The position numbers and the translations under genes were made by a program. The notes under the pieces were generated by a model, which was not told where the DNA came from, did not search any database, and saw nothing but the letters and a program-made list of their open reading frames with translations. Shown here in pieces: positions 1 to 64,000 of a stretch of 64,000 nucleotides of DNA. Each line of letters begins with the position of its first letter. Within the stretch, counting starts at the first letter, position 1. Origin of the DNA: Dactylosporangium sp. AC04546 (GTDB taxonomy: Bacteria; Actinomycetota; Actinomycetes; Mycobacteriales; Micromonosporaceae); NCBI RefSeq assembly GCF_022095675.1, contig NZ_JAHYSG010000060.1, positions 10,593 to 74,592 of the forward strand, written 5' to 3'.

Positions 1-1159
1 CGGCCGACCGGTCACCGTCGGCGCTGCCGGCACTGCCCGCGCTGCCCAAACCGCTGGGACCGCTCAGCCGGCGCCTCCGGCCGGCGGGCATGGCAGTGAC
101 GGTGACCGTCATCGCAGCCGCGCCGGCGTGCTTGACGGCGTTGGCGAGCGCCTCCGACACGGCGGCGTAGGCGACCGTCTCCACCGCCGGGGCGAACCGG
201 CCCGGGTCGGCGTCGACGCGGACCCGCAGCGGGCTGGCGGCGGCGAGCTCCTCGACGGCGGCCCGCAGGCCCAGCTCGCGCAGGGTGCGCGGGCTGATGC
301 CGCGGATCAGGTCGCGCAGCTCGACCATGAGTGTCTTGGCATGCTCGTGCGCCGAGCCGACCGCATCCGCCGCGGGCGAGCCGGACGGCAGGTCGAGCTT
401 CGCGAGGCCGAGCTGCATGGTGAGGCTGGCGAGGCGCTGCTGGGCGATGTCGTGCAGGTCACGCTCGATGCGGTGCCGCTCGGCGTCGAACGCGTCGGCC
501 AGCCGGGCCCGGGATCGGGTCACCTCGACCAGCTCGGCCGAGGCCGGGTCGGGCTCGCCGCACAGCAGCAGCCGGGCGAGCGCGGCGTGCGCGCCGCCGA
601 GCGCCGCCACGAGGTACAACAGGATCGGGACCAGCAGCAGCCCGAGCGCGGCCCGCCCGGCCACATTGCCGATCGAGTCCATGATGGCCACCCGGTGGTA
701 CACCGCGACCGGGGTGGACGCGACGAGCAGCCCGACGAGCGCGAGGGCGCCGAGCCACACCGGGGCGGCGACGCCGAGCAGCACCAGATAGGCCACCGCC
801 CGCCACGTGGCGGGGTCGGTGTAGAGCCCGCCCCGGCGGCGCGCCGGCGCCGGCGCGTCGTCCGCCAGCCGCAGCCGCCACCGCTCCACGCCGGCCACGG
901 CGAGGGCGAGCCGCGGCCCGGCGAGCGCGAGCAGACCGACACCGAGCAGCCCGAGCGCGGCGGCGCCCGCCACGGACCCGCCGGCCCACCGCCCGGCGCG
1001 CAGCACGGCGACGCCCAGCGCGAGCGGGGCGACCGGTGCGGCGAGCGCGAGCCACAGCAGCACCGCCGCGACCGCCGTGGTCGTGGTGTAGGCGATCCCG
1101 CGCCACGGCCAGGCCGACACGAGGAACCGGGGCCGGGTCGCGGCCCTGAGCAGCGTCAT
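1..1159 (-). CDS. Sensor histidine kinase (NarL/LuxR-type two-component), C-terminus cut by window edge
   Basis: Membrane histidine kinase of the HisKA_3 class, expected to autophosphorylate and pass phosphate to a LuxR-type response regulator, probably encoded just beyond the left edge. The protein reads MTLLRAATRPRFLVSAWPWR, then about four hydrophobic segments within the first 190 residues. A dimerisation H-box ERDLHDIAQQRLASL follows, and the start of an HATPase_c domain (EALANAVKHAGA) is visible before the window ends. The ATG at 1159 is the only good start; a palindrome lies 58 bp upstream. The G-boxes of the ATPase domain are outside the window, so completeness cannot be judged. The signal sensed is unknown. 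Confidence 0.85.
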   Translation of the reverse strand, partial: MTLLRAATRPRFLVSAWPWRGIAYTTTTAVAAVLLWLALAAPVAPLALGVAVLRAGRWAGGSVAGAAALGLLGVGLLALAGPRLALAVAGVERWRLRLADDAPAPARRRGGLYTDPATWRAVAYLVLLGVAAPVWLGALALVGLLVASTPVAVYHRVAIMDSIGNVAGRAALGLLLVPILLYLVAALGGAHAALARLLLCGEPDPASAELVEVTRSRARLADAFDAERHRIERDLHDIAQQRLASLTMQLGLAKLDLPSGSPAADAVGSAHEHAKTLMVELRDLIRGISPRTLRELGLRAAVEELAAASPLRVRVDADPGRFAPAVETVAYAAVSEALANAVKHAGAAAMTVTVTAMPAGRRRRLSGPSGLGSAGSAGSADGDRSA

Positions 1160-1216
1160 GCCCCCAAGCTATGCGGGCGCACGGGCGGTCAACCATGGTG
1201 CTGGGTCGACTCTTTC

Positions 1217-1234
1217 GGTAGACCTAGGTATACC
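1217..1234. promoter_or_regulatory. 18-bp palindrome upstream of the histidine kinase gene
   Basis: GGTAGACCTAGGTATACC is a near-perfect inverted repeat around a central ACCTAGGT, with one mismatched pair. It sits 58 bp before the kinase start and 30 bp beyond the stop of the convergently positioned exporter gene. A dimeric regulator, possibly the cognate response regulator, could bind it. This is inferred from symmetry and position only. Confidence 0.4.
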
Positions 1235-1263
1235 TCGCGACGTGCGGCCATGCCGCACGCGAC

Positions 1264-2736
1264 TCACGCCCTCGAACTGCGGGTCGTCCGCGGGCCCGCA
1301 GGTTCGGCGGCCCGTTCGCGTCGCGGGTGTCGTACGTGGTCGGCGGCGCCCGGTGGAAGGCGCAGGAGCGCCACGGTGCTGAGTACCGCGACCACGGCCA
1401 GGGCGACCAGCGCCACCCGGTAGCCGAGCAGGCCGGACGGGGCGGCGGGGTGCGCCACGGCGTCGACGGCGCGGACGGTGACGGCGGCCAGGGCGATGCC
1501 CAGACCGTTGGCGAGCTGGACGACCGTCGACGACAGGGTGCTCGCCCCGTTCATCTGGCCGGCCGGCACGTCGGCGAACTGCATCGTGTTGTAGCCGGTG
1601 TACCCCACCGAACGGAACACCCCGCTGAGCAGGAACACCGCGGCCATGACCGCCACCGGGGTCTGCGGCGTCACCAGAGCGCAGACCACCATCGTGGCGG
1701 CGAGGCCGGCCGACGACGCAGCGATCAGGGCACGGAAGCCCAGCGCGCGCAGCAGCGGCGTGGTCACCGGCTTGATCGCGAGGTTGCCGACGAAGACCCA
1801 CATGACCATGAGCCCGGCCTCGACCGGGCTCCAGCCGAAGCCGTCCTGCAGCAGCAGCGGCAGCAGGAACGGCACGGAGTTGACGGCGACGCGGTAGGCG
1901 ACGCCTCCGGTGTTGGCGGCCCGGAACGTCGGCCGGGCGAAGGAACGCAGGTCGAGCAGCGGCGTCGGGACGCGCCGGGCGCGCCGCACCGCCCACCCGA
2001 GCCCGAGGGCCGCGACGGCGAGCAGGGCGGCGGCCACCGGCAGCCGCCGGGTGTCGGCGACCAGCTCCAGCCCGACGACCAGGCCGACGGTGCCGGCCAT
2101 GACCAGCAGGAGCGTCCGGACGTCGATCCCGGCCGGTACGGCGGAATCGGCGGCGGAATCGGCGGCGGGGATGACCCGCCAGGCGACGGCGAGCAGGACG
2201 GCGCCCAGCGGTACGTTCACGAAGAAGATCCACGGCCAGCCCGCGTACTGGGTGATCACCCCGCCCAGGAACGGTGCGATCACCGGCGCGGCGAGCGCCG
2301 GCCAGGTCAGGTACGCCACAGCGCGGACGAGATCGGCCTTGGCCGTGCCCGCGAGGACGATGAAGCGGCCGACAGGCACCATCATGGCGCCGGCCACGCC
2401 CTGGACCACCCGCCCGGCGACGAGCATCGCCAGCGAGGAGCTCAGTCCGCACAGGACGGAGGCGGCGACGAACCCGGCGACTGCCACGAGGAAGACCCGG
2501 CGGCCCCCGAACCGTTCGCTGAGCCATCCGCTGACCGGGATGCAGGCGGCCACGGTGATGAGGTACGCGGTCATCGCCAGGCCGGCGTCGCCAGGCCGCA
2601 CCCCGAGGTCCCGCGCGATCGCCGGCAACGCCGTGGCCAGGATGGTGCCGTCGATCTGTTCGAGGAAGAACGCGGCGGCGACGGTCAGCGCCACCGGACG
2701 CGACCACCCGGCGGCGGTCTGTGCCGTGGCGGTCAC
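1264..2736 (-). CDS. MFS drug exporter, DHA2 (14-TM) type
   Basis: A 490-residue proton-coupled efflux protein of the EmrB/QacA branch of the major facilitator superfamily. The N-terminus FFLEQIDGTILATALPAIAR carries the typical TM1 motif with an acidic residue. The loop 2-3 motif GWLSERFGGRRVFL and the antiporter motif in TM5 (PVIAPFLGGVI) are visible. Length and number of hydrophobic segments fit a 14-TM transporter. The C-terminal 35 residues are polar and arginine-rich. It has no recognisable local regulator and no box motif, so it is probably not part of the stress island. Substrate cannot be predicted. Confidence 0.88.
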   Translation of the reverse strand: MTATAQTAAGWSRPVALTVAAAFFLEQIDGTILATALPAIARDLGVRPGDAGLAMTAYLITVAACIPVSGWLSERFGGRRVFLVAVAGFVAASVLCGLSSSLAMLVAGRVVQGVAGAMMVPVGRFIVLAGTAKADLVRAVAYLTWPALAAPVIAPFLGGVITQYAGWPWIFFVNVPLGAVLLAVAWRVIPAADSAADSAVPAGIDVRTLLLVMAGTVGLVVGLELVADTRRLPVAAALLAVAALGLGWAVRRARRVPTPLLDLRSFARPTFRAANTGGVAYRVAVNSVPFLLPLLLQDGFGWSPVEAGLMVMWVFVGNLAIKPVTTPLLRALGFRALIAASSAGLAATMVVCALVTPQTPVAVMAAVFLLSGVFRSVGYTGYNTMQFADVPAGQMNGASTLSSTVVQLANGLGIALAAVTVRAVDAVAHPAAPSGLLGYRVALVALAVVAVLSTVALLRLPPGAADHVRHPRRERAAEPAGPRTTRSSRA

Positions 2737-2919
2737 GGCGTGCGGTCAGCGGGGGCCGGGCTCACACCGCCGATCATCCAGGGTGGCCCCCGTCCCCGTC
2801 GAGGTGGGCCGTCACGTGGTGATGAAGGTCGCGGTGCGCTCGGCTGTGCCGCTCGTTGCCACCCACCGGAAGCCGGCGTCCCGGAAAAACTGTCACACCC
2901 GGCGAGCATGATGAGGTCC

Positions 2920-5900
2920 ATGCGAATCCTCAGCGCCGCGAGCACCGAGTTGTTCATCGAAGGCCCGCGGCAGGTCGTCCGGGTCGAGGTGGCCGGCTGG
3001 CCCGGACGGCTGGCCGTCAGCGGCGACGGCGTGTCCGGATTCGCGGAGGTCCTCGACGGGCCGGTCGCCGAGGTCGGTGTGGAATGCGACGCGCCGGCGG
3101 GCGCCGTCGTGCCGATCCGGGTCACGGCCGACGAGGGCGCGGCGGTCGAGGCCGAGCTGACGGTCGCCGAGCCCGGGTGGACGGTGTGGATGGTGCCGCA
3201 CTTCCACTACGACCCGGTGTGGTGGAACACGCAGGCCGCCTACACGGCGATGTGGGACCGTGAGGGACGGCTCGGCACCGAGTTCCGGGCGGCGTTCCAG
3301 CGCACCGGCTTCGACCTGGTGCGGCTGCACCTGGAGACGGCCCGCAGGGACCCCGACTACAAGTTCGTCCTCGCCGAGCTCGACTACCTCAAGCCCTACT
3401 GGGACAGCCATCCCCAGGACCGCGCCTACCTGCGGTCCCTGCTGAGGGAGGGCCGCCTGGAGCTGATGGGCGGCACGTACAACGAGCCGAACACCAACCT
3501 CACGTCGGCCGAGTCGACGATCCGCAACCTGGTCCACGGCGTCGGGTTCCAGCGCGACGTGGTCGGCGGCGATCCGCGCACCGCGTGGCAGCTCGACGCG
3601 TTCGGCCACGACCCGCAGTTCCCCGGCCTGGTCGCCGACGCGGGGCTGGACTCGTCATCGTGGGCGCGCGGCCCGTTCCACCAGTGGGGCCCGATGCTGT
3701 GGACGTATGAGCCTCGCGACGGCTGGGCCGACCCGTCGGTGATGCAGTTCAGCTCCGAGTTCGAGTGGGTCGCGCCGTCCGGTCGGGGCGTGCTGACGCA
3801 CTACATGCCGGCGCACTACTCGGCCGGCTGGCACATCGACGGCAAGCCGACGCTGCAGGCCGCCGAGCAGAGCGTGTATGAGCTGTTCCTGCTGTTGAAG
3901 AAGGTCGCCGCGACCCGCAACGTGCTGCTGCCGGTCGGCACCGACTACACCCCGCCGGCGAAGTGGGTGACGGAGATCCACCGGGACTGGAACGCCCGGT
4001 ACGTCTCGCCGCGGTTCGTGTGCGGGCTGCCCCGGCAGTTCTTCGCCGCGGTGCGGGCGAGCCGGCCGAGGCTCGGCCCGCAGACCCGCGACATGAACCC
4101 GATCTACACCGGCAAGGACGTGTCGTTCATCGACACGAAGCAGGCCCAGCGCCACGCCGAGGCACTGCTCACCGACGCCGAGGTGTTCGCGACGGTCGCC
4201 GCGGCCCGCGGCGGCGGCTTCCCGCACGCCGCGGTCGACAAGGCGTGGCGGCAGCTGGTCTACGGCGCCCACCACGACGCGATCACCGGCAGCGAGTCCG
4301 ACCAGGTGTATCTCGACCTGCTCACCGGCTGGCGGGAGGCGCACGACCTGGCGGCCGGCGTCCTCGACGGCGCGCTGCGCCACCTCACCCCGCCGGTGGA
4401 CGGCCTCGTCGTGTTCAACCCGTCGAACTGGCCCCGGTCCGGCATCGTGCGGACCGACGGTGTCGAGTTCCGCGCCACCGACGTCCCGCCCCTGGGCTAC
4501 CGCACGTTCCCGAAGGACCAGACCGCCCAGCGGTGGACCGCAGCGGACGAGCCGGTGATCAGCAACGACGCCTACCGCGTCACCGTCGACCCGCGGCGCG
4601 GCGGCTGCGTGTCGAGCGTCGTCGAGCTGCGCACCGGCCGGGAGCTGCTGCAGCCCGGCCGGGTCGGCAACGAGCTGCACGTCTACGACGAGTACCCGGC
4701 GCACCCGCGGTTCCACGAGGGCCCGTGGCACCTGCTGCCGAAGGGCCCGCCGGCACACGGCTCGGCCCGCGGGCCGGCCACCAGCACGACGACGGAGCAC
4801 AGCGCGCTCGGGCAGCGGATCACCGTCACCGGCGACGCGGGGCCGCTGCGATACACCCAACGCCTGACGCTGTGGCACGGGGAATCGCGGCTCGAGCTGG
4901 AGACCAGGATCGACGACTTCGCCGGCGCGGACCAGCTCGTCCGGGTGTGCTGGCCGGTCACGGTCCCGGGCGCGCTGCCGGTCAGCGAGGTCGGCAACGC
5001 CGTCGTCGGCCGCGGGTTCGGCCTGATCGACGCCGACAGCGAGCAGGCGCCGTGGACGCTGGACAACCCGGCCCACCACTGGTTCGGCCTCTCCAGCACG
5101 GCCCGCGTCGAGGTGCGCGACCCGGAGGGCGGCCGCCGGCACACCCGGGCGATCGGCGTGGCGGAGATCGTCGCCGACGACGACGTCCGCGACCTGGCCG
5201 TCGCCCTCGTCCGCAAGGGTGTCACGGCCACGACGTCCCGCCCGGGCGGCACGCGATACGGCCGGCTCGCCGTCGACTCGAACCTGCCGGACGTGCGGAT
5301 CGCGGTCGGCCGCAGCGCCTACACCGACGCCGTCGTCGCGGCCGCGGGCTGCGCCGACGAGGTCGACCGGCAGCTCGCCGCGACCGGCCGGGCACGGGTG
5401 TGGGTCGCCGCCGAGCGGGCCCTCACCGAAGTGTGGCGGCCCAACGCCGACCTGACCGGCCCGCTCGACCTGCCGGTGCTCGTCGTCATCGGCGACGTCG
5501 AGGGCCTCTGCCGCGACGTCGCCGCCGGCACGGTGCCCGCGACGCGCCCGGCCGGCGGGCGGGCCGATCCCGACCCGGACCTCGACGACTGGACCGTGGC
5601 CCTGGTCAACCGCGGCATCCCGGGATTCGCGGTCGACACCACGGGAGCGCTGCACCTGTCCCTGCTCCGGTCGTGTACCGGCTGGCCGTCCGGCGTCTGG
5701 ATCGACCCGCCCCGCCGGAGCGCCCCGGACGGCTCGACGTTCCAGCAGCAGCACTGGTCGCACAGCTTCGAGTACGCTCTGGTCGCCGCCCCCGGCGACT
5801 GGCGGGCCGCCGGCCTCGTCCGGCACGGCCACGAGGTCAACCACCCGATGCACGCCCGCGTGGCGAACGGCGTCGCCGCCGAGGGAGACGGCGAGGGGAA

Positions 5901-6927
5901 CGGCGAGGGGGACGGCGACGCGGCGCCGGCGGCCGGGTCGTTCGTCACCGTCGAGGCGGACGGCGACGTGGTGCTCACCGCGCTGAAGCCGGCCGGCAAC
6001 CCCCTCGCCCGCGGCGCCACACCCACCACAGTGGACGGTGTGACGGTCCGGCTGTACGAGGCGTCCGGCAACCCGGCCCAGGCCCGGCTGCGGCTGTGGG
6101 CACCGGCCACCGAGGCGCACGCGGTGGACCTCCTCGAGGCGCCCGGCGCGCCGCTGCCCATGGACGCCGGCGGCGGCGTGCGGCTCGCGCTGGGGGGCGC
6201 GGACATCGCGCAGGCGACGCTGCGGGTCGGCCCGATCCCGCCCGCCGACGAGCCGCCTGTGCCGGCGTCCGCGAAGTACTGGCTCGACAACGCCGGGCCG
6301 GCGCCGACCGGGAACCTGCCCGTCGCCCTGCACCTCGACCCGCCGGTCGCGGTCGCCGACGGTCCCGTCACGCTGACCGCGACCGTGGCGTCCAACCTGG
6401 TCGGCGAGGATTGCGGCGGTAGCGTCGAGATCGAGGCGCCGCCGGGATGGCGGGCCGAACCCGGCAGTTTCCCGTTCTCCCTCGCGCCGGGTGGCTTCGC
6501 CGCCACACCGGTCGTCCTCACCCCACCGCCGGATGCCGCGCGGGGCGTGCACTGGGTGCGGGCCCGCACCGACGGCCTGGTCGAGGACGTGGCCCGCATG
6601 CTCGTCGGCGCAACCGGGCCGGAGACCGTCACCGCGTCGTGGGGCGCACTGGAACCGCTGCGGCCCGGCGACGAGACCGTGCTGCGGCTGGACCTCGCCA
6701 CCGACGCCGCCGGGCCGGTCGAGGTCGATGTGCGGCTCGTCAGCCCGTGGCCGGCCTGGCGGCTGTTCCCCGTCGTCGCGGCCCGGGTCGCGCCACCCGC
6801 CCGGATCGAGCTGCCGGTGCGGGTGCCGGCGGACCACGCGCCCGGCCGGTGGTGGGTCCTCGCCAAGCTCGCGCACGCCGGCGAGCTGCACTACACCGTC
6901 CCGCTGACCGTCGAGGTGCTGCCGTGA
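2920..6927 (+). CDS. Glycoside hydrolase family 38 alpha-mannosidase
   Basis: A cytosolic GH38 retaining alpha-mannosidase of about 1335 residues; no signal peptide is seen. The zinc-binding motif HFHYDPVWW lies near residue 94. WQLDAFGHDPQFPG near residue 225 contains the expected nucleophile Asp. HHDAITG near residue 450 is the conserved central-domain motif. The C-terminal part holds beta-rich domains, one resembling NPCBM-associated NEW3 modules, after an acidic Gly/Glu/Asp linker near residue 990. ATGs at 2908, 2911 and 2920 are in frame; none has an ideal ribosome-binding site, and 2920 is chosen as the conservative one. Its stop overlaps the GTG of a small ORF. Likely role: mannoside or mannan turnover. 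Confidence 0.88.
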   Translation: MRILSAASTELFIEGPRQVVRVEVAGWPGRLAVSGDGVSGFAEVLDGPVAEVGVECDAPAGAVVPIRVTADEGAAVEAELTVAEPGWTVWMVPHFHYDPVWWNTQAAYTAMWDREGRLGTEFRAAFQRTGFDLVRLHLETARRDPDYKFVLAELDYLKPYWDSHPQDRAYLRSLLREGRLELMGGTYNEPNTNLTSAESTIRNLVHGVGFQRDVVGGDPRTAWQLDAFGHDPQFPGLVADAGLDSSSWARGPFHQWGPMLWTYEPRDGWADPSVMQFSSEFEWVAPSGRGVLTHYMPAHYSAGWHIDGKPTLQAAEQSVYELFLLLKKVAATRNVLLPVGTDYTPPAKWVTEIHRDWNARYVSPRFVCGLPRQFFAAVRASRPRLGPQTRDMNPIYTGKDVSFIDTKQAQRHAEALLTDAEVFATVAAARGGGFPHAAVDKAWRQLVYGAHHDAITGSESDQVYLDLLTGWREAHDLAAGVLDGALRHLTPPVDGLVVFNPSNWPRSGIVRTDGVEFRATDVPPLGYRTFPKDQTAQRWTAADEPVISNDAYRVTVDPRRGGCVSSVVELRTGRELLQPGRVGNELHVYDEYPAHPRFHEGPWHLLPKGPPAHGSARGPATSTTTEHSALGQRITVTGDAGPLRYTQRLTLWHGESRLELETRIDDFAGADQLVRVCWPVTVPGALPVSEVGNAVVGRGFGLIDADSEQAPWTLDNPAHHWFGLSSTARVEVRDPEGGRRHTRAIGVAEIVADDDVRDLAVALVRKGVTATTSRPGGTRYGRLAVDSNLPDVRIAVGRSAYTDAVVAAAGCADEVDRQLAATGRARVWVAAERALTEVWRPNADLTGPLDLPVLVVIGDVEGLCRDVAAGTVPATRPAGGRADPDPDLDDWTVALVNRGIPGFAVDTTGALHLSLLRSCTGWPSGVWIDPPRRSAPDGSTFQQQHWSHSFEYALVAAPGDWRAAGLVRHGHEVNHPMHARVANGVAAEGDGEGNGEGDGDAAPAAGSFVTVEADGDVVLTALKPAGNPLARGATPTTVDGVTVRLYEASGNPAQARLRLWAPATEAHAVDLLEAPGAPLPMDAGGGVRLALGGADIAQATLRVGPIPPADEPPVPASAKYWLDNAGPAPTGNLPVALHLDPPVAVADGPVTLTATVASNLVGEDCGGSVEIEAPPGWRAEPGSFPFSLAPGGFAATPVVLTPPPDAARGVHWVRARTDGLVEDVARMLVGATGPETVTASWGALEPLRPGDETVLRLDLATDAAGPVEVDVRLVSPWPAWRLFPVVAARVAPPARIELPVRVPADHAPGRWWVLAKLAHAGELHYTVPLTVEVLP

Positions 6928-7049
6928 GCGCCGCCGCCCGGGTGGGTGACCGGCCGATCGTCCACGAGCAGCTGGAGGCCGTGAACGGCGTTCCAGCCTG
7001 GGCCGGCGGGCGGCCGATCGTCCAGGAGTGGTTGGAGGTGCTGTCGTGA
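6924..7049 (+). CDS. Small ORF (41 aa) between mannosidase and hypothetical gene, built on a tandem duplication
   Basis: GTG at 6924 overlaps the mannosidase stop (GTGA) and the ORF ends at 7049, overlapping the GTG of the next gene, so it is positioned for translational coupling at both ends. The peptide contains two copies of a segment of the form RPIVxExLE followed by NGVPAW. It resembles a duplicated N-terminus of the downstream protein (NGVAAWVGGRAIDVATVEERL). It may be a translated leader that couples the two genes, or simply a by-product of local duplication. No known domain. Confidence 0.35.
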   Translation: MSAAARVGDRPIVHEQLEAVNGVPAWAGGRPIVQEWLEVLS

Positions 7050-7075
7050 ACGGCGTTGCCGCCTGGGTCGGCGGG
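6951..7075. repeat. Imperfect tandem duplication (60- and 65-bp units) spanning a start site
   Basis: Unit 1 is 6951-7010 and unit 2 is 7011-7075; a partial third copy begins at 7076 with CGGGCGATCG. Both units carry CGGCCGATCGTCCA near the front and GTGAACGGCGTT near the back. The units differ by a 5-bp indel, so the duplicated segment is read in different frames. The second GTGAACGG is the start codon of the next gene, preceded by GGAGG. Confidence 0.75.
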
Positions 7076-7606
7076 CGGGCGATCGACGTCGCCACCGTCG
7101 AGGAGCGGCTGGCGGTGATGCGGCACGGGCCGTACGCGGCGCGGCTGCCCCAGCCGGACACCGCCGAGGGGCGCAACCTGCGCCGCTGGCTGGTGCAGGT
7201 GCTCGTCGCCGAGGCGGTCGTCGAGCATGAGGCCGCCGCCCTCGGGGTGGTCGCGGACGACGCGGAGCCCCGGCCGCTCACCCTCGCGGAGGCGCTGCGG
7301 ACCGGCGGGGTGACGGCCGCGGTCGTCGCCGCCCACCCACTGGCCCGCGCGCTGCGGCTGCGGGTCGCGCCGCCCGTGCCCGCCCCGGACGAGGTCACCG
7401 CCGACTACCACCGCCGCAACCGAGACCGCTACCCGCAGCCCCTCGACGAGGTCCGGGCCGTCCTCGCCGCCCGCCTGGGCGCCGAGGACGCCGAGCGGCG
7501 GTTCGCGGCCTGGCTCGACGAGCGGTGCGCGGCGCTGGTGCGGCTGGCGCCGGGGTACGAGCACCCGGCCGACCCCCGCCACCCCGACGCGACGCACCGG
7601 CACTAG
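7046..7606 (+). CDS. Hypothetical protein with SurA/PpiC-like N-terminal helix pattern
   Basis: A 186-residue soluble protein. The GTG at 7046 is chosen because GGAGG at 7034-7038 lies 7 nt upstream; the GTG at 7028 would place this ribosome-binding site inside the gene. The opening AWVGGRAIDVATVEERLAVM resembles the start of chaperone-like peptidyl-prolyl isomerases, where a short strand is followed by helices. No PPIase catalytic domain is present and there is no signal peptide. The C-terminal half is charged and helical (DYHRRNRDRYPQPLDEVRAV). It follows the alpha-mannosidase closely and is probably co-transcribed. Function is unknown; the fold similarity is a low-confidence impression. 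Confidence 0.65.
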   Translation: MNGVAAWVGGRAIDVATVEERLAVMRHGPYAARLPQPDTAEGRNLRRWLVQVLVAEAVVEHEAAALGVVADDAEPRPLTLAEALRTGGVTAAVVAAHPLARALRLRVAPPVPAPDEVTADYHRRNRDRYPQPLDEVRAVLAARLGAEDAERRFAAWLDERCAALVRLAPGYEHPADPRHPDATHRH

Positions 7607-7654
7607 GCCGGCCCAGCGGGGTGAGGGTCAGCAACGCGTTGGACAGGCCCGGAC

Positions 7655-8668
7655 TCAGAACTCGAACACCAGCCGGGCCGGGACCTGGCCGGCCAGGATC
7701 TCCTCGAAACACGCGTTGACCTCGTCGAGCTTGCGGGTCTGCGCGATCACCCGGGTGCGGCCGGCCGCGTGCAGCGCGAACACCTCGGCAAGGTCCTGGC
7801 GGGTCCCGACGATCGAGCCGATCACCGACCGGCCGCCGAGGACGGTGTCGAAGATGGGCACCGGGATCGTTGCACCGCCGGCCGGCAGGCCCACACAGAC
7901 GAGCCGCCCGCCGCGGGCCAGCGAGGCCAGCGCCTGCTCGAACGGCTTCTCGGTCGCGGCGAGCACGACCGCGACGTCCGCGCCGCCGACCGCGCGGAGC
8001 TCGGCGACGGGGTCGCTGGTGCGCGCGTTGACGAGGTGGTCGGCGCCGAGCTGCCGGGCCAGCTCGAGCTTGGCCGGTTCGATGTCGACCGCGGTGACCA
8101 GACCGCCGACGACACGCGCGTACTGCACCGCGAGGTGCCCGAGTCCGCCGATGCCGAACACGGCGACCCGTTCGGTCGGCTGCACGTGCGCCACCTTGAT
8201 GGCCTTGTACGTCGTGACCCCGGCGCAGGTGAGCGGCGCGGCGTCGAGCGACGAGACCCCGTCGGGCACCTCGACCACGCCGCGCTCGAAGGCGGCGGCG
8301 TACTCCGCGTACCCGCCGTCGACCGAGTAGCCGCTGTTGAGCTGCCGCTCGCACAGCGTCTCCCACCCGGTGAGGCAGTACCGGCACCGCCCGCACGCCG
8401 CGGCCAGCCACGGGATCGCCACCCGCTTGCCGAGCCAGTCGCCGGTGACACCGGCGCCGACCGCCTCGACCACGCCCACGCCCTCGTGGCCGGGGATGAA
8501 CGGCGGGGTGGGCTTCACCGGCCACTCGCCACGCGCCGCGTGGATGTCGGTGTGGCACAGCCCGGACGCCGTGATCCGCACGAGCAGTTGGTCCGGCGCG
8601 AGCGCCGGGACCGCGACCTCCTCGATGCGCAGCGGACGGTCGAAACCGGTGACGACGGCCGCCTTCAT
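7655..8668 (-). CDS. adhP: Zinc-dependent alcohol dehydrogenase, AdhP type
   Basis: A 337-residue medium-chain dehydrogenase that interconverts alcohols and aldehydes with NAD(P). CHTDIH near residue 37 is the catalytic-zinc site, GHEGVGVVEAVG follows, and a structural-zinc cysteine cluster C-x2-C-x2-C is present (CGRCRYCLTGWETLC). The Rossmann motif is GIGGLGHLAVQYA. Start ATG at 8668 has AAGGAG 8 nt upstream, which excludes longer upstream extensions. A box-type operator lies 70 bp before the start. With AdhE elsewhere in the window, it could reoxidise NADH by reducing acetaldehyde during oxygen limitation. Confidence 0.9.
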   Translation of the reverse strand: MKAAVVTGFDRPLRIEEVAVPALAPDQLLVRITASGLCHTDIHAARGEWPVKPTPPFIPGHEGVGVVEAVGAGVTGDWLGKRVAIPWLAAACGRCRYCLTGWETLCERQLNSGYSVDGGYAEYAAAFERGVVEVPDGVSSLDAAPLTCAGVTTYKAIKVAHVQPTERVAVFGIGGLGHLAVQYARVVGGLVTAVDIEPAKLELARQLGADHLVNARTSDPVAELRAVGGADVAVVLAATEKPFEQALASLARGGRLVCVGLPAGGATIPVPIFDTVLGGRSVIGSIVGTRQDLAEVFALHAAGRTRVIAQTRKLDEVNACFEEILAGQVPARLVFEF

Positions 8669-8737
8669 GATGACCACTCCTTCGCTCGGAACGTGTCTTC
8701 CCAGGCAAACCTGCTCGCTGCGCCGCCGGCGCGCACC

Positions 8738-8750
8738 GGCCGAAGGTCCC
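8738..8750. promoter_or_regulatory. DevR/DosR-like box upstream of adhP
   Basis: GGCCGAAGGTCCC, the complement of GGGACCTTCGGCC, ends 70 bp upstream of the adhP start. A second degenerate copy (GCCGAAGGTCATGTCCC) begins at 8762 and overlaps the end of the neighbouring stress-protein gene. Confidence 0.65.
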
Positions 8751-8769
8751 GCCGGCCCGGCGCCGAAGG

Positions 8770-9609
8770 TCATGTCCCGTGGGCCACCAGGACCGGGCGG
8801 TGGGCGCGGTGCAGCGACGCCATGGCCACGCTGCCGAGGAGGATCTCGCGGACCGCCGAGCGGCCCCGGGAGCCGACGACCAGCACCGCCGCCGACCGGT
8901 CCCGGGCGCAGTCGGTGAGCGCGCCGGCGACGGCGCGGCCCGGTGTGCCGGACCGGCCGGGCAACTTGATCAGCTCGACGGTGCCGGCGGGCGGGGCGGC
9001 GGGTGCGGGGCCGTCGTCGACGGTGACCGCCAGCAGGCGCCGGGTCGGGAAGAGCCGGGCGGCCGCCGTGACGGCGAGCTGCGCGCCCGCCGAGCCGTCG
9101 TAGCCGACCAGCACCGGGCCGCCGGCGAGGGCCGCGTACTCGGTGCTCAGCAGCGGGTGGGGTACCACGAGGACAGGCCGGGTCGCGGCGTGCACGACCG
9201 TGTCGGAGACGCTGCCCAACACCGCCCGGGCGCCGCCGAGGCCGCGCGAGCCGACCAGCACCAGGTCGGCGTCGTGCTGCTCGGCCAGCTCGGCGAGCTG
9301 GAGGCCCTCCCCGGCGTAGGTCTGCGACACCAGCGGTTCGGCGTCCCAGCCGGCGGCCTGGGCGAGGGTGACGCCGATCCCGGCGATCCGGGCCGCCTCC
9401 CGCCCGCCTTCCCGCTCGACCGCCGCGACGAAGTCGTCGATCTGGGCGGCGCCGGTCCACAGCCGACGCCGCATCGCGTCGTCGGCGAACGGCGGGGTCC
9501 ACAGGTGGGCCACCAAGGCCTTCGCCTGCGGGAACAGCTCCGCGGCGGCGGTGATGGCGGCACTCGCCGCCGGTGAGCCGTCGTAGCCGACGAGCACGCG
9601 GATGGGCAT
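8770..9609 (-). CDS. Universal stress protein, two UspA domains
   Basis: A 279-residue tandem USP; each half begins with the beta1 nucleotide-binding pattern (RVLVGYDGSPAAS; VLVGYDGSAGAQ). Each half ends with the ATP-binding G-x2-G-x9-G-S signature: VVGSRGRSAVREILLGSVAM in the second half and LVGSRGLGGARAVLGSVSDT in the first. Such proteins bind ATP and are typical DosR-regulon members (Rv2005c/Rv2623 class). It lies between adhP and a CoA-binding-protein gene on the same strand. A candidate box is 59 bp upstream of its start. Confidence 0.9.
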   Translation of the reverse strand: MPIRVLVGYDGSPAASAAITAAAELFPQAKALVAHLWTPPFADDAMRRRLWTGAAQIDDFVAAVEREGGREAARIAGIGVTLAQAAGWDAEPLVSQTYAGEGLQLAELAEQHDADLVLVGSRGLGGARAVLGSVSDTVVHAATRPVLVVPHPLLSTEYAALAGGPVLVGYDGSAGAQLAVTAAARLFPTRRLLAVTVDDGPAPAAPPAGTVELIKLPGRSGTPGRAVAGALTDCARDRSAAVLVVGSRGRSAVREILLGSVAMASLHRAHRPVLVAHGT

Positions 9610-9667
9610 GACAGCCTCCTCGACGTCCGGATGGTTCCAGCATGTCGAGCCGGGCGCGCCGCCGGCA

Positions 9668-9681
9668 GGGCGTTCGGTCCC
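9668..9681. promoter_or_regulatory. Candidate box upstream of universal stress gene
   Basis: GGGCGTTCGGTCCC keeps the outer GGG/CCC arms of the recurring motif, with an altered centre. It lies 59 bp before the start at 9609. Confidence 0.4.
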
Positions 9682-9722
9682 GGCTCACCCCTGCCGTTCG
9701 TACCGGATGAGTCCCGGGCACC

Positions 9723-9769
9723 GCCCGAAGGTCCCGCCGGCACGGGTACCGCGGCGGGACCTTCGGCTC
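9723..9769 (-). terminator. Hairpin after CoA-binding gene, arms made of two inverted boxes
   Basis: CCGAAGGTCCCGCCG and its exact complement form 15-bp arms around a short loop, just downstream of the stop of the CoA-binding-protein gene (9776). It suits a rho-independent terminator without a T-run, but each arm is also a good copy of the recurring GGGACCTTCGG box, so a double function is possible. Confidence 0.6.
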
Positions 9770-9775
9770 TGCCGG

Positions 9776-10252
9776 TCAGATCCGGCGCGGGATGCCGCCC
9801 GTACGCGACAGGATGAAGCACATGGCCTTGTGGCCGAGGTCGGCGGTGGGGCCGAACATCAGCGGGCAGCCGCCGGCGATGACGTGGATCCCGTGCCGCC
9901 GGCCGTACTCGGCGGCCTCCTCGGAGACGCTGCCGGGGCCGGGCCCGCGGTGCATCCACACGTGGGTGATGCCGAGCTCGGCGCACTCGCGCATGGTCGC
10001 CTCGGCCGTCTCGGGCCGGGTGCCGATGACGACCGCGTCGACACCGCCGGGGATCGCGGCGAGGTCCCGGTATGCGCGGTCGCCCTCGACCTGCTCCGCG
10101 TTGGGGTTGACCGCGAACACCTCGTAGCCGCGCTGGCGCAGCCGCTGGTAGACGGCGTTGCTGCCGTGACCCTGCGGGGTGCGGGACACCCCGGTCACCG
10201 CGATCCGTTTGTGGGCCAGGAACTGGGTCGCGGTCGCTTTCAGTGTTGGCAT
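9776..10252 (-). CDS. CoA-binding domain protein (YccU-like)
   Basis: A 158-residue Rossmann protein of the stand-alone CoA_binding family. The nucleotide-binding turn AVTGVSRTPQGHGSNAVYQ sits near residue 18. The domain continues through VFAVNPNAEQVEG, DAVVIGTRPETAEATM and HVWMHRGPGPGSVSEEA to GGCPLMFG. Single-domain members bind CoA or acyl-CoA, but their reactions are poorly defined. The gene lies 18 bp downstream of the ABC-ATPase gene on the same strand, so the two are probably co-transcribed under the large palindrome at 11535-11590. Confidence 0.82.
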   Translation of the reverse strand: MPTLKATATQFLAHKRIAVTGVSRTPQGHGSNAVYQRLRQRGYEVFAVNPNAEQVEGDRAYRDLAAIPGGVDAVVIGTRPETAEATMRECAELGITHVWMHRGPGPGSVSEEAAEYGRRHGIHVIAGGCPLMFGPTADLGHKAMCFILSRTGGIPRRI

Positions 10253-10270
10253 GGTGGCCTCCCGGGCCGA

Positions 10271-11461
<1,191 letters not shown>

Positions 11462-11534
11462 CGTCGTCCTCCTGACCTGTGCGGGTGCGGGGCCCCGCTA
11501 CGACCACGGTCGCGCCGACGGCGGCGGTCCGCGA

Positions 11535-11590
11535 GGGCCGAAGGTCATGCCGCGGGGGGCCGGAGCTGACCGCGGCATGACCTTCGGCCC
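11535..11590. promoter_or_regulatory. Perfect 21-bp inverted repeat carrying two boxes in a divergent promoter region
   Basis: The left arm 11535-11555 begins GGGCCGAAGGTCATG and the right arm 11570-11590 is its exact complement, with a 14-bp spacer. Each arm ends in a good copy of the recurring box. The flanking genes point away from each other (starts at 11461 minus and 11628 plus), so this is not a terminator; it is best read as a bidirectional operator. Confidence 0.7.
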
Positions 11591-11627
11591 TATGCGCCGT
11601 GCCCCGCGGCGGACGAGCATCGGTACG

Positions 11628-13415
11628 GTGCAGGAGTTCGCGGACTTCCTCGGGGCGCAGGCGCCGTTCGACGCGCTCGACGCGCAGGACCTGGCGCGCC
11701 TGGCCGCGCACGCCGAGGTCGAGCACCTCACGGCCGGGGCGGTCGTCGTCGCCGGTGGGGAACGCCAGCGCCACCTGTGGGTGGTCCGCACCGGTGCGCT
11801 CGAGGTCGTCGAGGACGGCCGGGTCGTGGACCTGCTCGGGCCCGGCGACACGTTCGGCCACGTGTGGCTGCTGGCCGGCCTGCCGCCGCCGGTACGGGTC
11901 CGGGCCCACGAGGAGAGCCTGTGCCTGCGGATCGCGGATCCGCGGGACTTCCTCGCACATCCCGAGCGGCTGCGCTTCACCGCGCTGCGCTCGGGGATGA
12001 CCGGGCGGCTGGTCCGCGATCCCGGCCTCGGGCGGCCCGACCAGCCGCTGCACCGCCTGGCGCGGCCGATCGTGTGGTGCGCCGAGCACGACCGGGTCCG
12101 CGACGTCGCCGAGCGGATCGGCGCGGCCGGGCTGTCGTGTGCGCTGGTGCGTACCGGCGCCGGCGTCGGGATCGTGACCGACGCCGACTTCCGCCGCCGG
12201 GTGGCGACCGGCGAGGTCGGGGTCGACGCGCCCGTCGCCGCGCTGGCCACGACGCCGGCCCTGACCGTCGAGGCGGACGCCACCCGGGCCTCGGGGCTGC
12301 TGCGGATGGTCGAGCACGGCGTGCACCACCTGGTCGTCGTGGACGGGGCGGGGCGGGCGACGGGTGTACTGCGGGCGGTCGACCTGGCCGGGTCCGAGGT
12401 ACGTGATCCGCTCCTCCTCCGGTCGGCGATCGACGACGCCGGAGACGTCGAGCAGCTCGCCGCGGCGTGCCGGCTGCTGCCGGCGATGCTCGCGGAGCTG
12501 GCCGCCGACGGCGTGCCGGCGCCGCAGATCGGGGCGATCCACGCGGCGGTCGTCGACGCCGCGCTCCGGCGTGCCCTGCGCCTGCAGCGCCATCCGGTGC
12601 TCGACGGCGTGCGGCACTCGTGGGTGCTGCTCGGCTCCCTGGCCCGGCGGGAGCCGCTGCCGCTGTCCGATGTGGACACCGCCCTGATCTGGGCGGACGA
12701 GCCCGACCCGGGGCCGGCGATCCGCCCCGAGGCGCGTGAGGTCCTGCGGGCGCTGCAGCGGTGCGGCTTCACCCTGTGCGGCAACGGCGCGAACGCGCAC
12801 AACCCGGTGTTCAGCCGGGCCCGGTCCGACTGGATCGCGGCGGCCCGCGGCTGGCAGCACGACCCGACCCAGGACAACGCCCTGCTGCTGTCGGCGATGG
12901 TGGCCGACAGCCGCCCGCTGACCGACCCGGAGCTCGGCGGGTCGCTGACCCAGACCATCCGGTCCCACACCCGCACCAGCCAGTTCCTGCGCGCGCTGCT
13001 CGACGAGGCGCTGCGCTGGCGCCCGCCGGCGGGGTTCATCCGGGACTTCGTCGTCCACCACAGCGGCGAGCACCGCGGGCAGCTCGACCTGAAGCCGGGC
13101 GGGCTCACGCCGGTCGTCGCGCTGGCCCGCTGGATCGCGATCGCGGCCGGCGACGCCAGCGGCACGACGGTCGAGCGGCTGCGCCGCGGCGCCGCGCTGG
13201 GCCTGCTCACCGGCGACGAGGCCGACACCCTGTCCGGCGGGTTCGAGAGTGTGTACCACCTGCTGCTGCACCACGAGCTGCGCTCGGGCGCCACGTTCAT
13301 CGCCCCGAAGGACCTGGACTCGCTCACCCGCCGCCACCTGCGCGAGACGTTCCGGGCGATCGCGCTCGTCCAGGCCCGGGTCGACCGCCACTGGCTGCAC
13401 CGGCTGCCCGGCTGA
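11628..13415 (+). CDS. cNMP-binding / CBS / DUF294 nucleotidyltransferase-like protein
   Basis: A cytosolic signal-integration protein of about 595 residues. Domains in order: a cyclic-nucleotide-binding-like beta barrel (residues ~1-110), a CBS pair (~130-260), a DUF294 nucleotidyltransferase-like domain with GSLARREPLPLSDVDTAL (~340), and DUF294_C (~460-590). GTG 11628 is chosen because MQEFADFLGAQAPFDALD matches the normal family start; ATG 11592 would add a tail that overlaps the operator. The GSxxRxExxxxSDxD pattern keeps the two aspartates of nucleotidyltransferases such as GlnD. Substrate is unknown. Confidence 0.8.
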   Translation: MQEFADFLGAQAPFDALDAQDLARLAAHAEVEHLTAGAVVVAGGERQRHLWVVRTGALEVVEDGRVVDLLGPGDTFGHVWLLAGLPPPVRVRAHEESLCLRIADPRDFLAHPERLRFTALRSGMTGRLVRDPGLGRPDQPLHRLARPIVWCAEHDRVRDVAERIGAAGLSCALVRTGAGVGIVTDADFRRRVATGEVGVDAPVAALATTPALTVEADATRASGLLRMVEHGVHHLVVVDGAGRATGVLRAVDLAGSEVRDPLLLRSAIDDAGDVEQLAAACRLLPAMLAELAADGVPAPQIGAIHAAVVDAALRRALRLQRHPVLDGVRHSWVLLGSLARREPLPLSDVDTALIWADEPDPGPAIRPEAREVLRALQRCGFTLCGNGANAHNPVFSRARSDWIAAARGWQHDPTQDNALLLSAMVADSRPLTDPELGGSLTQTIRSHTRTSQFLRALLDEALRWRPPAGFIRDFVVHHSGEHRGQLDLKPGGLTPVVALARWIAIAAGDASGTTVERLRRGAALGLLTGDEADTLSGGFESVYHLLLHHELRSGATFIAPKDLDSLTRRHLRETFRAIALVQARVDRHWLHRLPG

Positions 13416-13436
13416 GGCCATTGGTCCCGCCCCGGC

Positions 13437-13450
13437 GGGCCGAACTCCCG
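13437..13450. promoter_or_regulatory. Box upstream of hsp20
   Basis: GGGCCGAACTCCCG (complement CGGGAGTTCGGCCC) ends 63 bp before the hsp20 start, matching the spacing seen at adhP. Confidence 0.6.
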
Positions 13451-13513
13451 TCGCCGCACTGACCGGGCGGGCGTCAGATGGAGTGGTACCGCACGACGAC
13501 AAGGAGGTGTGAC

Positions 13514-13921
13514 ATGGTCACCGGACGCCTGCTCCCGCTGGACCTCACGCAGCTGCCGACGATGCTCTTCGGCGGGCAGTCGCTGCGCATCGAGGAGTAC
13601 ACCGACGGCGACGCGTACGTCATCCGGGTGGAGGTGCCGGGGCTCGACCCCGACAAGGACATCCGGCTGTCGGTCTTCGGCGACCGGCTGCAGATCCGCG
13701 TGGAGCGCACCGACGAGCGGCTCGACAAGGCCCACTCGGAGTTCCACTACGGGGTGTCCACCCGCACGCTGCAGCTGCCGCTCGACGCGCAGACCGACGG
13801 GATCACCGCCGGATATGCCACTGGCATCCTGGAGATCCGGGTGCCGCTGACCGGCCGGGCCGAGCCCGGACGGGAGATCCCGATCACGGTCCCCGGCAAG
13901 GCAGCCCCCAAGAAGCAGTGA
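13514..13921 (+). CDS. Small heat-shock protein, Hsp20/alpha-crystallin family
   Basis: A 135-residue ATP-independent holdase. The alpha-crystallin domain spans residues ~30-125: YVIRVEVPGLDPDKDIRLSV, DRLQIRVERTDE, then FHYGVSTRTLQLPLDAQ and the GILEIRVPL strand. The C-terminal PITVP provides the usual I/V-x-I/V oligomerisation motif. The start at 13514 follows a full-consensus AAGGAGGTG. HspX/Acr is a hallmark of the mycobacterial dormancy regulon and this gene has a box upstream, so induction under hypoxia or dormancy is likely. A strong terminator follows immediately. Confidence 0.93.
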   Translation: MVTGRLLPLDLTQLPTMLFGGQSLRIEEYTDGDAYVIRVEVPGLDPDKDIRLSVFGDRLQIRVERTDERLDKAHSEFHYGVSTRTLQLPLDAQTDGITAGYATGILEIRVPLTGRAEPGREIPITVPGKAAPKKQ

Positions 13922-13956
13922 AGCGAAGGTCCCCGGTCTCCCCGGGGACCTTCGCT
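13922..13956 (+). terminator. Hsp20 terminator hairpin
   Basis: Fifteen-bp perfect arms (AGCGAAGGTCCCCGG and complement) around a 5-nt loop start directly after the hsp20 stop. There is no T-run, as is usual in high-GC actinomycetes. The arms also resemble the recurring box. Confidence 0.8.
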
Positions 13957-13973
13957 GTGTGACGACGCGTCCG

Positions 13974-14273
13974 TCACGCCCCGGGCACCGTGAGCGGGTG
14001 CTCGGCGTCGTCCTGCGCCGCCATCGCGGCCATGGTCGCCTGGTACTCCCCGCGGCTGAGGTGGCCCGCGACGAGCTCGTGGGCCGCCTCGGCCTCGGCC
14101 CGCGCCCGGCGCCGCTCGCCGGCCCCGGCCAGCTGGACAGCCAGCCAGACGGCCAGCCGCGGCCGGTACCGGTCGTCGGCCGTTCCCCAGCCGCGGATCG
14201 CCGCGACGTGCATGGCGATCAGCGCGACGTACACCGCCGCGACCACCCCCGCGAAGATCATCGCCGCTGCCAT
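13974..14273 (-). CDS. Small membrane protein with SHOCT-like C-terminus
   Basis: A 99-residue protein. ATG 14273 follows GGGAG at a 6-nt spacing. Residues ~2-25 form one membrane segment (AMIFAGVVAAVYVALIAMHVAAI). The C-terminal part contains a short helical motif (AHELVAGHLSRGEYQATMAAM) of the SHOCT type, often found in small oligomerising membrane proteins. It is divergent from the 48-residue membrane protein across a box. No enzymatic function is suggested. Confidence 0.7.
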   Translation of the reverse strand: MAAAMIFAGVVAAVYVALIAMHVAAIRGWGTADDRYRPRLAVWLAVQLAGAGERRRARAEAEAAHELVAGHLSRGEYQATMAAMAAQDDAEHPLTVPGA

Positions 14274-14358
14274 GGTCCGCTCCCTTCCGCATCGACCTCC
14301 ATGCTCAGCCTCGCCCGCCGCGCACGCCCCGGCCAGGGTGCACGGTCCCGGGCTGCCC

Positions 14359-14372
14359 GGGCCCAACGGCCC
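14359..14372. promoter_or_regulatory. Box between divergent small membrane-protein genes
   Basis: GGGCCCAACGGCCC is nearly symmetrical and lies 57 bp before the plus-strand start at 14430 and 86 bp before the minus-strand start at 14273. Confidence 0.5.
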
Positions 14373-14429
14373 TGACGGCGGTCCGGCCGGGCGCCACAGA
14401 CTGAGGCCGATGCGACGGAAGGAGGAGCG

Positions 14430-14576
14430 ATGCGACACGACAACCTGCGCTCGGTGCTGCTGGGACTCGGGGTCGCCGCGGTCGGCGTCGTGATGAGCGA
14501 CGCGCTGGCCCGGATGACCGCCCGCGCGCTGCGCGAGCCGGCTGCCCGGCGCCGTCCCGTGGGAGGCGCGGCATGA
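14430..14576 (+). CDS. Small membrane protein, 48 aa
   Basis: ATG 14430 is preceded by GGAAGGAGG, and the stop overlaps the ATG of the following USP gene (ATGA at 14573). The peptide starts MRHDNLRSVLLGLGVAAVGV and has one short hydrophobic segment, then an arginine-rich tail. The ribosome-binding site and coupling make it a convincing gene despite its size. Function is unknown; it may anchor or modulate the co-translated USP. Confidence 0.65.
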   Translation: MRHDNLRSVLLGLGVAAVGVVMSDALARMTARALREPAARRRPVGGAA

Positions 14577-14944
14577 ACGCCGTCGTCGTCGGCGTGGACG
14601 GCTCGCCGCGCAGCGACGCCGCGCTGCGGTGGGCCGCCGACGAGGCCGCCCGGGACCGGGTACCGCTGCGGGTCGTCCTCGCCTTCCACTGGCGCTGGCC
14701 GGCGACGGTCGGCGCGCCGGAGCGCCTCGAGCAGTACGCCCGCGAGCAGGCCGCCCTGGCCGTGGAGACGGCCGCGGCGGCCGCCCGCGCGCACCGTCCG
14801 GAGCTGGCGGTGACCGGTGAGGCGGTCGTCGGCGGCCACGCCTACAGCGCCGTCGCCGGGCTGCTGCCCGGCTCGGTCAGCCAGCGCCTGGTGCACCACG
14901 CCGGCTGCCCAATGCTCGTCGTCCGGTCCGGCCGGAGCACCTAG
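14573..14944 (+). CDS. Universal stress protein, single UspA domain
   Basis: A 123-residue single-domain USP, translationally coupled to the small membrane protein upstream. It opens with AVVVGVDGSPRSDAALRWAADEA. The C-terminal signature is unusual: the segment GHAYSAVAGLLPGSVSQRLVHHAGCPMLVV keeps G-S, but the preceding VVGxRG strand seen in its paralogues is missing. The protein is about 20 residues short in that region (residues ~80-90). ATP binding is therefore uncertain. Its stop overlaps the stop of a convergent small gene. Confidence 0.8.
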   Translation: MNAVVVGVDGSPRSDAALRWAADEAARDRVPLRVVLAFHWRWPATVGAPERLEQYAREQAALAVETAAAAARAHRPELAVTGEAVVGGHAYSAVAGLLPGSVSQRLVHHAGCPMLVVRSGRST

Positions 14945-15147
14945 AGCAGCGCGTCGTCCAGGATCGCCCGCACCAGCCCGGCGGCCTCCCGCTGGGCTGG
15001 TGTGCCGTCGTCGCACAGCAGCCGGATCGCGGCGGCGAGCGCCTCGGCCCGCCGCTCGGCCCGGCACATCCGCAGTGCCATGTCGGCGGTGTCGGTGCTC
15101 GGTCGCCACGGTGTCACGGTCGCCGCTGTCAAGGTCTGCGCGCTCAT
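14941..15147 (-). CDS. Small hypothetical protein, 68 aa
   Basis: ATG 15147 follows GGGAGG at 8 nt. The peptide MSAQTLTAATVTPWRPSTDT leads into a helical, charged region (RAERRAEALAAAIRLLCDDG) and ends in AGLVRAILDDALL. There is no recognised domain. Its last codons overlap the stop of the convergent USP gene by a few bases. A box lies 73 bp upstream, shared with the divergent USP gene at 15311, so co-regulation is likely. Confidence 0.55.
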   Translation of the reverse strand: MSAQTLTAATVTPWRPSTDTADMALRMCRAERRAEALAAAIRLLCDDGTPAQREAAGLVRAILDDALL

Positions 15148-15219
15148 CGTCGCCACCTCCCGGATGTGTCGGTCATTCCCGATACCTCCACGGTGCCGCC
15201 GCGACGGTGCGGCGGACAC

Positions 15220-15233
15220 CGCCGAACGTCCCG
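15220..15233. promoter_or_regulatory. Box in divergent region between 68-aa gene and USP gene
   Basis: CGCCGAACGTCCCG (complement CGGGACGTTCGGCG) lies 77 bp before the USP start at 15311 and 73 bp before the opposite start at 15147. Confidence 0.55.
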
Positions 15234-15310
15234 TCCGACGGGGCGGACGACTCTGCCGAGCGGACGTCGACGGTTCGACGCTGAGGGGGAGGAATCGAGA
15301 GGGAGGAACG

Positions 15311-16159
15311 ATGCAGACCCAACGGATCATCGTCGGCTATGACGGGTCGGTCGAGGCCCGCGAGGCGGTCGACTGGGCCGCCGACGAGGCGGACCGCACC
15401 GGCCTGCCGCTGCGGATCGTCTACGCGTACCAGCTGGCCTGGCCCGCCGCCGCCCTGTACGGCCGGGTCACCGAGGTGCTGCTGGCCGACAGCGAGGAGC
15501 GCGGCGACCACACGATCCACGACATCGTCGAGCACGTGCGCCGGCGCCGGCCCACCGTCGAGGTCTCGGGCGTGGCGACGCACGCGGAGCCCGCGCCGAT
15601 GCTGCTGGGTCAGGCCGCGGCGGGCACGCGGCTGCTGGTGGTGGGCAACCGCGGCGGCGGCGGCATGAGCAACCTGCTGCTCGGCTCGATCAGCCAGCAG
15701 GTCGCCACCCACGCGCGGGTTCCCGTCGCCGTCGTCCGTGGCCGGACCGGGGCGACCGACGGCCCGGTCGTGGTCGGCGTCGACGGCTCCGCGTCCACGG
15801 ACGCGGCGCTCGGCCTGGCGTTCGAAGCGGCCGCCGCCCGCGGCGCCGAGGTGGTCGCCGTCCGGGCGTACAGCCCGCCGAGCCCGGCCGTCGTACCGCT
15901 GAGCGCCGTCGAGGCGGACGAGCGCAACGCTCTGGAGGCGTCGCTGGCCGGCTGGGCCGAGAAGTACCCGGGCACCAGGCTGACGGCGCTGCTGGCGGTC
16001 GGCCGGGCGGCCCAGGTGCTCGTCGGCATGTCGCACACCGCGCAGCTCGTGGTCGTCGGCAGCCGCGGCCACGGCGGCTTCACCGGCCTGCTGCTCGGCT
16101 CGGTCGGGCAGCAGCTCATGCACCACGCCGAGTGCCCGGTCCTCATCGCCCACCGCTGA
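15311..16159 (+). CDS. Universal stress protein, two UspA domains
   Basis: A 282-residue tandem USP. ATG 15311 follows GGGAGG. Domain 1 opens IIVGYDGSVEAREAVDWAADE and closes with VVGNRGGGGMSNLLLGSISQ. Domain 2 opens VVVGVDGSAST and closes with VVGSRGHGGFTGLLLGSVGQ, so both ATP-binding signatures are intact. The C-terminal 40 residues are almost identical to those of the USP at 27009-27851, which suggests a recent duplication or conversion. Confidence 0.9.
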   Translation: MQTQRIIVGYDGSVEAREAVDWAADEADRTGLPLRIVYAYQLAWPAAALYGRVTEVLLADSEERGDHTIHDIVEHVRRRRPTVEVSGVATHAEPAPMLLGQAAAGTRLLVVGNRGGGGMSNLLLGSISQQVATHARVPVAVVRGRTGATDGPVVVGVDGSASTDAALGLAFEAAAARGAEVVAVRAYSPPSPAVVPLSAVEADERNALEASLAGWAEKYPGTRLTALLAVGRAAQVLVGMSHTAQLVVVGSRGHGGFTGLLLGSVGQQLMHHAECPVLIAHR

Positions 16160-16170
16160 CGCACCACTGA

Positions 16171-16201
16171 CGGGCCCGTACGGCACGGCCGTACGGGCCC
16201 G
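16171..16201 (+). terminator. Terminator hairpin after USP gene
   Basis: Perfect 14-bp arms (CGGGCCCGTACGGC and complement) with a 3-nt loop, 11 bp after the USP stop. The right arm runs into the next box. Confidence 0.75.
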
Positions 16202-16208
16202 AAGACCC
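16195..16208. promoter_or_regulatory. Box upstream of second USP gene
   Basis: GGGCCCGAAGACCC ends 76 bp before the start at 16285 and shares bases with the preceding terminator arm. Confidence 0.5.
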
Positions 16209-16284
16209 TGGTCGCCGCGGACCGCGCGGGCGGACGCTGGAGTCGGAGCACCACGCCCCGCACCGCAGAACGGAGGTAGCGGCG

Positions 16285-17166
16285 ATGAGCACCGAAACCG
16301 CGGTCGTGGTCGGCGTCGACGGCTCGCCGGACGCGCTGCGCGCGGTCGAGTGGGCCGCGGCGGACGCGGCGCGCAGGCACCGGCCGCTGCGGATCGTCCA
16401 CGCCTGCGTGTGGCCGACCGTCTACGCCCCGATGGCGCTGCCCGGCCCGCCGGCACTGTTCGAGGAGACCATGCGCGAGGCGGCCGAACAGATCATCGAC
16501 GAGGCGGTCACCCTCGCCCGGGTCGTCGCGCCGGCGCTGGAGGTCAGCACGGAGGTGCCGGTCAAGCAGCCGACGGCGGCCCTCGTGGAGGCGTCGCGGC
16601 ACGCCTGCGCGGTCGTCATCGGCAACCGGGGCCTCGGCGGCTTCACCGGCCTGCTGCTCGGCTCCGTCGGCATCCAGCTCGCCGCGCACGCGTCCTGCCC
16701 GGTGGTGGTCGTCCGGCAGGCGGACCGCCCCGCGGGCGCCGAGGCGGGCCGGGTCGTCGTCGGTGTCGACGGTTCGCACGACGCCGCGCGCGCCCTGGCG
16801 TTCGCCTTCGAGCAGGCGTCGTTCCGCGGGGTCGGCCTGACCGCCGTCCAGGCCTACCGGTGGCCGTCGTCGACCGGGCCGGGCGACCTGATGCCGCTGG
16901 TCTACGACCCGGCCGAGCTGCGCGACGACGAGGACCGCGCCCTCGCGGAGGCGATCGGCGGCTGGGCCGGGAAGTACCCGGACGTCGACGTACGCCGCGC
17001 GGCGGCGAGCGGCCGCCCCGCCGAGGTGCTCACCGAGCTGTCGGCGGGCGCGGAGCTGGTCGTCGTCGGCAGCCGCGGCCGCGGCGGCTTCGCCGGGCTG
17101 CTGCTGGGCTCGGTGAGCCAGGCCGTGATCCACCACGCCGCCTGCCCGGTCGCCGTGGTCCGCTGA
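16285..17166 (+). CDS. Universal stress protein, two UspA domains
   Basis: A 293-residue tandem USP with ribosome-binding site GGAGG before ATG 16285. Domain 1 has VVVGVDGSPDALRAVEWAAAD and the signature VIGNRGLGGFTGLLLGSVGI. Domain 2 has VVVGVDGSHDAARALAFAFE and VVGSRGRGGFAGLLLGSVSQ. Both signatures are complete, so ATP binding is expected. It is followed by a strong hairpin and then a new promoter region for the gap operon, which makes it a separate transcription unit. Confidence 0.9.
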   Translation: MSTETAVVVGVDGSPDALRAVEWAAADAARRHRPLRIVHACVWPTVYAPMALPGPPALFEETMREAAEQIIDEAVTLARVVAPALEVSTEVPVKQPTAALVEASRHACAVVIGNRGLGGFTGLLLGSVGIQLAAHASCPVVVVRQADRPAGAEAGRVVVGVDGSHDAARALAFAFEQASFRGVGLTAVQAYRWPSSTGPGDLMPLVYDPAELRDDEDRALAEAIGGWAGKYPDVDVRRAAASGRPAEVLTELSAGAELVVVGSRGRGGFAGLLLGSVSQAVIHHAACPVAVVR

Positions 17167-17179
17167 CCCGCCAGGCCGC

Positions 17180-17210
17180 CGAAGGCCCCCGGAGCACCCG
17201 GGGGCCTTCG
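17180..17210 (+). terminator. Terminator hairpin after USP gene
   Basis: Thirteen-bp perfect arms (CGAAGGCCCCCGG and complement) with a 5-nt loop, 13 bp after the stop at 17166. Confidence 0.8.
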
Positions 17211-17262
17211 CGATACCGGACGGCGATACCGAACGGCGATACCAGGCGGCGATACCGGGCCG
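17211..17262. repeat. Four 13-bp tandem repeats (CGATACCNRRCGG)
   Basis: Units at 17211, 17224, 17237 and 17250 all begin CGATACC and end in GG or CG. The array sits directly after the terminator and just before the double box of the gap operon. The 13-bp period is close to 1.25 helical turns. It is too short and spacer-less for CRISPR. Confidence 0.8.
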
Positions 17263-17270
17263 CTTCGAAC

Positions 17271-17298
17271 GGGACCATCGGCCCGGGACTTCCGGCCG
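17271..17298. promoter_or_regulatory. Two adjacent boxes upstream of the gap operon
   Basis: GGGACCATCGGCCC (17271-17284) and GGGACTTCCGGCCG (17285-17298) lie back to back with the same orientation, 85 bp before the start at 17384. This is one of the strongest box arrangements in the window. Confidence 0.7.
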
Positions 17299-17383
17299 GC
17301 GGCTCGGGTCGAAGTGCCGTGTCGCCCGGCGACCGCAGGCGCGAGAGTCAGAGGTGAACCACCACCCGGAAGGAGCCGACGCC

Positions 17384-17650
17384 ATGCTCGCCACGCAAGC
17401 CCGGACCAGGGTCGAGGCGCACGCCATCGACCACGCCATCGAGCGGCTGACCCGCCGCTACGCCGGCCGCCACGCCGCCGAGACGGTCCGGCAGACGGTC
17501 GAGCAGGTCGTCGACCTGTACGCGACCGCCGAGATCCACGCCTTCGTGCCGGTGCTCGTCGAGCGCGACGCCCGCCGGATCCTCGACGCACAAGCCGCCG
17601 AAGCCACCGACGCTGCCGAAGCGGCCGAGGCCGCTGAAGCTGCCGAGTAG
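17384..17650 (+). CDS. Three-helix-bundle dimerisation domain protein (DUF3562-like)
   Basis: An 88-residue protein. ATG 17384 follows AAGGAG. The core ARTRVEAHAIDHAIERLTRR, GRHAAETVRQTVEQVVDLY and EIHAFVPVLVERDARRIL matches the small helical family found in many actinomycetes beside stress genes. The C-terminus is an Ala/Glu tract (AEATDAAEAAEAAEAAE) of repeated AAE units. It is 10 bp upstream of gap and is co-transcribed with it. It may be a protein-protein adaptor; function is not established. Confidence 0.7.
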   Translation: MLATQARTRVEAHAIDHAIERLTRRYAGRHAAETVRQTVEQVVDLYATAEIHAFVPVLVERDARRILDAQAAEATDAAEAAEAAEAAE

Positions 17651-17660
17651 GAGGCGTGTC

Positions 17661-18671
17661 ATGACGTACCGCATCGCCGTCAACGGGTTCGGCCGGATCG
17701 GCCGGGACTTCATCCGGTGCCTCGTCGAACGCGACGACAGCGCCATCTCCGTGGTCGCGGTCAACGACCTGTTCGACACCCCCACGCTCGCGCACCTGCT
17801 CCAGCACGACTCGACGTTCGGCCGGCTGCGCGCCGACGTCGAGGTCGACCCGTCCGGCGGCGGCATGACCGTCGGCGGGCGGTACATCGAGGTGCTGCGC
17901 CAGCGCGACCCGGCGTTCCTGCCGTGGGCCGACCTCGGCGTCGACCTCGTGATCGAGTCGACCGGCCGGTTCCGCAGCCGCGACGACGCCGCCGTCCACC
18001 TCAAGGCCGGCGCCCGCAAGGTGCTCATCTCGGCCCCGGGCAAGGACGTCGACGCGACGATCGTGCTCGGCGTCAACGCCGACACCTACGACCCGGACGT
18101 GCACGACGTGGTCTCCGCCGCGTCCTGCACGACCAACTGCGCGGCCCCGATGGCCCAGGTCCTGCACAACGCGTTCGGCATCGAGCAGGGCGTGCTGACC
18201 ACCGTGCACGCGTACACCAACGACCAGTCGGTGCTCGACGCGCCGCACAAGGACCTGCGCCGGGCCCGGACCGCGGCCACGAACATCATCCCGACCAGCA
18301 CCGGCGCCGCGAAGGCGATCGGCCTGGTGCTGCCCGGGCTGGCCGGCCGGCTCGGCGGGGTGGCGCTGCGGGTGCCGGTCGAGAACGGGTCGCTGACCGA
18401 CCTCACCGTCCGGCTGTCCCAGCCGGCGAGGGCCGAGCAGGTCAACGCCGCGTTCGCCGCGGCGGCCGCCGGGCCGCTGGCCGGCATCCTGCGCTACAGC
18501 GAGGCGCCGCTGGTGTCCCGCGACATCATCGGCGACCCGTCGTCGTGCGTCTTCGACGCCGGGCTGACGTCCGCCGACGGCCGGCTGGTGAAGGTGTTCG
18601 GCTGGTACGACAACGAGTGGGGGTACACCAACCGCCTCGTCGACCTGGCAACCATCTTCGCCGCCAGGTAG
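17661..18671 (+). CDS. gap: Glyceraldehyde-3-phosphate dehydrogenase
   Basis: A 336-residue enzyme converting glyceraldehyde-3-phosphate, NAD and phosphate to 1,3-bisphosphoglycerate. The NAD-binding start is RIAVNGFGRIGRDFIR. The catalytic Cys lies in AASCTTNCAAPM near residue 155, and the catalytic His in HAYTNDQ. The substrate loop STGAAKAI and the C-terminal WYDNEWGYTNRLVDL are intact. Placement under a double box and away from pgk/tpi suggests a stress-specific paralogue of the housekeeping enzyme, serving glycolysis when respiration stops. A terminator follows. Confidence 0.95.
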   Translation: MTYRIAVNGFGRIGRDFIRCLVERDDSAISVVAVNDLFDTPTLAHLLQHDSTFGRLRADVEVDPSGGGMTVGGRYIEVLRQRDPAFLPWADLGVDLVIESTGRFRSRDDAAVHLKAGARKVLISAPGKDVDATIVLGVNADTYDPDVHDVVSAASCTTNCAAPMAQVLHNAFGIEQGVLTTVHAYTNDQSVLDAPHKDLRRARTAATNIIPTSTGAAKAIGLVLPGLAGRLGGVALRVPVENGSLTDLTVRLSQPARAEQVNAAFAAAAAGPLAGILRYSEAPLVSRDIIGDPSSCVFDAGLTSADGRLVKVFGWYDNEWGYTNRLVDLATIFAAR

Positions 18672-18675
18672 GACG

Positions 18676-18708
18676 GCAGCGGCCCCCACGGACGGCGGGG
18701 GCCGCTGC
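18676..18708 (+). terminator. Terminator of the gap operon
   Basis: Arms GCAGCGGCCCCC and complement (12 bp) with a 9-nt loop start 5 bp after the gap stop. Confidence 0.8.
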
Positions 18709-18731
18709 GCCGTCGGTGCGCTCGAACGGCC

Positions 18732-18929
18732 TCACCCGGTCATGACGTCGCGTCGCATGGTGCCGACCACGCACGACAGTGCCGCGGCGGCCGCACAGAC
18801 GAGCAGGACGGCCAGGCCGCGCAGGTCCGGGCCCGGTGCGGCGACGTCCGGTACGTGCTGGAAGATGCCGAGGTCGCGGACATCGCCCGGCACGCCGAGC
18901 AGGGGGCCGAGCAGCGCCGGCGTCGCCCT
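18732..18929 (-). pseudogene. 3' fragment of an ABC-2 type permease gene
   Basis: In the frame ending at TGA 18732-18734, the sequence encodes RRATPALLGPLLGVPGDVRD, then IFQHVPDVAAPG, a hydrophobic segment and a basic end. This matches the last ~65 residues of antibiotic-exporter ABC-2 permeases, where a GPLLGLPxWxxDLSPFxHxP-like pattern precedes the final membrane helix. Upstream of about 18930 the similarity stops and there is no start codon, so this is a truncated remnant. It marks the left border of a decayed region. Confidence 0.55.
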
Positions 18930-19047
18930 CCGAAGTGCACAGGTCGTCGGACGGCGTCTGAACTGGATGACTGCGGTGCTACCGCGGGTCGGGCCGCTTC
19001 GGCCGGCATGCTCCGGCGATTAGGCTCGGTTTGAGGGGGTGATCTCG

Positions 19048-19368
19048 ATGCCGAGATTCCTTATCGAGGCGACCTACACGGCCGACGGACTCCACGGGCT
19101 GCTCAAGGAAGGGGGCAGCGGACGAGTCGAGGCGGTCGAGAAGATGGCCGAAAGTGTCGGCGGGCGAATGGAGTCGTTCGACTTCTCCTTCGGGGAGCCT
19201 GACGTGCATGTGATCTGCGACCTGCCCGACAGCAAGGCTGCCGCCGCCGTGACTCTCGCGATTGGGGTAGCTGGTGGAGCCACCGCCAAAACCCTTGCGC
19301 TGCTGACCCCGGCAGAGGTCGACGAAGCGGTCAAGCAGACCGTCGACTACCGCGCGCCTGGCGCCTGA
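19048..19368 (+). CDS. GYD-domain protein
   Basis: A 106-residue small protein with the pattern FLIEATYTADGLHGLLKEGG, RVEAVEKMAESVGGRMESF and VHVICDLPDSKAAAAVTLAI, typical of the GYD family of alpha/beta-barrel-like dimeric proteins. ATG 19048 follows GAGGGGG; a GTG at 19039 is an in-frame alternative. Function of the family is unknown. It is the only clearly intact gene in the 18.7-21.2 kb segment and has no box upstream. Confidence 0.8.
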   Translation: MPRFLIEATYTADGLHGLLKEGGSGRVEAVEKMAESVGGRMESFDFSFGEPDVHVICDLPDSKAAAAVTLAIGVAGGATAKTLALLTPAEVDEAVKQTVDYRAPGA

Positions 19369-19405
19369 TCCGGCTGCATCCGGGCTGGCCAGTTGCGAGA
19401 GCACG

Positions 19406-19580
19406 CTCATGGCCGGCCCGCTCGGCGACCTCGGGCGCGTGCACCGCGGGCGTGGGCCACAGGCTCACGCCCGCATGCCGCAGGTCGTTCGGGCGGGCCG
19501 CCAACGGCGATGCCACGTGATGGTTCCAGCGCCAGGGTGCGCGCTTCCGGCCAGATCCGGCAGTACGTCGACGAGGCCAT
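19406..19580 (-). pseudogene. Tyrosine recombinase (phage-type integrase) remnant
   Basis: Two frames together recover the C-terminal part of an actinomycete integrase. One frame reads STYCRIWPEARTLALEPSR; the next reads ASPLAARPNDLRHAGVSLW followed by VHAPEVAERAGH. The DLRHAG block contains the second catalytic arginine of the R-H-R-Y set. A frameshift lies between the two blocks, near 19515, and the tyrosine-bearing end is lost. It indicates a past integration event in this segment. Confidence 0.55.
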
Positions 19581-19613
19581 CGGGCGGTCCCCGGTCGCTG
19601 CGGAGCAGCCGCC

Positions 19614-20116
19614 TTATGCGTCGGTGCCGAAGCGGTCGAGGTACTCACGCAGGATCGTCACCAGTTCGTGGGTCGGCGCCTGGGCCGCGGATATTCCTCG
19701 GCGGTGGTGGCGAGGCGGTCCGCGGAGTAGGGCGTGACGGAACTGCCAGACCCCGCCAGCTTGCCGGATGACGCCGCGTCAGTGGGCGTCGGCCAGGAAT
19801 GCCATGCGGTTGGCAGCGGCCGGGGGTTAAGCAGCCGCCGGCGGCTCTGGTCGGGCTTCCAAACCGCTGCGACCGCGGTCGCCAGCCCGGCCAGTTCCCG
19901 CTCGACCACGTCCACGGCGTGATCCGGTGCTGCCGTGGCGCCGGTCGGCCCAGGCAGCCGCTTTGCGACGAGGCCGCCGGCCAGGACCACCGCGATCGCT
20001 GCGGCAAGCCATCGCCAATCCCAATTGCCGTTGTTGAGGACCTGGTTGATCGCGACACCGCTGAGCACGGTGGTCAGGGCGACGGCCAGCGTCCACACCC
20101 AATTCCTGCTGGTCAC
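19614..20116 (-). pseudogene. Membrane-anchored protein, frameshifted, resembling the N-terminus of NACHT NTPases
   Basis: GTG 20116 overlaps the preceding stop (GTGA). The product has two hydrophobic segments (WTLAVALTTVLSGVAINQV; LAAAIAVVLAGGLVAKRLPG). A linker VERELAGLATAVAAVWKPDQ follows, then RRRLLNPRPLPTAWH, a pattern I associate with the N-termini of actinobacterial NACHT proteins. The frame ends at 19658, but one added base near 19695 would continue it as AQAPTHELVTILREYLDRF to a stop at 19614. No Walker A motif is present. Remnant or short derivative; assignment is tentative. Confidence 0.4.
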
Positions 20117-20451
20117 AGGTCGGCGTCCCAATCGCGCGGGGACAGCGCCCTGGTCAGGTACCCCGAAGCGTTCGTGGTGAGCAGGAGTGCGCGACCTGCG
20201 ATGGTCTCCCCTGGCTTCCGCTCACGCACCGCTCGGTCCCCTCGACGGTCAACATCGTGTGAGGACGGAGCGTATCGAGGCGCCGACCCGGACAACAGGC
20301 GCCAGACGGTCCCGTCAGGCGGCCCGAACCACCGAGCAGCCGGTCGACGCGAGCATCGTGCAAAGTCAACCCGGCAGGACCCGGGGCTTCGACGACGCCC
20401 AGTTCAGCGGTCCCTCCCGTCGACCTCCGACAGGTGCGCCACGAACGTCAT
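20113..20451 (-). pseudogene. Frameshifted ORF remnant downstream of small membrane protein gene
   Basis: ATG 20451 has a strong site (GAGAGGTGGAG), but the frame stops after 15 codons (MTFVAHLSEVDGRDR). The neighbouring frame continues with coding-like sequence (ELGVVEAPGPAGLTLHDARV), and the original frame resumes with ETIAGRALLLTTNASGYLTR to a stop at 20113. Two frameshifts would restore one protein of about 110 residues. I do not recognise the family. Confidence 0.4.
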
Positions 20452-20462
20452 CTCCACCTCTC

Positions 20463-20738
20463 TTACGTCTGAACGGGGGGCTCGGGCGGCGTCGGCTGCA
20501 GTTCCAGCCGGGTCTCGACGTAGTCTCGGAACTCGCCACGGCAGGCGCGCATCGCCACGCCGTAAACGGCATTCGCGGTGTTTCCGGGCAGTCTGGCGTT
20601 GACGTGCTGCAGAAGAAAAACGACGCCTTCGGCCTGCTCGCGCCACTGCCCACCGGCGGTGCTGTTCTTGCGCTGCGCGACATTCCAGGCAGCAAAGGCC
20701 CCGACGCCGAAGCCGAACAGGATCAGGAAGAGCTCCAT
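20463..20738 (-). CDS. Small membrane protein, about 91 aa
   Basis: ATG 20738 starts MELFLILFGFGVGAFAAWNV, one membrane segment, followed by a soluble part (GGQWREQAEGVVFLLQHVNA, CRGEFRDYVETRLELQ) and a proline-rich end. No clear ribosome-binding site precedes it; an in-frame ATG about 54 nt upstream is an alternative. It precedes the frameshifted ORF on the same strand. No known domain is recognised. It may be the surviving part of a former operon in this decayed region. Confidence 0.5.
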   Translation of the reverse strand: MELFLILFGFGVGAFAAWNVAQRKNSTAGGQWREQAEGVVFLLQHVNARLPGNTANAVYGVAMRACRGEFRDYVETRLELQPTPPEPPVQT

Positions 20739-20878
20739 GCGCGCAGGGTAGCGACGGCTCACCCGGAGTGAAAGATACGAATCTCCGATCCGCATTGGAC
20801 AACCCGCCCGGCTGGGCTGGAGACGATCACCGCTCTGATGTCGCCCGTCAGCTGGCACAGTTCGCCGCCTGACACAGA

Positions 20879-20907
20879 AGCGCCCGCGGCGAATCGCCCC
20901 GGGCGCT
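20879..20907 (-). terminator. Hairpin after MerR remnant
   Basis: AGCGCCCG and its complement CGGGCGCT flank a partly paired loop, 15 bp beyond the stop of the MerR-like remnant on the minus strand. Confidence 0.55.
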
Positions 20908-20921
20908 CTCTTCGTGCAATC

Positions 20922-21181
20922 TCAGCTGGCCAGTAGGTCGGCGACCTCGGTGAGGATGTCGGGCGAAAGGCGCCGGCGGAGTGTCGCGGCCACCTCGGCT
21001 GCCGAGTCCGCCCGGACGGTGAACGTCTTCGGCCGGAACCCCGCCTGCACCATCGCGGCATATGCAGACAGATCCTGACCAGCTGGGCGACGTGGACCAG
21101 GTCGTAGTCGCGACGCCCGTGACGAACGGCCGGCGTTCGCACGGTGGTGCCGGTGAGCTCGGCCAACTCTCTGATCCGCAC
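20922..21181 (-). pseudogene. MerR-family regulator remnant
   Basis: ATG 21181 begins MRIRELAELTGTTVRT, the first helices of a MerR winged-helix domain, then jumps to PAVRHGRRDYDLVHVAQLVR. The normal VRYYHxxGLL segment between them is missing, consistent with an in-frame deletion of about 13 codons. After ARNA-like spacing the frame is lost near 21070. Another frame carries a coding-like tail (ADSAAEVAATLRRRLSPDIL) to a TGA at 20922. It is a doubly damaged gene, not expected to make a functional regulator. Confidence 0.5.
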
Positions 21182-21220
21182 GAGCGCAAGTGTGTGGTGT
21201 GACGTTGCGTCACAGGCAAG

Positions 21221-21961
21221 TCAGTACGCGGCGAGACCGGTGCGGCGGAACTGCTCGCGGACCCGGTCGACGAGGGCGGTGTCCGGCGGCGGCGTGTCGA
21301 GCAGCGGGAACGGGATGCCGAGGCGCTCGTACTTCGGGGCGCCCAGCCGGTGGAACGGCAGCACGTCGACCCGTTCGACGGTGCCGAGCGCGGCCGCGAA
21401 CCGGGCGACGCCGTCGACCTCGGCCGGGTCGTCGGTGAGGCCGGGCACCAGCACGTAGCGGACCCAGATCGGCGTGCCCCGGGCGGCGAGCCGGCGGGCG
21501 AAGGCCAGCGTCGGCGCGACCTCTCCCCCGGTGAGCCGGCGGTACCGCGCCGGGTCCCACGCCTTGACGTCGAGCAGCACGAGGTCGGTGACGTCGAGCA
21601 GGGCCTCGGACGCGCGGGCGCCGAGCCCGCCGGCCGTGTCGAGGGCCGTGGGCAGGCCCAGCCCCCGGGCGCCGGTGAACAGGGCCTCGACGAAGCGGGG
21701 CTGCAGCAGCGGCTCGCCGCCGCTCACCGTCATCCCGCCGCCGGCGACGTGCACGAACGACGCGAACTGCTCGACCTGGCGCAGCACGGCACCGGCCGTC
21801 GTGGCGGTGCCGTCGCGCATGTGCCAGGTGTCCGGGTTCTGGCAGTACAGGCAGCGCAGCGGGCACCCGGCGAGGAATGCCACGAAGCGGGTGCCGGGCC
21901 CGTCCACACCCGTGGAGATGTCCCACGAGTGCAGCCGGCCCGGCACCGTCGCGACCGTCAT
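21221..21961 (-). CDS. pflA: Pyruvate formate-lyase-activating enzyme (radical SAM)
   Basis: A 246-residue activase that uses SAM and a 4Fe-4S cluster to place a glycyl radical on PFL. The cluster motif C-x3-C-x2-C is in [16 protein letters not shown] near residue 35. The SAM-binding GGEP-type motif is [10 protein letters not shown], and the DVKAWDP block fits PflA. ATG 21961 overlaps the pflB stop (ATGA), so the two are translationally coupled. Its presence shows the pathway is meant to operate without oxygen, because the radical enzyme is destroyed by O2. Confidence 0.95.
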
Positions 21962-24216
21962 CGGGCACCGTGGAAGGTCCGGCCGATCACGTCGCGCTGC
22001 TGCTCCGGGGTCAGCTTCACGAAGTTGACCGCGTAGCCCGACACACGCACGGTCAGCTGCGGGTACCGCTCGGGGTGCGCCATCGCGTCCACGAGCGTCT
22101 CGCGGTCGAGCACGTTCACGTTGAGGTGGAACCCGCCCGCGGCCGTGTAGCCGTCGAGGATCCCGGCCAGGTTCACCGCCCGCTCGGCGTCGGCGCGGCC
22201 CAGGCCGTCGGGGGTGACGGTGCTGGTGAGCGAGATGCCGTCGCGGGCCGACGCGTACGGCAGCTTCGCCACCGACAGCGCCGAGGCGACCATGCCGTGC
22301 GTGTCGCGGCCGTTCATCGGGTTCGCCCCCGGCGCGAACGGCTCGCCGGCGCGGCGGCCGTCGGGCGTGTTGCCGGTATGCTTGCCATAGACCACGTTCG
22401 AGGTGATCGTGAGCACCGACTGGGTGTGGATCGCGCCGCGGTACGACGGATTGCTGCGGACCTTCTCCATGAACGTCTCGACCAGCCACACGGCGATGCG
22501 GTCGGCGCGGTCGTCGCCGTTGCCGTAGGCCGGGTAGCCGCCCTCGATGACGTAGTCGATTGCGAGCCCGGTCTCGTCGCGCACGGGCCGCACCCTGGCG
22601 TAGCGGATCGCCGACAGGCTGTCGGCGGCGACGGACAGCCCGGCGATGCCGCAGGCCAGGAACCGGCGCACCGGGTAGTCGTGCAGCGCCATCTCGATCC
22701 GCTCGTAGGCGTACCTGTCGTGCATGCAGTGGATGATGTTCAGCGCGTCGACGTATGTGCGGGCGAGCCAGTCGAGGGTCCGGTCGAACGCGGCCAGGAC
22801 GGTGTCGTAGTCGAGGACGTCGCCGGTCAGCGGCGGGGACGGCGGGGCGACCTGGACGCCGCTCATCTCGTCGCGGCCGCCGTTGATCGCGTACAGCAGG
22901 GCCTTGGCCACGTTCACCCGCGCGCCGAAGAACTGCATGTCCTTGCCGACCCGCATCGCCGAGACGCAGCACGCGATCGCCGTGTCGTCGTCGCTGTGCA
23001 AGCGCAGCAGGTCGTCGTTCTCGTACTGGATCGCGCTGGTGTCGAGCGACACCTGCGCGCAGAAGCGCTTGAACGGCTCGGGCAGCGCCGGCGACCACAG
23101 CACGGTCAGGTTCGGCTCCGGCGCCGGGCCGAGGTTGTACAGCGTCTGCAGGTAGCGGTACGACGTGCGGGTGACCAGGGTCCGCCCGTCGCGGCCCATC
23201 CCGCCGATCGCCTCGGTGACCCAGGTCGGGTCGCCGGAGAACAGCTGGTCGTACTCGGGCGTGCGCAGGAACCGGATGATGCGCAGCTTGATGACGAAGT
23301 CGTCGATCAGCTCCTGCGCCTGCTCCTCGGTGAGCGTGCCCTCGTCGCGGTCGCGCTCGAGGTACACGTCGAGGAAGCTCGACGTGCGGCCGAGCGACAT
23401 CGCGGCGCCGTTCTGGTCCTTGGTCGCGGCGAGGTAGGCGAAGTACAGCCACTGCACGGCCTCCCGCGCGGTGCGGGCCGGGCCCGAGACGTCGTAGCCG
23501 TAGCTCGCGGCCATCGCCTTGAGCTCGTCCAGCGCCCGCAGCTGCTCGGCGAGCTCCTCGCGGTCGCGGATGACGTCGGTGGTGGCCGGGTGGTCGTCGA
23601 GGGACGCCTTGTCGCGCCGCTTCGCGGCGATCAGGGCGTCGACGCCGTACAGCGGGACCCGGCGGTAGTCGCCGATGATGCGGCCGCGGCCGTACGCGTC
23701 GGGCAGGCCGGTGATGACGCCGGCCTTGCGGGCGGCGAGGATCTGCGGCGTGTAGGCGTCGAACACGGCGTCGTTGTGGGTCTTGCGGTACCGCGTGAAG
23801 ATCTCGCGGACGGCCGGGTCGAGCTCGTAGCCGTAGGCGCGCAGCCCGTTCTCGACCATCCGCAGCCCACCGGAGGGCATGATGGCCCGGCGCAGCGGCG
23901 CGTCCGTCTGCAAGCCGACGATCAGCTCCGCGTCGCGGTCGATGTACCCCGGGGCGTGCGCGGTGATCGACGCCGGGGTGTGCGGGTCGACGTCGTAGAT
24001 GCCGCGCCGCTGCTCCTGCGGGAACATGGCGGTGAGCAGGCCCCACACGTGGGTGGTCCGGGCGGTGGGCCCGGCGAGGAAGCCGCCGTCGCCGGTGTAC
24101 GGGCACACGTTGGCCCGCACGAACCCGGCCACGTCGATCTCGTCGCGCCACGGCCCGCCGCGGAAGCCACGCCAGGCGGCGAGGCCGGCCGGCGCGGGAA
24201 CACTCGTGGTGGTCAT
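21958..24216 (-). CDS. pflB: Pyruvate formate-lyase
   Basis: A 752-residue glycyl-radical enzyme, close to the 760 of the E. coli enzyme, that splits pyruvate and CoA into acetyl-CoA and formate. The paired catalytic cysteines are in AIACCVSAM (near residue 410), and the glycyl-radical motif RVSGYAVNF is near the C-terminus. The Cys-Cys pair and length separate it from diol or glycerol dehydratases. ATG 24216 follows GAGGAGGAACC. PFL is uncommon in filamentous actinomycetes, so it marks a fermentative capacity. It is divergent from ppdK across a palindrome and a box. Confidence 0.95.
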
Positions 24217-24251
24217 CGGTTCCTCCTCACAGCGGATCTCTGCACCTTCAG

Positions 24252-24299
24252 CCTGTCCCGTCGCGGACTTGCGGGACAGGGTCGTTGGACCTCCGGCCG
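24252..24299. promoter_or_regulatory. pflB/ppdK divergent operator region
   Basis: CCTGTCCCG (24252-24260) and CGGGACAGG (24272-24280) form an inverted repeat with an 11-bp spacer, followed by a box-like TGGACCTCCGGCCG (24286-24299). The palindrome lies 36 bp from the pflB start and the box 71 bp from the ppdK start. It is the only place where this particular inverted repeat was noticed. Confidence 0.55.
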
Positions 24300-24370
24300 C
24301 GGGACGTGAGCCTCGGGTGTCCCGCCCGCGGACGGGGGCACGGTGACAGCAGGACCCGTGGAGGTGGACC

Positions 24371-26989
<2,619 letters not shown>

Positions 26990-27008
26990 ACCCTCCCGAG
27001 GAGGAGCC

Positions 27009-27851
27009 ATGCACACCGCTCGCATCGTCGCCGGGTACGACGGCTCGGCCGAGTCCCTGGCCGCCGTCGACTGGGCCGCCGCCGAGGCCGAACGCACCGG
27101 CGCGCCGTTGCAGGTCATCAACGCCTACCGGCAGGTCTGGCCCGCCGCCTACTACGACGTCGCCCCGGAGCTCACCGAGGCCGCGAACCGGCAGGCCGAG
27201 ACGCTCGTCGGCGACGCCGTCGCCCGGGTCCGCGGGCGCGGCACGGGCATCGACGTCATCGGCACCGCCGTCGACGCCCTGCCCGCCGCCACCCTGCTCG
27301 ACGTCGGCGCGGCCGGCGCCCGGCTGCTCGTCGTCGGCAACCGCGGCGCCGGCGGGCTGACGAACCTCCTCATGGGCTCGGTCAGCCAGCAGGTCGCCAC
27401 CCACGCCAGCGTCCCGGTGGCCGTCGTCCGCGGCCGCAGCACCGCGACCGGCGGCCCCGTCGTCGCCGGCACCGACGACTCGCCCGGCGCCGGCGCCGCC
27501 CTGGCCCTCGCGTTCGAGGCCGCCCGCGCCCGCGGCGCCGGGCTCGTCGCGATCCGCGCGTACGTGCCGCCGGTCCAGCCGGTGCTGCCGTACAGCGAGA
27601 TCGAGGCACAGGAGCGCGCGGCCCTGGAGGCCTCCGTCGCCGGCTGGGCCGCCAAGTACCCGGACGTGGCCGTCGAGACCCGGGTGGCCGTCGGGCGGGC
27701 GGCGAAGGTCCTCATCGGCGTGTCGCACACCGCGCAGCTCGTGGTCGTCGGCAGCCGCGGCCACGGCGGGTTCACCGGCCTGCTGCTCGGCTCCGTCGGC
27801 CAGCAGCTCATGCACCACGCCGAGTGCCCCGTGCTCATCGGTCACGCGTAA
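27009..27851 (+). CDS. Universal stress protein, two UspA domains
   Basis: A 280-residue tandem USP, with GAGGAGG before ATG 27009. Signatures VVGNRGAGGLTNLLMGSVSQ (domain 1) and VVGSRGHGGFTGLLLGSVGQ (domain 2) are intact; domain 2 opens with the altered VVAGTDDSPGAG, where D-D replaces the usual D-G. Its C-terminus is nearly the same as in the USP at 15311-16159. Location directly after ppdK suggests co-expression with the PEP-pyruvate switch. Confidence 0.9.
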   Translation: MHTARIVAGYDGSAESLAAVDWAAAEAERTGAPLQVINAYRQVWPAAYYDVAPELTEAANRQAETLVGDAVARVRGRGTGIDVIGTAVDALPAATLLDVGAAGARLLVVGNRGAGGLTNLLMGSVSQQVATHASVPVAVVRGRSTATGGPVVAGTDDSPGAGAALALAFEAARARGAGLVAIRAYVPPVQPVLPYSEIEAQERAALEASVAGWAAKYPDVAVETRVAVGRAAKVLIGVSHTAQLVVVGSRGHGGFTGLLLGSVGQQLMHHAECPVLIGHA

Positions 27852-27859
27852 CCGTGCGC

Positions 27860-27900
27860 GGGCCCGGCGTCGCGGTGACCTTCGGCCCTGACGCCGGGCC
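27860..27900 (+). terminator. Hairpin carrying a box in its loop, between USP and ATPase genes
   Basis: Eleven-bp arms GGCCCGGCGTC (27860-27870) and complement (27890-27900) enclose the box GTGACCTTCGGCCC (27875-27888). The hairpin can end the ppdK-usp transcript, while the loop box lies 35 bp before the ATPase start at 27924. Confidence 0.6.
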
Positions 27901-27923
27901 GGTGCGGGCGTCACGGTGGAACC

Positions 27924-30386
27924 ATGACGACCACCACGTCGGCGCCGGCGGGTCTCACCACGGCCCGGGCCGCCGAGATCCGGTCCACGGCGGGGCGCAA
28001 CGAGCTGCCGGCGGCGCGGCCGCCGTCGATCGCCGGGCGGATCGCCGCCCAGCTGCGGGACCCGCTCATCGTCGTCCTGCTCGCCGCGATGGTCGTGACG
28101 GCCGTCCTGCGCGACCTGCCCGACCTGGCGGTCATCGCCCTCGTCGTCGTCCTCAACACCACGATCGGCGTGGTCCAGGAGGTCCGCGCCGACCGGGCCG
28201 TCGCCGCGCTGCGGCGCATGGCGGCGCCCCACGCGCGGGTCCGCCGCGACGGCGCCGACGTCGTGCTGCCGGCGGCCGAGCTGGTGCCCGGCGACGTCGT
28301 GCGGGTCGAGGCCGGCGACGTCGTCCCGGCCGACCTGCGCGTCGCCGAGGCCGTGCGGCTCACCGCCGACGAGTCGGCGCTCACCGGCGAGTCGATGACC
28401 GTGTCGCGGGCCGCCGGCGACGAGCTGTCCGCCGGGACGGTCACCGCCACCGGCCGGGCCGTCGGCGTGGTCGTTCGGACCGGCACCGACAGCGCCCTGG
28501 GCCGCATCGCCGCGCTCGTCGCCGGCCAGCCCCGCCGGGCCACCCCGCTGCAGCGGCGCCTCGCCGGGCTCGGCAAGGTCCTCGCCGCCGTCGCGGTCAC
28601 CCTGTCGGCGGTCGTCTTCGCCGTCGGCGTGCTACGCGGCCAGCCGGTCACCGAGATGCTGCTCGCCGCGGTCAGCCTCACCGTCGCCGCGGTGCCCGAG
28701 TCGCTGCCCGCCGTCGTCACCCTCGCGCTGGCCCTCGGCGCGCACCGGATGGCGCGCCGCTCGGCGATCGTGCGTCGGCTCCCCACCGTCGAGACGCTCG
28801 GCTCGGTCACCGTGCTGGCGACCGACAAGACCGGCACCCTCACCGAGGGCCTCATGAGCGTCGAGCGGTTCGTGCTGCCGGACGGGGCGGACATCACGTT
28901 CACCGGCCGCGGCTACGACCCGCGCGGTACCGCCGAGCCGGCCCCCGGCCCCGACGGCCTGGAGCTGGCCCGGGCCCTGGTGCTGTGCACCGACGCCGGC
29001 CTCGCCACCGGCGACGACGGCACCTGGACCCCGGTCGGCGACCCGATGGAGGCCGCACTGCTCACCGCCGCCGGCCGCTGCGGCGTCGGCGTCGCGCTCC
29101 GCGACCGCTACGAGCGCGTCGACGAGGTGCCGTTCGACGCCGAGCGCCGCCGGATGACCACCGTCCACGCCGACCCCGCCGGCGGCTACCTGGTCGTCGT
29201 CAAGGGCGCCCCGGACGCGCTGCTGACCGGCGACGAGCTCGGCGCCGCGCAGCTGGCCGACGACGGCTACCGCGTCCTGGCCGTCGCCACCGCCCACCAC
29301 GACGAGCTGCCGGCCCACGACCGCCTCGAGGACGGGCTGCGCCTGCTCGGCCTCGTCGCCCTCACCGACCCGGTCCGCGAGGCGGCGCCGGCGACCGTGG
29401 CCGCGTTCCACGCCGCCGGCATCCGGCCGATCCTCATCACCGGCGACCACCCGGCCACCGCGACGGCGGTCGCCGCGCGGGTCGGCCTGGTCCGCGCCGG
29501 CGACGACCCGGCCGCGGCCGTCTACGCCCGCACCCGCCCCGAGGAGAAGCTCACCATCATCCGGCGGCTGCAGCGCGACGGCCACGTCGTGGCGATGACC
29601 GGCGACGGCGTGAACGACGCGCCCGCGCTGCGGCGGGCCGACATCGGCGTCGCGATGGGCCGCGGCGGTACCGAAGCCGCCCGGCAGGCCGCCGACCTGG
29701 TGCTCGCCGACGACGACCTGGCCACCATCGGCACCGCGATCCGGGAGGGGCGGCGCATCTACGCCAACATCCGCCGGTTCCTGGTGTACGCCCTGGCCGG
29801 CGGCGTCGCCGAGATCCTCGTCATGCTCGCCGGGCCGTGGCTGGGCCTGGCGGTGCCGCTGCTGCCCGCGCAGATCCTGTGGATCAACATGATCACCCAC
29901 GGCCTGCCGGGCGTCGCCCTCGGCGGCGAGCCGGCGACCCCGGACCTGATGCGCCGCCCGCCCCGCCGGCCCGACCAGGCCGTCCTCGGCGGGCTGACCG
30001 GGCGCATCGCGCTCATCGGCGCGCTCATCACCGCCACCGTCCTCGGCACGGCCCTGTGGACGGCCCACGCCGGCGGTCCCTGGCAGACCGTGCTGTTCGT
30101 GACGCTGGGCCTGGCGCAGCTCGGGGTGGCCCTCGCCCTGCGGGTGCGGGCCGGCCGGGCCCGCAACCGCAGCCTGGACGCCGCCGTCGCGCTGTCGCTG
30201 CTGCTCCAGGTGGCCGCGGTGTGGCTGCCGCCGCTGCGGGACCTGCTCGGCACCGAACCGCTGACGCTGGTCCAGCTGGGCGCGTGCGCGCTCGCGGCGG
30301 CGGTGCCCGGGGCGATCACGGCCCTTGTGGCCCGCCGGCCCGGGACGAACGGCCCTGCACCCGCCGCCCGCGAGGCGGTCGAATGA
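27924..30386 (+). CDS. Cation-transporting P-type ATPase, CtpF/Ca-ATPase-like (P2)
   Basis: An 820-residue membrane pump. The actuator motif is LTGESMT; the phosphorylation site DKTGTLTEG lies near residue 302; the nucleotide/hinge motifs KGAPDAL and TGDGVNDAPAL near residue 558 are intact. The P-x-x-P motif in TM4 reads VPESLPAVVT, as in P2-type pumps. About ten hydrophobic segments are seen. The N-terminal cation-ATPase region resembles shortened P2 pumps. CtpF is a DosR-regulon member in mycobacteria, and the box 35 bp upstream supports the same logic here. The transported ion is uncertain. Confidence 0.9.
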   Translation: MTTTTSAPAGLTTARAAEIRSTAGRNELPAARPPSIAGRIAAQLRDPLIVVLLAAMVVTAVLRDLPDLAVIALVVVLNTTIGVVQEVRADRAVAALRRMAAPHARVRRDGADVVLPAAELVPGDVVRVEAGDVVPADLRVAEAVRLTADESALTGESMTVSRAAGDELSAGTVTATGRAVGVVVRTGTDSALGRIAALVAGQPRRATPLQRRLAGLGKVLAAVAVTLSAVVFAVGVLRGQPVTEMLLAAVSLTVAAVPESLPAVVTLALALGAHRMARRSAIVRRLPTVETLGSVTVLATDKTGTLTEGLMSVERFVLPDGADITFTGRGYDPRGTAEPAPGPDGLELARALVLCTDAGLATGDDGTWTPVGDPMEAALLTAAGRCGVGVALRDRYERVDEVPFDAERRRMTTVHADPAGGYLVVVKGAPDALLTGDELGAAQLADDGYRVLAVATAHHDELPAHDRLEDGLRLLGLVALTDPVREAAPATVAAFHAAGIRPILITGDHPATATAVAARVGLVRAGDDPAAAVYARTRPEEKLTIIRRLQRDGHVVAMTGDGVNDAPALRRADIGVAMGRGGTEAARQAADLVLADDDLATIGTAIREGRRIYANIRRFLVYALAGGVAEILVMLAGPWLGLAVPLLPAQILWINMITHGLPGVALGGEPATPDLMRRPPRRPDQAVLGGLTGRIALIGALITATVLGTALWTAHAGGPWQTVLFVTLGLAQLGVALALRVRAGRARNRSLDAAVALSLLLQVAAVWLPPLRDLLGTEPLTLVQLGACALAAAVPGAITALVARRPGTNGPAPAAREAVE

Positions 30387-30433
30387 TCACAAGCGGTTGA
30401 TCTCCGCGACGGTACAGCGAAGGGACGGCAACG

Positions 30434-30748
30434 ATGTCTCGCACACACCACGAGGTCGACGTCACCGTGCAGGTCCAGCACGGCATGGGCCAGCGGGTGC
30501 AGGGCTACGCCCGGGAGAAGGTCGCCGCGGCGATCGGGCACACGGGCACGCCGGTGTTGTTCGCCCGGGTCCGCCTCGACCGGATCGGCAACCCCGCCGC
30601 GACCCGGCCGGTGACGGCCCGCGCCGAGATCGACCTGAACGGCCGCGTGCTGCACGCCGAGGCCCACGCCGACACCCCGTACGAGGCCGTGGACCTGTTG
30701 CAGGACCACCTGCTGGCCCAGATGGAGCGCCGCACCACCGTCCGCTGA
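30434..30748 (+). CDS. Short HPF/RaiA-like ribosome hibernation protein
   Basis: A 104-residue protein with the beta-alpha-beta pattern of the ribosome hibernation family: VDVTVQVQHGMGQRVQGYAR, FARVRLDRIGN, TARAEIDLNGRVLHAEA and DTPYEAVDLLQDHLLAQMER. It has only the N-terminal ribosome-binding domain and lacks the C-terminal dimerisation domain of long HPF. AAGGGA precedes the ATG. A dormancy-associated translation inhibitor of this type (Rv0079) belongs to the mycobacterial DosR regulon. It probably blocks the decoding centre during energy stress. Confidence 0.75.
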   Translation: MSRTHHEVDVTVQVQHGMGQRVQGYAREKVAAAIGHTGTPVLFARVRLDRIGNPAATRPVTARAEIDLNGRVLHAEAHADTPYEAVDLLQDHLLAQMERRTTVR

Positions 30749-30763
30749 CCGCGTGCGACCTAT

Positions 30764-30800
30764 GGCGGGGCAGGTCCGGGACTTCCGGCCCTGCCCCGCC
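30764..30800 (+). terminator. Hairpin carrying a box in its loop, between HPF-like and SHOCT genes
   Basis: Eleven-bp arms GGCGGGGCAGG and complement enclose the box GGGACTTCCGGCCC (30778-30791). It lies 15 bp after the HPF-like stop, and the box ends 35 bp before the next start at 30827, the same geometry as at 27860. Confidence 0.65.
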
Positions 30801-30826
30801 GCCGTCGCGGGCGGGACGCTGGAACC

Positions 30827-31057
30827 ATGATGTGGTATCCGCACAGCATGACCGGCCTGTCGGTGACCGGCCTGCTCTTCGTCCTGCTGCTCATCGCGGC
30901 CGTGGTCGCGGTGGCGGTTGCTGCCCGCACACGACCGGCCGCCGGGCCCGAGTCGGTCCTCGCCGAGCGCTACGCGCGAGGTGAGATCGACGACAAGGAA
31001 TACGAGCACCGGCTGGCCGTGCTGCGGGCCGAGGTCACGGCTCCGCGATCTCGATGA
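30827..31057 (+). CDS. Small membrane protein with SHOCT domain
   Basis: A 76-residue protein. One membrane helix (GLLFVLLLIAAVVAVAVAA) near residues 16-34 is followed by a SHOCT motif, SVLAERYARGEIDDKEYEHR, that is very typical for short C-terminal oligomerisation domains. The last 23 bp overlap the 3' end of the convergent nitroreductase gene. A box lies 35 bp upstream inside a hairpin. The role is unknown; small membrane proteins of this type recur in this island. Confidence 0.75.
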   Translation: MMWYPHSMTGLSVTGLLFVLLLIAAVVAVAVAARTRPAAGPESVLAERYARGEIDDKEYEHRLAVLRAEVTAPRSR

Positions 31058-32009
31058 CCTGCTCGGCCGGCAGGCGCGGCGTGTGCGGCGGGCCCGCGTG
31101 GTCCGGGTCGGCGACGCCGAGGCGCAGCACCAGGTAGGGGTAGCCGGTGTCGGAGAGCATCCGCCGCAGTGCCTGGCGGGTGAAGTCCAGCTCGACCGGG
31201 CTGCTCAGCGGCAGCACCGTCGTGCCGTGCTCGGTCGCGCACAGCCAGACCTCGCCGAGCGCCTCGCCGGCCCGCAGCCACTGCTCGGGCTCGTCGGCGT
31301 CGCCGTAGAGCACCGCGTACGACGCGGCGGTGTCGTGGCCCTCGCCGGCGGCCAGGGAGCCGGTCACGCCGAAGTCGCGCTCGGCCACCGTGGTCAGCGG
31401 CAGCTCGGCCGGCAGGACCGCGTCGGGCACGCCGGAGCCCTCGGGCCGGTCACCGCCGACCCAGGAGGCCGTCTCGGCGCGCATCCGCTCGTCGCGGCGG
31501 TGCGCCTCGTCGGCGTGCTCCACCATCACGGCGAGCTGGAGGACCTCGTCGCGGCGCAGGACGTGCAGCCGCGCCCCGGCCTGGCGGGCCGCGTCGACGA
31601 GCGCCTGGCGCACCCCCGGCGGCACCGGCTCCGCGCTGACCACCCGGCGATCGGTGTGCCGCACCCGCAGCAGCTGGAGCCGCTGCATGGCGTGCGGGTC
31701 GGCGGGCTCGTGCGCGACGGCCCGCACGACCGCGAGCGGCGCGCCGGCGAGCGCGGCCGGGCGGTCGACCTCGGACGTCCAGCCCTCGGCGGCCAGGCCG
31801 ACGAGCGCGTGGTGCAGCGCGGCGCCGCAGCTGACGAGCATCAGCCGGCCGCTCGGGTCCTGCTCCTGCAGCTGCCGCGCGGGCACGGCGTGCAGCTCCA
31901 GACGGTCGCCCCGCACGACCCAGCGCCACGGCTGCGTGTTGTGCACCGAGGGCGCCAGCCGGGCGGTCTGTGCCGCGCCGACCAGCGCCTGGGTGGCCTG
32001 TTCGGTCAT
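31035..32009 (-). CDS. Acg-family nitroreductase-like protein
   Basis: A 324-residue FMN-fold protein of the Acg/Rv3131 group. The motif APSVHNTQPWRWVV near residue 20 is diagnostic; GRLMLVSCGAALHHALVGL and RRDEVLQLA follow. The C-terminal half contains LRAGEALGEVWLCATEHG and the final RRMLSDTGYPYLVLRLG. Mycobacterial Acg is DosR-regulated and sequesters flavin rather than acting as an efficient nitroreductase, so enzymatic activity is not assured. It is followed upstream by a second paralogue after 16 bp. Confidence 0.85.
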   Translation of the reverse strand: MTEQATQALVGAAQTARLAPSVHNTQPWRWVVRGDRLELHAVPARQLQEQDPSGRLMLVSCGAALHHALVGLAAEGWTSEVDRPAALAGAPLAVVRAVAHEPADPHAMQRLQLLRVRHTDRRVVSAEPVPPGVRQALVDAARQAGARLHVLRRDEVLQLAVMVEHADEAHRRDERMRAETASWVGGDRPEGSGVPDAVLPAELPLTTVAERDFGVTGSLAAGEGHDTAASYAVLYGDADEPEQWLRAGEALGEVWLCATEHGTTVLPLSSPVELDFTRQALRRMLSDTGYPYLVLRLGVADPDHAGPPHTPRLPAEQVIEIAEP

Positions 32010-32025
32010 GTTCCCCACCTCATGG

Positions 32026-33009
32026 TCACGGTTGACCCGGTAGTCCGACAGTATCGGTGCCGGAACGGCGGGTCGACACGGGGACCGGTCCCGCGTCCTG
32101 CTCGGGGTAGCCGACACGCACGGCGATCGCCGGGTGGCCGGCGCCGCCGAGCAGCCGGCGCAGCGCCGCACGCACCGGCTCGACCTCGACCACCTCGCTG
32201 ATCGGCGAGGCCGCCAGCCCGCGCGCGGTGAGCGTGAGCCAGACGTCCGACAGCGCCTCACCGGCGGCGAGCCAGGCCGCGGGCGCCTCGGCGTCGACGG
32301 CGAGCACGAGGTACACCGTGCCCCGATCGGCGCCGGGGCCGGGTCGCAGGGTCGCGGGCGCGGCCGGGTTCAGGTCCCGGGGCGGGACCGGCTGGGAGCC
32401 GGCGGGCACGGTGCTGCGGGCCGACACGCCGTCGCGCTCCTGGCGGGGTCGGGTCGTCCAGGCCAGGATGTCGGCCCGGTACCGGTCGTCGGCGCGCTCC
32501 ACGGCGTTGGCGTGGGCGACGGCCGACGCGAACGCCGCGACCTGGTCGGGCCGCACCACGTGCAGGTGCGTGCCGTGCCGCTCGGCGGCCGCGCCCAGCT
32601 CGGCCAGGACCGACCCGTCCGGGCGGCGGTCGGCGAACGGGCGGCGGTCGGTGCGGCGCCGGTAGATCGCCGCGTAGAGGTCCCGCTCCGCCGGGCCGGG
32701 CGCGCCCTGGCGGATGCGGGCCAGCAGGTCGGGCCGCTCCGCGTCCGGCAGCCGCTCGATGTCCGCCGCGTACCCGGCGGCCCGCAGCGCGACGGTGGCG
32801 TGGTGCAGCGCGGTACCGCAGCTGAGCAGCAGCAGCCGCCCGTCGGGGTCGAGCCCGTCGAGCCGGCGGGCCCGGTCGGCCCACAGCTCGGCGTGCTCGC
32901 CCTCGAGGCGCCACCGCCAGGGCTGGGTGTTGAGGATCGACGGGGCGCGCAGGGCGGCGATCGACGCCTCGGCCAGCTGGTCGATCTCGGCGCGCGGGTG
33001 CTGTGTCAT
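32026..33009 (-). CDS. Acg-family nitroreductase-like protein
   Basis: A 327-residue paralogue. It opens EASIAALRAPSILNTQPWRW and keeps LLLLSCGTALHHATVALRAAG, RRRTDRRPF and WLAAGEALSDVWLTLTARG. ATG 33009 overlaps the adhE stop (ATGA), which couples it translationally to adhE; the operon reads adhE, this gene, then the nitroreductase at 31035. Coupling of a flavoprotein to a fermentative enzyme suggests a redox role during hypoxia, but the partner substrate is unknown. Confidence 0.85.
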   Translation of the reverse strand: MTQHPRAEIDQLAEASIAALRAPSILNTQPWRWRLEGEHAELWADRARRLDGLDPDGRLLLLSCGTALHHATVALRAAGYAADIERLPDAERPDLLARIRQGAPGPAERDLYAAIYRRRTDRRPFADRRPDGSVLAELGAAAERHGTHLHVVRPDQVAAFASAVAHANAVERADDRYRADILAWTTRPRQERDGVSARSTVPAGSQPVPPRDLNPAAPATLRPGPGADRGTVYLVLAVDAEAPAAWLAAGEALSDVWLTLTARGLAASPISEVVEVEPVRAALRRLLGGAGHPAIAVRVGYPEQDAGPVPVSTRRSGTDTVGLPGQP

Positions 33010-35636
33010 GATGCCCTCCGCTGCTCGGTGAGGTGGCCGTAGTAGGCGCCGCGCATGAGCTCGCGCAGGTCGGCGAGCATCGGCATGCGCGGGTTGGCCG
33101 GGGCGCACTGGTCGAGGTAGGCGTTCATGGCCTGCTGCGGCAGGGCGTCCAGGAACGTCGCCTCGTCGACGCCGGCCGCCTGGAACGACGGCTCGATGCC
33201 GACCTCGGCCCGCAGCCGCTCGACCGCCGCCGCGTAGGACTCCACGCCCTCCTCGGGCGTGGCCGCCGGCAGGCCGAGCATGCGGGCGATGTCCTGGTAG
33301 CGCTCCGGGGCGACGTACCGCTCGTACTTGGGCCAGGCGGTCAGCTTCGCCGGCACCGTGCCGTTGTGCCGGATCACGTGCGGCAGCAGGATCGCGTTGG
33401 TCCGCCCGTGCGCGATGTGGAACGTGGCGCCGAGGGTGTGCGCGAGCGAGTGGACGATGCCGAGGAAGGCGTTGCCGAAGGCCATCCCGGCGATCGACCC
33501 GGCGTTGTGCATCTTCTCCCGGGCCACCGGCGCGGCGGCGCCGTCGCGCACGGCGGCCGGCAGGTGCTCGAAGATGAGCCGGATCGCGTGCAGGGCGAGG
33601 CCGTCGGTGTAGTCGCTGGCGTACACCGACACGTACGCCTCGGTCGCGTGGGTGAGGGCGTCGAACCCGCTGTCGGCGGTCACGTTCGGCGGCAGGTCGG
33701 CGGTGAGCGCCGGGTCGACGATCGCCACGCTCGGGGTGAGCGCGTAGTCGGCGAGCGGGTACTTCATGCCGGTCGTCGTGTCGGTGATGACGGCGAACGG
33801 GGTGATCTCGGCGCCGGTGCCCGACGTCGTGGGGACGCACACCAGCCGCGCGAGCCGGCCCAGGGTCGGGAACGTGAAGGCGCGCTTGCGGATGTCGAAG
33901 AACTTCTCCCGCATGTCGGCGAACTCGGTGCCCGGGTGCTCGTAGAGCAGCCACATCACCTTGGCCGCGTCCATCGGCGAGCCGCCGCCGAGGGCGATGA
34001 TGGTGTCGGGCCGGAACTGCCGCATGAGCCCGGCGCCCCGCTCGACGGTCGCCATCGTCGGCTCCGGCTCGACGTCGTCGAGGATCTGCACCGTCACCGG
34101 GTTGGCGCCGCGGCGCAGCACGCCGCGGATGCGGTCGACGTAGCCGAGGCGGGTCATCGTCGGGTCGGTCACGATCGTGACCCGGTGCACGCCGGGCAGG
34201 TCGGCGAGGTAGCGGATCGCGTTGGGCTCGAAGTAGATCCTCGGCGGGACCTTGAACCACTGCAGGTTGTTCGTCCGTCGCCCGACCCGCTTGATGTTGA
34301 GCAGGTTGACCGCCGAGACGTTGCCGGAGACCGAGTTGCGCCCGTAGCTGCCGCAGCCGAGGGTGAGCGAGGGCAGGAACGCGTTGTAGACGTCGCCGAT
34401 GCCGCCCTGCGAGGACGGCGAGTTCCAGATGATCCGCACCGCCTTCACCCGCTGGCCGTACGCCTCGGCGGTGGCCGCGTCGGCCGTGTGGATCACGGCG
34501 CTGTGGCCGAGGCCGTCGAGCTCGACCATCTCCTCGGCGAGCCGGAACCCGTCCTCGCGCGACGCGGCGCGCAGCACGGCGAGCACCGGGCAGAGCTTCT
34601 CCCGGGTGAGCGGCTCCTGCGGCCCGACCGAGCCGACGGGCACCAGGATGACGCTCGTGTCGGCGGGCACCTCGAAGCCGGCCTGCTCGGCGATCCACGT
34701 GGCGGGCCGCCCGACCACGTCCGGGTTGAGCGCACCGCCCGGCCCGCCGAAGATGCACCGCTCCAGCTGCTGGCGCTGCGCCGGGGTGGCGACGTGGGCG
34801 TGCAGCCGCGCGAAGACGGCCAGGGCCTCCTCGGCGATCTCCTCGTCGAGGATGACGGCCTGCTCCGACGCGCAGATCATGCCGTTGTCGAAGGTCTTGG
34901 ACACGACGATGTCGTGGACGGCGCGCACGACGTCGGCGGTGCGCTCGACGTAGGCGGGCACGTTGCCGGGGCCGACGCCGAGGGCGGGCTTGCCGGCCGA
35001 GTAGGCGGCCCGGACCATGCCGCTGCCGCCGGTGGCGAGGATGACCGCCACGCCGGGGTGGCGCATGAGCGCCTGGGTCGCCTCGATCGACGGCGCCTCG
35101 ACCCACTGGACGCAGTGCCGCGGCGCGCCGGCGGCGATCGCGGCGTCGCGGACGACGCGGGCCGCCTCGGCGCTGCACCGCTGCGCGGCCGGGTGGAAGG
35201 CGAACACGACCGGGTTGCGGGTCTTCAGGGCGATGAGGGCCTTGAAGATCGTGGTCGAGGTCGGGTTCGTCACCGGGGTGACCGCGCAGACCACGCCGAC
35301 GGGCTCGGCGATCTCGACGATCCCGTCGATGTCGTCGCGGGACACCACGCCGACGGTGCGCAGCCCGTCGAGGCTGTGCGCGATGTGCTCCGAGGCGAAG
35401 ACGTTCTTGACCGCCTTGTCCTCGAAGACGCCGCGGCCGGTCTCCTCGATCGCCAGCTCGGCGAGGCGGCCGTGCTGGCTGAGCGCGGCGACGGACGCCT
35501 TCTTGACGATGTGGTCGATCTGCTCCTGGCTGAGGTCCGCGTAGCCGTCCAGCGCCCGTGCGGCCTGGCCCACCAGCCGGTCGATCGCCGCTGCGGGTGC
35601 CTCCACGGTGACGTCCAGGATCGGGGCGGCGGTCAC
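33006..35636 (-). CDS. adhE: Bifunctional acetaldehyde-CoA/alcohol dehydrogenase
   Basis: About 876 residues; reduces acetyl-CoA to acetaldehyde and then ethanol, using two NADH. The N-terminal aldehyde dehydrogenase half has the catalytic Cys in FDNGMICASEQAVI and the GxGxxP-like GVGPGNVPAYV. The C-terminal iron alcohol dehydrogenase half has GGGSPMDAAK, TTSGTGAEITPF, THATEAYVSVYASD and the iron ligands in IVHSLAHTLGATFHIAHGR. GTG 35636 is chosen for the GAGGG 11 nt upstream; GTGs at 35645 and 35654 are in-frame alternatives. Together with PFL it closes a redox-balanced ethanol route. Confidence 0.95.
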   Translation of the reverse strand: MTAAPILDVTVEAPAAAIDRLVGQAARALDGYADLSQEQIDHIVKKASVAALSQHGRLAELAIEETGRGVFEDKAVKNVFASEHIAHSLDGLRTVGVVSRDDIDGIVEIAEPVGVVCAVTPVTNPTSTTIFKALIALKTRNPVVFAFHPAAQRCSAEAARVVRDAAIAAGAPRHCVQWVEAPSIEATQALMRHPGVAVILATGGSGMVRAAYSAGKPALGVGPGNVPAYVERTADVVRAVHDIVVSKTFDNGMICASEQAVILDEEIAEEALAVFARLHAHVATPAQRQQLERCIFGGPGGALNPDVVGRPATWIAEQAGFEVPADTSVILVPVGSVGPQEPLTREKLCPVLAVLRAASREDGFRLAEEMVELDGLGHSAVIHTADAATAEAYGQRVKAVRIIWNSPSSQGGIGDVYNAFLPSLTLGCGSYGRNSVSGNVSAVNLLNIKRVGRRTNNLQWFKVPPRIYFEPNAIRYLADLPGVHRVTIVTDPTMTRLGYVDRIRGVLRRGANPVTVQILDDVEPEPTMATVERGAGLMRQFRPDTIIALGGGSPMDAAKVMWLLYEHPGTEFADMREKFFDIRKRAFTFPTLGRLARLVCVPTTSGTGAEITPFAVITDTTTGMKYPLADYALTPSVAIVDPALTADLPPNVTADSGFDALTHATEAYVSVYASDYTDGLALHAIRLIFEHLPAAVRDGAAAPVAREKMHNAGSIAGMAFGNAFLGIVHSLAHTLGATFHIAHGRTNAILLPHVIRHNGTVPAKLTAWPKYERYVAPERYQDIARMLGLPAATPEEGVESYAAAVERLRAEVGIEPSFQAAGVDEATFLDALPQQAMNAYLDQCAPANPRMPMLADLRELMRGAYYGHLTEQRRAS

Positions 35637-35707
35637 GATGATCACATCCCTCACGAGTGGTGTGGCGCCGACACCTCCACCCTCGCCGACCCGTCCGCCC
35701 GGACCCA

Positions 35708-35744
35708 GGGTTCGACGGCCCCGGGACCGGGTGCCGAAAGTCCT
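35708..35744. promoter_or_regulatory. Two box-like sites upstream of adhE
   Basis: GGGTTCGACGGCCC (35708-35721) and GTGCCGAAAGTCCT (35731-35744, complement AGGACTTTCGGCAC) precede the adhE start by about 70-110 bp. The second is the better match. Confidence 0.5.
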
Positions 35745-35749
35745 GTCGT

Positions 35750-35789
35750 GACCTTACGGTTGCCGATATGCATCGGTAACCGTAAGGTC
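35750..35789. promoter_or_regulatory. Long palindrome before padR, probable PadR operator
   Basis: Arms of 18 bp (GACCTTACGGTTGCCGAT and a complement with one mismatch) around a central ATGC end 6 bp before the padR start. PadR proteins commonly repress their own genes from such ATGC-centred dyads, so autoregulation is likely. Confidence 0.7.
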
Positions 35790-35795
35790 AACGCC

Positions 35796-36134
35796 ATGGC
35801 TGCCATGCGGGAACCCACGTTCCTCATCCTGACCGCCCTCGCACCCGGGGCGTTGCACGGCTACGGGCTCATGCAGGAGGTCGGCGAGCTGTCCCGCGGA
35901 GCGGTGGTGCTCGGGGCCGGGACGCTCTACGGGGCCCTCGACCGGCTCGCCGAGCAGGGGCTCATCGCCGTCGACCGGGAGGAGGCCGTGGACGGGCGGC
36001 TGCGCCGGTACTACCGGCTGACCGACGACGGCGCCGCCGCCCTCGCCGCCGAGGCGGAGCGGCTGCGGCGGCACGCCTCCGCCGCGGACGCGGGGCTGCG
36101 GCGTCGCGGCAACCCCGGCGCGGTGACCGCATGA
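35796..36134 (+). CDS. PadR-family transcriptional regulator
   Basis: A 112-residue winged-helix repressor. REPTFLILTALAPGALHGYG starts the DNA-binding domain; GAGTLYGALDRLAEQGLI and RRYYRLTDDGAAALAAEA are the recognition helix and wing. ATG 35796 is used; ATG 35805 is in frame. The gene ends in an ATGA overlap with a membrane-protein gene, the usual arrangement in which PadR controls a downstream membrane partner. A long dyad covers its promoter. The C-terminal helix is short, as in PadR subfamily 2. Confidence 0.9.
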   Translation: MAAMREPTFLILTALAPGALHGYGLMQEVGELSRGAVVLGAGTLYGALDRLAEQGLIAVDREEAVDGRLRRYYRLTDDGAAALAAEAERLRRHASAADAGLRRRGNPGAVTA

Positions 36135-37171
36135 ACCACGCGCTGCGCCGCCGGTACGGGCGGCTGATGCTGGCCTATCCGCGCGCCTACCGCCGCGAGC
36201 ACGGGGCCGAGATCGTCACCACGCTCATGGACGCCGCCGGGCCCGGCAGGGAGCGGCCGACCGCCGGGGAGGTCCGCGACCTGCTGCTGGGCGGGCTGCG
36301 GCAGCGCTTCCGGCTGCCGGTCGGGCGGCTCATGATGCTCGCCGCGGTGCTGACCGCGCTCACCGGCGGGGCGCTCGGCGCCGCCGCCGGGTCGGCGGCG
36401 GGCTGGGCCACGCGGGCGGCGGCGCCCCCCACCGACGCGGCCGTCGCCGAGGTCGCCGGGCTGGCGGTGGGCGGGTCCACCTGGACCTACATCTCGCGGC
36501 AGCCGGAGGCGTACGGGCTGCGGTACCAGATCATGGCCGGCCTGCCGACGTCGGACGTCCCGTGGTCGGCCGAGCAGAGCGCGGCCCGGCTGGAGGCCGC
36601 GGGCTGGCGCGTCTACCCGGCGGTGACGGGGACGACGGACATCACCTACATGGACGCGGACGGCGCCACGACCCGCACCGCCCGCACGACGGCGCTGTTC
36701 GCGCAGCGCGACGGGATCCTGATCGACGTCTCCGCCGTGGGGTCCCGGGACGGCGGCGACGATCTCGCGCTGCACGTCGTGCCCGCCGAGCCCGCACCGG
36801 TCCTGCCGCTGACGCTGCTCGGCGCGGCGCTCGGCCTGGTCGGCGGCTGGCTGCTCGTGGCGCGGCTCGGGTACCGGCTGCGCCGGGCCCGGCCCTGGCA
36901 GCGGGCCGCGATCGGCAACCTCGCGGGCGCGGCCTGGCTGCTGCTCGCGCTGCCGTCGATCGGCGTCTACTACCTCGCCTGGCGGACCGTCTCCGGGCTG
37001 GCGCACAGCAGCGTGCAGCTGAGCCCGGCCGCGTACAACGGCTACGTCTACGATCTCGGCCTGAACCCGTTCGCCGCGGCCGGGCTGCCCCTCGCGGCGG
37101 TCGTCGTCGTGCTGGCGCTCGCGGCCCGCCCGCGCCCGCCGGTGCCGGATCAGCCTGACGTGGCGAGGTAG
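36131..37171 (+). CDS. Multi-span membrane protein co-transcribed with padR
   Basis: A 346-residue protein. The N-terminal 60 residues are cytosolic and match the start of many PadR-linked membrane proteins (RRYGRLMLAYPRAYRREHGA, with AEIVTTLMD). A hydrophobic helix near residues 65-95, a soluble extracytoplasmic region (residues ~100-215), and three more hydrophobic stretches in the C-terminal third follow. No transporter motif is seen. Translational coupling to padR suggests it is the regulated output. Function unknown. Confidence 0.75.
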   Translation: MNHALRRRYGRLMLAYPRAYRREHGAEIVTTLMDAAGPGRERPTAGEVRDLLLGGLRQRFRLPVGRLMMLAAVLTALTGGALGAAAGSAAGWATRAAAPPTDAAVAEVAGLAVGGSTWTYISRQPEAYGLRYQIMAGLPTSDVPWSAEQSAARLEAAGWRVYPAVTGTTDITYMDADGATTRTARTTALFAQRDGILIDVSAVGSRDGGDDLALHVVPAEPAPVLPLTLLGAALGLVGGWLLVARLGYRLRRARPWQRAAIGNLAGAAWLLLALPSIGVYYLAWRTVSGLAHSSVQLSPAAYNGYVYDLGLNPFAAAGLPLAAVVVVLALAARPRPPVPDQPDVAR

Positions 37172-37187
37172 CGCAGGGACTCGCGGG

Positions 37188-38006
37188 TCACACGTGCGCC
37201 GGGAGCCGGGCCCGGCGGGGCGCCTCCCGCACCAGGGCGACCGGGCAGGTGGTGTTGGCGATCACGGCCGACGCGACGTCGCCGACGGTGCGGTGCCGGC
37301 TGCCGAGGACCACCAGCGAGGCCTCCGCGGCGGCGTCGAGCAGGCGGGCGGCCGGGTCGAGGCCGGCGAGGACGTCGACGGCGACCGGGACCTCGGCGAA
37401 CGCCGGCCGCCAGGCGGCGAGCGCCTCGCTGAGCTGCCGGCGCTCGTCCGGGTCGGCGCCGCGGCCGGGCGGCAGGACGTGGCAGATCCGCAGGACCGCG
37501 CCGCGGCGCCGGGCGGCGTCGAAGGCGAACCAGAGGGCCGGCGCGTGCGGGACCGCGTCGTCGGCGCCGAGCACCACCGCGAGCGCGCCGGTGCCGTCCG
37601 GTGCCGCGCCGGCCACGATCACGGGGCAGGCGGCATAGGCGATGACGTGCGCGGCGGTGTGCCGGCCGTACCGGCCGAGGACCAGCAGGTCGGCCGAGCG
37701 GGTCGCCCGCACGAGGGCGGCGCCGGGCGCCCGGTCGGTGACGACGGCCCGCACGTCGAGCCCGGGGTGTTCGCCCAGGAGCGCGTCGCGGGCCGCGTCG
37801 ACCAGCCGGCGGGCCGCGGTCTGCACGTCGTCGGCGAGGCCGAGCGGGCTCGTGGCCGCGTAGGCGGCGAGGTCGAGCGGCGCGTGGACCAGGCGGACGA
37901 CCCCGTCCGCCGCGCCGGCCTCGGCGGCGGCGTAGCGCGCCGCCGCCCACGAGGCCGCGGATCCGTCGTACCCGACGACGACACTGTGCAGGGGGTGCAG
38001 AGCCAT
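37188..38006 (-). CDS. Universal stress protein, two domains, degenerate nucleotide motifs
   Basis: A 272-residue tandem USP that starts MALHPLHSVVVGYDGSAASW. In both halves the ATP-binding G-x2-G-x9-G-S/T signature is broken: domain 1 ends LVLGRYGRHTAAHVIAYAAC and domain 2 LVVLGSRHRTVGDVASAVIA, each lacking the final G-S. It is therefore likely to belong to the non-ATP-binding class. The neighbouring gene on the same strand is a CBS-BON protein, 12 bp upstream, and the two are probably co-transcribed. Confidence 0.85.
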   Translation of the reverse strand: MALHPLHSVVVGYDGSAASWAAARYAAAEAGAADGVVRLVHAPLDLAAYAATSPLGLADDVQTAARRLVDAARDALLGEHPGLDVRAVVTDRAPGAALVRATRSADLLVLGRYGRHTAAHVIAYAACPVIVAGAAPDGTGALAVVLGADDAVPHAPALWFAFDAARRRGAVLRICHVLPPGRGADPDERRQLSEALAAWRPAFAEVPVAVDVLAGLDPAARLLDAAAEASLVVLGSRHRTVGDVASAVIANTTCPVALVREAPRRARLPAHV

Positions 38007-38018
38007 CTCCGTGCGCCT

Positions 38019-38705
38019 TCAGACGTCGAACGTGTAGCGGTGCTGCACCGTCGTGTCGTCGAAGCCCCACTGCAGGTCCTCGGTGACGCCGACGACGCCG
38101 TCCAGCGCCCGGACCAGCCGCACGGCGATCTGCGCCGTGCTGCGCCGGTCGACCTGGCCGGCCAGGGTGACGTGGCCCTCGGCGACGCCCACGACGACCT
38201 CCATCGGGTCCAGCCACAGCACGCCCCGCAGGACGCCGTCGATGACCTCGGCCCGGATCGCGTCGTCGGGGCGCAGGTAGCGGCGCAGCAGGTCGCGGCG
38301 GGCGACGATGCCGACCAGCCCGCCGTCGTCGTCGACGACCGGCAGCCGCTTCACCCGGTGCTGCTCCATGAGCTGCGCGGCCCGGGTGAGCGTGGCGTCC
38401 GCCGGCACGGTCACGGCCGGGCCGGTCATGAGCTGCCCGGCGGTCTCGCCGCCGGCCTTCTCCTTGGCGACGCGGTCGCGCCGCCGCTCGAACAGCCGGG
38501 CGTGGACGTCGGCGCCGTTGAACTCGACCTTGTGCAGCAGGTCGGCCTCGGACACGACGCCGAGCACCCGCCGGTCCTCGCCGACCACCGGGAGGGCGCT
38601 GACGCCCATCTCGACGAGCAGGTCGACGATCCTGCGATAGCCGGCGCCCGGGGCGACGGTCACCACGTTCCGGTTCATCACGTCTCGTACCAACAGCGGT
38701 TGCAT
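38019..38705 (-). CDS. CBS-pair and BON-domain protein
   Basis: A 228-residue cytosolic protein. CBS1 (VRDVMNRNVVTVAPGAGYRR to GVVSEADLL, residues ~6-65), CBS2 ([20 protein letters not shown] to GIVARRDLLRRYL, ~95-155) and a BON domain (EVVVGVAEGHVTLAGQVDRR, ~170-215). CBS pairs typically bind AMP/ATP and the BON domain may contact membranes or proteins. ATG 38705 has GGAGG only 1 nt away, so a GTG at 38738 is an alternative start. A box lies 36 bp upstream. Hrp1 of M. tuberculosis is a CBS protein of the DosR regulon. Confidence 0.85.
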   Translation of the reverse strand: MQPLLVRDVMNRNVVTVAPGAGYRRIVDLLVEMGVSALPVVGEDRRVLGVVSEADLLHKVEFNGADVHARLFERRRDRVAKEKAGGETAGQLMTGPAVTVPADATLTRAAQLMEQHRVKRLPVVDDDGGLVGIVARRDLLRRYLRPDDAIRAEVIDGVLRGVLWLDPMEVVVGVAEGHVTLAGQVDRRSTAQIAVRLVRALDGVVGVTEDLQWGFDDTTVQHRYTFDV

Positions 38706-38740
38706 GCCTCCACCGTGCCGTGCACGCGGGACCGGCACAC

Positions 38741-38754
38741 GGGCCGAAGGTCAC
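38741..38754. promoter_or_regulatory. Box upstream of CBS-BON gene
   Basis: GGGCCGAAGGTCAC (complement GTGACCTTCGGCCC) lies 36 bp before the start at 38705, the same distance as the loop boxes at 27875 and 30778. It abuts the 3' end of the next gene. Confidence 0.6.
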
Positions 38755-38755
38755 C

Positions 38756-39166
38756 TCACGACGGGACCGGCACCAGCTCGTAGCCGGTGACGAGATCGCA
38801 GTCGATGCCGACGACGCAGTTCATCGTGTCGTCGACCCACGGCTGCAGCAGCCGCTCGTACCGCGCGACGCGGCCCTCGTCGAGGATCAGCCGCGCGGTG
38901 CCGGTGACGACCACGGTCCAGCCGGCGTGGGCGCCGACGTCGATCGTGTCGGCCTCGTACGCGACGACGACCGGCCCGTTGGTGGTCGCGGTCGAGCCGA
39001 GGGCCGCGCCGAGGTTGGTCCGGATGATGATCGTGCCGCCGTCGAGCAGGTGGTTCACCGGCCGGATCGCGGGCAGCGCCCGCTGGGTGAACACCACCCG
39101 GCCGACCGGCACCGACGCCAGCAGCTCCAGGCAGCGTTCCCGGCTCAGTGACCGCAGTTGCGCCAT
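38756..39166 (-). CDS. Pyridoxamine 5'-phosphate oxidase-like flavoprotein
   Basis: A 136-residue split-barrel protein. ATG 39166 follows AAGGAG. The pattern ERCLELLASVPVGRVVFTQR, LPAIRPVNHLLDGGTIIIRT, GPVVVAYEADTID and GWTVVVTGTARLILDE matches the small PPOX-type family that binds FMN or F420. Members of this family are numerous in DosR-type regulons. It probably acts in flavin- or deazaflavin-dependent reduction; substrate unknown. Boxes lie upstream in the region shared with the divergent nitroreductase gene. Confidence 0.82.
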   Translation of the reverse strand: MAQLRSLSRERCLELLASVPVGRVVFTQRALPAIRPVNHLLDGGTIIIRTNLGAALGSTATTNGPVVVAYEADTIDVGAHAGWTVVVTGTARLILDEGRVARYERLLQPWVDDTMNCVVGIDCDLVTGYELVPVPS

Positions 39167-39228
39167 CGTGCTCCTTCTTGGTCCCGCCCGATCCCGTCGA
39201 CCCTGCCGCGCCCGGCGGGACCCCACCA

Positions 39229-39314
39229 GGGCCGAACGGCCCGGGTCACCCGGGACCTTCCGCGCCGCCCGCCGGATCGACGCCGGGTCCCGGCCCCGGC
39301 GGGACCATCGCCCC
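39229..39314. promoter_or_regulatory. Cluster of three boxes in a divergent region
   Basis: GGGCCGAACGGCCC (39229-39242), GGGACCTTCCGCGC (39252-39265) and GGGACCATCGCCCC (39301-39314). The first lies 62 bp from the flavoprotein start at 39166, the last 37 bp from the nitroreductase start at 39352. Confidence 0.65.
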
Positions 39315-39351
39315 TGGCCGGCCACGCACCTTCGGGGGCAGGGTCAGGGGC

Positions 39352-40350
39352 ATGGAGCTTCCGGACCGCACGGCCGCGGCCTGCGTGCGCGCGGCCGTCA
39401 CGGCACCCTCGATGCACAACACCCAGCCGTGGCTGTTCCGCCTCGGTACCGACCGGATCGAGATCGTCACCGACCCGCGCCGCGCCCTCGCGGTCGTCGA
39501 CCCCGACGGCCGGGCCATGCACCTGAGCCTCGGCGCCGCCGTGTGCAACCTCCGCCTCGCGCTGGCCGGCGCGGGCTGGACCTCCCGCCTCGAGGGGCCG
39601 GGCCTGGTGCTGCTGGGCCCGCGGCGCGAGCCGTCCGACGGCGTGCAGGTCCTGGCGTCGGCCATCGGTCACCGCCGCACCAACCGCGGCCCCTACACCG
39701 CCGCGCCCGTCGGGGACGACGTGCTCGACGCGCTGCGGGTCGCCGCGGCCGGCCCGGACGTCCGCCTGACCGTGCTCGACCCGGTGCGCCGCAGCGCCGT
39801 GCTGGCCCTCACCCAGGCCGCCGACGACCGTCAGCGCGGCGATCCGGCCTACCGCTGCGAGCTCGCCCGGTGGACGGACGCCGACGGCAACCGCCGCGAC
39901 GGCGTGACGGCCCGGACGTTCGGCCCACGGGCGGCCACGGCCGCGCTGCCGCTGCGCGACTTCGGCCTCACCCTGCCGCTCGTCGAGCGCACCGCCGCCC
40001 GCTTCGAGCAGCAGCCGCTGCTGGTGGTGCTGCACAGCCGCCGGGACACGCCCGCCGCGTGGGCCGCCGCCGGGCGGGCGCTGCAGCGGGTCCTGCTCAC
40101 CGCGACCGTCCACGGCCTGGCCACCCAGCCGATGACGCAGGCCCTGGAGGTGCCCGATTTCCGGCGGTACCTCGAGGACCCGGACGGCCGGTGGCACCCG
40201 CAGATGATCCTGCGCGTCGGCCACGCCCAGCCGGCGCCGGCCGGGCCGCGCCGCGACATCCGCGACATGGTGCTCCGCGAGCCGGACCAGCGGCCCCTGC
40301 CGCGCTCGACCGCGTTCCCCCGGACCACGCTGGCCGGGGCCGGCCGATGA
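39352..40350 (+). CDS. Acg-family nitroreductase-like protein
   Basis: A 332-residue paralogue with AAVTAPSMHNTQPWLFRLGT near residue 15; the usual WRW is WLF here. AMHLSLGAAVCNLRLALAGA replaces the SCGAALHH block of the others, so this is the most divergent of the five copies. RRTNRGPY and RALQRVLLTATVHGLATQPM follow. Its stop overlaps the start of the CoA-hydrolase gene (ATGA), indicating a two-gene operon. Confidence 0.82.
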   Translation: MELPDRTAAACVRAAVTAPSMHNTQPWLFRLGTDRIEIVTDPRRALAVVDPDGRAMHLSLGAAVCNLRLALAGAGWTSRLEGPGLVLLGPRREPSDGVQVLASAIGHRRTNRGPYTAAPVGDDVLDALRVAAAGPDVRLTVLDPVRRSAVLALTQAADDRQRGDPAYRCELARWTDADGNRRDGVTARTFGPRAATAALPLRDFGLTLPLVERTAARFEQQPLLVVLHSRRDTPAAWAAAGRALQRVLLTATVHGLATQPMTQALEVPDFRRYLEDPDGRWHPQMILRVGHAQPAPAGPRRDIRDMVLREPDQRPLPRSTAFPRTTLAGAGR

Positions 40351-41582
40351 CCCGCACCGTGACCGAGCCGCAGCTCGCCCGCGTCCTCGGCGCGCTGCCC
40401 GGCACACCGCGGATCGTCGCGAGCGGCAACTTCGCCGCGCCCCGCCGCCTGCTGGCCGTCGCCGACGCCGCCGTGGCCGAGTTCCGGCTGTTCATGCTCA
40501 ACGCGCAGCCCGGCATCCCGGACCGCGACGGCGTCGGCTACGAGACGCCGTTCGTGGGGCCGGGCATGCGGGGCCACCCGAGGCTGCGGTACTTCCCGTG
40601 CCGGCTGTCCCTGGTGCCCGCGCTGCTGCGGCAGCGCCTGCGGCCCGACGTCGTGCTGCTGCACACCGCCCGCCCGTCAGGCGGGACGGTGAGCCTGGGC
40701 GTCGAGGTCAACGTCCTGCCGGCCGCGGTCGAGGCGGTCCGCGCCCGGGGCGGGATCGTCGTGGCGCAGGCGAACGCCGCGATGCCGGTCACGTACGGCG
40801 ACGCGCAGCTGCCGCTGGACGCCGTCGACTACCTGCTGGAGGCGGACGAGCCCCTCGCCGCGCACGCCGCCGCGGCGCCCGACGCGACGTCGGCCGCGAT
40901 CGGCGACCGGGTCGCCGCGCTGATCCCGGCGGCCGCCACGCTGCAGCTGGGCATCGGCGCGATCCCCGACGCCACGCTCGGCGCCCTGCTCGACCGGCGC
41001 GGCCTGCGGATCTGGTCGGAGATGTTCTCCGACGGGGCGCTCACCCTGGAGAAGGCCGGCTGCCTCGAGCGCGACACGCCGGTGACGGCCTCGTTCTGCT
41101 TCGGCTCGGCCGAGCTGTACGACTGGGTCGACCGCAACCCGCGGGTGCGGATGCTGCGCACCGAGAAGACCAACGACCCGGCCGCGATCGCGGCGCAGCC
41201 GGCGCTGTTCAGCGTCAACAGCGCGCTGCAGGTCGACCTGTTCGCGCAGGCGAACGCGAGCCGGGTCGGCACCCGCACCCACTCGGGGTTCGGCGGGCAG
41301 ACCGACTTCATCGTGGGCGCCATGCACTCGCCGGGCGGCCACGCGATCATCGCGCTGCGCTCGTGGCACCCGAAGGCCGACGTCTCCGCGGTGGTACCGC
41401 TGCTGACCGGGCCGGTGACGTCGTTCCAGCACAGCTACATCGTCACCGAGCAGGGCACCGCCCGGATCTGGGGCCGCGACTCGGTCGAGCAGGCGCAGGA
41501 GATCCTCGGCCACGCCGCCCACCCGGACGCCCGCCCCGGCCTGCGCGACGCCGGCCGGGGCCTCGGGCTGCCGCTGCGCTGA
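40347..41582 (+). CDS. Acetyl-CoA hydrolase / CoA-transferase family protein
   Basis: A 411-residue family I CoA-transferase-like enzyme. It contains DVVLLHTARPSGGTVSLGVE, LQLGIGAIPDATLGALLDRRG, the IWSEMFSDGALTLEKAG block expected to hold the catalytic Glu, and HSGFGGQTDFIVGAMHSPGG. The family includes acetyl-CoA hydrolases and 4-hydroxybutyrate or succinate CoA-transferases, which cannot be separated here. In an anaerobic setting it could release acetate from acetyl-CoA or exchange CoA between acids. It is coupled to a nitroreductase under the box cluster. Confidence 0.85.
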   Translation: MTRTVTEPQLARVLGALPGTPRIVASGNFAAPRRLLAVADAAVAEFRLFMLNAQPGIPDRDGVGYETPFVGPGMRGHPRLRYFPCRLSLVPALLRQRLRPDVVLLHTARPSGGTVSLGVEVNVLPAAVEAVRARGGIVVAQANAAMPVTYGDAQLPLDAVDYLLEADEPLAAHAAAAPDATSAAIGDRVAALIPAAATLQLGIGAIPDATLGALLDRRGLRIWSEMFSDGALTLEKAGCLERDTPVTASFCFGSAELYDWVDRNPRVRMLRTEKTNDPAAIAAQPALFSVNSALQVDLFAQANASRVGTRTHSGFGGQTDFIVGAMHSPGGHAIIALRSWHPKADVSAVVPLLTGPVTSFQHSYIVTEQGTARIWGRDSVEQAQEILGHAAHPDARPGLRDAGRGLGLPLR

Positions 41583-41612
41583 GCGGGGCCTTGTCGCTTC
41601 AAAACAGTCGCT

Positions 41613-42308
41613 TCAGAACATCACCGGCGAGCGGAACCCGGGCTGCGCGTCGTCGGTGTCGTCGACGACGGCGGACAGGTGGCTCACCACGTCGACGACG
41701 CCGTCGACGCGCTCCACCTGGCGCACCAGCGACGGCACCACGGAGGCGCTCTCGACCTCGCCGAGCAGCGTCACCACGCCGTCGTCGACCTCGACGCGCA
41801 GGCTCGCGGCGTCGACCCCGACCAGGCCGTCGACGGCCTCGGCGAGGATCTCGCGGCGGATCTCCGCGTCGGAGCGCAGGAAGACCTTGAGCAGGTCGCG
41901 GCGGGTCACCATGCCGATGAGCCGGCCCAGCGCGTCGACCACGGGCAGCCGCTTCAGCTGGGCGGAGTCCATGATCCGGGCCGCCGCGGCGAGCGACGTC
42001 GTCGACATGACGGTGACCGCCGGCGCGTTCATCAGCTCCCCGGCCGCGGTCGCGTGCGCCTTGCCGCGGGCCTGGCGGGTCTGCCGGCTCTCGAACAGCC
42101 GGAACCGCTCGTCGTCGCCGGCGAACTCGATCTTCGGGGTGAGGTCGGCGGACGAGACCACCCCGACGACCCGGTCGAACCGGTCGATGACCGGCACGGC
42201 GTTCACCTCGTGCGCCTCCAGCAGGTCGACGATCTCCTTGAAGGGCGTGTCCGCCTGCACGGACACCGCGCCGATGGTCATCACGTCGGCCACGTTCCAG
42301 CGGCTCAT
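41613..42308 (-). CDS. CBS-pair and BON-domain protein
   Basis: A 231-residue paralogue of the protein at 38019. ATG 42308 follows GAGGAGG. CBS1 (VADVMTIGAVSVQADTPFKE to GVVSSADLTPKIEF), CBS2 (GELMNAPAVTVMSTTSLAAA to GMVTRRDLLKVFL) and a BON domain (SLRVEVDDGVVTLLGEVESA) are all complete. It has its own box 68 bp upstream and is divergent from a USP gene. The two CBS-BON paralogues probably report on adenylate levels; partner proteins unknown. Confidence 0.87.
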   Translation of the reverse strand: MSRWNVADVMTIGAVSVQADTPFKEIVDLLEAHEVNAVPVIDRFDRVVGVVSSADLTPKIEFAGDDERFRLFESRQTRQARGKAHATAAGELMNAPAVTVMSTTSLAAAARIMDSAQLKRLPVVDALGRLIGMVTRRDLLKVFLRSDAEIRREILAEAVDGLVGVDAASLRVEVDDGVVTLLGEVESASVVPSLVRQVERVDGVVDVVSHLSAVVDDTDDAQPGFRSPVMF

Positions 42309-42375
42309 CTCGGCCTCCTCTGCATCGTTGTGGCATCTCGGGCCGACCGTACGGCTGCTCGTGAACCCCGGGGCA

Positions 42376-42389
42376 GGGCCGAACGGCAC
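42376..42389. promoter_or_regulatory. Box upstream of CBS-BON gene
   Basis: GGGCCGAACGGCAC (complement GTGCCGTTCGGCCC) lies 68 bp before the minus-strand start at 42308. Confidence 0.55.
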
Positions 42390-42426
42390 CCGTCACGGGA
42401 GCCGTTGGGCAGCTTCCGCCGCCCTG

Positions 42427-42440
42427 AGGACCTTCGGCCT
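42427..42440. promoter_or_regulatory. Box upstream of USP gene
   Basis: AGGACCTTCGGCCT lies 74 bp before the plus-strand start at 42515; paired with the site at 42376 it serves the divergent gene pair. Confidence 0.6.
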
Positions 42441-42514
42441 TGTCACCGGACCGGCGCGGCGAGGGAGGATGGCGGTGAGGGACCACACCAGCGCGTGATG
42501 CCGGGAGGTTTCCC

Positions 42515-43420
42515 ATGGCGTACGAGTACGGGCCGATCGTCGTCGGCGTCGACGGATCGGCCGACAGCACGGGTGCGGTGCGCTGGGCCGCCGATGAGGC
42601 CTGCCGCTGGACCCGCACGCTCGTGGCGGTGCACGCGGTCGAGCCGGGCGAGCCCGCCAAGCCCGCCGAGCCCGGCCAGCCCGGACCGGCGGGCGGTGCG
42701 GACATCGCCGCGGCCGCCGCGGCGGAGGCCCGGCGCTGGTGTGTCGGCGTCGCCGCCACCGGCGAGACCCGGGCCGGGCCGCCGGTGGACGTGCTGCGGC
42801 AGATGGCGGAGCAGGCGCGGCTGCTGGTGGTCGGCGGGCGGGGCACGTCCAGGCATCCGACGGCGCCGCTCGGCCCGGTCAGCCGGGCGCTCGCCGCCCG
42901 GGCCGGCGCCCCGGTCCTCGTCGTGCACAACGCCCGGCGGTGGGCCTCCCCCGACGCCGTCCTGCCGCGTGACGGGCCGGTGGTCGTCGGCTTCGACGGT
43001 TCGGACTCCGCCGGGCGTGCGCTGCGCCTCGCCTTCGCGGAGGCCGCGGCCCGGTGCAGCCGGCTCGTCATCCTGCAGGCCTGGCAGCACCTGGAGCTGT
43101 GGCGGCCGGGCGGGGACCGGGCGGCCGACCTGTGCGACAACGCGACCGTCGTCCACGAGTCGCTGTGCGCGGTGGCCCAGCCGTGGCGGGCCCGGTACCC
43201 GCTGGTGGAGGTCGAGATCCGCGGCGAGCCCGGCGACCCGGTCATGGCGCTCACCACGGCGTCGCAGTGGGCCGGGCTGCTGGTGCTCGGCACGCGGTGC
43301 CCGGCCGACCCGGTCCAGCCGTCCCGGCCGTCGGTGAGCAGCCGCGTCCTGCGGTACGCCGCCTGCCCGGTGCTGGTCGCCCACGGCCCGAGCCGGGTCC
43401 CGGCGGCCGCGGCGGCATGA
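42515..43420 (+). CDS. Universal stress protein, two domains, proline-rich insert
   Basis: A 301-residue tandem USP. Domain 1 opens IVVGVDGSADSTGAVRWAAD but carries a Pro/Glu/Gly-rich insert near residues 45-65 (GEPAKPAEPGQPGPAGG) where a helix normally lies. Its signature is altered (VVGGRGTSRHPTAPLGPVSR). Domain 2 opens VVVGFDGSDSAGRALRLAFA and ends in LVLGTRCPADPVQPSRPSVS, which lacks the G-x9-G-S part. ATP binding is doubtful in domain 2. It precedes a nitroreductase gene by 42 bp. Confidence 0.85.
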   Translation: MAYEYGPIVVGVDGSADSTGAVRWAADEACRWTRTLVAVHAVEPGEPAKPAEPGQPGPAGGADIAAAAAAEARRWCVGVAATGETRAGPPVDVLRQMAEQARLLVVGGRGTSRHPTAPLGPVSRALAARAGAPVLVVHNARRWASPDAVLPRDGPVVVGFDGSDSAGRALRLAFAEAAARCSRLVILQAWQHLELWRPGGDRAADLCDNATVVHESLCAVAQPWRARYPLVEVEIRGEPGDPVMALTTASQWAGLLVLGTRCPADPVQPSRPSVSSRVLRYAACPVLVAHGPSRVPAAAAA

Positions 43421-43462
43421 ACGCCCGGCACGCCGGGCAGCATCCGCCGGAAGGAGGTCGCC

Positions 43463-44467
43463 ATGACACTGCTCGTCGGGTCCGCGAGCCGGATCCTCGC
43501 CGACGCGGCCCTGGCCGCCCTGCGGGCGCCGTCGGTGCTCAACACCCAGCCGTGGCGCTGGCACATCGAACGCGACACCGCGCGGCTGTCCGCCGACCGG
43601 AGCCGCCGCCTGGCCCGGATCGACCCGGACGGGCGCCTGATGCTGCTCAGCTGCGGCGCCGCCCTGCACCACGCGTGCGTCACGCTCGCCGCCGGCGGGG
43701 TCGACTTCGCGGTGGACCCGCTGCCGGACCAGGACGCACCCGAGGCGCTGGCGATCATCCGGTACCGCGGCGACACTGCGCCCTCGGCCACGGCGCAGCG
43801 CCTGCGGGACGCCATCGCGGTGCGCTGGTCCGACCGCCGGCCGTTCTCCGGCACGCCGGTGCCCGACGAGACGCTCGAACGGCTGCGCGTGACGGCCGGA
43901 CGGCCCGGCGCCCACCTGCACCTCGTGCGGGCCTCCGAGCTGGTCACGGTGATCGCCGCCGCGGGGCACGCGGCGGCCGCCGAGATGGCCGACCCCACCT
44001 ACCGCGCCGAGCTGCTGTCCTGGCTCCGCCCGGCGGGCATGGGCCGCGACGGCATGCCCGTCGACACGATCACCCCGCCGGGTGTGCGGCAGGTGCCGCT
44101 GCGCGACTTCACGACCGCCGGCTGGCTGCCGGCCATCTACAGCGACACCGACGTCGCCGACCGCGAGGCGCGCTACGGCATCGTGGTGACCGACGGCGAC
44201 GGCCCGGCCGACTGGCTGCGGGCCGGCGTCACCCTGTCGGCCGCCCTGCTCGCCGCCACCGCGGATGGGCTGGCCACCTCCGCGATGAGCGATCTGGTCG
44301 AGGAGCCGGCCGCCCGGATCGCCCTGCAACGGATGCTCGGCGACGTCGGCTACCCGGCGATCGGTGTCCGGATCGGGGTGCCGGCGGCCGGGCCTCCCCC
44401 GCCGAGGGCGCCGCGCCGCCCCGCGGCCGAGATGGTGGAGATCGTCGCCGAGTCTGCCCCCGGCTGA
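43463..44467 (+). CDS. Acg-family nitroreductase-like protein
   Basis: A 334-residue paralogue; ATG 43463 follows GGAAGGAGG. Diagnostic blocks: AALRAPSVLNTQPWRWHIER, GRLMLLSCGAALHHACVTLA, RWSDRRPFSG and WLRAGVTLSAALLAATADGL. It is 42 bp downstream of a USP gene and probably in the same transcript, repeating the USP-nitroreductase pairing seen in mycobacterial dormancy clusters. Flavin binding is expected; turnover is not certain. Confidence 0.86.
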   Translation: MTLLVGSASRILADAALAALRAPSVLNTQPWRWHIERDTARLSADRSRRLARIDPDGRLMLLSCGAALHHACVTLAAGGVDFAVDPLPDQDAPEALAIIRYRGDTAPSATAQRLRDAIAVRWSDRRPFSGTPVPDETLERLRVTAGRPGAHLHLVRASELVTVIAAAGHAAAAEMADPTYRAELLSWLRPAGMGRDGMPVDTITPPGVRQVPLRDFTTAGWLPAIYSDTDVADREARYGIVVTDGDGPADWLRAGVTLSAALLAATADGLATSAMSDLVEEPAARIALQRMLGDVGYPAIGVRIGVPAAGPPPPRAPRRPAAEMVEIVAESAPG

Positions 44468-44543
44468 GCGGGCCGGCAGTTCGCCCCGCTGCTGCCGTTC
44501 CATTTCGGCGGCCCCGGCGCGGACGAGCTGTGGCGGCCGCGCG

Positions 44544-46505
44544 TCAGTCGGCGCGGACCATCGGGAACGACACCAGCGCCGCGTTCGGGTCCGGCTCGGT
44601 CAGCGGGATCTCGGCGGTCAGCGTCGTGCCCCGCGCCGGCGGGCTGACCACGGCGAGCCGGCCGCCCAGGGCCTCGACGCGGTCGCGGAGGCCGATGAGG
44701 CCGGTGCCGCCGGCCGGGTCGGCCCCGCCGGTGCCGTCGTCACGCACGGCCAGCCAGACCCGACGGTCGTCGGCGGTGACCGTCACGCAGGCGACCGACG
44801 CCCCGGCGTGTTTGGCCACATTGGTCAGCGCCTCGGACACCACGTAGTAGACCGCCACCTCCACCCGTTCGGGCAACCGCCGGTCGACCTGCACCCGCAG
44901 GTCCACCGGCACGACGCTGCGCCGGGCCAGCGTGCGCAGCATCGGGCACACACCGCCCTGGGTCAGCAGCGCCGGGTGGATGCCGCGGGCGAGGTCCGTC
45001 ATGGACTCGTGGATCTCGGTGAGGTTCCGCACGGCACCGGTGAGCAGGTGCTGGACCGCCGGGTCCTCGGCCATCGCCGAGTCCCCCGCGATGCGCAGCC
45101 GCAGCGCCAGCGAGACGATCCGCTGCTGCGGACCGTCGTGCAGGTCCCGTTCGATCCGGCGCCGGGCGTCGTCGGCCGCGGCGACCAGCCGCACGCGGGA
45201 GGCGGCGAGCCGGGCCCGGTTCTCGGCGTTGGCGATCGCGGTGGCCACCAGCTCGGTGAACGCCTGCAGACGGGCCTCCGCGTCGGCGGGCACCGGCTCC
45301 GGCTGGTACGACCGGACGAGCGTGACGCCCCACAGCTCGCCGTCGACCACGATCGGCACGCCGACGCCGCGGTGGACCCCGAGCGCGCGCACCTGCTCGG
45401 CGATCGGCCCGGTGGCGGTGTCGTAGTCGATCCGCGCGGTGCGGTGGGTACTGCGGATCATGCCCACGAGGTCCTCACCGGTGATCGGCACGCCCGGCCG
45501 GTCGGGCAGCAGCTGCCCGTCCTCGTCGCGCTCCGAGACGGACGTGACGGTGCCGCCCGGCTCGTACCGGAACAGCCCGGTGTGCAACCCCCGGAAGAGC
45601 TGGTGCAGCTCCGCCGTCACCGCCGCGAACACCTCCGTGGGCGGCCCGCCGGCCGCGACCAGCGTGGCCACCCGGCGCAGTGCGGCCTGCTCGGCCAGCA
45701 GCGCCTGGGTCGCCTGCTGGCTGTCCCGCAGCGTGTCGAGGAGCTCCTGGCGGTCCAGGGCGCTGCCGACGATCCCCGACAGCGCCGGGCCGAGGTGGTC
45801 ACGGAGCCGGTCCACCGTCCCGGGCGGGGTGGTGTCCGCCACGATGAGCCGCACCGGACGCCCCTCCCGGTCGCGCAGGCGGAGCACGAGCGCGCCGGCC
45901 GTCTCGTCGGTGGCCTGGTCGGCGGCCTGGTCGGTGGCCCCCTCGGTGGCCTCGCCCGGACCCGGCGGGTCGCCGGCCTCGATCGACGCGTGGGAGAGAC
46001 CCAACCGGGCCGCGAGGTGCCGCGCCCCGGCCCGCAGCCCGGACGGCAGGTCGTCCTCGCCGAGGATGCGGCGCGCGAGCTCGGCGGAGATGTCCGCCTC
46101 GGCCGCCCGTTGCTGCGCCTCCGCCGTGCGGGACCGGGCGAGGTCGGCCAGCCCGCTGCTGAACAGCGCCACGACGGCGAACACCGCGACCCGCTGGAGG
46201 TCGTGGGCCACGGTCAGGTGCAGCCCGCTCGGCGGGACGAGGAAGTAGTTGAACGCCACCGTGCTGCCCAGCGCGGCCAGCAGGCCGAGCCCCGCGCCCC
46301 ACACGGTCGTCAGCGCCAGCACGCCGAGGATGTACAGCGCGGCGCTCGGCTGGCTGTCGGGGGTGGTGAGGCCGAGCACGGCCAGCACGGCCGTCTCCAG
46401 CGCGACGACGGCCACCGCGACGGCGACGCCGAGCACCTGCGACGGCGGCGACGCCGGCAGCAGCCAACGCATCAGCCGACGCCGGACGGCGTTGCGCACC
46501 GTCAT
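44544..46505 (-). CDS. Sensor histidine kinase with DUF4118 membrane domain and GAF domain
   Basis: A 653-residue kinase. Four hydrophobic helices in residues ~20-130 (with WGAGLGLLAALGSTVAFNYF) form a KdpD-like DUF4118 domain. A less clear linker domain follows. A GAF domain covers ~285-430 (AALRRVATLVAAGGPPTEVF to GVGVPIVVDGELWGVTLVR). The H-box is RRIERDLHDGPQQRIVSLAL near residue 452, and an HATPase_c domain (EALTNVAKHAGAS; GTGLIGLRDRVEALGG) ends the protein. It thus pairs with a NarL/DevR-type regulator, none of which is adjacent. DosS/DosT also combine GAF with this kinase class, which makes it a candidate sensor for the island. Confidence 0.88.
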   Translation of the reverse strand: MTVRNAVRRRLMRWLLPASPPSQVLGVAVAVAVVALETAVLAVLGLTTPDSQPSAALYILGVLALTTVWGAGLGLLAALGSTVAFNYFLVPPSGLHLTVAHDLQRVAVFAVVALFSSGLADLARSRTAEAQQRAAEADISAELARRILGEDDLPSGLRAGARHLAARLGLSHASIEAGDPPGPGEATEGATDQAADQATDETAGALVLRLRDREGRPVRLIVADTTPPGTVDRLRDHLGPALSGIVGSALDRQELLDTLRDSQQATQALLAEQAALRRVATLVAAGGPPTEVFAAVTAELHQLFRGLHTGLFRYEPGGTVTSVSERDEDGQLLPDRPGVPITGEDLVGMIRSTHRTARIDYDTATGPIAEQVRALGVHRGVGVPIVVDGELWGVTLVRSYQPEPVPADAEARLQAFTELVATAIANAENRARLAASRVRLVAAADDARRRIERDLHDGPQQRIVSLALRLRIAGDSAMAEDPAVQHLLTGAVRNLTEIHESMTDLARGIHPALLTQGGVCPMLRTLARRSVVPVDLRVQVDRRLPERVEVAVYYVVSEALTNVAKHAGASVACVTVTADDRRVWLAVRDDGTGGADPAGGTGLIGLRDRVEALGGRLAVVSPPARGTTLTAEIPLTEPDPNAALVSFPMVRAD

Positions 46506-46654
46506 GCGGCCTCCCGGGCGGCAAGCTGGTGTGCCGGGGACCGGCGCGGATCGCGCCGGTCCGGCACGCACACGTCGACCGTTCGCCTCCCCGGCGGCCG
46601 TCACCACCACCCGCCGGGGGTGACATCGGCACCGCCGGCGCGGGCCGGCCCCGC

Positions 46655-47236
46655 TCAGGCCCTGGGCCGGCGCACCTGGACGGTGGTGACACCCGGCGTG
46701 GTCCGCACGAGCGCCACCACCGCCTCCCGCTCGGCCTGGTCGTCGAACTCGCCGTCGACGGCCGCGGTGGCGTCGTGCACGGTCACCGGCCAGCGGCGCC
46801 GCCCGTCGGCGTAGACGTCGAGGCGGTGCTGCGCCTCGCGCTGCGCGGCGTCGTCGGTCGGCAGCAGCGTCCGCAGCACGTCGCAGCGGCTGACGACGCC
46901 GACGACGTGCTCCTCGACCACGACGGGCACGGTGTGCGCCTCGCGGCGGACCATGGCGTCGGCCAGGTCGGCGACGTCGGCCTCGGGCCACGCGGTCACC
47001 GGCAGGCCCGACATCACCTCCCGCACCCGCTGCCCGGACGGGTCCGCCGCCGCGCCGGCCCGGGCCTGGTTGCGCAGCAGGTCGACCTCACGCACGATGC
47101 CGACGAGCAGGTCGTGCTCGTCGACCACCGGGGCCGCGGTGATCGAGCGGCGCTCCAGCAGCGCCACCGCCTCCGAGACCGGTGCTTCGGCGTGCACGGT
47201 GTACGCCGGGGTGGTCATGATGTCCTTCGCGTGCAT
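46655..47236 (-). CDS. CBS-pair protein (Hrp1-like)
   Basis: A 193-residue protein. ATG 47236 follows GGAGGAGGAG. CBS1 (AKDIMTTPAYTVHAEAPVSE to GIVREVDLLRNQA) and CBS2 (REVMSGLPVTAWPEADVADL to GVVSRCDVLRTLL) are complete. The last ~50 residues (RRRWPVTVHDATAAVDGEFD to TTPGVTTVQV) look like a shortened BON domain. It lies 149 bp upstream of the sensor kinase on the same strand and may be in one operon with it, which would link adenylate sensing to signalling. Confidence 0.85.
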   Translation of the reverse strand: MHAKDIMTTPAYTVHAEAPVSEAVALLERRSITAAPVVDEHDLLVGIVREVDLLRNQARAGAAADPSGQRVREVMSGLPVTAWPEADVADLADAMVRREAHTVPVVVEEHVVGVVSRCDVLRTLLPTDDAAQREAQHRLDVYADGRRRWPVTVHDATAAVDGEFDDQAEREAVVALVRTTPGVTTVQVRRPRA

Positions 47237-47379
47237 CACTCCTCCTCCGTTCGTGTTGGTCGGTCGCCTCAAGCCTCCCGCCGGAAACGGTGCGGGCTCA
47301 CCCCGCACGGCATCGGTGGTGTGAACGCCTCTGCCGGGGGAAGGGCCCTACACGGCGATCTGAACGCACGGAGGTTGCT

Positions 47380-48351
47380 GTGACGACGAACGAGCCGGCG
47401 GCCGCGCTGCACCGGGCCGCGGAGGACGCGCTGCTCGCGCCCTCGATCCTGAACACCCAACCCTGGCACTGGCGGGTCGAGGGCGCGAACCTGGACCTGT
47501 ACGCGGACCCGGCCCGGCAGCTGCACGCCGCCGATCCGCACTGGGGCCTCATGGTCGTCAGCTGTGGTGCGGCCCTGCACCACGCACGGGTGTCGCTGCG
47601 GGCGGGCGGCTACGAGCCGGTGGTCCACCGCCGGCCCGACCCGCACCAACCGTGGCTGCTCGCCCGCATCCAGGCGGGCCGGGCGTGCCCGCCGTCACCG
47701 GCATCCCTGCGCACGTACCAGAGCCTGCGGCTGCGGCACACCGACCGGCGCGCGTTCGCGACCGACGTCCGGGTGCCCGCTGCCGTCATCGCCGGGCTCC
47801 GGTCGGCCGCCGAGGCCGAGCACGCGCACCTGTACCAGCTCGCACCGCAGGCCGTCGAGTACCTGCGCTACGCCGCGCAGGGCGCGCGGACCGCCGGCGC
47901 CCGGGACAAGGTCCACACGGCCGAGCTGCGGGACTGGACGTCACGCGGCGCCGATGACGGGGTACCGCCCGAGACCGTGGCGAAGCCGGCCGCGCGGCCG
48001 GTCCCCACGCGCGACTTCGGGCTCGGCTCCGAGGCGGCGCTGGATCCGGGACCCGGCGACGACCGCGCGGCGGAGTACCTGGTCGTGGCCACGGCCGGAG
48101 ACGACCCCACGGACTGGCTGCACGCCGGGGAGGCGACGAGCGCGGTCTGGCTCGCCGCGACCGTCGAGGGGCTGGCGATCTCGCCGATGAGCGACGTCAT
48201 CGAGGTCCCCGGTGCGCGGACGCTGCTGCGCAGCCTGCTGCACCCGACGGCGCAACCGCAGCTGGTCCTGCGGGCCGGCGTCGCCGGCGACGCCGACCCG
48301 CCCCCGCAGAGCCCGCGCCGGCCGGCGTCAGAGGCCATCGACGTCACCTGA
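47380..48351 (+). CDS. Acg-family nitroreductase-like protein
   Basis: A 323-residue paralogue. GTG 47380 follows GGAGG with a 5-nt spacer. Blocks: EDALLAPSILNTQPWHWRVE, GLMVVSCGAALHHARVSLRA, RLRHTDRRAF and WLHAGEATSAVWLAATVEGL. It heads a plus-strand series with the DUF1876 and GH65 genes (gaps of 17 and 5 bp), an arrangement that looks like one operon. A weak box-like sequence (CGGGGGAAGGGCCC, 47334-47347) lies 32 bp upstream. Confidence 0.86.
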   Translation: MTTNEPAAALHRAAEDALLAPSILNTQPWHWRVEGANLDLYADPARQLHAADPHWGLMVVSCGAALHHARVSLRAGGYEPVVHRRPDPHQPWLLARIQAGRACPPSPASLRTYQSLRLRHTDRRAFATDVRVPAAVIAGLRSAAEAEHAHLYQLAPQAVEYLRYAAQGARTAGARDKVHTAELRDWTSRGADDGVPPETVAKPAARPVPTRDFGLGSEAALDPGPGDDRAAEYLVVATAGDDPTDWLHAGEATSAVWLAATVEGLAISPMSDVIEVPGARTLLRSLLHPTAQPQLVLRAGVAGDADPPPQSPRRPASEAIDVT

Positions 48352-48368
48352 CACGCGAGGAGGTTGCC

Positions 48369-48644
48369 ATGACAACGACGAAACACTGGAGTGTCGAGGT
48401 CTCCATCGGCGAGAACGACGGCCGCACGTACGCCGAGGCCCGCCTGCAAACCAGCGACAACGACACCACCGAGCTGCGCGGGCACGGCGAGGCGCGCCTG
48501 AACCCGGCCGACGAGGACGTTCCGGAGATCGGCGACGAGGTGGCCGTGGCACGGGCGCTGTCCGACCTCGGACACCGCGTGCTGCTCGCGGCGGCGGCCG
48601 ACATCCGGGCGATCTCCGACGAGCCGGTGCATCTGCACCGATAG
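48369..48644 (+). CDS. DUF1876 family small protein
   Basis: A 91-residue protein starting MTTTKHWSVEVSIGENDGRT, with TYAEARLQTSDNDTTELRGH, DVPEIGDEVAVARALSDLGH and a helical end. This is the DUF1876 pattern, a small alpha/beta family restricted to actinomycetes and including Rv2632c, which lies in a mycobacterial dormancy locus. GAGGAGG precedes the ATG. Function is unknown. It sits between a nitroreductase and the GH65 gene in one likely transcript. Confidence 0.82.
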   Translation: MTTTKHWSVEVSIGENDGRTYAEARLQTSDNDTTELRGHGEARLNPADEDVPEIGDEVAVARALSDLGHRVLLAAAADIRAISDEPVHLHR

Positions 48645-48649
48645 GCGCG

Positions 48650-51049
48650 ATGGACGCGTGGACGTACCGGTTCGACGGGACCGGCCCGGCCGGCGAGGGC
48701 CTGCGCGAGGCGCTGTGCACTCTGGGCAACGGCTACCTCGCGACCCGGGGCGCCGTGCCGGAGTGCGACGCCGACGGAGTGCACTATCCGGGCACCTACG
48801 CCGCCGGCTGCTACAACCGCCTGCTCGACACGGTCGCCGGTGGGACGGTCGAGAACGAGAGCCTGGTGAACCTGCCGAACTGGCTGCCGTTGACGTTCCG
48901 GGCCGGGGACGGCCCGTGGCTGGGCCGCCCGGGCACCGAGGTCCTCGACGAGGACCATGAGCTCGACCTGCGCGGCGGCGTGCTGTCGCGCCGCCTGCGC
49001 GTGCGGGACAGCGCCGGGCGGACCACGGCGGTGACCCAGCTGCGGTTCGTGCACATGCGTGACCCGCACGTCTGCGGCCTGCGGGTCACGCTCACGCCGC
49101 AGGACTGGTCAGGAACGCTGACCGTACGGTCCGGGCTCGACGCCACCGTGCGCAACCGCGGGGTCGAACGCTACCGCGGGCTGTCGGACCGCCACCTGAC
49201 GCAGCTGACCGCCGGGCCTCTCGGGGCGGACGGTGTCGCGTGCTCGGTCGAGACCGGCCAGTCGCACGTGCGGGTCGCGCTGGCCGCCAACACCCGGGTG
49301 CTGCTGGACGGCCGCGCGACCGGCGTCGCCCGCGCGGGCGGGGAGCCCGGCCGCGCCGAGCAGGAGATCACCGTCCCGGTTTCCGCCGGCCGCCGGATCA
49401 CCGTCGAGAAGCTGGTCGTGGTGCACACCGCACGGGACAACGCGATCAGCGAGCCGTCCGTCGAGGCGCGGGAACACCTGGCCCGGCTCGCCGGCTTCGA
49501 GACGCTGCTGTACGAGCACCGGCTGGCGTGGCGGCAGCTGTGGCGGCGCTTCAGCTTCTCGCTGCGCGGCCCGCAGAGCCCCGCGCTGCCGGTGGTACGG
49601 CTGCATCTGTTCCATCTGCTGCAGACCGTGTCCGACCACAGCGCCGACCTCGACGCCGGTGTCCCGGCCCGCGGGCTGCACGGCGAGGCCTACCGCGGCC
49701 ACGTCCTGTGGGACGAGCTGTTCGTCTTTCCGATCCTGAACCTGCGCGCGCCGGTGCTGAGCCGGGCGCTGCTGCGCTACCGGTACCGGCGGCTCCCGAG
49801 GGCCCGTGCCGCCGCCGCTGACGACGGCCGCCCGGGGGCGATGTACCCGTGGCAGTCGGGCAGCGACGGGCGGGAGGAGAGCCAGCGGCTGCACCTCAAT
49901 CCGCTGTCCGGACGCTGGATCGCGGACGTCTCCAGGCTCCAGCGGCACGTCGGGCTGGCGGTGGCGTACAACACCTGGCAGTACTACGAGGTCACCGGCG
50001 ACCGTGAGTTCCTCGGCCGCGACGGCGCCGAGATGATCATCGAGGTCGCGCGGTACTTCGCCGCGCTGGCCGAGCACGACGACGCCCGCGACCGGTACGT
50101 CATCCGCGGCGTGATGGGCCCGGACGAGTTCCACACCGGCTATCCCGGCGCCGACCGGCCCGGCATCGACAACAACGCCTACACGAACATCCTCACCGTG
50201 TGGCTCATGCTGCGCGCGCTGGACGTGCTCGACGCGCTCGGCGCCGACCGGCGGGCCGAGCTGGCCGAGACGCTGCACCTCGACCCGGCCGAGCCCCGCC
50301 GCTGGGCGGACATCTCCCGCCGGATGTTCGTGCCCGTGCGCCCCGACGGGATCATCGAGCAGTTCGAGGGCTACGCCGGCCTGGCCGAGCTGGACTGGCC
50401 GACGTACCGCGACCGCTACGGCGACGTCCGCCGCCTCGACCGGATCCTCGAGTCGGAGGGCGACACCCCGAACCGGTACCAGGCCTCGAAGCAGGCCGAC
50501 GTGCTGATGCTGTTCTACCTGCTCTCCGCCGACGAGCTGGGCGAGCTGCTGCATCGCCTCGGCTACCGGCTGCCCGCCGACGCCATCGCGCGCACCGTCG
50601 AGTATTACCTGGCCCGCACCGCGCACGGCTCCACGCTCAGCGCGGTCGTCCACGCCTGGGTGCTCGCCCGCAACCATCGTGAGGAGGCGCTGCGGTACTT
50701 CGTCGAGGCCCTTTGCAGCGACGTCGCCGACATCCAGGGCGGTACGACCGCCGAAGGCATCCACCTGGCCGCGATGGCCGGGTCGGTCGACGTGCTGCAG
50801 CGCTGCTTCGCCGGCCTGGAGACCCGCGGCGGCGCGCTGCTGCTCAACCCCTACTGGCCGCGGCAGCTCGGCGTGCTGGAGTTCGACATCCGCTACCGCG
50901 GGCACCGGATCACCCTGCGGATCAGCGGCGCCACGGTGCGGGTGACGGCCGGCCCGGGCCGCCTGCCGCCGATCCGGGTGAACTGCCGGGACGAGGCCGT
51001 CGAGCTGGGCCCCGGCGAGGTCGTCCAGTTCCCCCTGCACCCGGCGTGA
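48650..51049 (+). CDS. Glycoside hydrolase family 65 protein (disaccharide phosphorylase or hydrolase)
   Basis: A 799-residue GH65 enzyme that cleaves an alpha-glucobiose such as trehalose, maltose or kojibiose. The N-terminal beta-sandwich opens TLGNGYLATRGAVPECDADG. The (alpha/alpha)6 barrel has GHVLWDELFVFPILNL, the general acid Glu in RGVMGPDEFHTGY (residue ~490), and ASKQADVLMLFYLL. HGSTLSAVVHAWVLAR corresponds to the phosphate-binding loop of phosphorylases, which argues for phosphorolysis. ATG 48650 lies 5 bp after the DUF1876 stop. Phosphorolysis saves one ATP per sugar, fitting an energy-limited state. Substrate cannot be fixed from sequence. Confidence 0.88.
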   Translation: MDAWTYRFDGTGPAGEGLREALCTLGNGYLATRGAVPECDADGVHYPGTYAAGCYNRLLDTVAGGTVENESLVNLPNWLPLTFRAGDGPWLGRPGTEVLDEDHELDLRGGVLSRRLRVRDSAGRTTAVTQLRFVHMRDPHVCGLRVTLTPQDWSGTLTVRSGLDATVRNRGVERYRGLSDRHLTQLTAGPLGADGVACSVETGQSHVRVALAANTRVLLDGRATGVARAGGEPGRAEQEITVPVSAGRRITVEKLVVVHTARDNAISEPSVEAREHLARLAGFETLLYEHRLAWRQLWRRFSFSLRGPQSPALPVVRLHLFHLLQTVSDHSADLDAGVPARGLHGEAYRGHVLWDELFVFPILNLRAPVLSRALLRYRYRRLPRARAAAADDGRPGAMYPWQSGSDGREESQRLHLNPLSGRWIADVSRLQRHVGLAVAYNTWQYYEVTGDREFLGRDGAEMIIEVARYFAALAEHDDARDRYVIRGVMGPDEFHTGYPGADRPGIDNNAYTNILTVWLMLRALDVLDALGADRRAELAETLHLDPAEPRRWADISRRMFVPVRPDGIIEQFEGYAGLAELDWPTYRDRYGDVRRLDRILESEGDTPNRYQASKQADVLMLFYLLSADELGELLHRLGYRLPADAIARTVEYYLARTAHGSTLSAVVHAWVLARNHREEALRYFVEALCSDVADIQGGTTAEGIHLAAMAGSVDVLQRCFAGLETRGGALLLNPYWPRQLGVLEFDIRYRGHRITLRISGATVRVTAGPGRLPPIRVNCRDEAVELGPGEVVQFPLHPA

Positions 51050-51082
51050 TCGGCCGCCGGTCGAGGGGAGGCACCCCGGCCC

Positions 51083-51111
51083 CCACATCCCGTGACCTTC
51101 GGCCGATGTGG
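51083..51111. promoter_or_regulatory. Box flanked by short inverted arms upstream of the acyltransferase gene
   Basis: CCACATC and GATGTGG enclose the box GTGACCTTCGGCCG (51092-51105), 49 bp before the start at 51155 and 43 bp after the GH65 stop. It is a shorter version of the box-in-hairpin arrangement at 27860 and 30764. Confidence 0.55.
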
Positions 51112-51154
51112 CCCGTCCAGGTCCGGGCCAGGGTGGACAGGAGGAGGTACCGCG

Positions 51155-53761
51155 ATGGAAGCCACCGACTGTCTCACCATGGACGGCCGCATCGTCCACG
51201 TCCGCGCCATCCGGCCCGATGACGCGCCCGCGCTGCTCGCGCTGCACCAGCGGCTCTCGCCGCGCAACCGGTACCTGCGCTTCTTCACCGCCGGCGCGGC
51301 GCTGGACGCCGAGGTGCGCCGGCTCACCCGGGCCTCGGACGGCGACCGGCTCGGCCTGCTGGTCGAGGAGGACGGCCGGGTGCTCGCCGCGGGCTCCTAC
51401 GAGCGGGTGAACCCCGACCAGGCGGACTTCGCGCTCGTCGTCGCCGACGAGCACCACGGCGAGGGCCTCGGCACCCTGCTGCTCGAGCACCTCGCCGCCG
51501 CCGCCCGGCACGCCGGCATCACCGAGCTCGTCGGCGACGTGCTGCCCGAGAACGCCGCCATGCTGCGGGTCGGTCGCGGCATGGCGCCCGGCACGACCAA
51601 CCGGTTCGTCTCCGGCACGGTGCGGATCCGCGTGCCGACCATCCCCGACGAGGCGGCGCTGGCCGCGGTCGGGGCGCGCGACCGCACGGCCGCCCACCGG
51701 TCGCTGCGGCCGCTGCTGGCGCCGGCGTCCGTCGCCGTCATCGGCGCCGGCCGGTCGGCCGGCGGCGTCGGCCATGAGGTGCTCGCCGCGCTGCGCGACG
51801 GCGGCTACACCGGCGCACTGCACGCGGTGAACCCGCACGCCACACAGGTGTGCGGGGTGGCCGCCCACCCGACGGTGGCCGCGATCGGCTCCCCCGTCGA
51901 CCTCGCCGTCATCGCCGTGCCCGCCGGTTCGGTCCCGGATGTGGTACGGCAGTGCTGCGCGTCCGGTGTCCGGGCAGCGGTGGTGCTCAGCGCAGGGCTG
52001 GACCGGGCCGCCGAACGGGACCTCGTCGCGGTGGCCCGCCGGCACGGCATGCGGATCGTGGGCCCGAACTGCCTGGGTGTGATCAACACGGATCCGGCGG
52101 TGCGCGTCAACGCGGCGTTCGCTCCCGTGCAGCCGGTCGCGGGCGGGCTCGCGGTGGCGTCCCAGTCGGGCGCGGTGGGGGTCGCGATCCTCCAGGCGAC
52201 GACCCGCTGCGGCGTCGGCGTCTCCAGCTTCGTCTCGCTCGGCGACAAGGCCGACGTCAGCGGCAACGACCTCCTCACCTACTGGTACGACGACCCGGCC
52301 ACCCGCGCCGTCGCGCTCTACCTTGAGTCGTTCGGCAACCCGCGCCGGTTCGCCTGGGTCGCGCGGGCGCTGGCCACCCGCAAGCCGGTGCTGGCCGTCA
52401 AGAGCGGCCGCGCCGAGGGCGGCCGGCGGGCGGGCGCGTCGCCCACCGCCGCCGCGGTCCGCACCGACACCGCCGTGCAGGCGCTGTTCGCTCAGGCCGG
52501 GGTGATCCGCACCGACACGCTCGGCGAGCTGCTCGACACCGCCCGGGTGCTCGTCGACCAGCCGCTGCCCGGCGGCTCCCGGCTCGCCGTCGTCGGCAAC
52601 GCCGGCGGCCTCAACGTGGTGGCCGCCGACGCCGCCCGCACCGCCGCGCTGGCCGTCCCGGCGCTCGTCGCCGCCGGCGCCAACCCGGTCGACCTCGGCG
52701 CCGAGGCCACCCCGGAGGCGATGGCGGCCGCGATCCGCGCCGTGGCCCGGGCGGGCGAGGCCGACCTGATGGTCGTCGCGTTCGTCGCCACCCGCACCAA
52801 CGACAGCGCGGCGATCCTCGCGGCCGTCGGCGCGGCGATCGACGACTGCCCGGACCTGCCGGTCGCCGTCGTCGCCGTCGGGGTGCGGGACGCCCCGGCA
52901 ACCGTGGGCGTGCGCCGGGCGCCGGTGTTCGACCTTCCGGAGCCGGCGGTGCTCGCGCTGGGGCGGGCCGCCCGCTACGCGGCCTGGCGCCGCGAGCCGG
53001 CCGGGAAGCGCCCCGTCCTGCCGGGCATCGACGCGGAGGCCGCGCGGGCCGTGATACGGCGGGCGCTCGCGACCGCCGACGGCTGGCAACCGGCGGACGT
53101 GGCCCGGTCGGTGCTGTCCTGCTACGGCGTGCCGGTCGTGGAGACGCTCGTCGCCACCGGCGCGGACGAGACGGTCCGGTTCGCTGCCCTGGCCGGCTAC
53201 CCGGTCGCCGTCAAGGCCGCGGCACCCGGCATCGTGCACAAGTCCGACATCGGCGCGGTCTGGCTCGGCCTGTCCGACGAGGCCGCCGTCCGCCGGGCGT
53301 ACCGCGGGATCGGCATCGCGCTCGGCCAGGCCCGCCCGGCGGTCCTCGTGCAGCCCATGGCCGCGGCCGGGGTCGAGCTCGTGGCCGGCGTGGTCCACGA
53401 CGAGCGGTTCGGCTCGCTGGTCACGCTCGGGCTCGGCGGCGTGCACACCGATCTGCTCGACGACCGTTCGCTGCGGCTCCTGCCGCTCACCGACCGCGAC
53501 GCCACGGCCATGTGGCGGGGGCTGCGCGGGGCGCCGCTGCTGACCGGCTACCGCGGGGCACCGCCGGTCGACACCGCCGCGCTGGAGGACCTGCTGCTGC
53601 GCCTCGGCCGGCTCGCCGAGGATCTCCCGGAGATCGCCGAGCTCGACCTGAACCCGGTGCTCGCCGGGCCGGGCGGCTGCACCGCCGTGGACGTGAAGCT
53701 GCGCCTGGCCCGGATCGGGGTGGAGCCGGAGACCTACGTGCGGCAGCTGACGCATGCTTGA
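51155..53761 (+). CDS. GNAT - acyl-CoA synthetase (NDP-forming) fusion, PatA-like protein acyltransferase
   Basis: An 868-residue fusion; ATG 51155 follows GGAGGAGG. Residues ~8-165 are a GNAT domain (VVADEHHGEGLGTLLLEHLA). A CoA-binding Rossmann domain (~195-320), a succinyl-CoA-ligase-like domain and an ATP-grasp domain (~645-868, VAVKAAAPGIVHKSDIGAVW) follow. The phospho-histidine loop, normally SHTGA, reads ASPTAAAV near residue 428, so the His is absent and ATP synthesis from acyl-CoA is unlikely. N-terminal GNAT order is that reported for Streptomyces lividans PatA. Probable role: lysine acylation controlling acyl-CoA synthetases. Confidence 0.83.
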   Translation: MEATDCLTMDGRIVHVRAIRPDDAPALLALHQRLSPRNRYLRFFTAGAALDAEVRRLTRASDGDRLGLLVEEDGRVLAAGSYERVNPDQADFALVVADEHHGEGLGTLLLEHLAAAARHAGITELVGDVLPENAAMLRVGRGMAPGTTNRFVSGTVRIRVPTIPDEAALAAVGARDRTAAHRSLRPLLAPASVAVIGAGRSAGGVGHEVLAALRDGGYTGALHAVNPHATQVCGVAAHPTVAAIGSPVDLAVIAVPAGSVPDVVRQCCASGVRAAVVLSAGLDRAAERDLVAVARRHGMRIVGPNCLGVINTDPAVRVNAAFAPVQPVAGGLAVASQSGAVGVAILQATTRCGVGVSSFVSLGDKADVSGNDLLTYWYDDPATRAVALYLESFGNPRRFAWVARALATRKPVLAVKSGRAEGGRRAGASPTAAAVRTDTAVQALFAQAGVIRTDTLGELLDTARVLVDQPLPGGSRLAVVGNAGGLNVVAADAARTAALAVPALVAAGANPVDLGAEATPEAMAAAIRAVARAGEADLMVVAFVATRTNDSAAILAAVGAAIDDCPDLPVAVVAVGVRDAPATVGVRRAPVFDLPEPAVLALGRAARYAAWRREPAGKRPVLPGIDAEAARAVIRRALATADGWQPADVARSVLSCYGVPVVETLVATGADETVRFAALAGYPVAVKAAAPGIVHKSDIGAVWLGLSDEAAVRRAYRGIGIALGQARPAVLVQPMAAAGVELVAGVVHDERFGSLVTLGLGGVHTDLLDDRSLRLLPLTDRDATAMWRGLRGAPLLTGYRGAPPVDTAALEDLLLRLGRLAEDLPEIAELDLNPVLAGPGGCTAVDVKLRLARIGVEPETYVRQLTHA

Positions 53762-53783
53762 GGTGAGAGCCCGAGGAGGCATC

Positions 53784-54635
53784 ATGAGCGTCGTCCGACG
53801 TCCGGTGGTTGTGGGCATCGACGGCTCGCCGGCCGCCTTCGGCGCGGTGCGCTGGGCCGCCGACGAGGCCGTACGCCACGGCCAGCCGTTGCGGATCGCC
53901 CACGCGCTGGAGGATTCCGGCGCGGACGGCGAGGCACCCGCCGACGAGCAGCGCATCGCCCTCGACGCCGCCGCCGAGGCCCGCAACTGGCAGCCCGGCC
54001 TCGACGTCACCACGTCGACCTGCCCTGGCAGCCCGGCCCGGATGCTCGTCGAGCAGTCGCGTCAGGCGAGCCTCGTCGTGGTCGGCAGCCGCGGCCGTGG
54101 CGGGTTCCGCTCGCTGCTCGTCGGATCGGTGAGCCGGCAGGTCGCCGAGCACGCCGTCTGTCCGGTGCTCGTGGTGCACCACGCGGAGCGCTGGGCGGGC
54201 CCGGAGGCCCAGCTGCCGCGGCATGCGCCGGTCGTCGTCGGCGTCGACGGGTCGGCCGCCGGCGAGGTGGCGCTCGACCTGGCGTTCGCCGAGGCGTCGT
54301 CGCGCGGTGTCGGGCTGACGGCGGCGTGGGCCTGGCTGGAGCCGGTGCGCCGGTGGGGGCGGCACACGGACGCCGACCGGCTGGCGGACGCCGCGCGCCG
54401 GGAGCTCGCCGACGACCTCGGACCGTGGCTGGCGAAGTTCCCGGCGGTCGAGGTGCGGCAGCGGGTGATGCGCGGCGAGACGGTACCGCTGCTGCTCGAC
54501 GAGGCGCGTGCGGCACTGATGGTCGTGGTCGGCGCCCGCGGGCACGGCGGCTTCGACGGCCTCAAGCTCGGCTCGGTGCCCTCGCAGGTGCTCGACCACG
54601 CGGACACGCCCGTGCTCGTCGCCCGCCGGTCCTGA
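53784..54635 (+). CDS. Universal stress protein, two UspA domains
   Basis: A 283-residue tandem USP; GAGGAGG precedes ATG 53784, 22 bp after the acyltransferase stop, so the two are co-transcribed. Domain 1 (VVVGIDGSPAAFGAVRWAAD) ends VVGSRGRGGFRSLLVGSVSR with a full ATP signature. Domain 2 (VVVGVDGSAAGEVALDLAFA) ends VVVGARGHGGFDGLKLGSVP, also complete. Co-expression with a protein acyltransferase is notable because USPs in mycobacteria are acylation substrates; that link is inference here. Confidence 0.9.
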   Translation: MSVVRRPVVVGIDGSPAAFGAVRWAADEAVRHGQPLRIAHALEDSGADGEAPADEQRIALDAAAEARNWQPGLDVTTSTCPGSPARMLVEQSRQASLVVVGSRGRGGFRSLLVGSVSRQVAEHAVCPVLVVHHAERWAGPEAQLPRHAPVVVGVDGSAAGEVALDLAFAEASSRGVGLTAAWAWLEPVRRWGRHTDADRLADAARRELADDLGPWLAKFPAVEVRQRVMRGETVPLLLDEARAALMVVVGARGHGGFDGLKLGSVPSQVLDHADTPVLVARRS

Positions 54636-54666
54636 CCCGCGAGGGCGGCGGCGCGGGGGCTCGCGG

Positions 54667-55530
54667 TCAGCCGCGGGCGATGAGGACCGGGCAGTCCGCC
54701 CGGTGCAGCAGCCGCAGGCTCACCGAGCCGAGCAGCAGCCCGGCGAACCCGCCGTGTCCACGGTTGCCGACGACGACCAGCCGGGCCTGCCGCGACCGGC
54801 GGGCCAGCGCGCCGATGGCGTCGCCGGTGACGCCGTGAAACTCCCAGGCCACGCCCGGGTGGCCGGCGGCGGCCGCGGCGACCTGCGCGACCGCCTCCTC
54901 GAACAGCACCCGCCGGACCTCGGCGGCGTCGTACAGCAGCGGCGGCGCGCCGATCGCCGGCGGCCCGACGCTCGCGTCGACCGCCCGCACCACGCTCACG
55001 TCGCAGCCACGCTCCGCCGCCTCCTGGAACCCGAGCTCCAGCGCCTGCCCGGCCGGCCCGGATCCGTCGAAGCCGACGAGCACCGGACCCGCCGGGTTGG
55101 CGCGGCCCCGCACGACGGCGACCGGACACGTGGCGTGCGTGGCCACCTGCTGGCTCACCGAGCCGAGCACGGTCCCGGTGGTGGTCCGTCGCCCGCGGGT
55201 GCCGACCACGAGCAGCCCGGCGGAGGCGGCGGCCGCGAGCAGCGTCTCCGCGGGCTGCCCGAGCGTGGCCGCCACGCGGACGTCGACACCGTACGACGCG
55301 GCCGAAGCCTCCTTGCCGAACCCCTCGGCCTGGGCGTCGGCCAGCTGTTGCGCGGTGTGCGCCAGCTCGGTCCCCGGCGCGAACGCCGACCACGGAACGC
55401 GCCAGTGGTAGGCGAGCACCACGTCCAGCGGCACCCGGCGGCGCGCCGCCTCGGCGGCCGCCCACCGGGTGGCGACCAGCGACGGCGCGCTGCCGTCGAC
55501 ACCGACGACGACCGGACCTTCGCGCATCAT
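54667..55530 (-). CDS. Universal stress protein, two UspA domains
   Basis: A 287-residue tandem USP convergent with the preceding one. Domain 1 opens VVVGVDGSAPSLVATRWAAA and ends VVGTRGRRTTTGTVLGSVSQ; domain 2 opens VLVGFDGSGPAGQALELGFQ and ends VVGNRGHGGFAGLLLGSVSL. Both ATP signatures are complete. Two adjacent ATGs (55530, 55527) are possible starts. A weak box-like element (GGTCTTCGGGCGACC, from 55566) lies 36 bp upstream. Confidence 0.9.
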   Translation of the reverse strand: MMREGPVVVGVDGSAPSLVATRWAAAEAARRRVPLDVVLAYHWRVPWSAFAPGTELAHTAQQLADAQAEGFGKEASAASYGVDVRVAATLGQPAETLLAAAASAGLLVVGTRGRRTTTGTVLGSVSQQVATHATCPVAVVRGRANPAGPVLVGFDGSGPAGQALELGFQEAAERGCDVSVVRAVDASVGPPAIGAPPLLYDAAEVRRVLFEEAVAQVAAAAAGHPGVAWEFHGVTGDAIGALARRSRQARLVVVGNRGHGGFAGLLLGSVSLRLLHRADCPVLIARG

Positions 55531-55599
55531 GAGCAAGCCCCCTCTTCCTCTCCACCTGTCCACCTGGTCTTCGGGCGACCGCCAGGGGTCACCGGCCGG

Positions 55600-56736
55600 T
55601 CACCCTCTCGCGGCCGGCCGGCGCAGCACGGCGCACCGGACGACGCGCTGCACGTCACGTGGTGACACGACGCCGACGAGCCGGCCATCGTCGACGACCA
55701 GGGCCCGCCTGTCGGTGCTGCCGCTCAGGCGCGGGATCAGGTCGACGATCGCATCGTCCGGGCCGGCGACCGGTACCTCGCTCATCGGGCAGGCCGCCGC
55801 ACGCAGCGTGGTGCTCGCGCGCTGCGACTGCGGCACCCGCTCGATCCGGGCCAGCGTGATCAGCCCGGCCGGCCCGGCCCCGTCGACGAGCGGCAACGTC
55901 GAGTGCCGCGCCTCGCGCAGCCGGTGGTCGACGAAGTCGGCCACGGTCAGGCCGGCCGGCACCGTGACCGGATCCGGTGTCATGACGTCGGCGACCCGGA
56001 TCCCCGCCAGCGCGCTGCCCAGCCGGGCCTGGCGCTGCTCGCCCGCCGCGGCGGACACGATGAACCAGCCGATGAGCAGCAGCCACAGCCCGCCGATCGC
56101 GGCGCCCAACAGCATCTGCCCGAGGCCGAACGCGATCAGCGCCACACCGAACGCCTGGCCCGTCCTCGCGGCCGCTACCGTCGCCCAGACGCGGTCGCCG
56201 CGCCACTTCCACAGCCCGGCGCGCAACAGTCGCCCGCCGTCGAGCGGCGCCGCCGGGAACAGGTTGAACGCGGCCAGCAACAGGTTGATCCCCGCGAGCC
56301 AGCGCGCCGTGCCGAGGACCAGGCCGGGACGGCCGGCCGCCGCCAGGACCGCGGCGACCGCCGCGAAGACCAGGCCGATCAGCAGGCTGACGGCCGGGCC
56401 GGCACCGGCGATGCGCGCCTCGGCGCCGGGCGTGGACGGTTCCCCACGCAGCCGGGCCACACCACCGAACACCCACAGCGTGATCCCTTCCACGTCCAGG
56501 CCGTTGCGGCGCGCGAACACGGCGTGGGACGCCTCGTGCGCCAGCAGGCCCAGCAGGAACACGACTGCCGCCAGGATTCCCGCCACGGCGTACGCCCATG
56601 CGGGCCGGCCCGGGTACCCGGCCGGGAGCCGTCCGGCCGCCAGCAGCCACGCGATCAGCGCGAGGACGATCAGGACACTCCAGTTCGCGCCGACCTCGAC
56701 GCCCGCGACGCGACCCAACCGAAAGCTCGACGTCAT
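55600..56736 (-). CDS. Site-2 protease family zinc metalloprotease with CBS pair
   Basis: A 378-residue intramembrane protease of the M50 family. GGGAGG precedes ATG 56736. The zinc motif HEASH is in FLLGLLAHEASHAVFARRNG near residue 68; the second motif NLFPAAPLDGGRLLRAGLW supplies the Asp ligand. Six or so hydrophobic segments are seen. The C-terminal CBS pair (ADVMTPDPVTVPAGLTVADF; LVVDDGRLVGVVSPRDVQRV) may gate proteolysis by adenylate binding. Rv2625c-type S2P-CBS proteins lie beside hrp1 in mycobacterial DosR loci, a close parallel. The substrate is unknown. Confidence 0.9.
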   Translation of the reverse strand: MTSSFRLGRVAGVEVGANWSVLIVLALIAWLLAAGRLPAGYPGRPAWAYAVAGILAAVVFLLGLLAHEASHAVFARRNGLDVEGITLWVFGGVARLRGEPSTPGAEARIAGAGPAVSLLIGLVFAAVAAVLAAAGRPGLVLGTARWLAGINLLLAAFNLFPAAPLDGGRLLRAGLWKWRGDRVWATVAAARTGQAFGVALIAFGLGQMLLGAAIGGLWLLLIGWFIVSAAAGEQRQARLGSALAGIRVADVMTPDPVTVPAGLTVADFVDHRLREARHSTLPLVDGAGPAGLITLARIERVPQSQRASTTLRAAACPMSEVPVAGPDDAIVDLIPRLSGSTDRRALVVDDGRLVGVVSPRDVQRVVRCAVLRRPAARG

Positions 56737-56772
56737 CCTGACCTCCCCCGGGCGCCCGGACCGGCGCCGCGG

Positions 56773-57441
56773 CTAGGCCCCCTCCGGCACGCCGGGGCCG
56801 CGACGTCCACCGACGCGGCGCACCAGAGCGTTGACATGGCCGCCGGTCCGGGTGGCCGGCGCCGAGCGGCCGCCCGCCCGGTGCATCGGCACGCACCACG
56901 GCGCCGCGGCCGACAGCCGCACCGCACGCGTGGCCCCGCCCGCCGCGACGACACGGAAGTGCCGGGCCAGCACGCGCGTGTCCGGCTGCGCCCGCGGCGG
57001 GAACACGCCCCGGTACACGACCGGACGCGGCGTCACGCCACCGGCCACCATCTGCGCCAGTGCGCGCTCCGTGCCGATGCAGCAGTCCTCGGCGTAGTCC
57101 AGACCCGCCTCGGACGCCAGCCGGCGGGCCTGCGGGCTGGTGATGCCCGGCTGCAGCCACACCGCGCCGGCGCCGATCGCGGCCGCCTGCCGGACGAGTT
57201 CGGGCGCCTCCCGTGCGGGCCGGAAGACGTTCACGACGTCGACGTGCACGGGGATGTCGGCCAGCCGCGCGTACGCCTGCTCGCCCAGCACCCGGCCCGC
57301 GAACGGGTTGACCGGGATGATCTGCCATCCGTGCTCCTGCAGTCCCTTCGGTACCCAATGCGCCGGCTTCAACGGATCACGGGACGCACCGACGATCGCG
57401 ACGGTGTGCGCCCCGGCAAGGATCTCCCTCGGGGTGCGCAT
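56773..57441 (-). CDS. CoA-binding domain protein with long C-terminal extension
   Basis: A 222-residue protein. ATG 57441 follows GGAGG. Residues 1-140 are a standard CoA_binding domain: AHTVAIVGASRDPLKPAHWV, IIPVNPFAGRVLGEQAYARL, DVVNVFRPAREAPELVRQA, AVWLQPGITSPQA and the closing AEDCCIGTE. Family members normally end there. Here about 80 further residues follow, basic and low in acidic residues (RTGGHVNALVRRVGGRRGPG), with no recognised domain. A box lies 76 bp upstream. The extension may mediate nucleic-acid or protein binding, or reflect a run-on frame. Confidence 0.8.
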   Translation of the reverse strand: MRTPREILAGAHTVAIVGASRDPLKPAHWVPKGLQEHGWQIIPVNPFAGRVLGEQAYARLADIPVHVDVVNVFRPAREAPELVRQAAAIGAGAVWLQPGITSPQARRLASEAGLDYAEDCCIGTERALAQMVAGGVTPRPVVYRGVFPPRAQPDTRVLARHFRVVAAGGATRAVRLSAAAPWCVPMHRAGGRSAPATRTGGHVNALVRRVGGRRGPGVPEGA

Positions 57442-57516
57442 CGGACTCACCTCCAACGAGCTGCGTGGAACCATGACTCCAGCTCAACCGTTTCTCGGTG
57501 CCGTGCCGCCCCGCAA

Positions 57517-57530
57517 TGCCGGAAGTCCCG
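57517..57530. promoter_or_regulatory. Box upstream of CoA-binding gene
   Basis: TGCCGGAAGTCCCG (complement CGGGACTTCCGGCA) lies 76 bp before the minus-strand start at 57441. Confidence 0.55.
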
Positions 57531-57577
57531 GATGTCCGGGCCGACCGGCGAAGTCTCCTCGGGACTGACCTGCGGCA

Positions 57578-57599
57578 GTTCACCCGGCGTTCACCCGGC
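57578..57599. promoter_or_regulatory. Perfect 11-bp tandem repeat resembling a PHO box
   Basis: GTTCACCCGGC occurs twice head to tail. The PhoP-binding PHO box of streptomycetes consists of 11-bp direct repeats close to GTTCAYYYRSG, which both units match at ten of eleven positions. It lies 43 bp before the start of the 35-residue membrane protein gene. Confidence 0.5.
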
Positions 57600-57641
57600 C
57601 CCCCTACATTTCCGCGGGCAACGAACTAGAAGGGGAACCAG

Positions 57642-57749
57642 ATGTCCGCTCTGCTGTCCGCCATCGCGGTCGAAGTGATCAGCGCGCTGCTCGTCTCGCT
57701 CGTCGTCATGGCGGTTCGTCGGCTGGTCAACCGCACCGCGACGGCCTGA
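57642..57749 (+). CDS. Small membrane protein, 35 aa
   Basis: ATG 57642 is preceded by AAGGGGA at 5 nt, and the frame ends at 57749. The product starts MSALLSAIAVEVISALLVSL, one hydrophobic helix, and ends with a short positively charged tail (AVRRLVNRTATA). Good ribosome-binding site, amphipathic character and a PHO-box-like repeat upstream make it credible. It precedes the two genes of the large ATPase locus but has a separate box between it and them. Confidence 0.55.
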   Translation: MSALLSAIAVEVISALLVSLVVMAVRRLVNRTATA

Positions 57750-57759
57750 GCCACACACC

Positions 57760-57773
57760 GTCCGAAGGTCACC
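57760..57773. promoter_or_regulatory. Box upstream of the large ATPase operon
   Basis: GTCCGAAGGTCACC (complement GGTGACCTTCGGAC) lies 72 bp before the start at 57846. Confidence 0.55.
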
Positions 57774-57845
57774 CGATCCCGGCCGGATCCTCGGGTTGAC
57801 CGCATGCCCTCCGGGTAGCTCGTCGCCTTTGGGAGGTGCTGACCA

Positions 57846-58283
57846 ATGACGACCACCACACAGACACGCACCCGCAGCCGTCCTAAGGCGCGGGCGACCG
57901 GTCCGGCGAAGGCTGCCGCCCCGCGGCGACCCGCCAGGACGCGGAAAGCGACGGAGCCGGCGACCAAGGTGCAGGCCGAGCAGCACCCCAAAGAGTCCGG
58001 CGCCGATCTCGTGACCTGGCAGGACGTGCCGATGCCGCACCTCAAGGTGCCGGTCGTGCACATGGGCGGCGCGGCCGGTGCCGCCGTCGAGCGCGCCGGG
58101 TGGACCGCCCGGACCGTCACGGCCGCGGTACCGAGGCCCCGGCCCCGCCAGCTGATGTACTACGGCGGCGTCGGCGCGCTGGCCGCGCTCGGCATTCTGG
58201 AATGGCCGGTTGCTCTCGCCGCCGCGGCCGGGGTCTGGGTCGCGACCCACGACCGCCGCACCGCCGCCGCCACCGGCGGGTGA
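57846..58283 (+). CDS. Membrane-associated hypothetical protein preceding the P-type ATPase
   Basis: A 145-residue protein. The first ~45 residues are Thr/Arg/Lys/Ala/Pro-rich and probably disordered (RTRSRPKARATGPAKAAAPR). A conserved-looking middle part (ADLVTWQDVPMPHLKVPVVH) follows, then a hydrophobic pair near residues 105-132 (GGVGALAALGILEWPVALAA). GGGAGG lies 9 nt before ATG 57846. Its stop overlaps the GTG start of the ATPase (GTGA), so the two are translationally coupled. It is likely an ATPase accessory subunit; no family function is known to me. Confidence 0.72.
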   Translation: MTTTTQTRTRSRPKARATGPAKAAAPRRPARTRKATEPATKVQAEQHPKESGADLVTWQDVPMPHLKVPVVHMGGAAGAAVERAGWTARTVTAAVPRPRPRQLMYYGGVGALAALGILEWPVALAAAAGVWVATHDRRTAAATGG

Positions 58284-61200
58284 GCGCACGGACCGCGAAG
58301 CGGCGCAACGCCTGGGCGCGCGACGGACTGGCCCACATCGAGGTCCGCGGCGCCCGGCGCGGCCTGGTCACCGCCGAGCACGGCCGGCTGGTCGAGGAGA
58401 CCGTCGGCGCCCTGCGCGGCGTGGACTGGGCGGCATGGAACGCGGCGCTCGGCCGGCTGATCGTCAGCTACGACGCGGGTGGCGTCGACCTCGGTGACCT
58501 CGTCGACGCCATCTCGGAGGCCGAGTCCCGCTTCCTCGAGGACGGTTCCAGCCTGGATGCGGAGTCCCGGCACCGGGTCACGCTGGCCGCCGACGTGCTC
58601 GGCGCCGCCGCATCGTTCGTGGCCCGCCGGCTGCGGCTGCCCGCGGCGGCCCGCGAGCTGGCCGCCGTCGTGGCACTGGTCGACCACCTGCCGGGCGTCC
58701 GGTCGAGGCTGCACCGGGCGCTGGGCCGCCACGAGGCCGACCTGCTCGTCTCCACGGTCAACGCGACGATCAACGCCGCCGGCCAGGCCGAGCTGTCCCT
58801 GCTCGCCGACGCGGGCCTGCGCGCGGTCCAGCTCCGGGAAGCCTCGGCACAGCGGGACACCTGGCAGCGCCGCTCGGCCGGGCTGACGCGCAGCGCCGCC
58901 GTGAGCCGGGCCGCGAGCACCGGCGGGGAGCGACCCGCCGAGCTGCCCGACGGACCGGTCGAACGGTACGCGCGACGCATCAGCACGGTGACACTGCTGG
59001 CCGCGGCGGCGGCGACGCAGCTGCCGGTCGGCCTGCGCCGGGCGGCCCGGGTGCTGATGGCCGGTTCGCCGGTTCCGGCGCACGCCGGGCCGGAAGCGTT
59101 CGCCGCCGGCCTCGGCCGGCTGCTCGCCCGCCGCGACGTGCTCGTGCGTGACCGTGCCGCGCTGCGCCGGCTGGACCGGGTCGACACCGTGGTGCTCGAC
59201 GCCGCCGTCCTGACCGGCGGCCGGCGCGTCATCGCCCACGTGGCGCCCGTGCGGGGGACGGTCGAGGCGGCCTGGGAGCGCGCCGCGCGGCTCGTCGACG
59301 GCCCCGACGGGGCGGCCGACGGCTGGGCGCTCACCGACCTGCGCCACGTCGAGCACGCGATCCCGGACGCCGTCCTGCAGGACGCGCGCTCGCACGACGG
59401 GAGGCGCGGAACCCTGCACGCACTGACCCGCGACGGCGGCGTCGCGGCCGTCGTGCTGGTCGAGGAGGCGCTCGACCCGCTGACCACCGCCGTCATCGCG
59501 GCCGGCCGCCGCGTCGGCACCGTACTGCTCGCCGGCGCGCCGCCCGACCTGCGCCGCCGGGTCCCGGCCGACGGCACGGTCGCCGGTGGCTCGCGCCTCG
59601 CCGGCTCCGTGCGGGCGCTGCAGTCCGACGGGCATGTGGTGGCGCTGATCGCCGGGCGCAACGACGCCGCCCTCGCCGCGGCCGACTGCGGGTTCGGCGT
59701 GCTCAGTGAGGACCGCCGGCCGCCGTGGGGCGCCCACCTAATGGGCGGCCCCGGGCTGGAGACGGCCTGGCTGATGCTGGAGGCGGCCGCGGTGGCCCGG
59801 GCCGTCAGCCGGCGCAGCACCCACGTGGCGCTGCAGGGCTCGGTGGCCGGCGCGCTGCTCGGGCTCGCCGAGCCCTCCGAGCAGGGCGCCCGCCGGACCT
59901 CCCTCGCCACCGCCCTCGCCCAGGGGGCCAACGTCGTCAGCGGGATGTGGTCGGTACGCGACCTGTCCCGCCGCACGCCGCCGGCGGCGGCGGTCGACGT
60001 CGCCTGGCACGCCCTGCCCGTCGCCGAGGTCATGCGGGCGCTGGGCACAACACCGCACGGGCTCGACGAGCACGACGCCGAGCGGCGCCGCCTGGACACG
60101 GCCACGACGGATGCCGCCGACGCGCCGGCCGGACGGGGGGTGCTCGGCACGATCGTCGGTGAGCTCGACACCCCGCTGACACTGCCCCTGGCCGCCGGCG
60201 CCGGCGTCTCCGCCGCCACCGGGGCGACGAGCGACGCGGCGCTGGTGCTCGCCGTCATCCTCGCCAACGCGGTGCTCTCCGGCGTGCAGGACGCGACGGC
60301 CCGCCGGGCGCTGCGCCGGCTGGTGAGCGAGGCGACGCCGCCGGTCCGGCTGCGTCGCGGCGGCGTCGGCCGGGTCGGCGGCCTCACCGAGCTGGTGCCG
60401 GGCGACGTCATCCTGCTGGAGCCGGGGGATGCGGTACCGGCGGACTGCCGGCTGCTGGAAGCGGGCGGCCTGGAGATGGACGAGTCGCCGCTCACCGGCG
60501 AGTCGGTGCCGGTCGCCAAGGGCACCGCCGCCGTGCGCGCGGACGCCGTCGCCGATCGCACGAGCATGGTGTACGCCGGCACCACCGTCGCCGCCGGGTC
60601 CGCCACCTGCGTCGTGGTGGCGACGGGCGCACAGACGGAGGCCGGCCGCAACGCGCTGATCGCGCTGCGGGAACCGCCGCGCAGCGGTGTCCAGCAGCGG
60701 CTGCGCGAGCTGACCAAGGCGTCGCTGCCGGCGGCCGCCGCGTCGGCCGCGGCCCTGCTCGCCGTGGGCCTGGTCCGGGGCCGGTTGGCCGAGTCGCTCA
60801 ACAACGCGGTCGCGCTCGCGGTCGCGGCCATCCCGGAGGGGCTGCCGTTCATCGCGACCGCGGCCGAGCTCAGCGCCAGCCGCCGGCTCTCCCGGCGCAA
60901 CATCCTCGTCCGCGATCCCCGGTCGATGGAGGCGCTCGGGCGCATCGACCTGATCTGCTTCGACAAGACCGGCACGCTGACCGAGGGCCGCATCGCGCTG
61001 CGCAGCGTCTCCGACGGCCGGTCGCGGGTGCCGCTCGACGAGCTGACCCCGCAGCACCGCGACATCCTCGCCGCGGCCCTGCGCGCGAGCCCCGCACCGA
61101 ACGAGCACGAGGCGCTGCCGCACCCGACCGACCAGGCGGTCGTGGCCGGCGCCGCGACGGCCGGTGTCAGGACCGACGTCTCCGCCGCGGGCTGGCGGGC

Positions 61201-62656
61201 CGTCCGGGAGCTGCCGTTCGAGCCGGTGCGCGGGTTCCACGCGGTGCTCGGCGCCGCGGACGCGGGTCAGGTGATCAGCGTCAAGGGCGCGCCGGAGATC
61301 ACGCTGCCGCGCTGTGTGACCTGGCGGACCGACGGCGGGGCCCAGCCCCTGACGGCGGCCGGCCGGCGCGAGATCGAAGCGGAGGTGGACCGCATGGCCC
61401 GGCAAGGGCTGCGGGTGCTCGCCATCGCGGAGCGGGCGGCGTCGCAGCGGCGCGGCCTGGACAACGAGCGGGTCGACGGCATGGAGTTCCTCGGCCTGCT
61501 CGGGCTGGCCGACCCGAGCCGCCCCAGCGCGGCCGAGGCGGTGGATCGGCTGCGCCGGGCCGGCATCAAGGTCCTCATGCTGACCGGCGACCATCCCAGC
61601 ACGGCGGCGGCCGTCGCCGCCGAGCTCGGCCTGCTCGACGGGGGCACGGTCGTCACCGGCCCGGAGCTGGACGGCGCCGAGGGTGACGAGGCGATCGTCG
61701 ACGCGCTGCTGTCCAAGGCATCAGTGTTCGCCCGGGTGAGCCCGGCCCACAAGGTCGCGGTGGTCGAGGCGCTGCACCGGGCCGGGCACAGCGTGGCGGT
61801 CACCGGCGACGGCGCCAACGACGCGCCGGCGATCCGCCTCGCCGACGTGGGCATCGCCCTCGGCGAGCAGGCCACGGCCGCGGCCCGCCAGGCGGCGGAC
61901 ATGATCGTGCTGGACGGCCGGATCGAGACGATCGTCGACGGCGTGGTCGAGGGGCGCGCGATGTGGTCGTCGGTCCGCGAGTCGCTCGCGCTGCTGCTCG
62001 GCGGGAACCTCGGCGAGATCATCTTCACCGTCGGCGGCTCGCTCGTCTCGGCGACGCCGCCGCTCAACACGCGGCAGATCCTGTTCGTCAACCTGATGAC
62101 GGACCTGCTGCCGGCGATCACGGTCGCCGCCCGGCCGCCGCGGCACGTCAGCCCCGAGCAGCTGGCCCGCGAGGGACCGGAGGCTTCGCTGGGCCGGACG
62201 CTGACCGGCAACGTCGTGCGCCGCGCCGTCGCGACCTCGGCCGCGGCCGCGGGCGCCTGGCTGGTGGCGAAGGCGACCGGGACGAACGCCCGCGCCAGCA
62301 CGGTCGCGCTCGCCGCGCTCGTGGGGGCGCAGCTGGGCCAGACCGCGCTGCTGTCCGGCGGCGACCCGATCGTCCTCGGCGCGGCCGGCGCCTCGGCCGC
62401 CGCACTGGTCGGCGTCGTGCAGACGCCCGGCCTGAGCCAGTTCTTCGGCTGCCGGCCGCTGGGCCCGGTCGCCTGGGGCATCGTGCTGACCGCGACGGCC
62501 GCGGGCACGACGCTCGGGGCGCTGCGGCTGCCGCTGCCGCTGCCCGGCGTCTCCGGCGGGTCGCTGCCCGGCGACGCTGTCGAACAGGGTGCTACCGAGC
62601 AGGTTGCCGACCGGCAGGTCGCCGTCACCGCGGCGCCCCCGGATTTCGTCACGTGA
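58280..62656 (+). CDS. Giant cation-translocating P-type ATPase (CtpI/CtpH-like) with degenerate N-terminal half
   Basis: A 1458-residue membrane protein, about 600 residues longer than normal P2 pumps. The C-terminal half is a complete ATPase: LTGESVPVAKG, PEGLP, phosphorylation site DKTGTLTEG (residue ~895), KGAPEI, TGDGANDAPA (~1175). The N-terminal half contains a heavy-metal-like fold (LAHIEVRGARR) and a degraded copy of the catalytic core. RRDVLVRDRAALRRLDRVDT and LDAAVLTGG there match RRNILVRDPRSMEALGRIDL and DKTGTLTEG later, without the phosphorylatable Asp context. Mycobacterial CtpH/CtpI have a similar size. The ion is not known. Confidence 0.88.
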   Translation: MSARTAKRRNAWARDGLAHIEVRGARRGLVTAEHGRLVEETVGALRGVDWAAWNAALGRLIVSYDAGGVDLGDLVDAISEAESRFLEDGSSLDAESRHRVTLAADVLGAAASFVARRLRLPAAARELAAVVALVDHLPGVRSRLHRALGRHEADLLVSTVNATINAAGQAELSLLADAGLRAVQLREASAQRDTWQRRSAGLTRSAAVSRAASTGGERPAELPDGPVERYARRISTVTLLAAAAATQLPVGLRRAARVLMAGSPVPAHAGPEAFAAGLGRLLARRDVLVRDRAALRRLDRVDTVVLDAAVLTGGRRVIAHVAPVRGTVEAAWERAARLVDGPDGAADGWALTDLRHVEHAIPDAVLQDARSHDGRRGTLHALTRDGGVAAVVLVEEALDPLTTAVIAAGRRVGTVLLAGAPPDLRRRVPADGTVAGGSRLAGSVRALQSDGHVVALIAGRNDAALAAADCGFGVLSEDRRPPWGAHLMGGPGLETAWLMLEAAAVARAVSRRSTHVALQGSVAGALLGLAEPSEQGARRTSLATALAQGANVVSGMWSVRDLSRRTPPAAAVDVAWHALPVAEVMRALGTTPHGLDEHDAERRRLDTATTDAADAPAGRGVLGTIVGELDTPLTLPLAAGAGVSAATGATSDAALVLAVILANAVLSGVQDATARRALRRLVSEATPPVRLRRGGVGRVGGLTELVPGDVILLEPGDAVPADCRLLEAGGLEMDESPLTGESVPVAKGTAAVRADAVADRTSMVYAGTTVAAGSATCVVVATGAQTEAGRNALIALREPPRSGVQQRLRELTKASLPAAAASAAALLAVGLVRGRLAESLNNAVALAVAAIPEGLPFIATAAELSASRRLSRRNILVRDPRSMEALGRIDLICFDKTGTLTEGRIALRSVSDGRSRVPLDELTPQHRDILAAALRASPAPNEHEALPHPTDQAVVAGAATAGVRTDVSAAGWRAVRELPFEPVRGFHAVLGAADAGQVISVKGAPEITLPRCVTWRTDGGAQPLTAAGRREIEAEVDRMARQGLRVLAIAERAASQRRGLDNERVDGMEFLGLLGLADPSRPSAAEAVDRLRRAGIKVLMLTGDHPSTAAAVAAELGLLDGGTVVTGPELDGAEGDEAIVDALLSKASVFARVSPAHKVAVVEALHRAGHSVAVTGDGANDAPAIRLADVGIALGEQATAAARQAADMIVLDGRIETIVDGVVEGRAMWSSVRESLALLLGGNLGEIIFTVGGSLVSATPPLNTRQILFVNLMTDLLPAITVAARPPRHVSPEQLAREGPEASLGRTLTGNVVRRAVATSAAAAGAWLVAKATGTNARASTVALAALVGAQLGQTALLSGGDPIVLGAAGASAAALVGVVQTPGLSQFFGCRPLGPVAWGIVLTATAAGTTLGALRLPLPLPGVSGGSLPGDAVEQGATEQVADRQVAVTAAPPDFVT

Positions 62657-62707
62657 TCGCCATGAAAGCGCGGGACGTCCGCCACACTCCGGGCCGACGC
62701 TGCAGGT

Positions 62708-63082
62708 ATGGCTGCAGAACAGGCCGCGCCAGGCGCCGCGGCGGCGAGGGCAGCCGGTGTCATCGAGGTGTACGTCGCCCAACGGCTCGACGTGGCGTCG
62801 GTCCGCCGGTGCCAGGCGATCCTGTCCCAGGCGCTGCGACGGCAACCGGCCCGGCTGATCGTCGACCTGTCGGACTGTCCCGGCGTCGACGCCACCGGCA
62901 TCGGCGTGCTGCTCGACGCGCACCGGGCGCTCTGGCGGCAGGGCAGCCAGCTGACGCTGCGGGCGGTGCCGCCGGAGGTCTGGCGGATGTTCGTGCTGGC
63001 CCGGGTCGACCACGTGTTCGACGTCGACCCCGGGCCGGCGCAGCGCGGCCACCCGAGCCCAGTGCCGCCGCAGGCCGGATGA
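62708..63082 (+). CDS. STAS-domain anti-sigma-factor-antagonist-like protein
   Basis: A 124-residue single STAS domain. GVIEVYVAQRLDVASVRRCQ, RLIVDLSDCPGVDATGIGVL and SQLTLRAVPPEVWRMFVLAR correspond to the usual strands and helices. The phosphorylatable residue of SpoIIAA-type proteins, normally Ser in DSSGxG, is Thr here in DATGIG (residue ~63), so phosphoregulation is still possible. ATG 62708 lacks a strong ribosome-binding site. It lies 31 bp upstream of a pseudokinase gene and could act with it in a partner-switching circuit. Confidence 0.82.
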   Translation: MAAEQAAPGAAAARAAGVIEVYVAQRLDVASVRRCQAILSQALRRQPARLIVDLSDCPGVDATGIGVLLDAHRALWRQGSQLTLRAVPPEVWRMFVLARVDHVFDVDPGPAQRGHPSPVPPQAG

Positions 63083-63113
63083 GCGGCTGACCAGAGGAGA
63101 CGTCGCACCACCC

Positions 63114-64000
63114 ATGCTGCTGGAAGGCCGCTACCGTCTGCTCCGCCAGGTCGGCGAGGGCTCGACCGCCGAGGTCTGGTCGGCGCACGACGAACTGCTG
63201 CGCCGACGGGTCGCCGTGCGGCTGCTGCGACCCGATCGGCCGGGCCACGCCGAGCGGTTCCTGACCGCCGGACGCCTCGGCGCCCGGCTCGCGCATCCCC
63301 AGGTGGCCGCCGTCTACGACGTCGGGATCGCCGACGTGCCGGGCCGCGGCGGCACGCCGTACGTCGTCATGGAGTTCGCCGACGGTCCGGCGCTGTCCGA
63401 ACCGGCGCCGGCAGGCCGGTGGCCGGCCGTCCACGTGGGCGCCGACGTCGCGGTCGCGCTGGCCCACGCCCACGGTCGGTGGCTGGCCCACGGCAGCCTG
63501 GGTCCGACCAAGATCCTGCTCACCGGCGTCGGGGTCAAGCTCATCGGCTTCGGCACCGACGTCGCCGACGACCACGACGCGCCGGCGCGCGACGTTCGCG
63601 CCCTCGGACTGCTGCTCGCGCCCGCCGCCGCCCCGGGTGCGCCGGCGGAACTGGCCGAACTGGTACGGCGATGCCTGCACGACGACCCTGCCCGGCGGCC
63701 CAACGCCGAGGACGCCGCCGTGGTCCTCGACCGGCTGGCCGCCTCGGCTGTGCGACCGCCGGCGGCGGTACCGGCCGAACCCGCGCCGCCGCCGGAGCGT
63801 GGGCAGCCGGTAGGGCACCGCTGGACGCGGCGGGCCGGTCTGGTCGCCGGTGTCGTGGCGGTCTCCCTGCTGGCGCTGTTCGCCGTCGCGCAGGCGGCAC
63901 CCGGCGCGCTGCCCTGGTGGGACCGGCTGCCGCAGCACGCCAGCGTGCCCGCCCCGTCCGAGGAGGCGTGCGACGCACCGCTGGCGCAGCGGTTCTGCGC
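63114..64000 (+). CDS. Serine/threonine protein kinase-like protein, probable pseudokinase, cut by window edge
   Basis: The visible 295 residues carry an Hanks-type kinase fold: LEGRYRLLRQVGEGSTAEVW, then helices and PYVVMEFADGPALSEP. Key residues are changed. The ATP-binding Lys of VAVK is Arg (RRVAVRLLRP, residue 36). The HRDxKxxN loop is HGSLGPTK (126-133), without the catalytic Asp. DFG is GFG (145-147). A Pro-rich linker and one membrane helix (LVAGVVAVSLLALFAVAQA, ~242-260) follow, so an extracytoplasmic domain probably lies beyond the edge. It is most likely a membrane scaffold or sensor rather than an active kinase. Confidence 0.8.
   Translation, partial: MLLEGRYRLLRQVGEGSTAEVWSAHDELLRRRVAVRLLRPDRPGHAERFLTAGRLGARLAHPQVAAVYDVGIADVPGRGGTPYVVMEFADGPALSEPAPAGRWPAVHVGADVAVALAHAHGRWLAHGSLGPTKILLTGVGVKLIGFGTDVADDHDAPARDVRALGLLLAPAAAPGAPAELAELVRRCLHDDPARRPNAEDAAVVLDRLAASAVRPPAAVPAEPAPPPERGQPVGHRWTRRAGLVAGVVAVSLLALFAVAQAAPGALPWWDRLPQHASVPAPSEEACDAPLAQRFC

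Follow-up and report, generated by a model that had tools for sequence, protein, structure and literature searches.

The closest described counterpart of the locus analyzed here is the regulon of OsdR (SCO0204) in Streptomyces coelicolor, which covers the island SCO0167–SCO0219, and Table 1 of that study lists OsdR sites of the sequence AGGGACCTTCGGCCCC upstream of both SCO0167 (usp) and SCO0216 (narG2) (PMC5069765). The same box is found in an approximately 50-kb gene island of an actinomycete with a Dactylosporangium-like genome of 13 Mb, in which predicted DevR boxes are repeated upstream of stress genes. Both islands contain clustered genes for universal stress proteins (USP), an alcohol dehydrogenase, a nitroreductase, a pyridoxamine-phosphate oxidase, and a pyruvate phosphate dikinase (PPDK), and in both systems a site lies upstream of the regulator's own gene and a DevS-like kinase (OsdK in S. 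coelicolor) is present. In contrast, the regulator gene is part of the island in S. coelicolor, whereas devR is located on another contig in Dactylosporangium. Nitrate reductase genes are among the S. coelicolor targets as a further difference, and Table 1 (PMC5069765) lists neither pfl nor adhE, whereas pyruvate formate-lyase (PFL), its activase, and AdhE are encoded in the Dactylosporangium island. The DevR/DosR system of Mycobacterium tuberculosis is similar with respect to a DevR carrying Asp54, a haem-GAF kinase, promoters with one, two, or more boxes, and the control of an Acg-family gene (tgs1–Rv3131 region; PMC3029386, PMC4082495) and of USP genes (Rv2623; PMC2682197).

The sites in the island are interpreted here as operators of a DevR/OsdR (DosR-family) regulator that switches the island on, and the regulon in the Micromonosporaceae as including pfl and adhE; the probability of this reading is estimated at roughly 0.87. 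A DevR-type island as such is already known from S. coelicolor, and the fermentation part goes beyond that. No DevR study of Micromonosporaceae was among the literature matches listed.

The motif proved genuine and much more frequent than expected by chance. In the window, that is, the whole stretch of 64,000 nucleotides analyzed, GGGACCTTCGGCCC was matched 39 times at up to three mismatches (25.7 ± 4.9 expected; 39 reached by 1 of 100 shuffles). At up to one mismatch, the whole genome contained 57 matches compared to 34 for the reversed control pattern, with eight of the 57 in the window and two on the devR contig versus 0.37 expected. The likeness to the published DosR-type box noticed in the sequence-only reading is supported by the S. 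coelicolor OsdR sites upstream of SCO0167 and SCO0216, both of which have GGGACCTTCGGCCC as their core. Two scores were calculated for each site, one with a matrix built exclusively from published Streptomyces OsdR sites (OsdR matrix) and one with an island matrix. With the OsdR matrix at ≥7, the island yielded 17 sites in 6.7 kb of intergenic and 11 in 43.7 kb of coding DNA, and the control stretches 32 sites in 110.5 kb and 121 in 689.5 kb, respectively. Of the 21 promoter regions of the island, 11 contained a box by this matrix, compared to 11 of 255 control regions; with a leave-one-out matrix at ≥11, the number for the island was 12 of 21. An equal motif frequency at unrelated genes or in coding DNA, named beforehand as a refuting outcome, was thus not observed, and the proposed "more than twenty transcription units" proved too many for the source genome alone. 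Unprompted motif discovery in the 21 island regions, with a model of one site per region restricted to intergenic DNA, returned G[G/T]GACCTTCGGCC with a log-likelihood of 93.7 (120 restarts) versus 54.8–68.7 for 20 control sets of matched length (40 restarts per set). Imposing a palindrome on the model gave a poorer fit (57.1 vs. 93.7), and an EM search with a free number of sites was dropped, since it collapsed onto codon periodicity and the control sets scored level with the island.

Each of the 23 coordinates at which the sequence-only reading had placed a site holds a sequence of this kind. All 23 are outside the genes in one set of gene calls, whereas the site at 11577 carries a start codon in another. 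The OsdR matrix score was ≥7 for 13 of them, 6.1 for one, and below 5 for nine (13437, 16195, 17285, 24286, 35731, 39252, 51092, 57517, and 57760). The proposed distance of 36–80 bp to the nearest start codon held for 11 of the 23 sites when measured from the site centre and for 14 from the near edge; from the centre, distances were 42–154 bp, plus one of about 200 bp. Two strong boxes, at 16186 (overlapping the listed 16195) and 30342, were absent from that list.

At the left end of the island, a box at 8737–8750 (−; island matrix 16.9, OsdR matrix 6.1) precedes the zinc alcohol dehydrogenase gene (7655–8668, −); a second box follows at 8761, 23 bp away from centre to centre, and D. sucinum has a counterpart at −81. 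All further scores refer to the OsdR matrix unless stated otherwise. The box at 9756–9769 (+; 7.0), with a weaker partner at 9723, lies before a USP gene (8770–9609, −). Two boxes 42 bp apart, 11535–11548 (−; 7.3) and 11577–11590 (+; 7.3), belong to the region between the divergent genes for an ABC ATPase (10271–11461, −) and a cNMP-CBS-DUF294 protein (11577 or 11628 to 13415, +); the ATG within the second box is probably not the start codon of the latter gene. A strong palindromic box at 14359–14372 (+; 14.9) is located between 13974–14273 (−) and the USP gene starting at 14573 (+), and AGGGCCGATCGGCCCG occupies the equivalent distance in D. sucinum. The USP genes 15311–16159 (+) and 16285–17166 (+) are preceded by a box at 15219–15232 (−; 7.9) and a strong one at 16186–16199 (+; 11.2), respectively, and 17271–17284 (+; 11.0) lies before 17384–17650 and the GAPDH gene 17661–18671 (+). 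Further boxes were found at 27875–27888 (+; 11.7) before the gene of a P-type cation ATPase (27924–30386, +) and at 30778–30791 (+; 11.6) before a small ORF (30827–31057, +). The very strong box at 30342–30355 (+; 17.5) lies 85 bp upstream of an S30AE/HPF-like gene (30434–30748, +) and still within the 3′ end of the ATPase gene.

In the right part, 38741–38754 (−; 8.1, island matrix 18.2) precedes a CBS-BON gene (38019–38705, −). The strongest box, 39229–39242 (−; 18.3), has partners at 39252 and 39301 and separates a PNPOx-like gene (38756–39166, −) from an Acg nitroreductase–CoA transferase gene (39412–41582, +). Another strong box, 42376–42389 (−; 16.0), with a partner at 42427 (9.8), lies between a second CBS-BON gene (41613–42308, −) and a USP gene (42515–43420, +). 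The box before the GNAT/ADP-forming acyl-CoA synthetase gene (51155–53761, +) at 51092–51105 (+) is of the island type (island matrix 18.2 vs. OsdR matrix 2.2). A spacing of 20–23 bp occurred in 14 of the 41 box pairs lying within 70 bp (binomial 1.4 ∙ 10−7); no published value for DevR box spacing was found in the DevR literature searched. In D. sucinum, the orthologues of 8770 and 17384 had no upstream site ≥5, and the same was true of the counterparts of 30434, 41613, and pfl in D. vinaceum. The footprint of the whole island in these two species is only partial because synteny is broken.

The boxes follow the island rather than gene families such as USP and CBS. Beyond the island, a site ≥8 was lacking at all 14 CBS genes and at 9 of the 10 USP genes that could be tested (loci were available for 30 of 47 CBS and 30 of 33 USP matches in the genome, with one locus of CBS and two of USP unusable), so a box presence tracking gene family was rejected. 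An Acg gene on contig C201 also had no site ≥8. Inside the island, four of nine USP genes and two of four sampled CBS genes have their own site ≥7. Elsewhere in the genome, contig C8 carries the exact 14-mer before a further Acg gene and a site with one mismatch before a phosphoketolase gene, and a box is found upstream of a two-domain USP gene on contig C39. The 14-mer matches on contig C15 and two of three on C126 are within coding DNA.

The regulator had been proposed to be encoded outside the window, and a DevR orthologue is indeed encoded on contig C214 (L033, 1416–2057, −), behind boxes of the same kind. Its best PDB match was M. tuberculosis DevR (3c3w, E = 5.7 ∙ 10−74), and it has Asp54, KTVKN at positions 179–183, and the DevR recognition helix. 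An exhaustive pattern for this recognition segment matched the genome once, and one protein among the best 15 of 278 candidates matched DevR at E ≤ 10−60. The protein is identical over 211 residues in the D. sucinum-like genome G095; the assembly of the source genome has a contamination rating of 11.5%, and C214 and the island contig are unjoined in it. The region separating devR from the divergent Acg gene next to it contains three candidate autoregulatory boxes. The DevS-type kinase gene on C214 (L034, 1773–3482, −) is apparently cotranscribed with devR. Its product matched the haem GAF-A structures of DosT and DevS with E = 1.9 ∙ 10−52 to 7 ∙ 10−45, with the histidine of HPPM aligned; His149/His147 is described as the haem ligand (PMC4082495). 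The GAF domain is of the haem type by sequence and is predicted to bind haem and sense oxygen. Two other candidates were rejected: a NarL regulator to the left of the window (C60, 9848–9985; L031, 9782–10429) lacks the DevR recognition segment, and the orphan histidine kinase of the island (44544–46505, −; DUF4118-GAF-HisKA_3-HATPase by Pfam) is not of the DevS type, because its best PDB matches, including the significant DevS match, are confined to the kinase end.

To our knowledge, the DevR regulon of M. tuberculosis includes neither PFL nor AdhE. The Dactylosporangium island encodes the PFL activating enzyme (radical SAM; 21221–21961, −; Pfam and adjacency to PFL), PFL (formate C-acetyltransferase; 21958–24216, −; TIGR01255, 1135 bits), PPDK (24371–26989, +; TIGR01828, 1217 bits), and bifunctional acetaldehyde/alcohol dehydrogenase AdhE (33006–35654, −; NF010378, 1350 bits), the latter three above the respective cut-offs; adhE is the first gene of adhE-acg-acg. 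The divergent pfl/ppdk promoter of the source genome contains a degenerate box, GAGGTCCAACGACCCT (24278–24293, −; −0.2), which the earlier listed site 24286 overlaps, and a weak box lies before adhE (35731–35744, −; 4.8). Because the pfl box is degenerate, control of the organism's own pfl is less certain. Both boxes are stronger in several relatives. At the like position of pfl/ppdk, the score was 19.0 in D. sucinum, 13.7 in D. fulvum, 13.7 in G064, and 8.7 in G081, while the box is degenerate in D. vinaceum also; for adhE (−88 to −91), it was 11.7 in D. fulvum, 8.1 in D. vinaceum, and 5.5 in G081. With regard to the earlier assignment of the fermentation genes to the regulator, the site at pfl/ppdk is weak in the source genome, though four of the six Dactylosporangium genomes have a strong one at the like position. 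Among the best-matching 30 Micromonosporaceae loci per gene, which are non-independent samples, boxes ≥8 were present at 13 pfl (17 without), 9 adhE, and 16 devR loci versus 2 of 147 control genes. Of the 66 genomes with a PFL match, 65 have DevR, versus 104 of 134 without such a match, and at least 22 of the 66 have devR no more than 18 kb away from pfl. No OsdR-matrix site ≥6 was found within 400 bp of pfl in Rugosimonospora, Spongiactinospora, Cellulomonas, Nocardioides, and Agromyces.

The low scores at pfl/ppdk and adhE in the source genome would fit a DevR-type regulon of stress genes only, in which the fermentation genes are island passengers and otherwise controlled. The neighboring PadR might perhaps control adhE via the near-perfect 19-nt inverted repeat at 35749–35790, which lies directly before padR. 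This explanation is considered rather unlikely, since sites occur at like positions before pfl in four other Dactylosporangium genomes and before adhE in three, the pfl and adhE loci of the family exceed the controls, and devR repeatedly neighbors pfl.

That the boxes are read by another NarL-type regulator of similar specificity, for example, a partner of the DUF4118 kinase, is improbable, although GerE-domain matches number at least 148 in the genome (with 150 of 294 candidates scored) and the island has its own kinase. The recognition segment searched for occurs at one place in the genome, the boxes precede devR itself in the source genome and its relatives, and of the 53 proteins called in the window, 40 were scanned and had neither a receiver nor a GerE domain (the remaining 13 correspond to USP or Acg genes or short ORFs). 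From the 25.7 chance matches at three mismatches and the many island-matrix matches in coding DNA, one might suspect that the motif is a by-product of codon bias and a G+C content of 75%, with the sites selected by eye, but this notion is refuted by the tests against matched controls (independent matrix, leave-one-out, de novo, and cross-species) and has a negligible probability.

The DevR-type interpretation of the sequence-only reading is thus mainly supported. According to this interpretation, the DevS-type kinase would phosphorylate DevR on Asp54 under hypoxia. DevR would bind single or paired boxes (pairs often 20–23 bp apart) upstream of its targets and turn on universal stress, CBS-BON, Acg nitroreductase, ribosome-hibernation-type, and cation-ATPase genes as well as its own operon. 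In the Micromonosporaceae, the regulon would have acquired glycyl-radical fermentation, with like boxes at pfl and adhE in many members. The boxes at the stress genes, together with those at the fermentation genes of relatives, suggest one oxygen-sensing switch for dormancy and fermentation.

The Micromonosporaceae are usually regarded as aerobic actinomycetes. Somewhat more tentatively, DevR may well have become the master switch for a fermentation of the strict-anaerobe type in this family, with a single haem-sensed signal leading to PFL, AdhE, CoA transferase, PPDK, and phosphoketolase along with the dormancy genes, and with devR drawn next to pfl in about a third of the pfl-bearing genomes. 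Hypoxia-induced, DevR-dependent formate and ethanol production would be predicted. The boxes and a complete DevR/DevS pair are now placed in the Micromonosporaceae. For this family, which includes antibiotic producers, the role of the dormancy regulator would be widened from "survive without growing" so as to include "ferment to survive".

The window (bases 10593–74592 of the 74,592-base contig C60) belongs to a genome of 13.02 Mb that is split over 348 contigs, with completeness rated at 99.75% and contamination at 11.5%. Its pyruvate formate-lyase (PFL) shares 93% identity with the Dactylosporangium sucinum enzyme and 89% with the D. vinaceum enzyme, which makes the source a Dactylosporangium or a near relative. 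The stress and fermentation gene island spans about 7.6 to 58 kb. Its genes encode nine universal stress proteins (USP), CBS and CBS-BON proteins, five nitroreductases of the Acg family (Rv3131 type), an Hsp20, an Rv2632c-like protein, a P-type cation ATPase, and a ribosome-hibernation-type protein (S30AE). They also encode an orphan histidine kinase, a zinc alcohol dehydrogenase, GAPDH, PFL and its activase, PPDK, AdhE, a CoA transferase, and a GNAT/ADP-forming acyl-CoA synthetase. Neither tRNAs nor Rfam matches at the gathering threshold were found in the window. Between the GAPDH and PFL activase genes, a 2.5-kb section (18672–21220) has a lower G+C content (0.66–0.73 in 500-base windows) and few genes called with confidence, such as a GYD-domain gene at 19048.

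A DosR-type 14-mer had been proposed to recur across the island, and its recurrence exceeds chance (39 matches in the window vs. 25.7 ± 4.9 expected). Because this count takes in coding matches, stronger tests were used. A symmetric matrix, independent of the window, was built from the 26 sites of the Streptomyces coelicolor regulator OsdR in Table 1 of PMC5069765. At a score of ≥7, the intergenic DNA of the island (6.7 kb) contained 17 sites, or 2.5 per kb, and its coding DNA (43.7 kb) contained 11, or 0.25 per kb. In 40 control stretches from this genome, the corresponding figures were 32 sites in 110.5 kb of intergenic DNA (0.29 per kb) and 121 sites in 689.5 kb of coding DNA (0.18 per kb). 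Such sites occurred in 11 of 21 promoter regions of the island and in 11 of 255 controls (Fisher 1.2e-8); at ≥10, the counts were 6/21 and 1/255. An equal density before unrelated genes or inside coding DNA, which the sequence-only reading had named as an outcome that would tell against it, was not observed. A leave-one-out island matrix (≥11) agreed with the OsdR matrix (12/21 vs. 8/255), this test being slightly circular, because the matrix that seeded the choice of sites had been trained on every region. Motif discovery in the 21 island regions yielded G[G/T]GACCTTCGGCC with a log-likelihood of 93.7 (120 restarts), whereas 20 control sets matched for length gave 54.8–68.7 with 40 restarts each. 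Genome-wide, 57 sites had at most one mismatch to the 14-mer (34 for the reversed pattern), and 10 of them were located on C60 and C214, where 0.37 were expected.

Of the 23 sites originally listed, 13 score ≥7 with the OsdR matrix and one 6.1, whereas nine remain below 5; some low-scoring sites (51092, 57760) are near the island consensus and may be secondary sites. The spacing of 36–80 bp before a start codon held for 11 of the 23 when the distance was taken from the centre of the site and for 14 when it was taken from the near edge. That list lacked two strong sites, one at 16186 and the other at 30342.

Outside the island, sites were also detected before a phosphoketolase (XFP) and an Acg gene on contig C8 and before a two-domain USP gene on C39. 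The box at the C8 locus (L185, G000:C8, 7679–14041) lies 112 bp upstream of the XFP gene, and an exact 14-mer precedes the Acg nitroreductase gene 5 kb beyond it; this locus forms a second, small regulon cluster. That box presence tracks the gene family was rejected by the counts outside the island, where all 14 testable CBS genes, nine of the ten testable USP genes, and the Acg gene on C201 are without a site ≥8. Inside the island, four of the nine USP genes have their own site (≥7), and operon promoters may drive others.

The genome contains at least 148 GerE-domain matches (150 of the 294 candidates having been scored). What we take to be the pattern of the DevR recognition segment matched once in the genome, and a DevR protein search (E ≤ 1e-60) also gave one match (among the best 15 of 278 candidates). 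The DevR orthologue (213 aa), encoded on the 9.3-kb contig C214, has Mycobacterium tuberculosis DevR (3c3w, residues 1–208, ungapped) as its top PDB match, and carries Asp at 54 and KTVKN at 179–183. A gene for a GAF-GAF-HisKA_3-HATPase kinase starts 6 bases 3′ of devR; the first of the two GAF domains is similar to the haem domains of DosT and DevS whose structures have been solved, and the match extends to the histidine of an HPPM segment. By our residue count, this histidine would correspond to the haem ligand His149/His147 described in PMC4082495. Three boxes are common to devR and the divergent Acg gene. An orphan DUF4118-GAF-HisKA_3 histidine kinase gene within the island (44544–46505, minus strand) has no adjoining response-regulator gene; its product was rejected as a DevS-type kinase, and it may either provide another input or have no connection with the system.

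Evidence on the fermentation genes had to be sought in relatives. The 30 best-matching loci per gene, this genome included and several near-identical, were searched for OsdR-matrix sites at −160 to −30, with 147 genes from control stretches of relatives as controls. Sites ≥8 preceded pfl in 13, adhE in 9, and devR in 16 of 30 loci, compared with 2 of 147 controls; at ≥6, the counts were 16, 17, and 18 vs. 10 of 147. An earlier, overlapping set of pfl loci had boxes in 10 of 21 cases. No site ≥6 was found within 400 bp of pfl in Rugosimonospora, Spongiactinospora, Cellulomonas, Nocardioides, and Agromyces. In Dactylosporangium, the block GG.C...CG.CCCTG aligned in 6/6 pfl promoters. Its score is 19.0 for D. 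sucinum, 13.7 for both D. fulvum and the relative's genome G064, and 8.7 for another relative's genome, G081, but it is degenerate here (−0.2) and in D. vinaceum. The adhE site is located at −88 to −91 in 4/4 Dactylosporangium loci and is weak here (4.8; others 5.5, 8.1, and 11.7). The adhE/padR intergenic region also holds a 19-nt inverted repeat (95%; 35749–35790), directly 5′ of a PadR-family gene at 35796, which is likely a PadR operator distinct from the DevR-type box.

Among 200 Micromonosporaceae genomes, PFL (E ≤ 1e-3) was detected in 66 (just short fragments in two of these), DevR (E ≤ 1e-60) in 169, and AdhE (E ≤ 1e-200) in 43; the AdhE search gave no match in D. sucinum or G064. DevR occurred in 65 of the 66 PFL genomes (absent in G081) vs. 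104 of the 134 others (Fisher 4e-5, kinship ignored). In at least 22 of the 66, three with partial PFL only, devR is located ≤18 kb from pfl by visual comparison; a single devR at a random position in 9 Mb would give an expectation of about 0.3. In the complete genomes of D. vinaceum and D. fulvum, the distances are 2.1 and 0.24 Mb. The D. sucinum-like G095 has PFL of equal score near the ends of two contigs (G095:C75:1615–3870 and G095:C76:47256–49511), probably an assembly overlap.

The same box, regulator, and island type are already published for S. coelicolor OsdR (PMC5069765). The link to PFL and AdhE and the Micromonosporaceae setting were not found in the literature searched: among the matches listed, titles and abstract beginnings, with subscription journals poorly covered, tied neither PFL nor AdhE to a DevR-type regulator and held no DevR study in the family.

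Among 41 box pairs ≤70 bp apart (island, devR, and relatives' loci), 14 are spaced by 20–23 bp (binomial 1.4e-7 vs. uniform spacing, related loci not being independent). This pairing fits the account in PMC3029386, in which DevR binds cooperatively to primary and secondary sites that lie close together; the DevR papers examined gave no box-spacing value. Beyond these sequence elements, the most likely mechanism is carried over from the established DevR system (PMC3029386, PMC4082495). At low oxygen, the haem kinase would become deoxygenated and DevR would be phosphorylated; DevR without phosphate would be silent, and phosphorylated DevR would bind the single or paired boxes and activate the genes.
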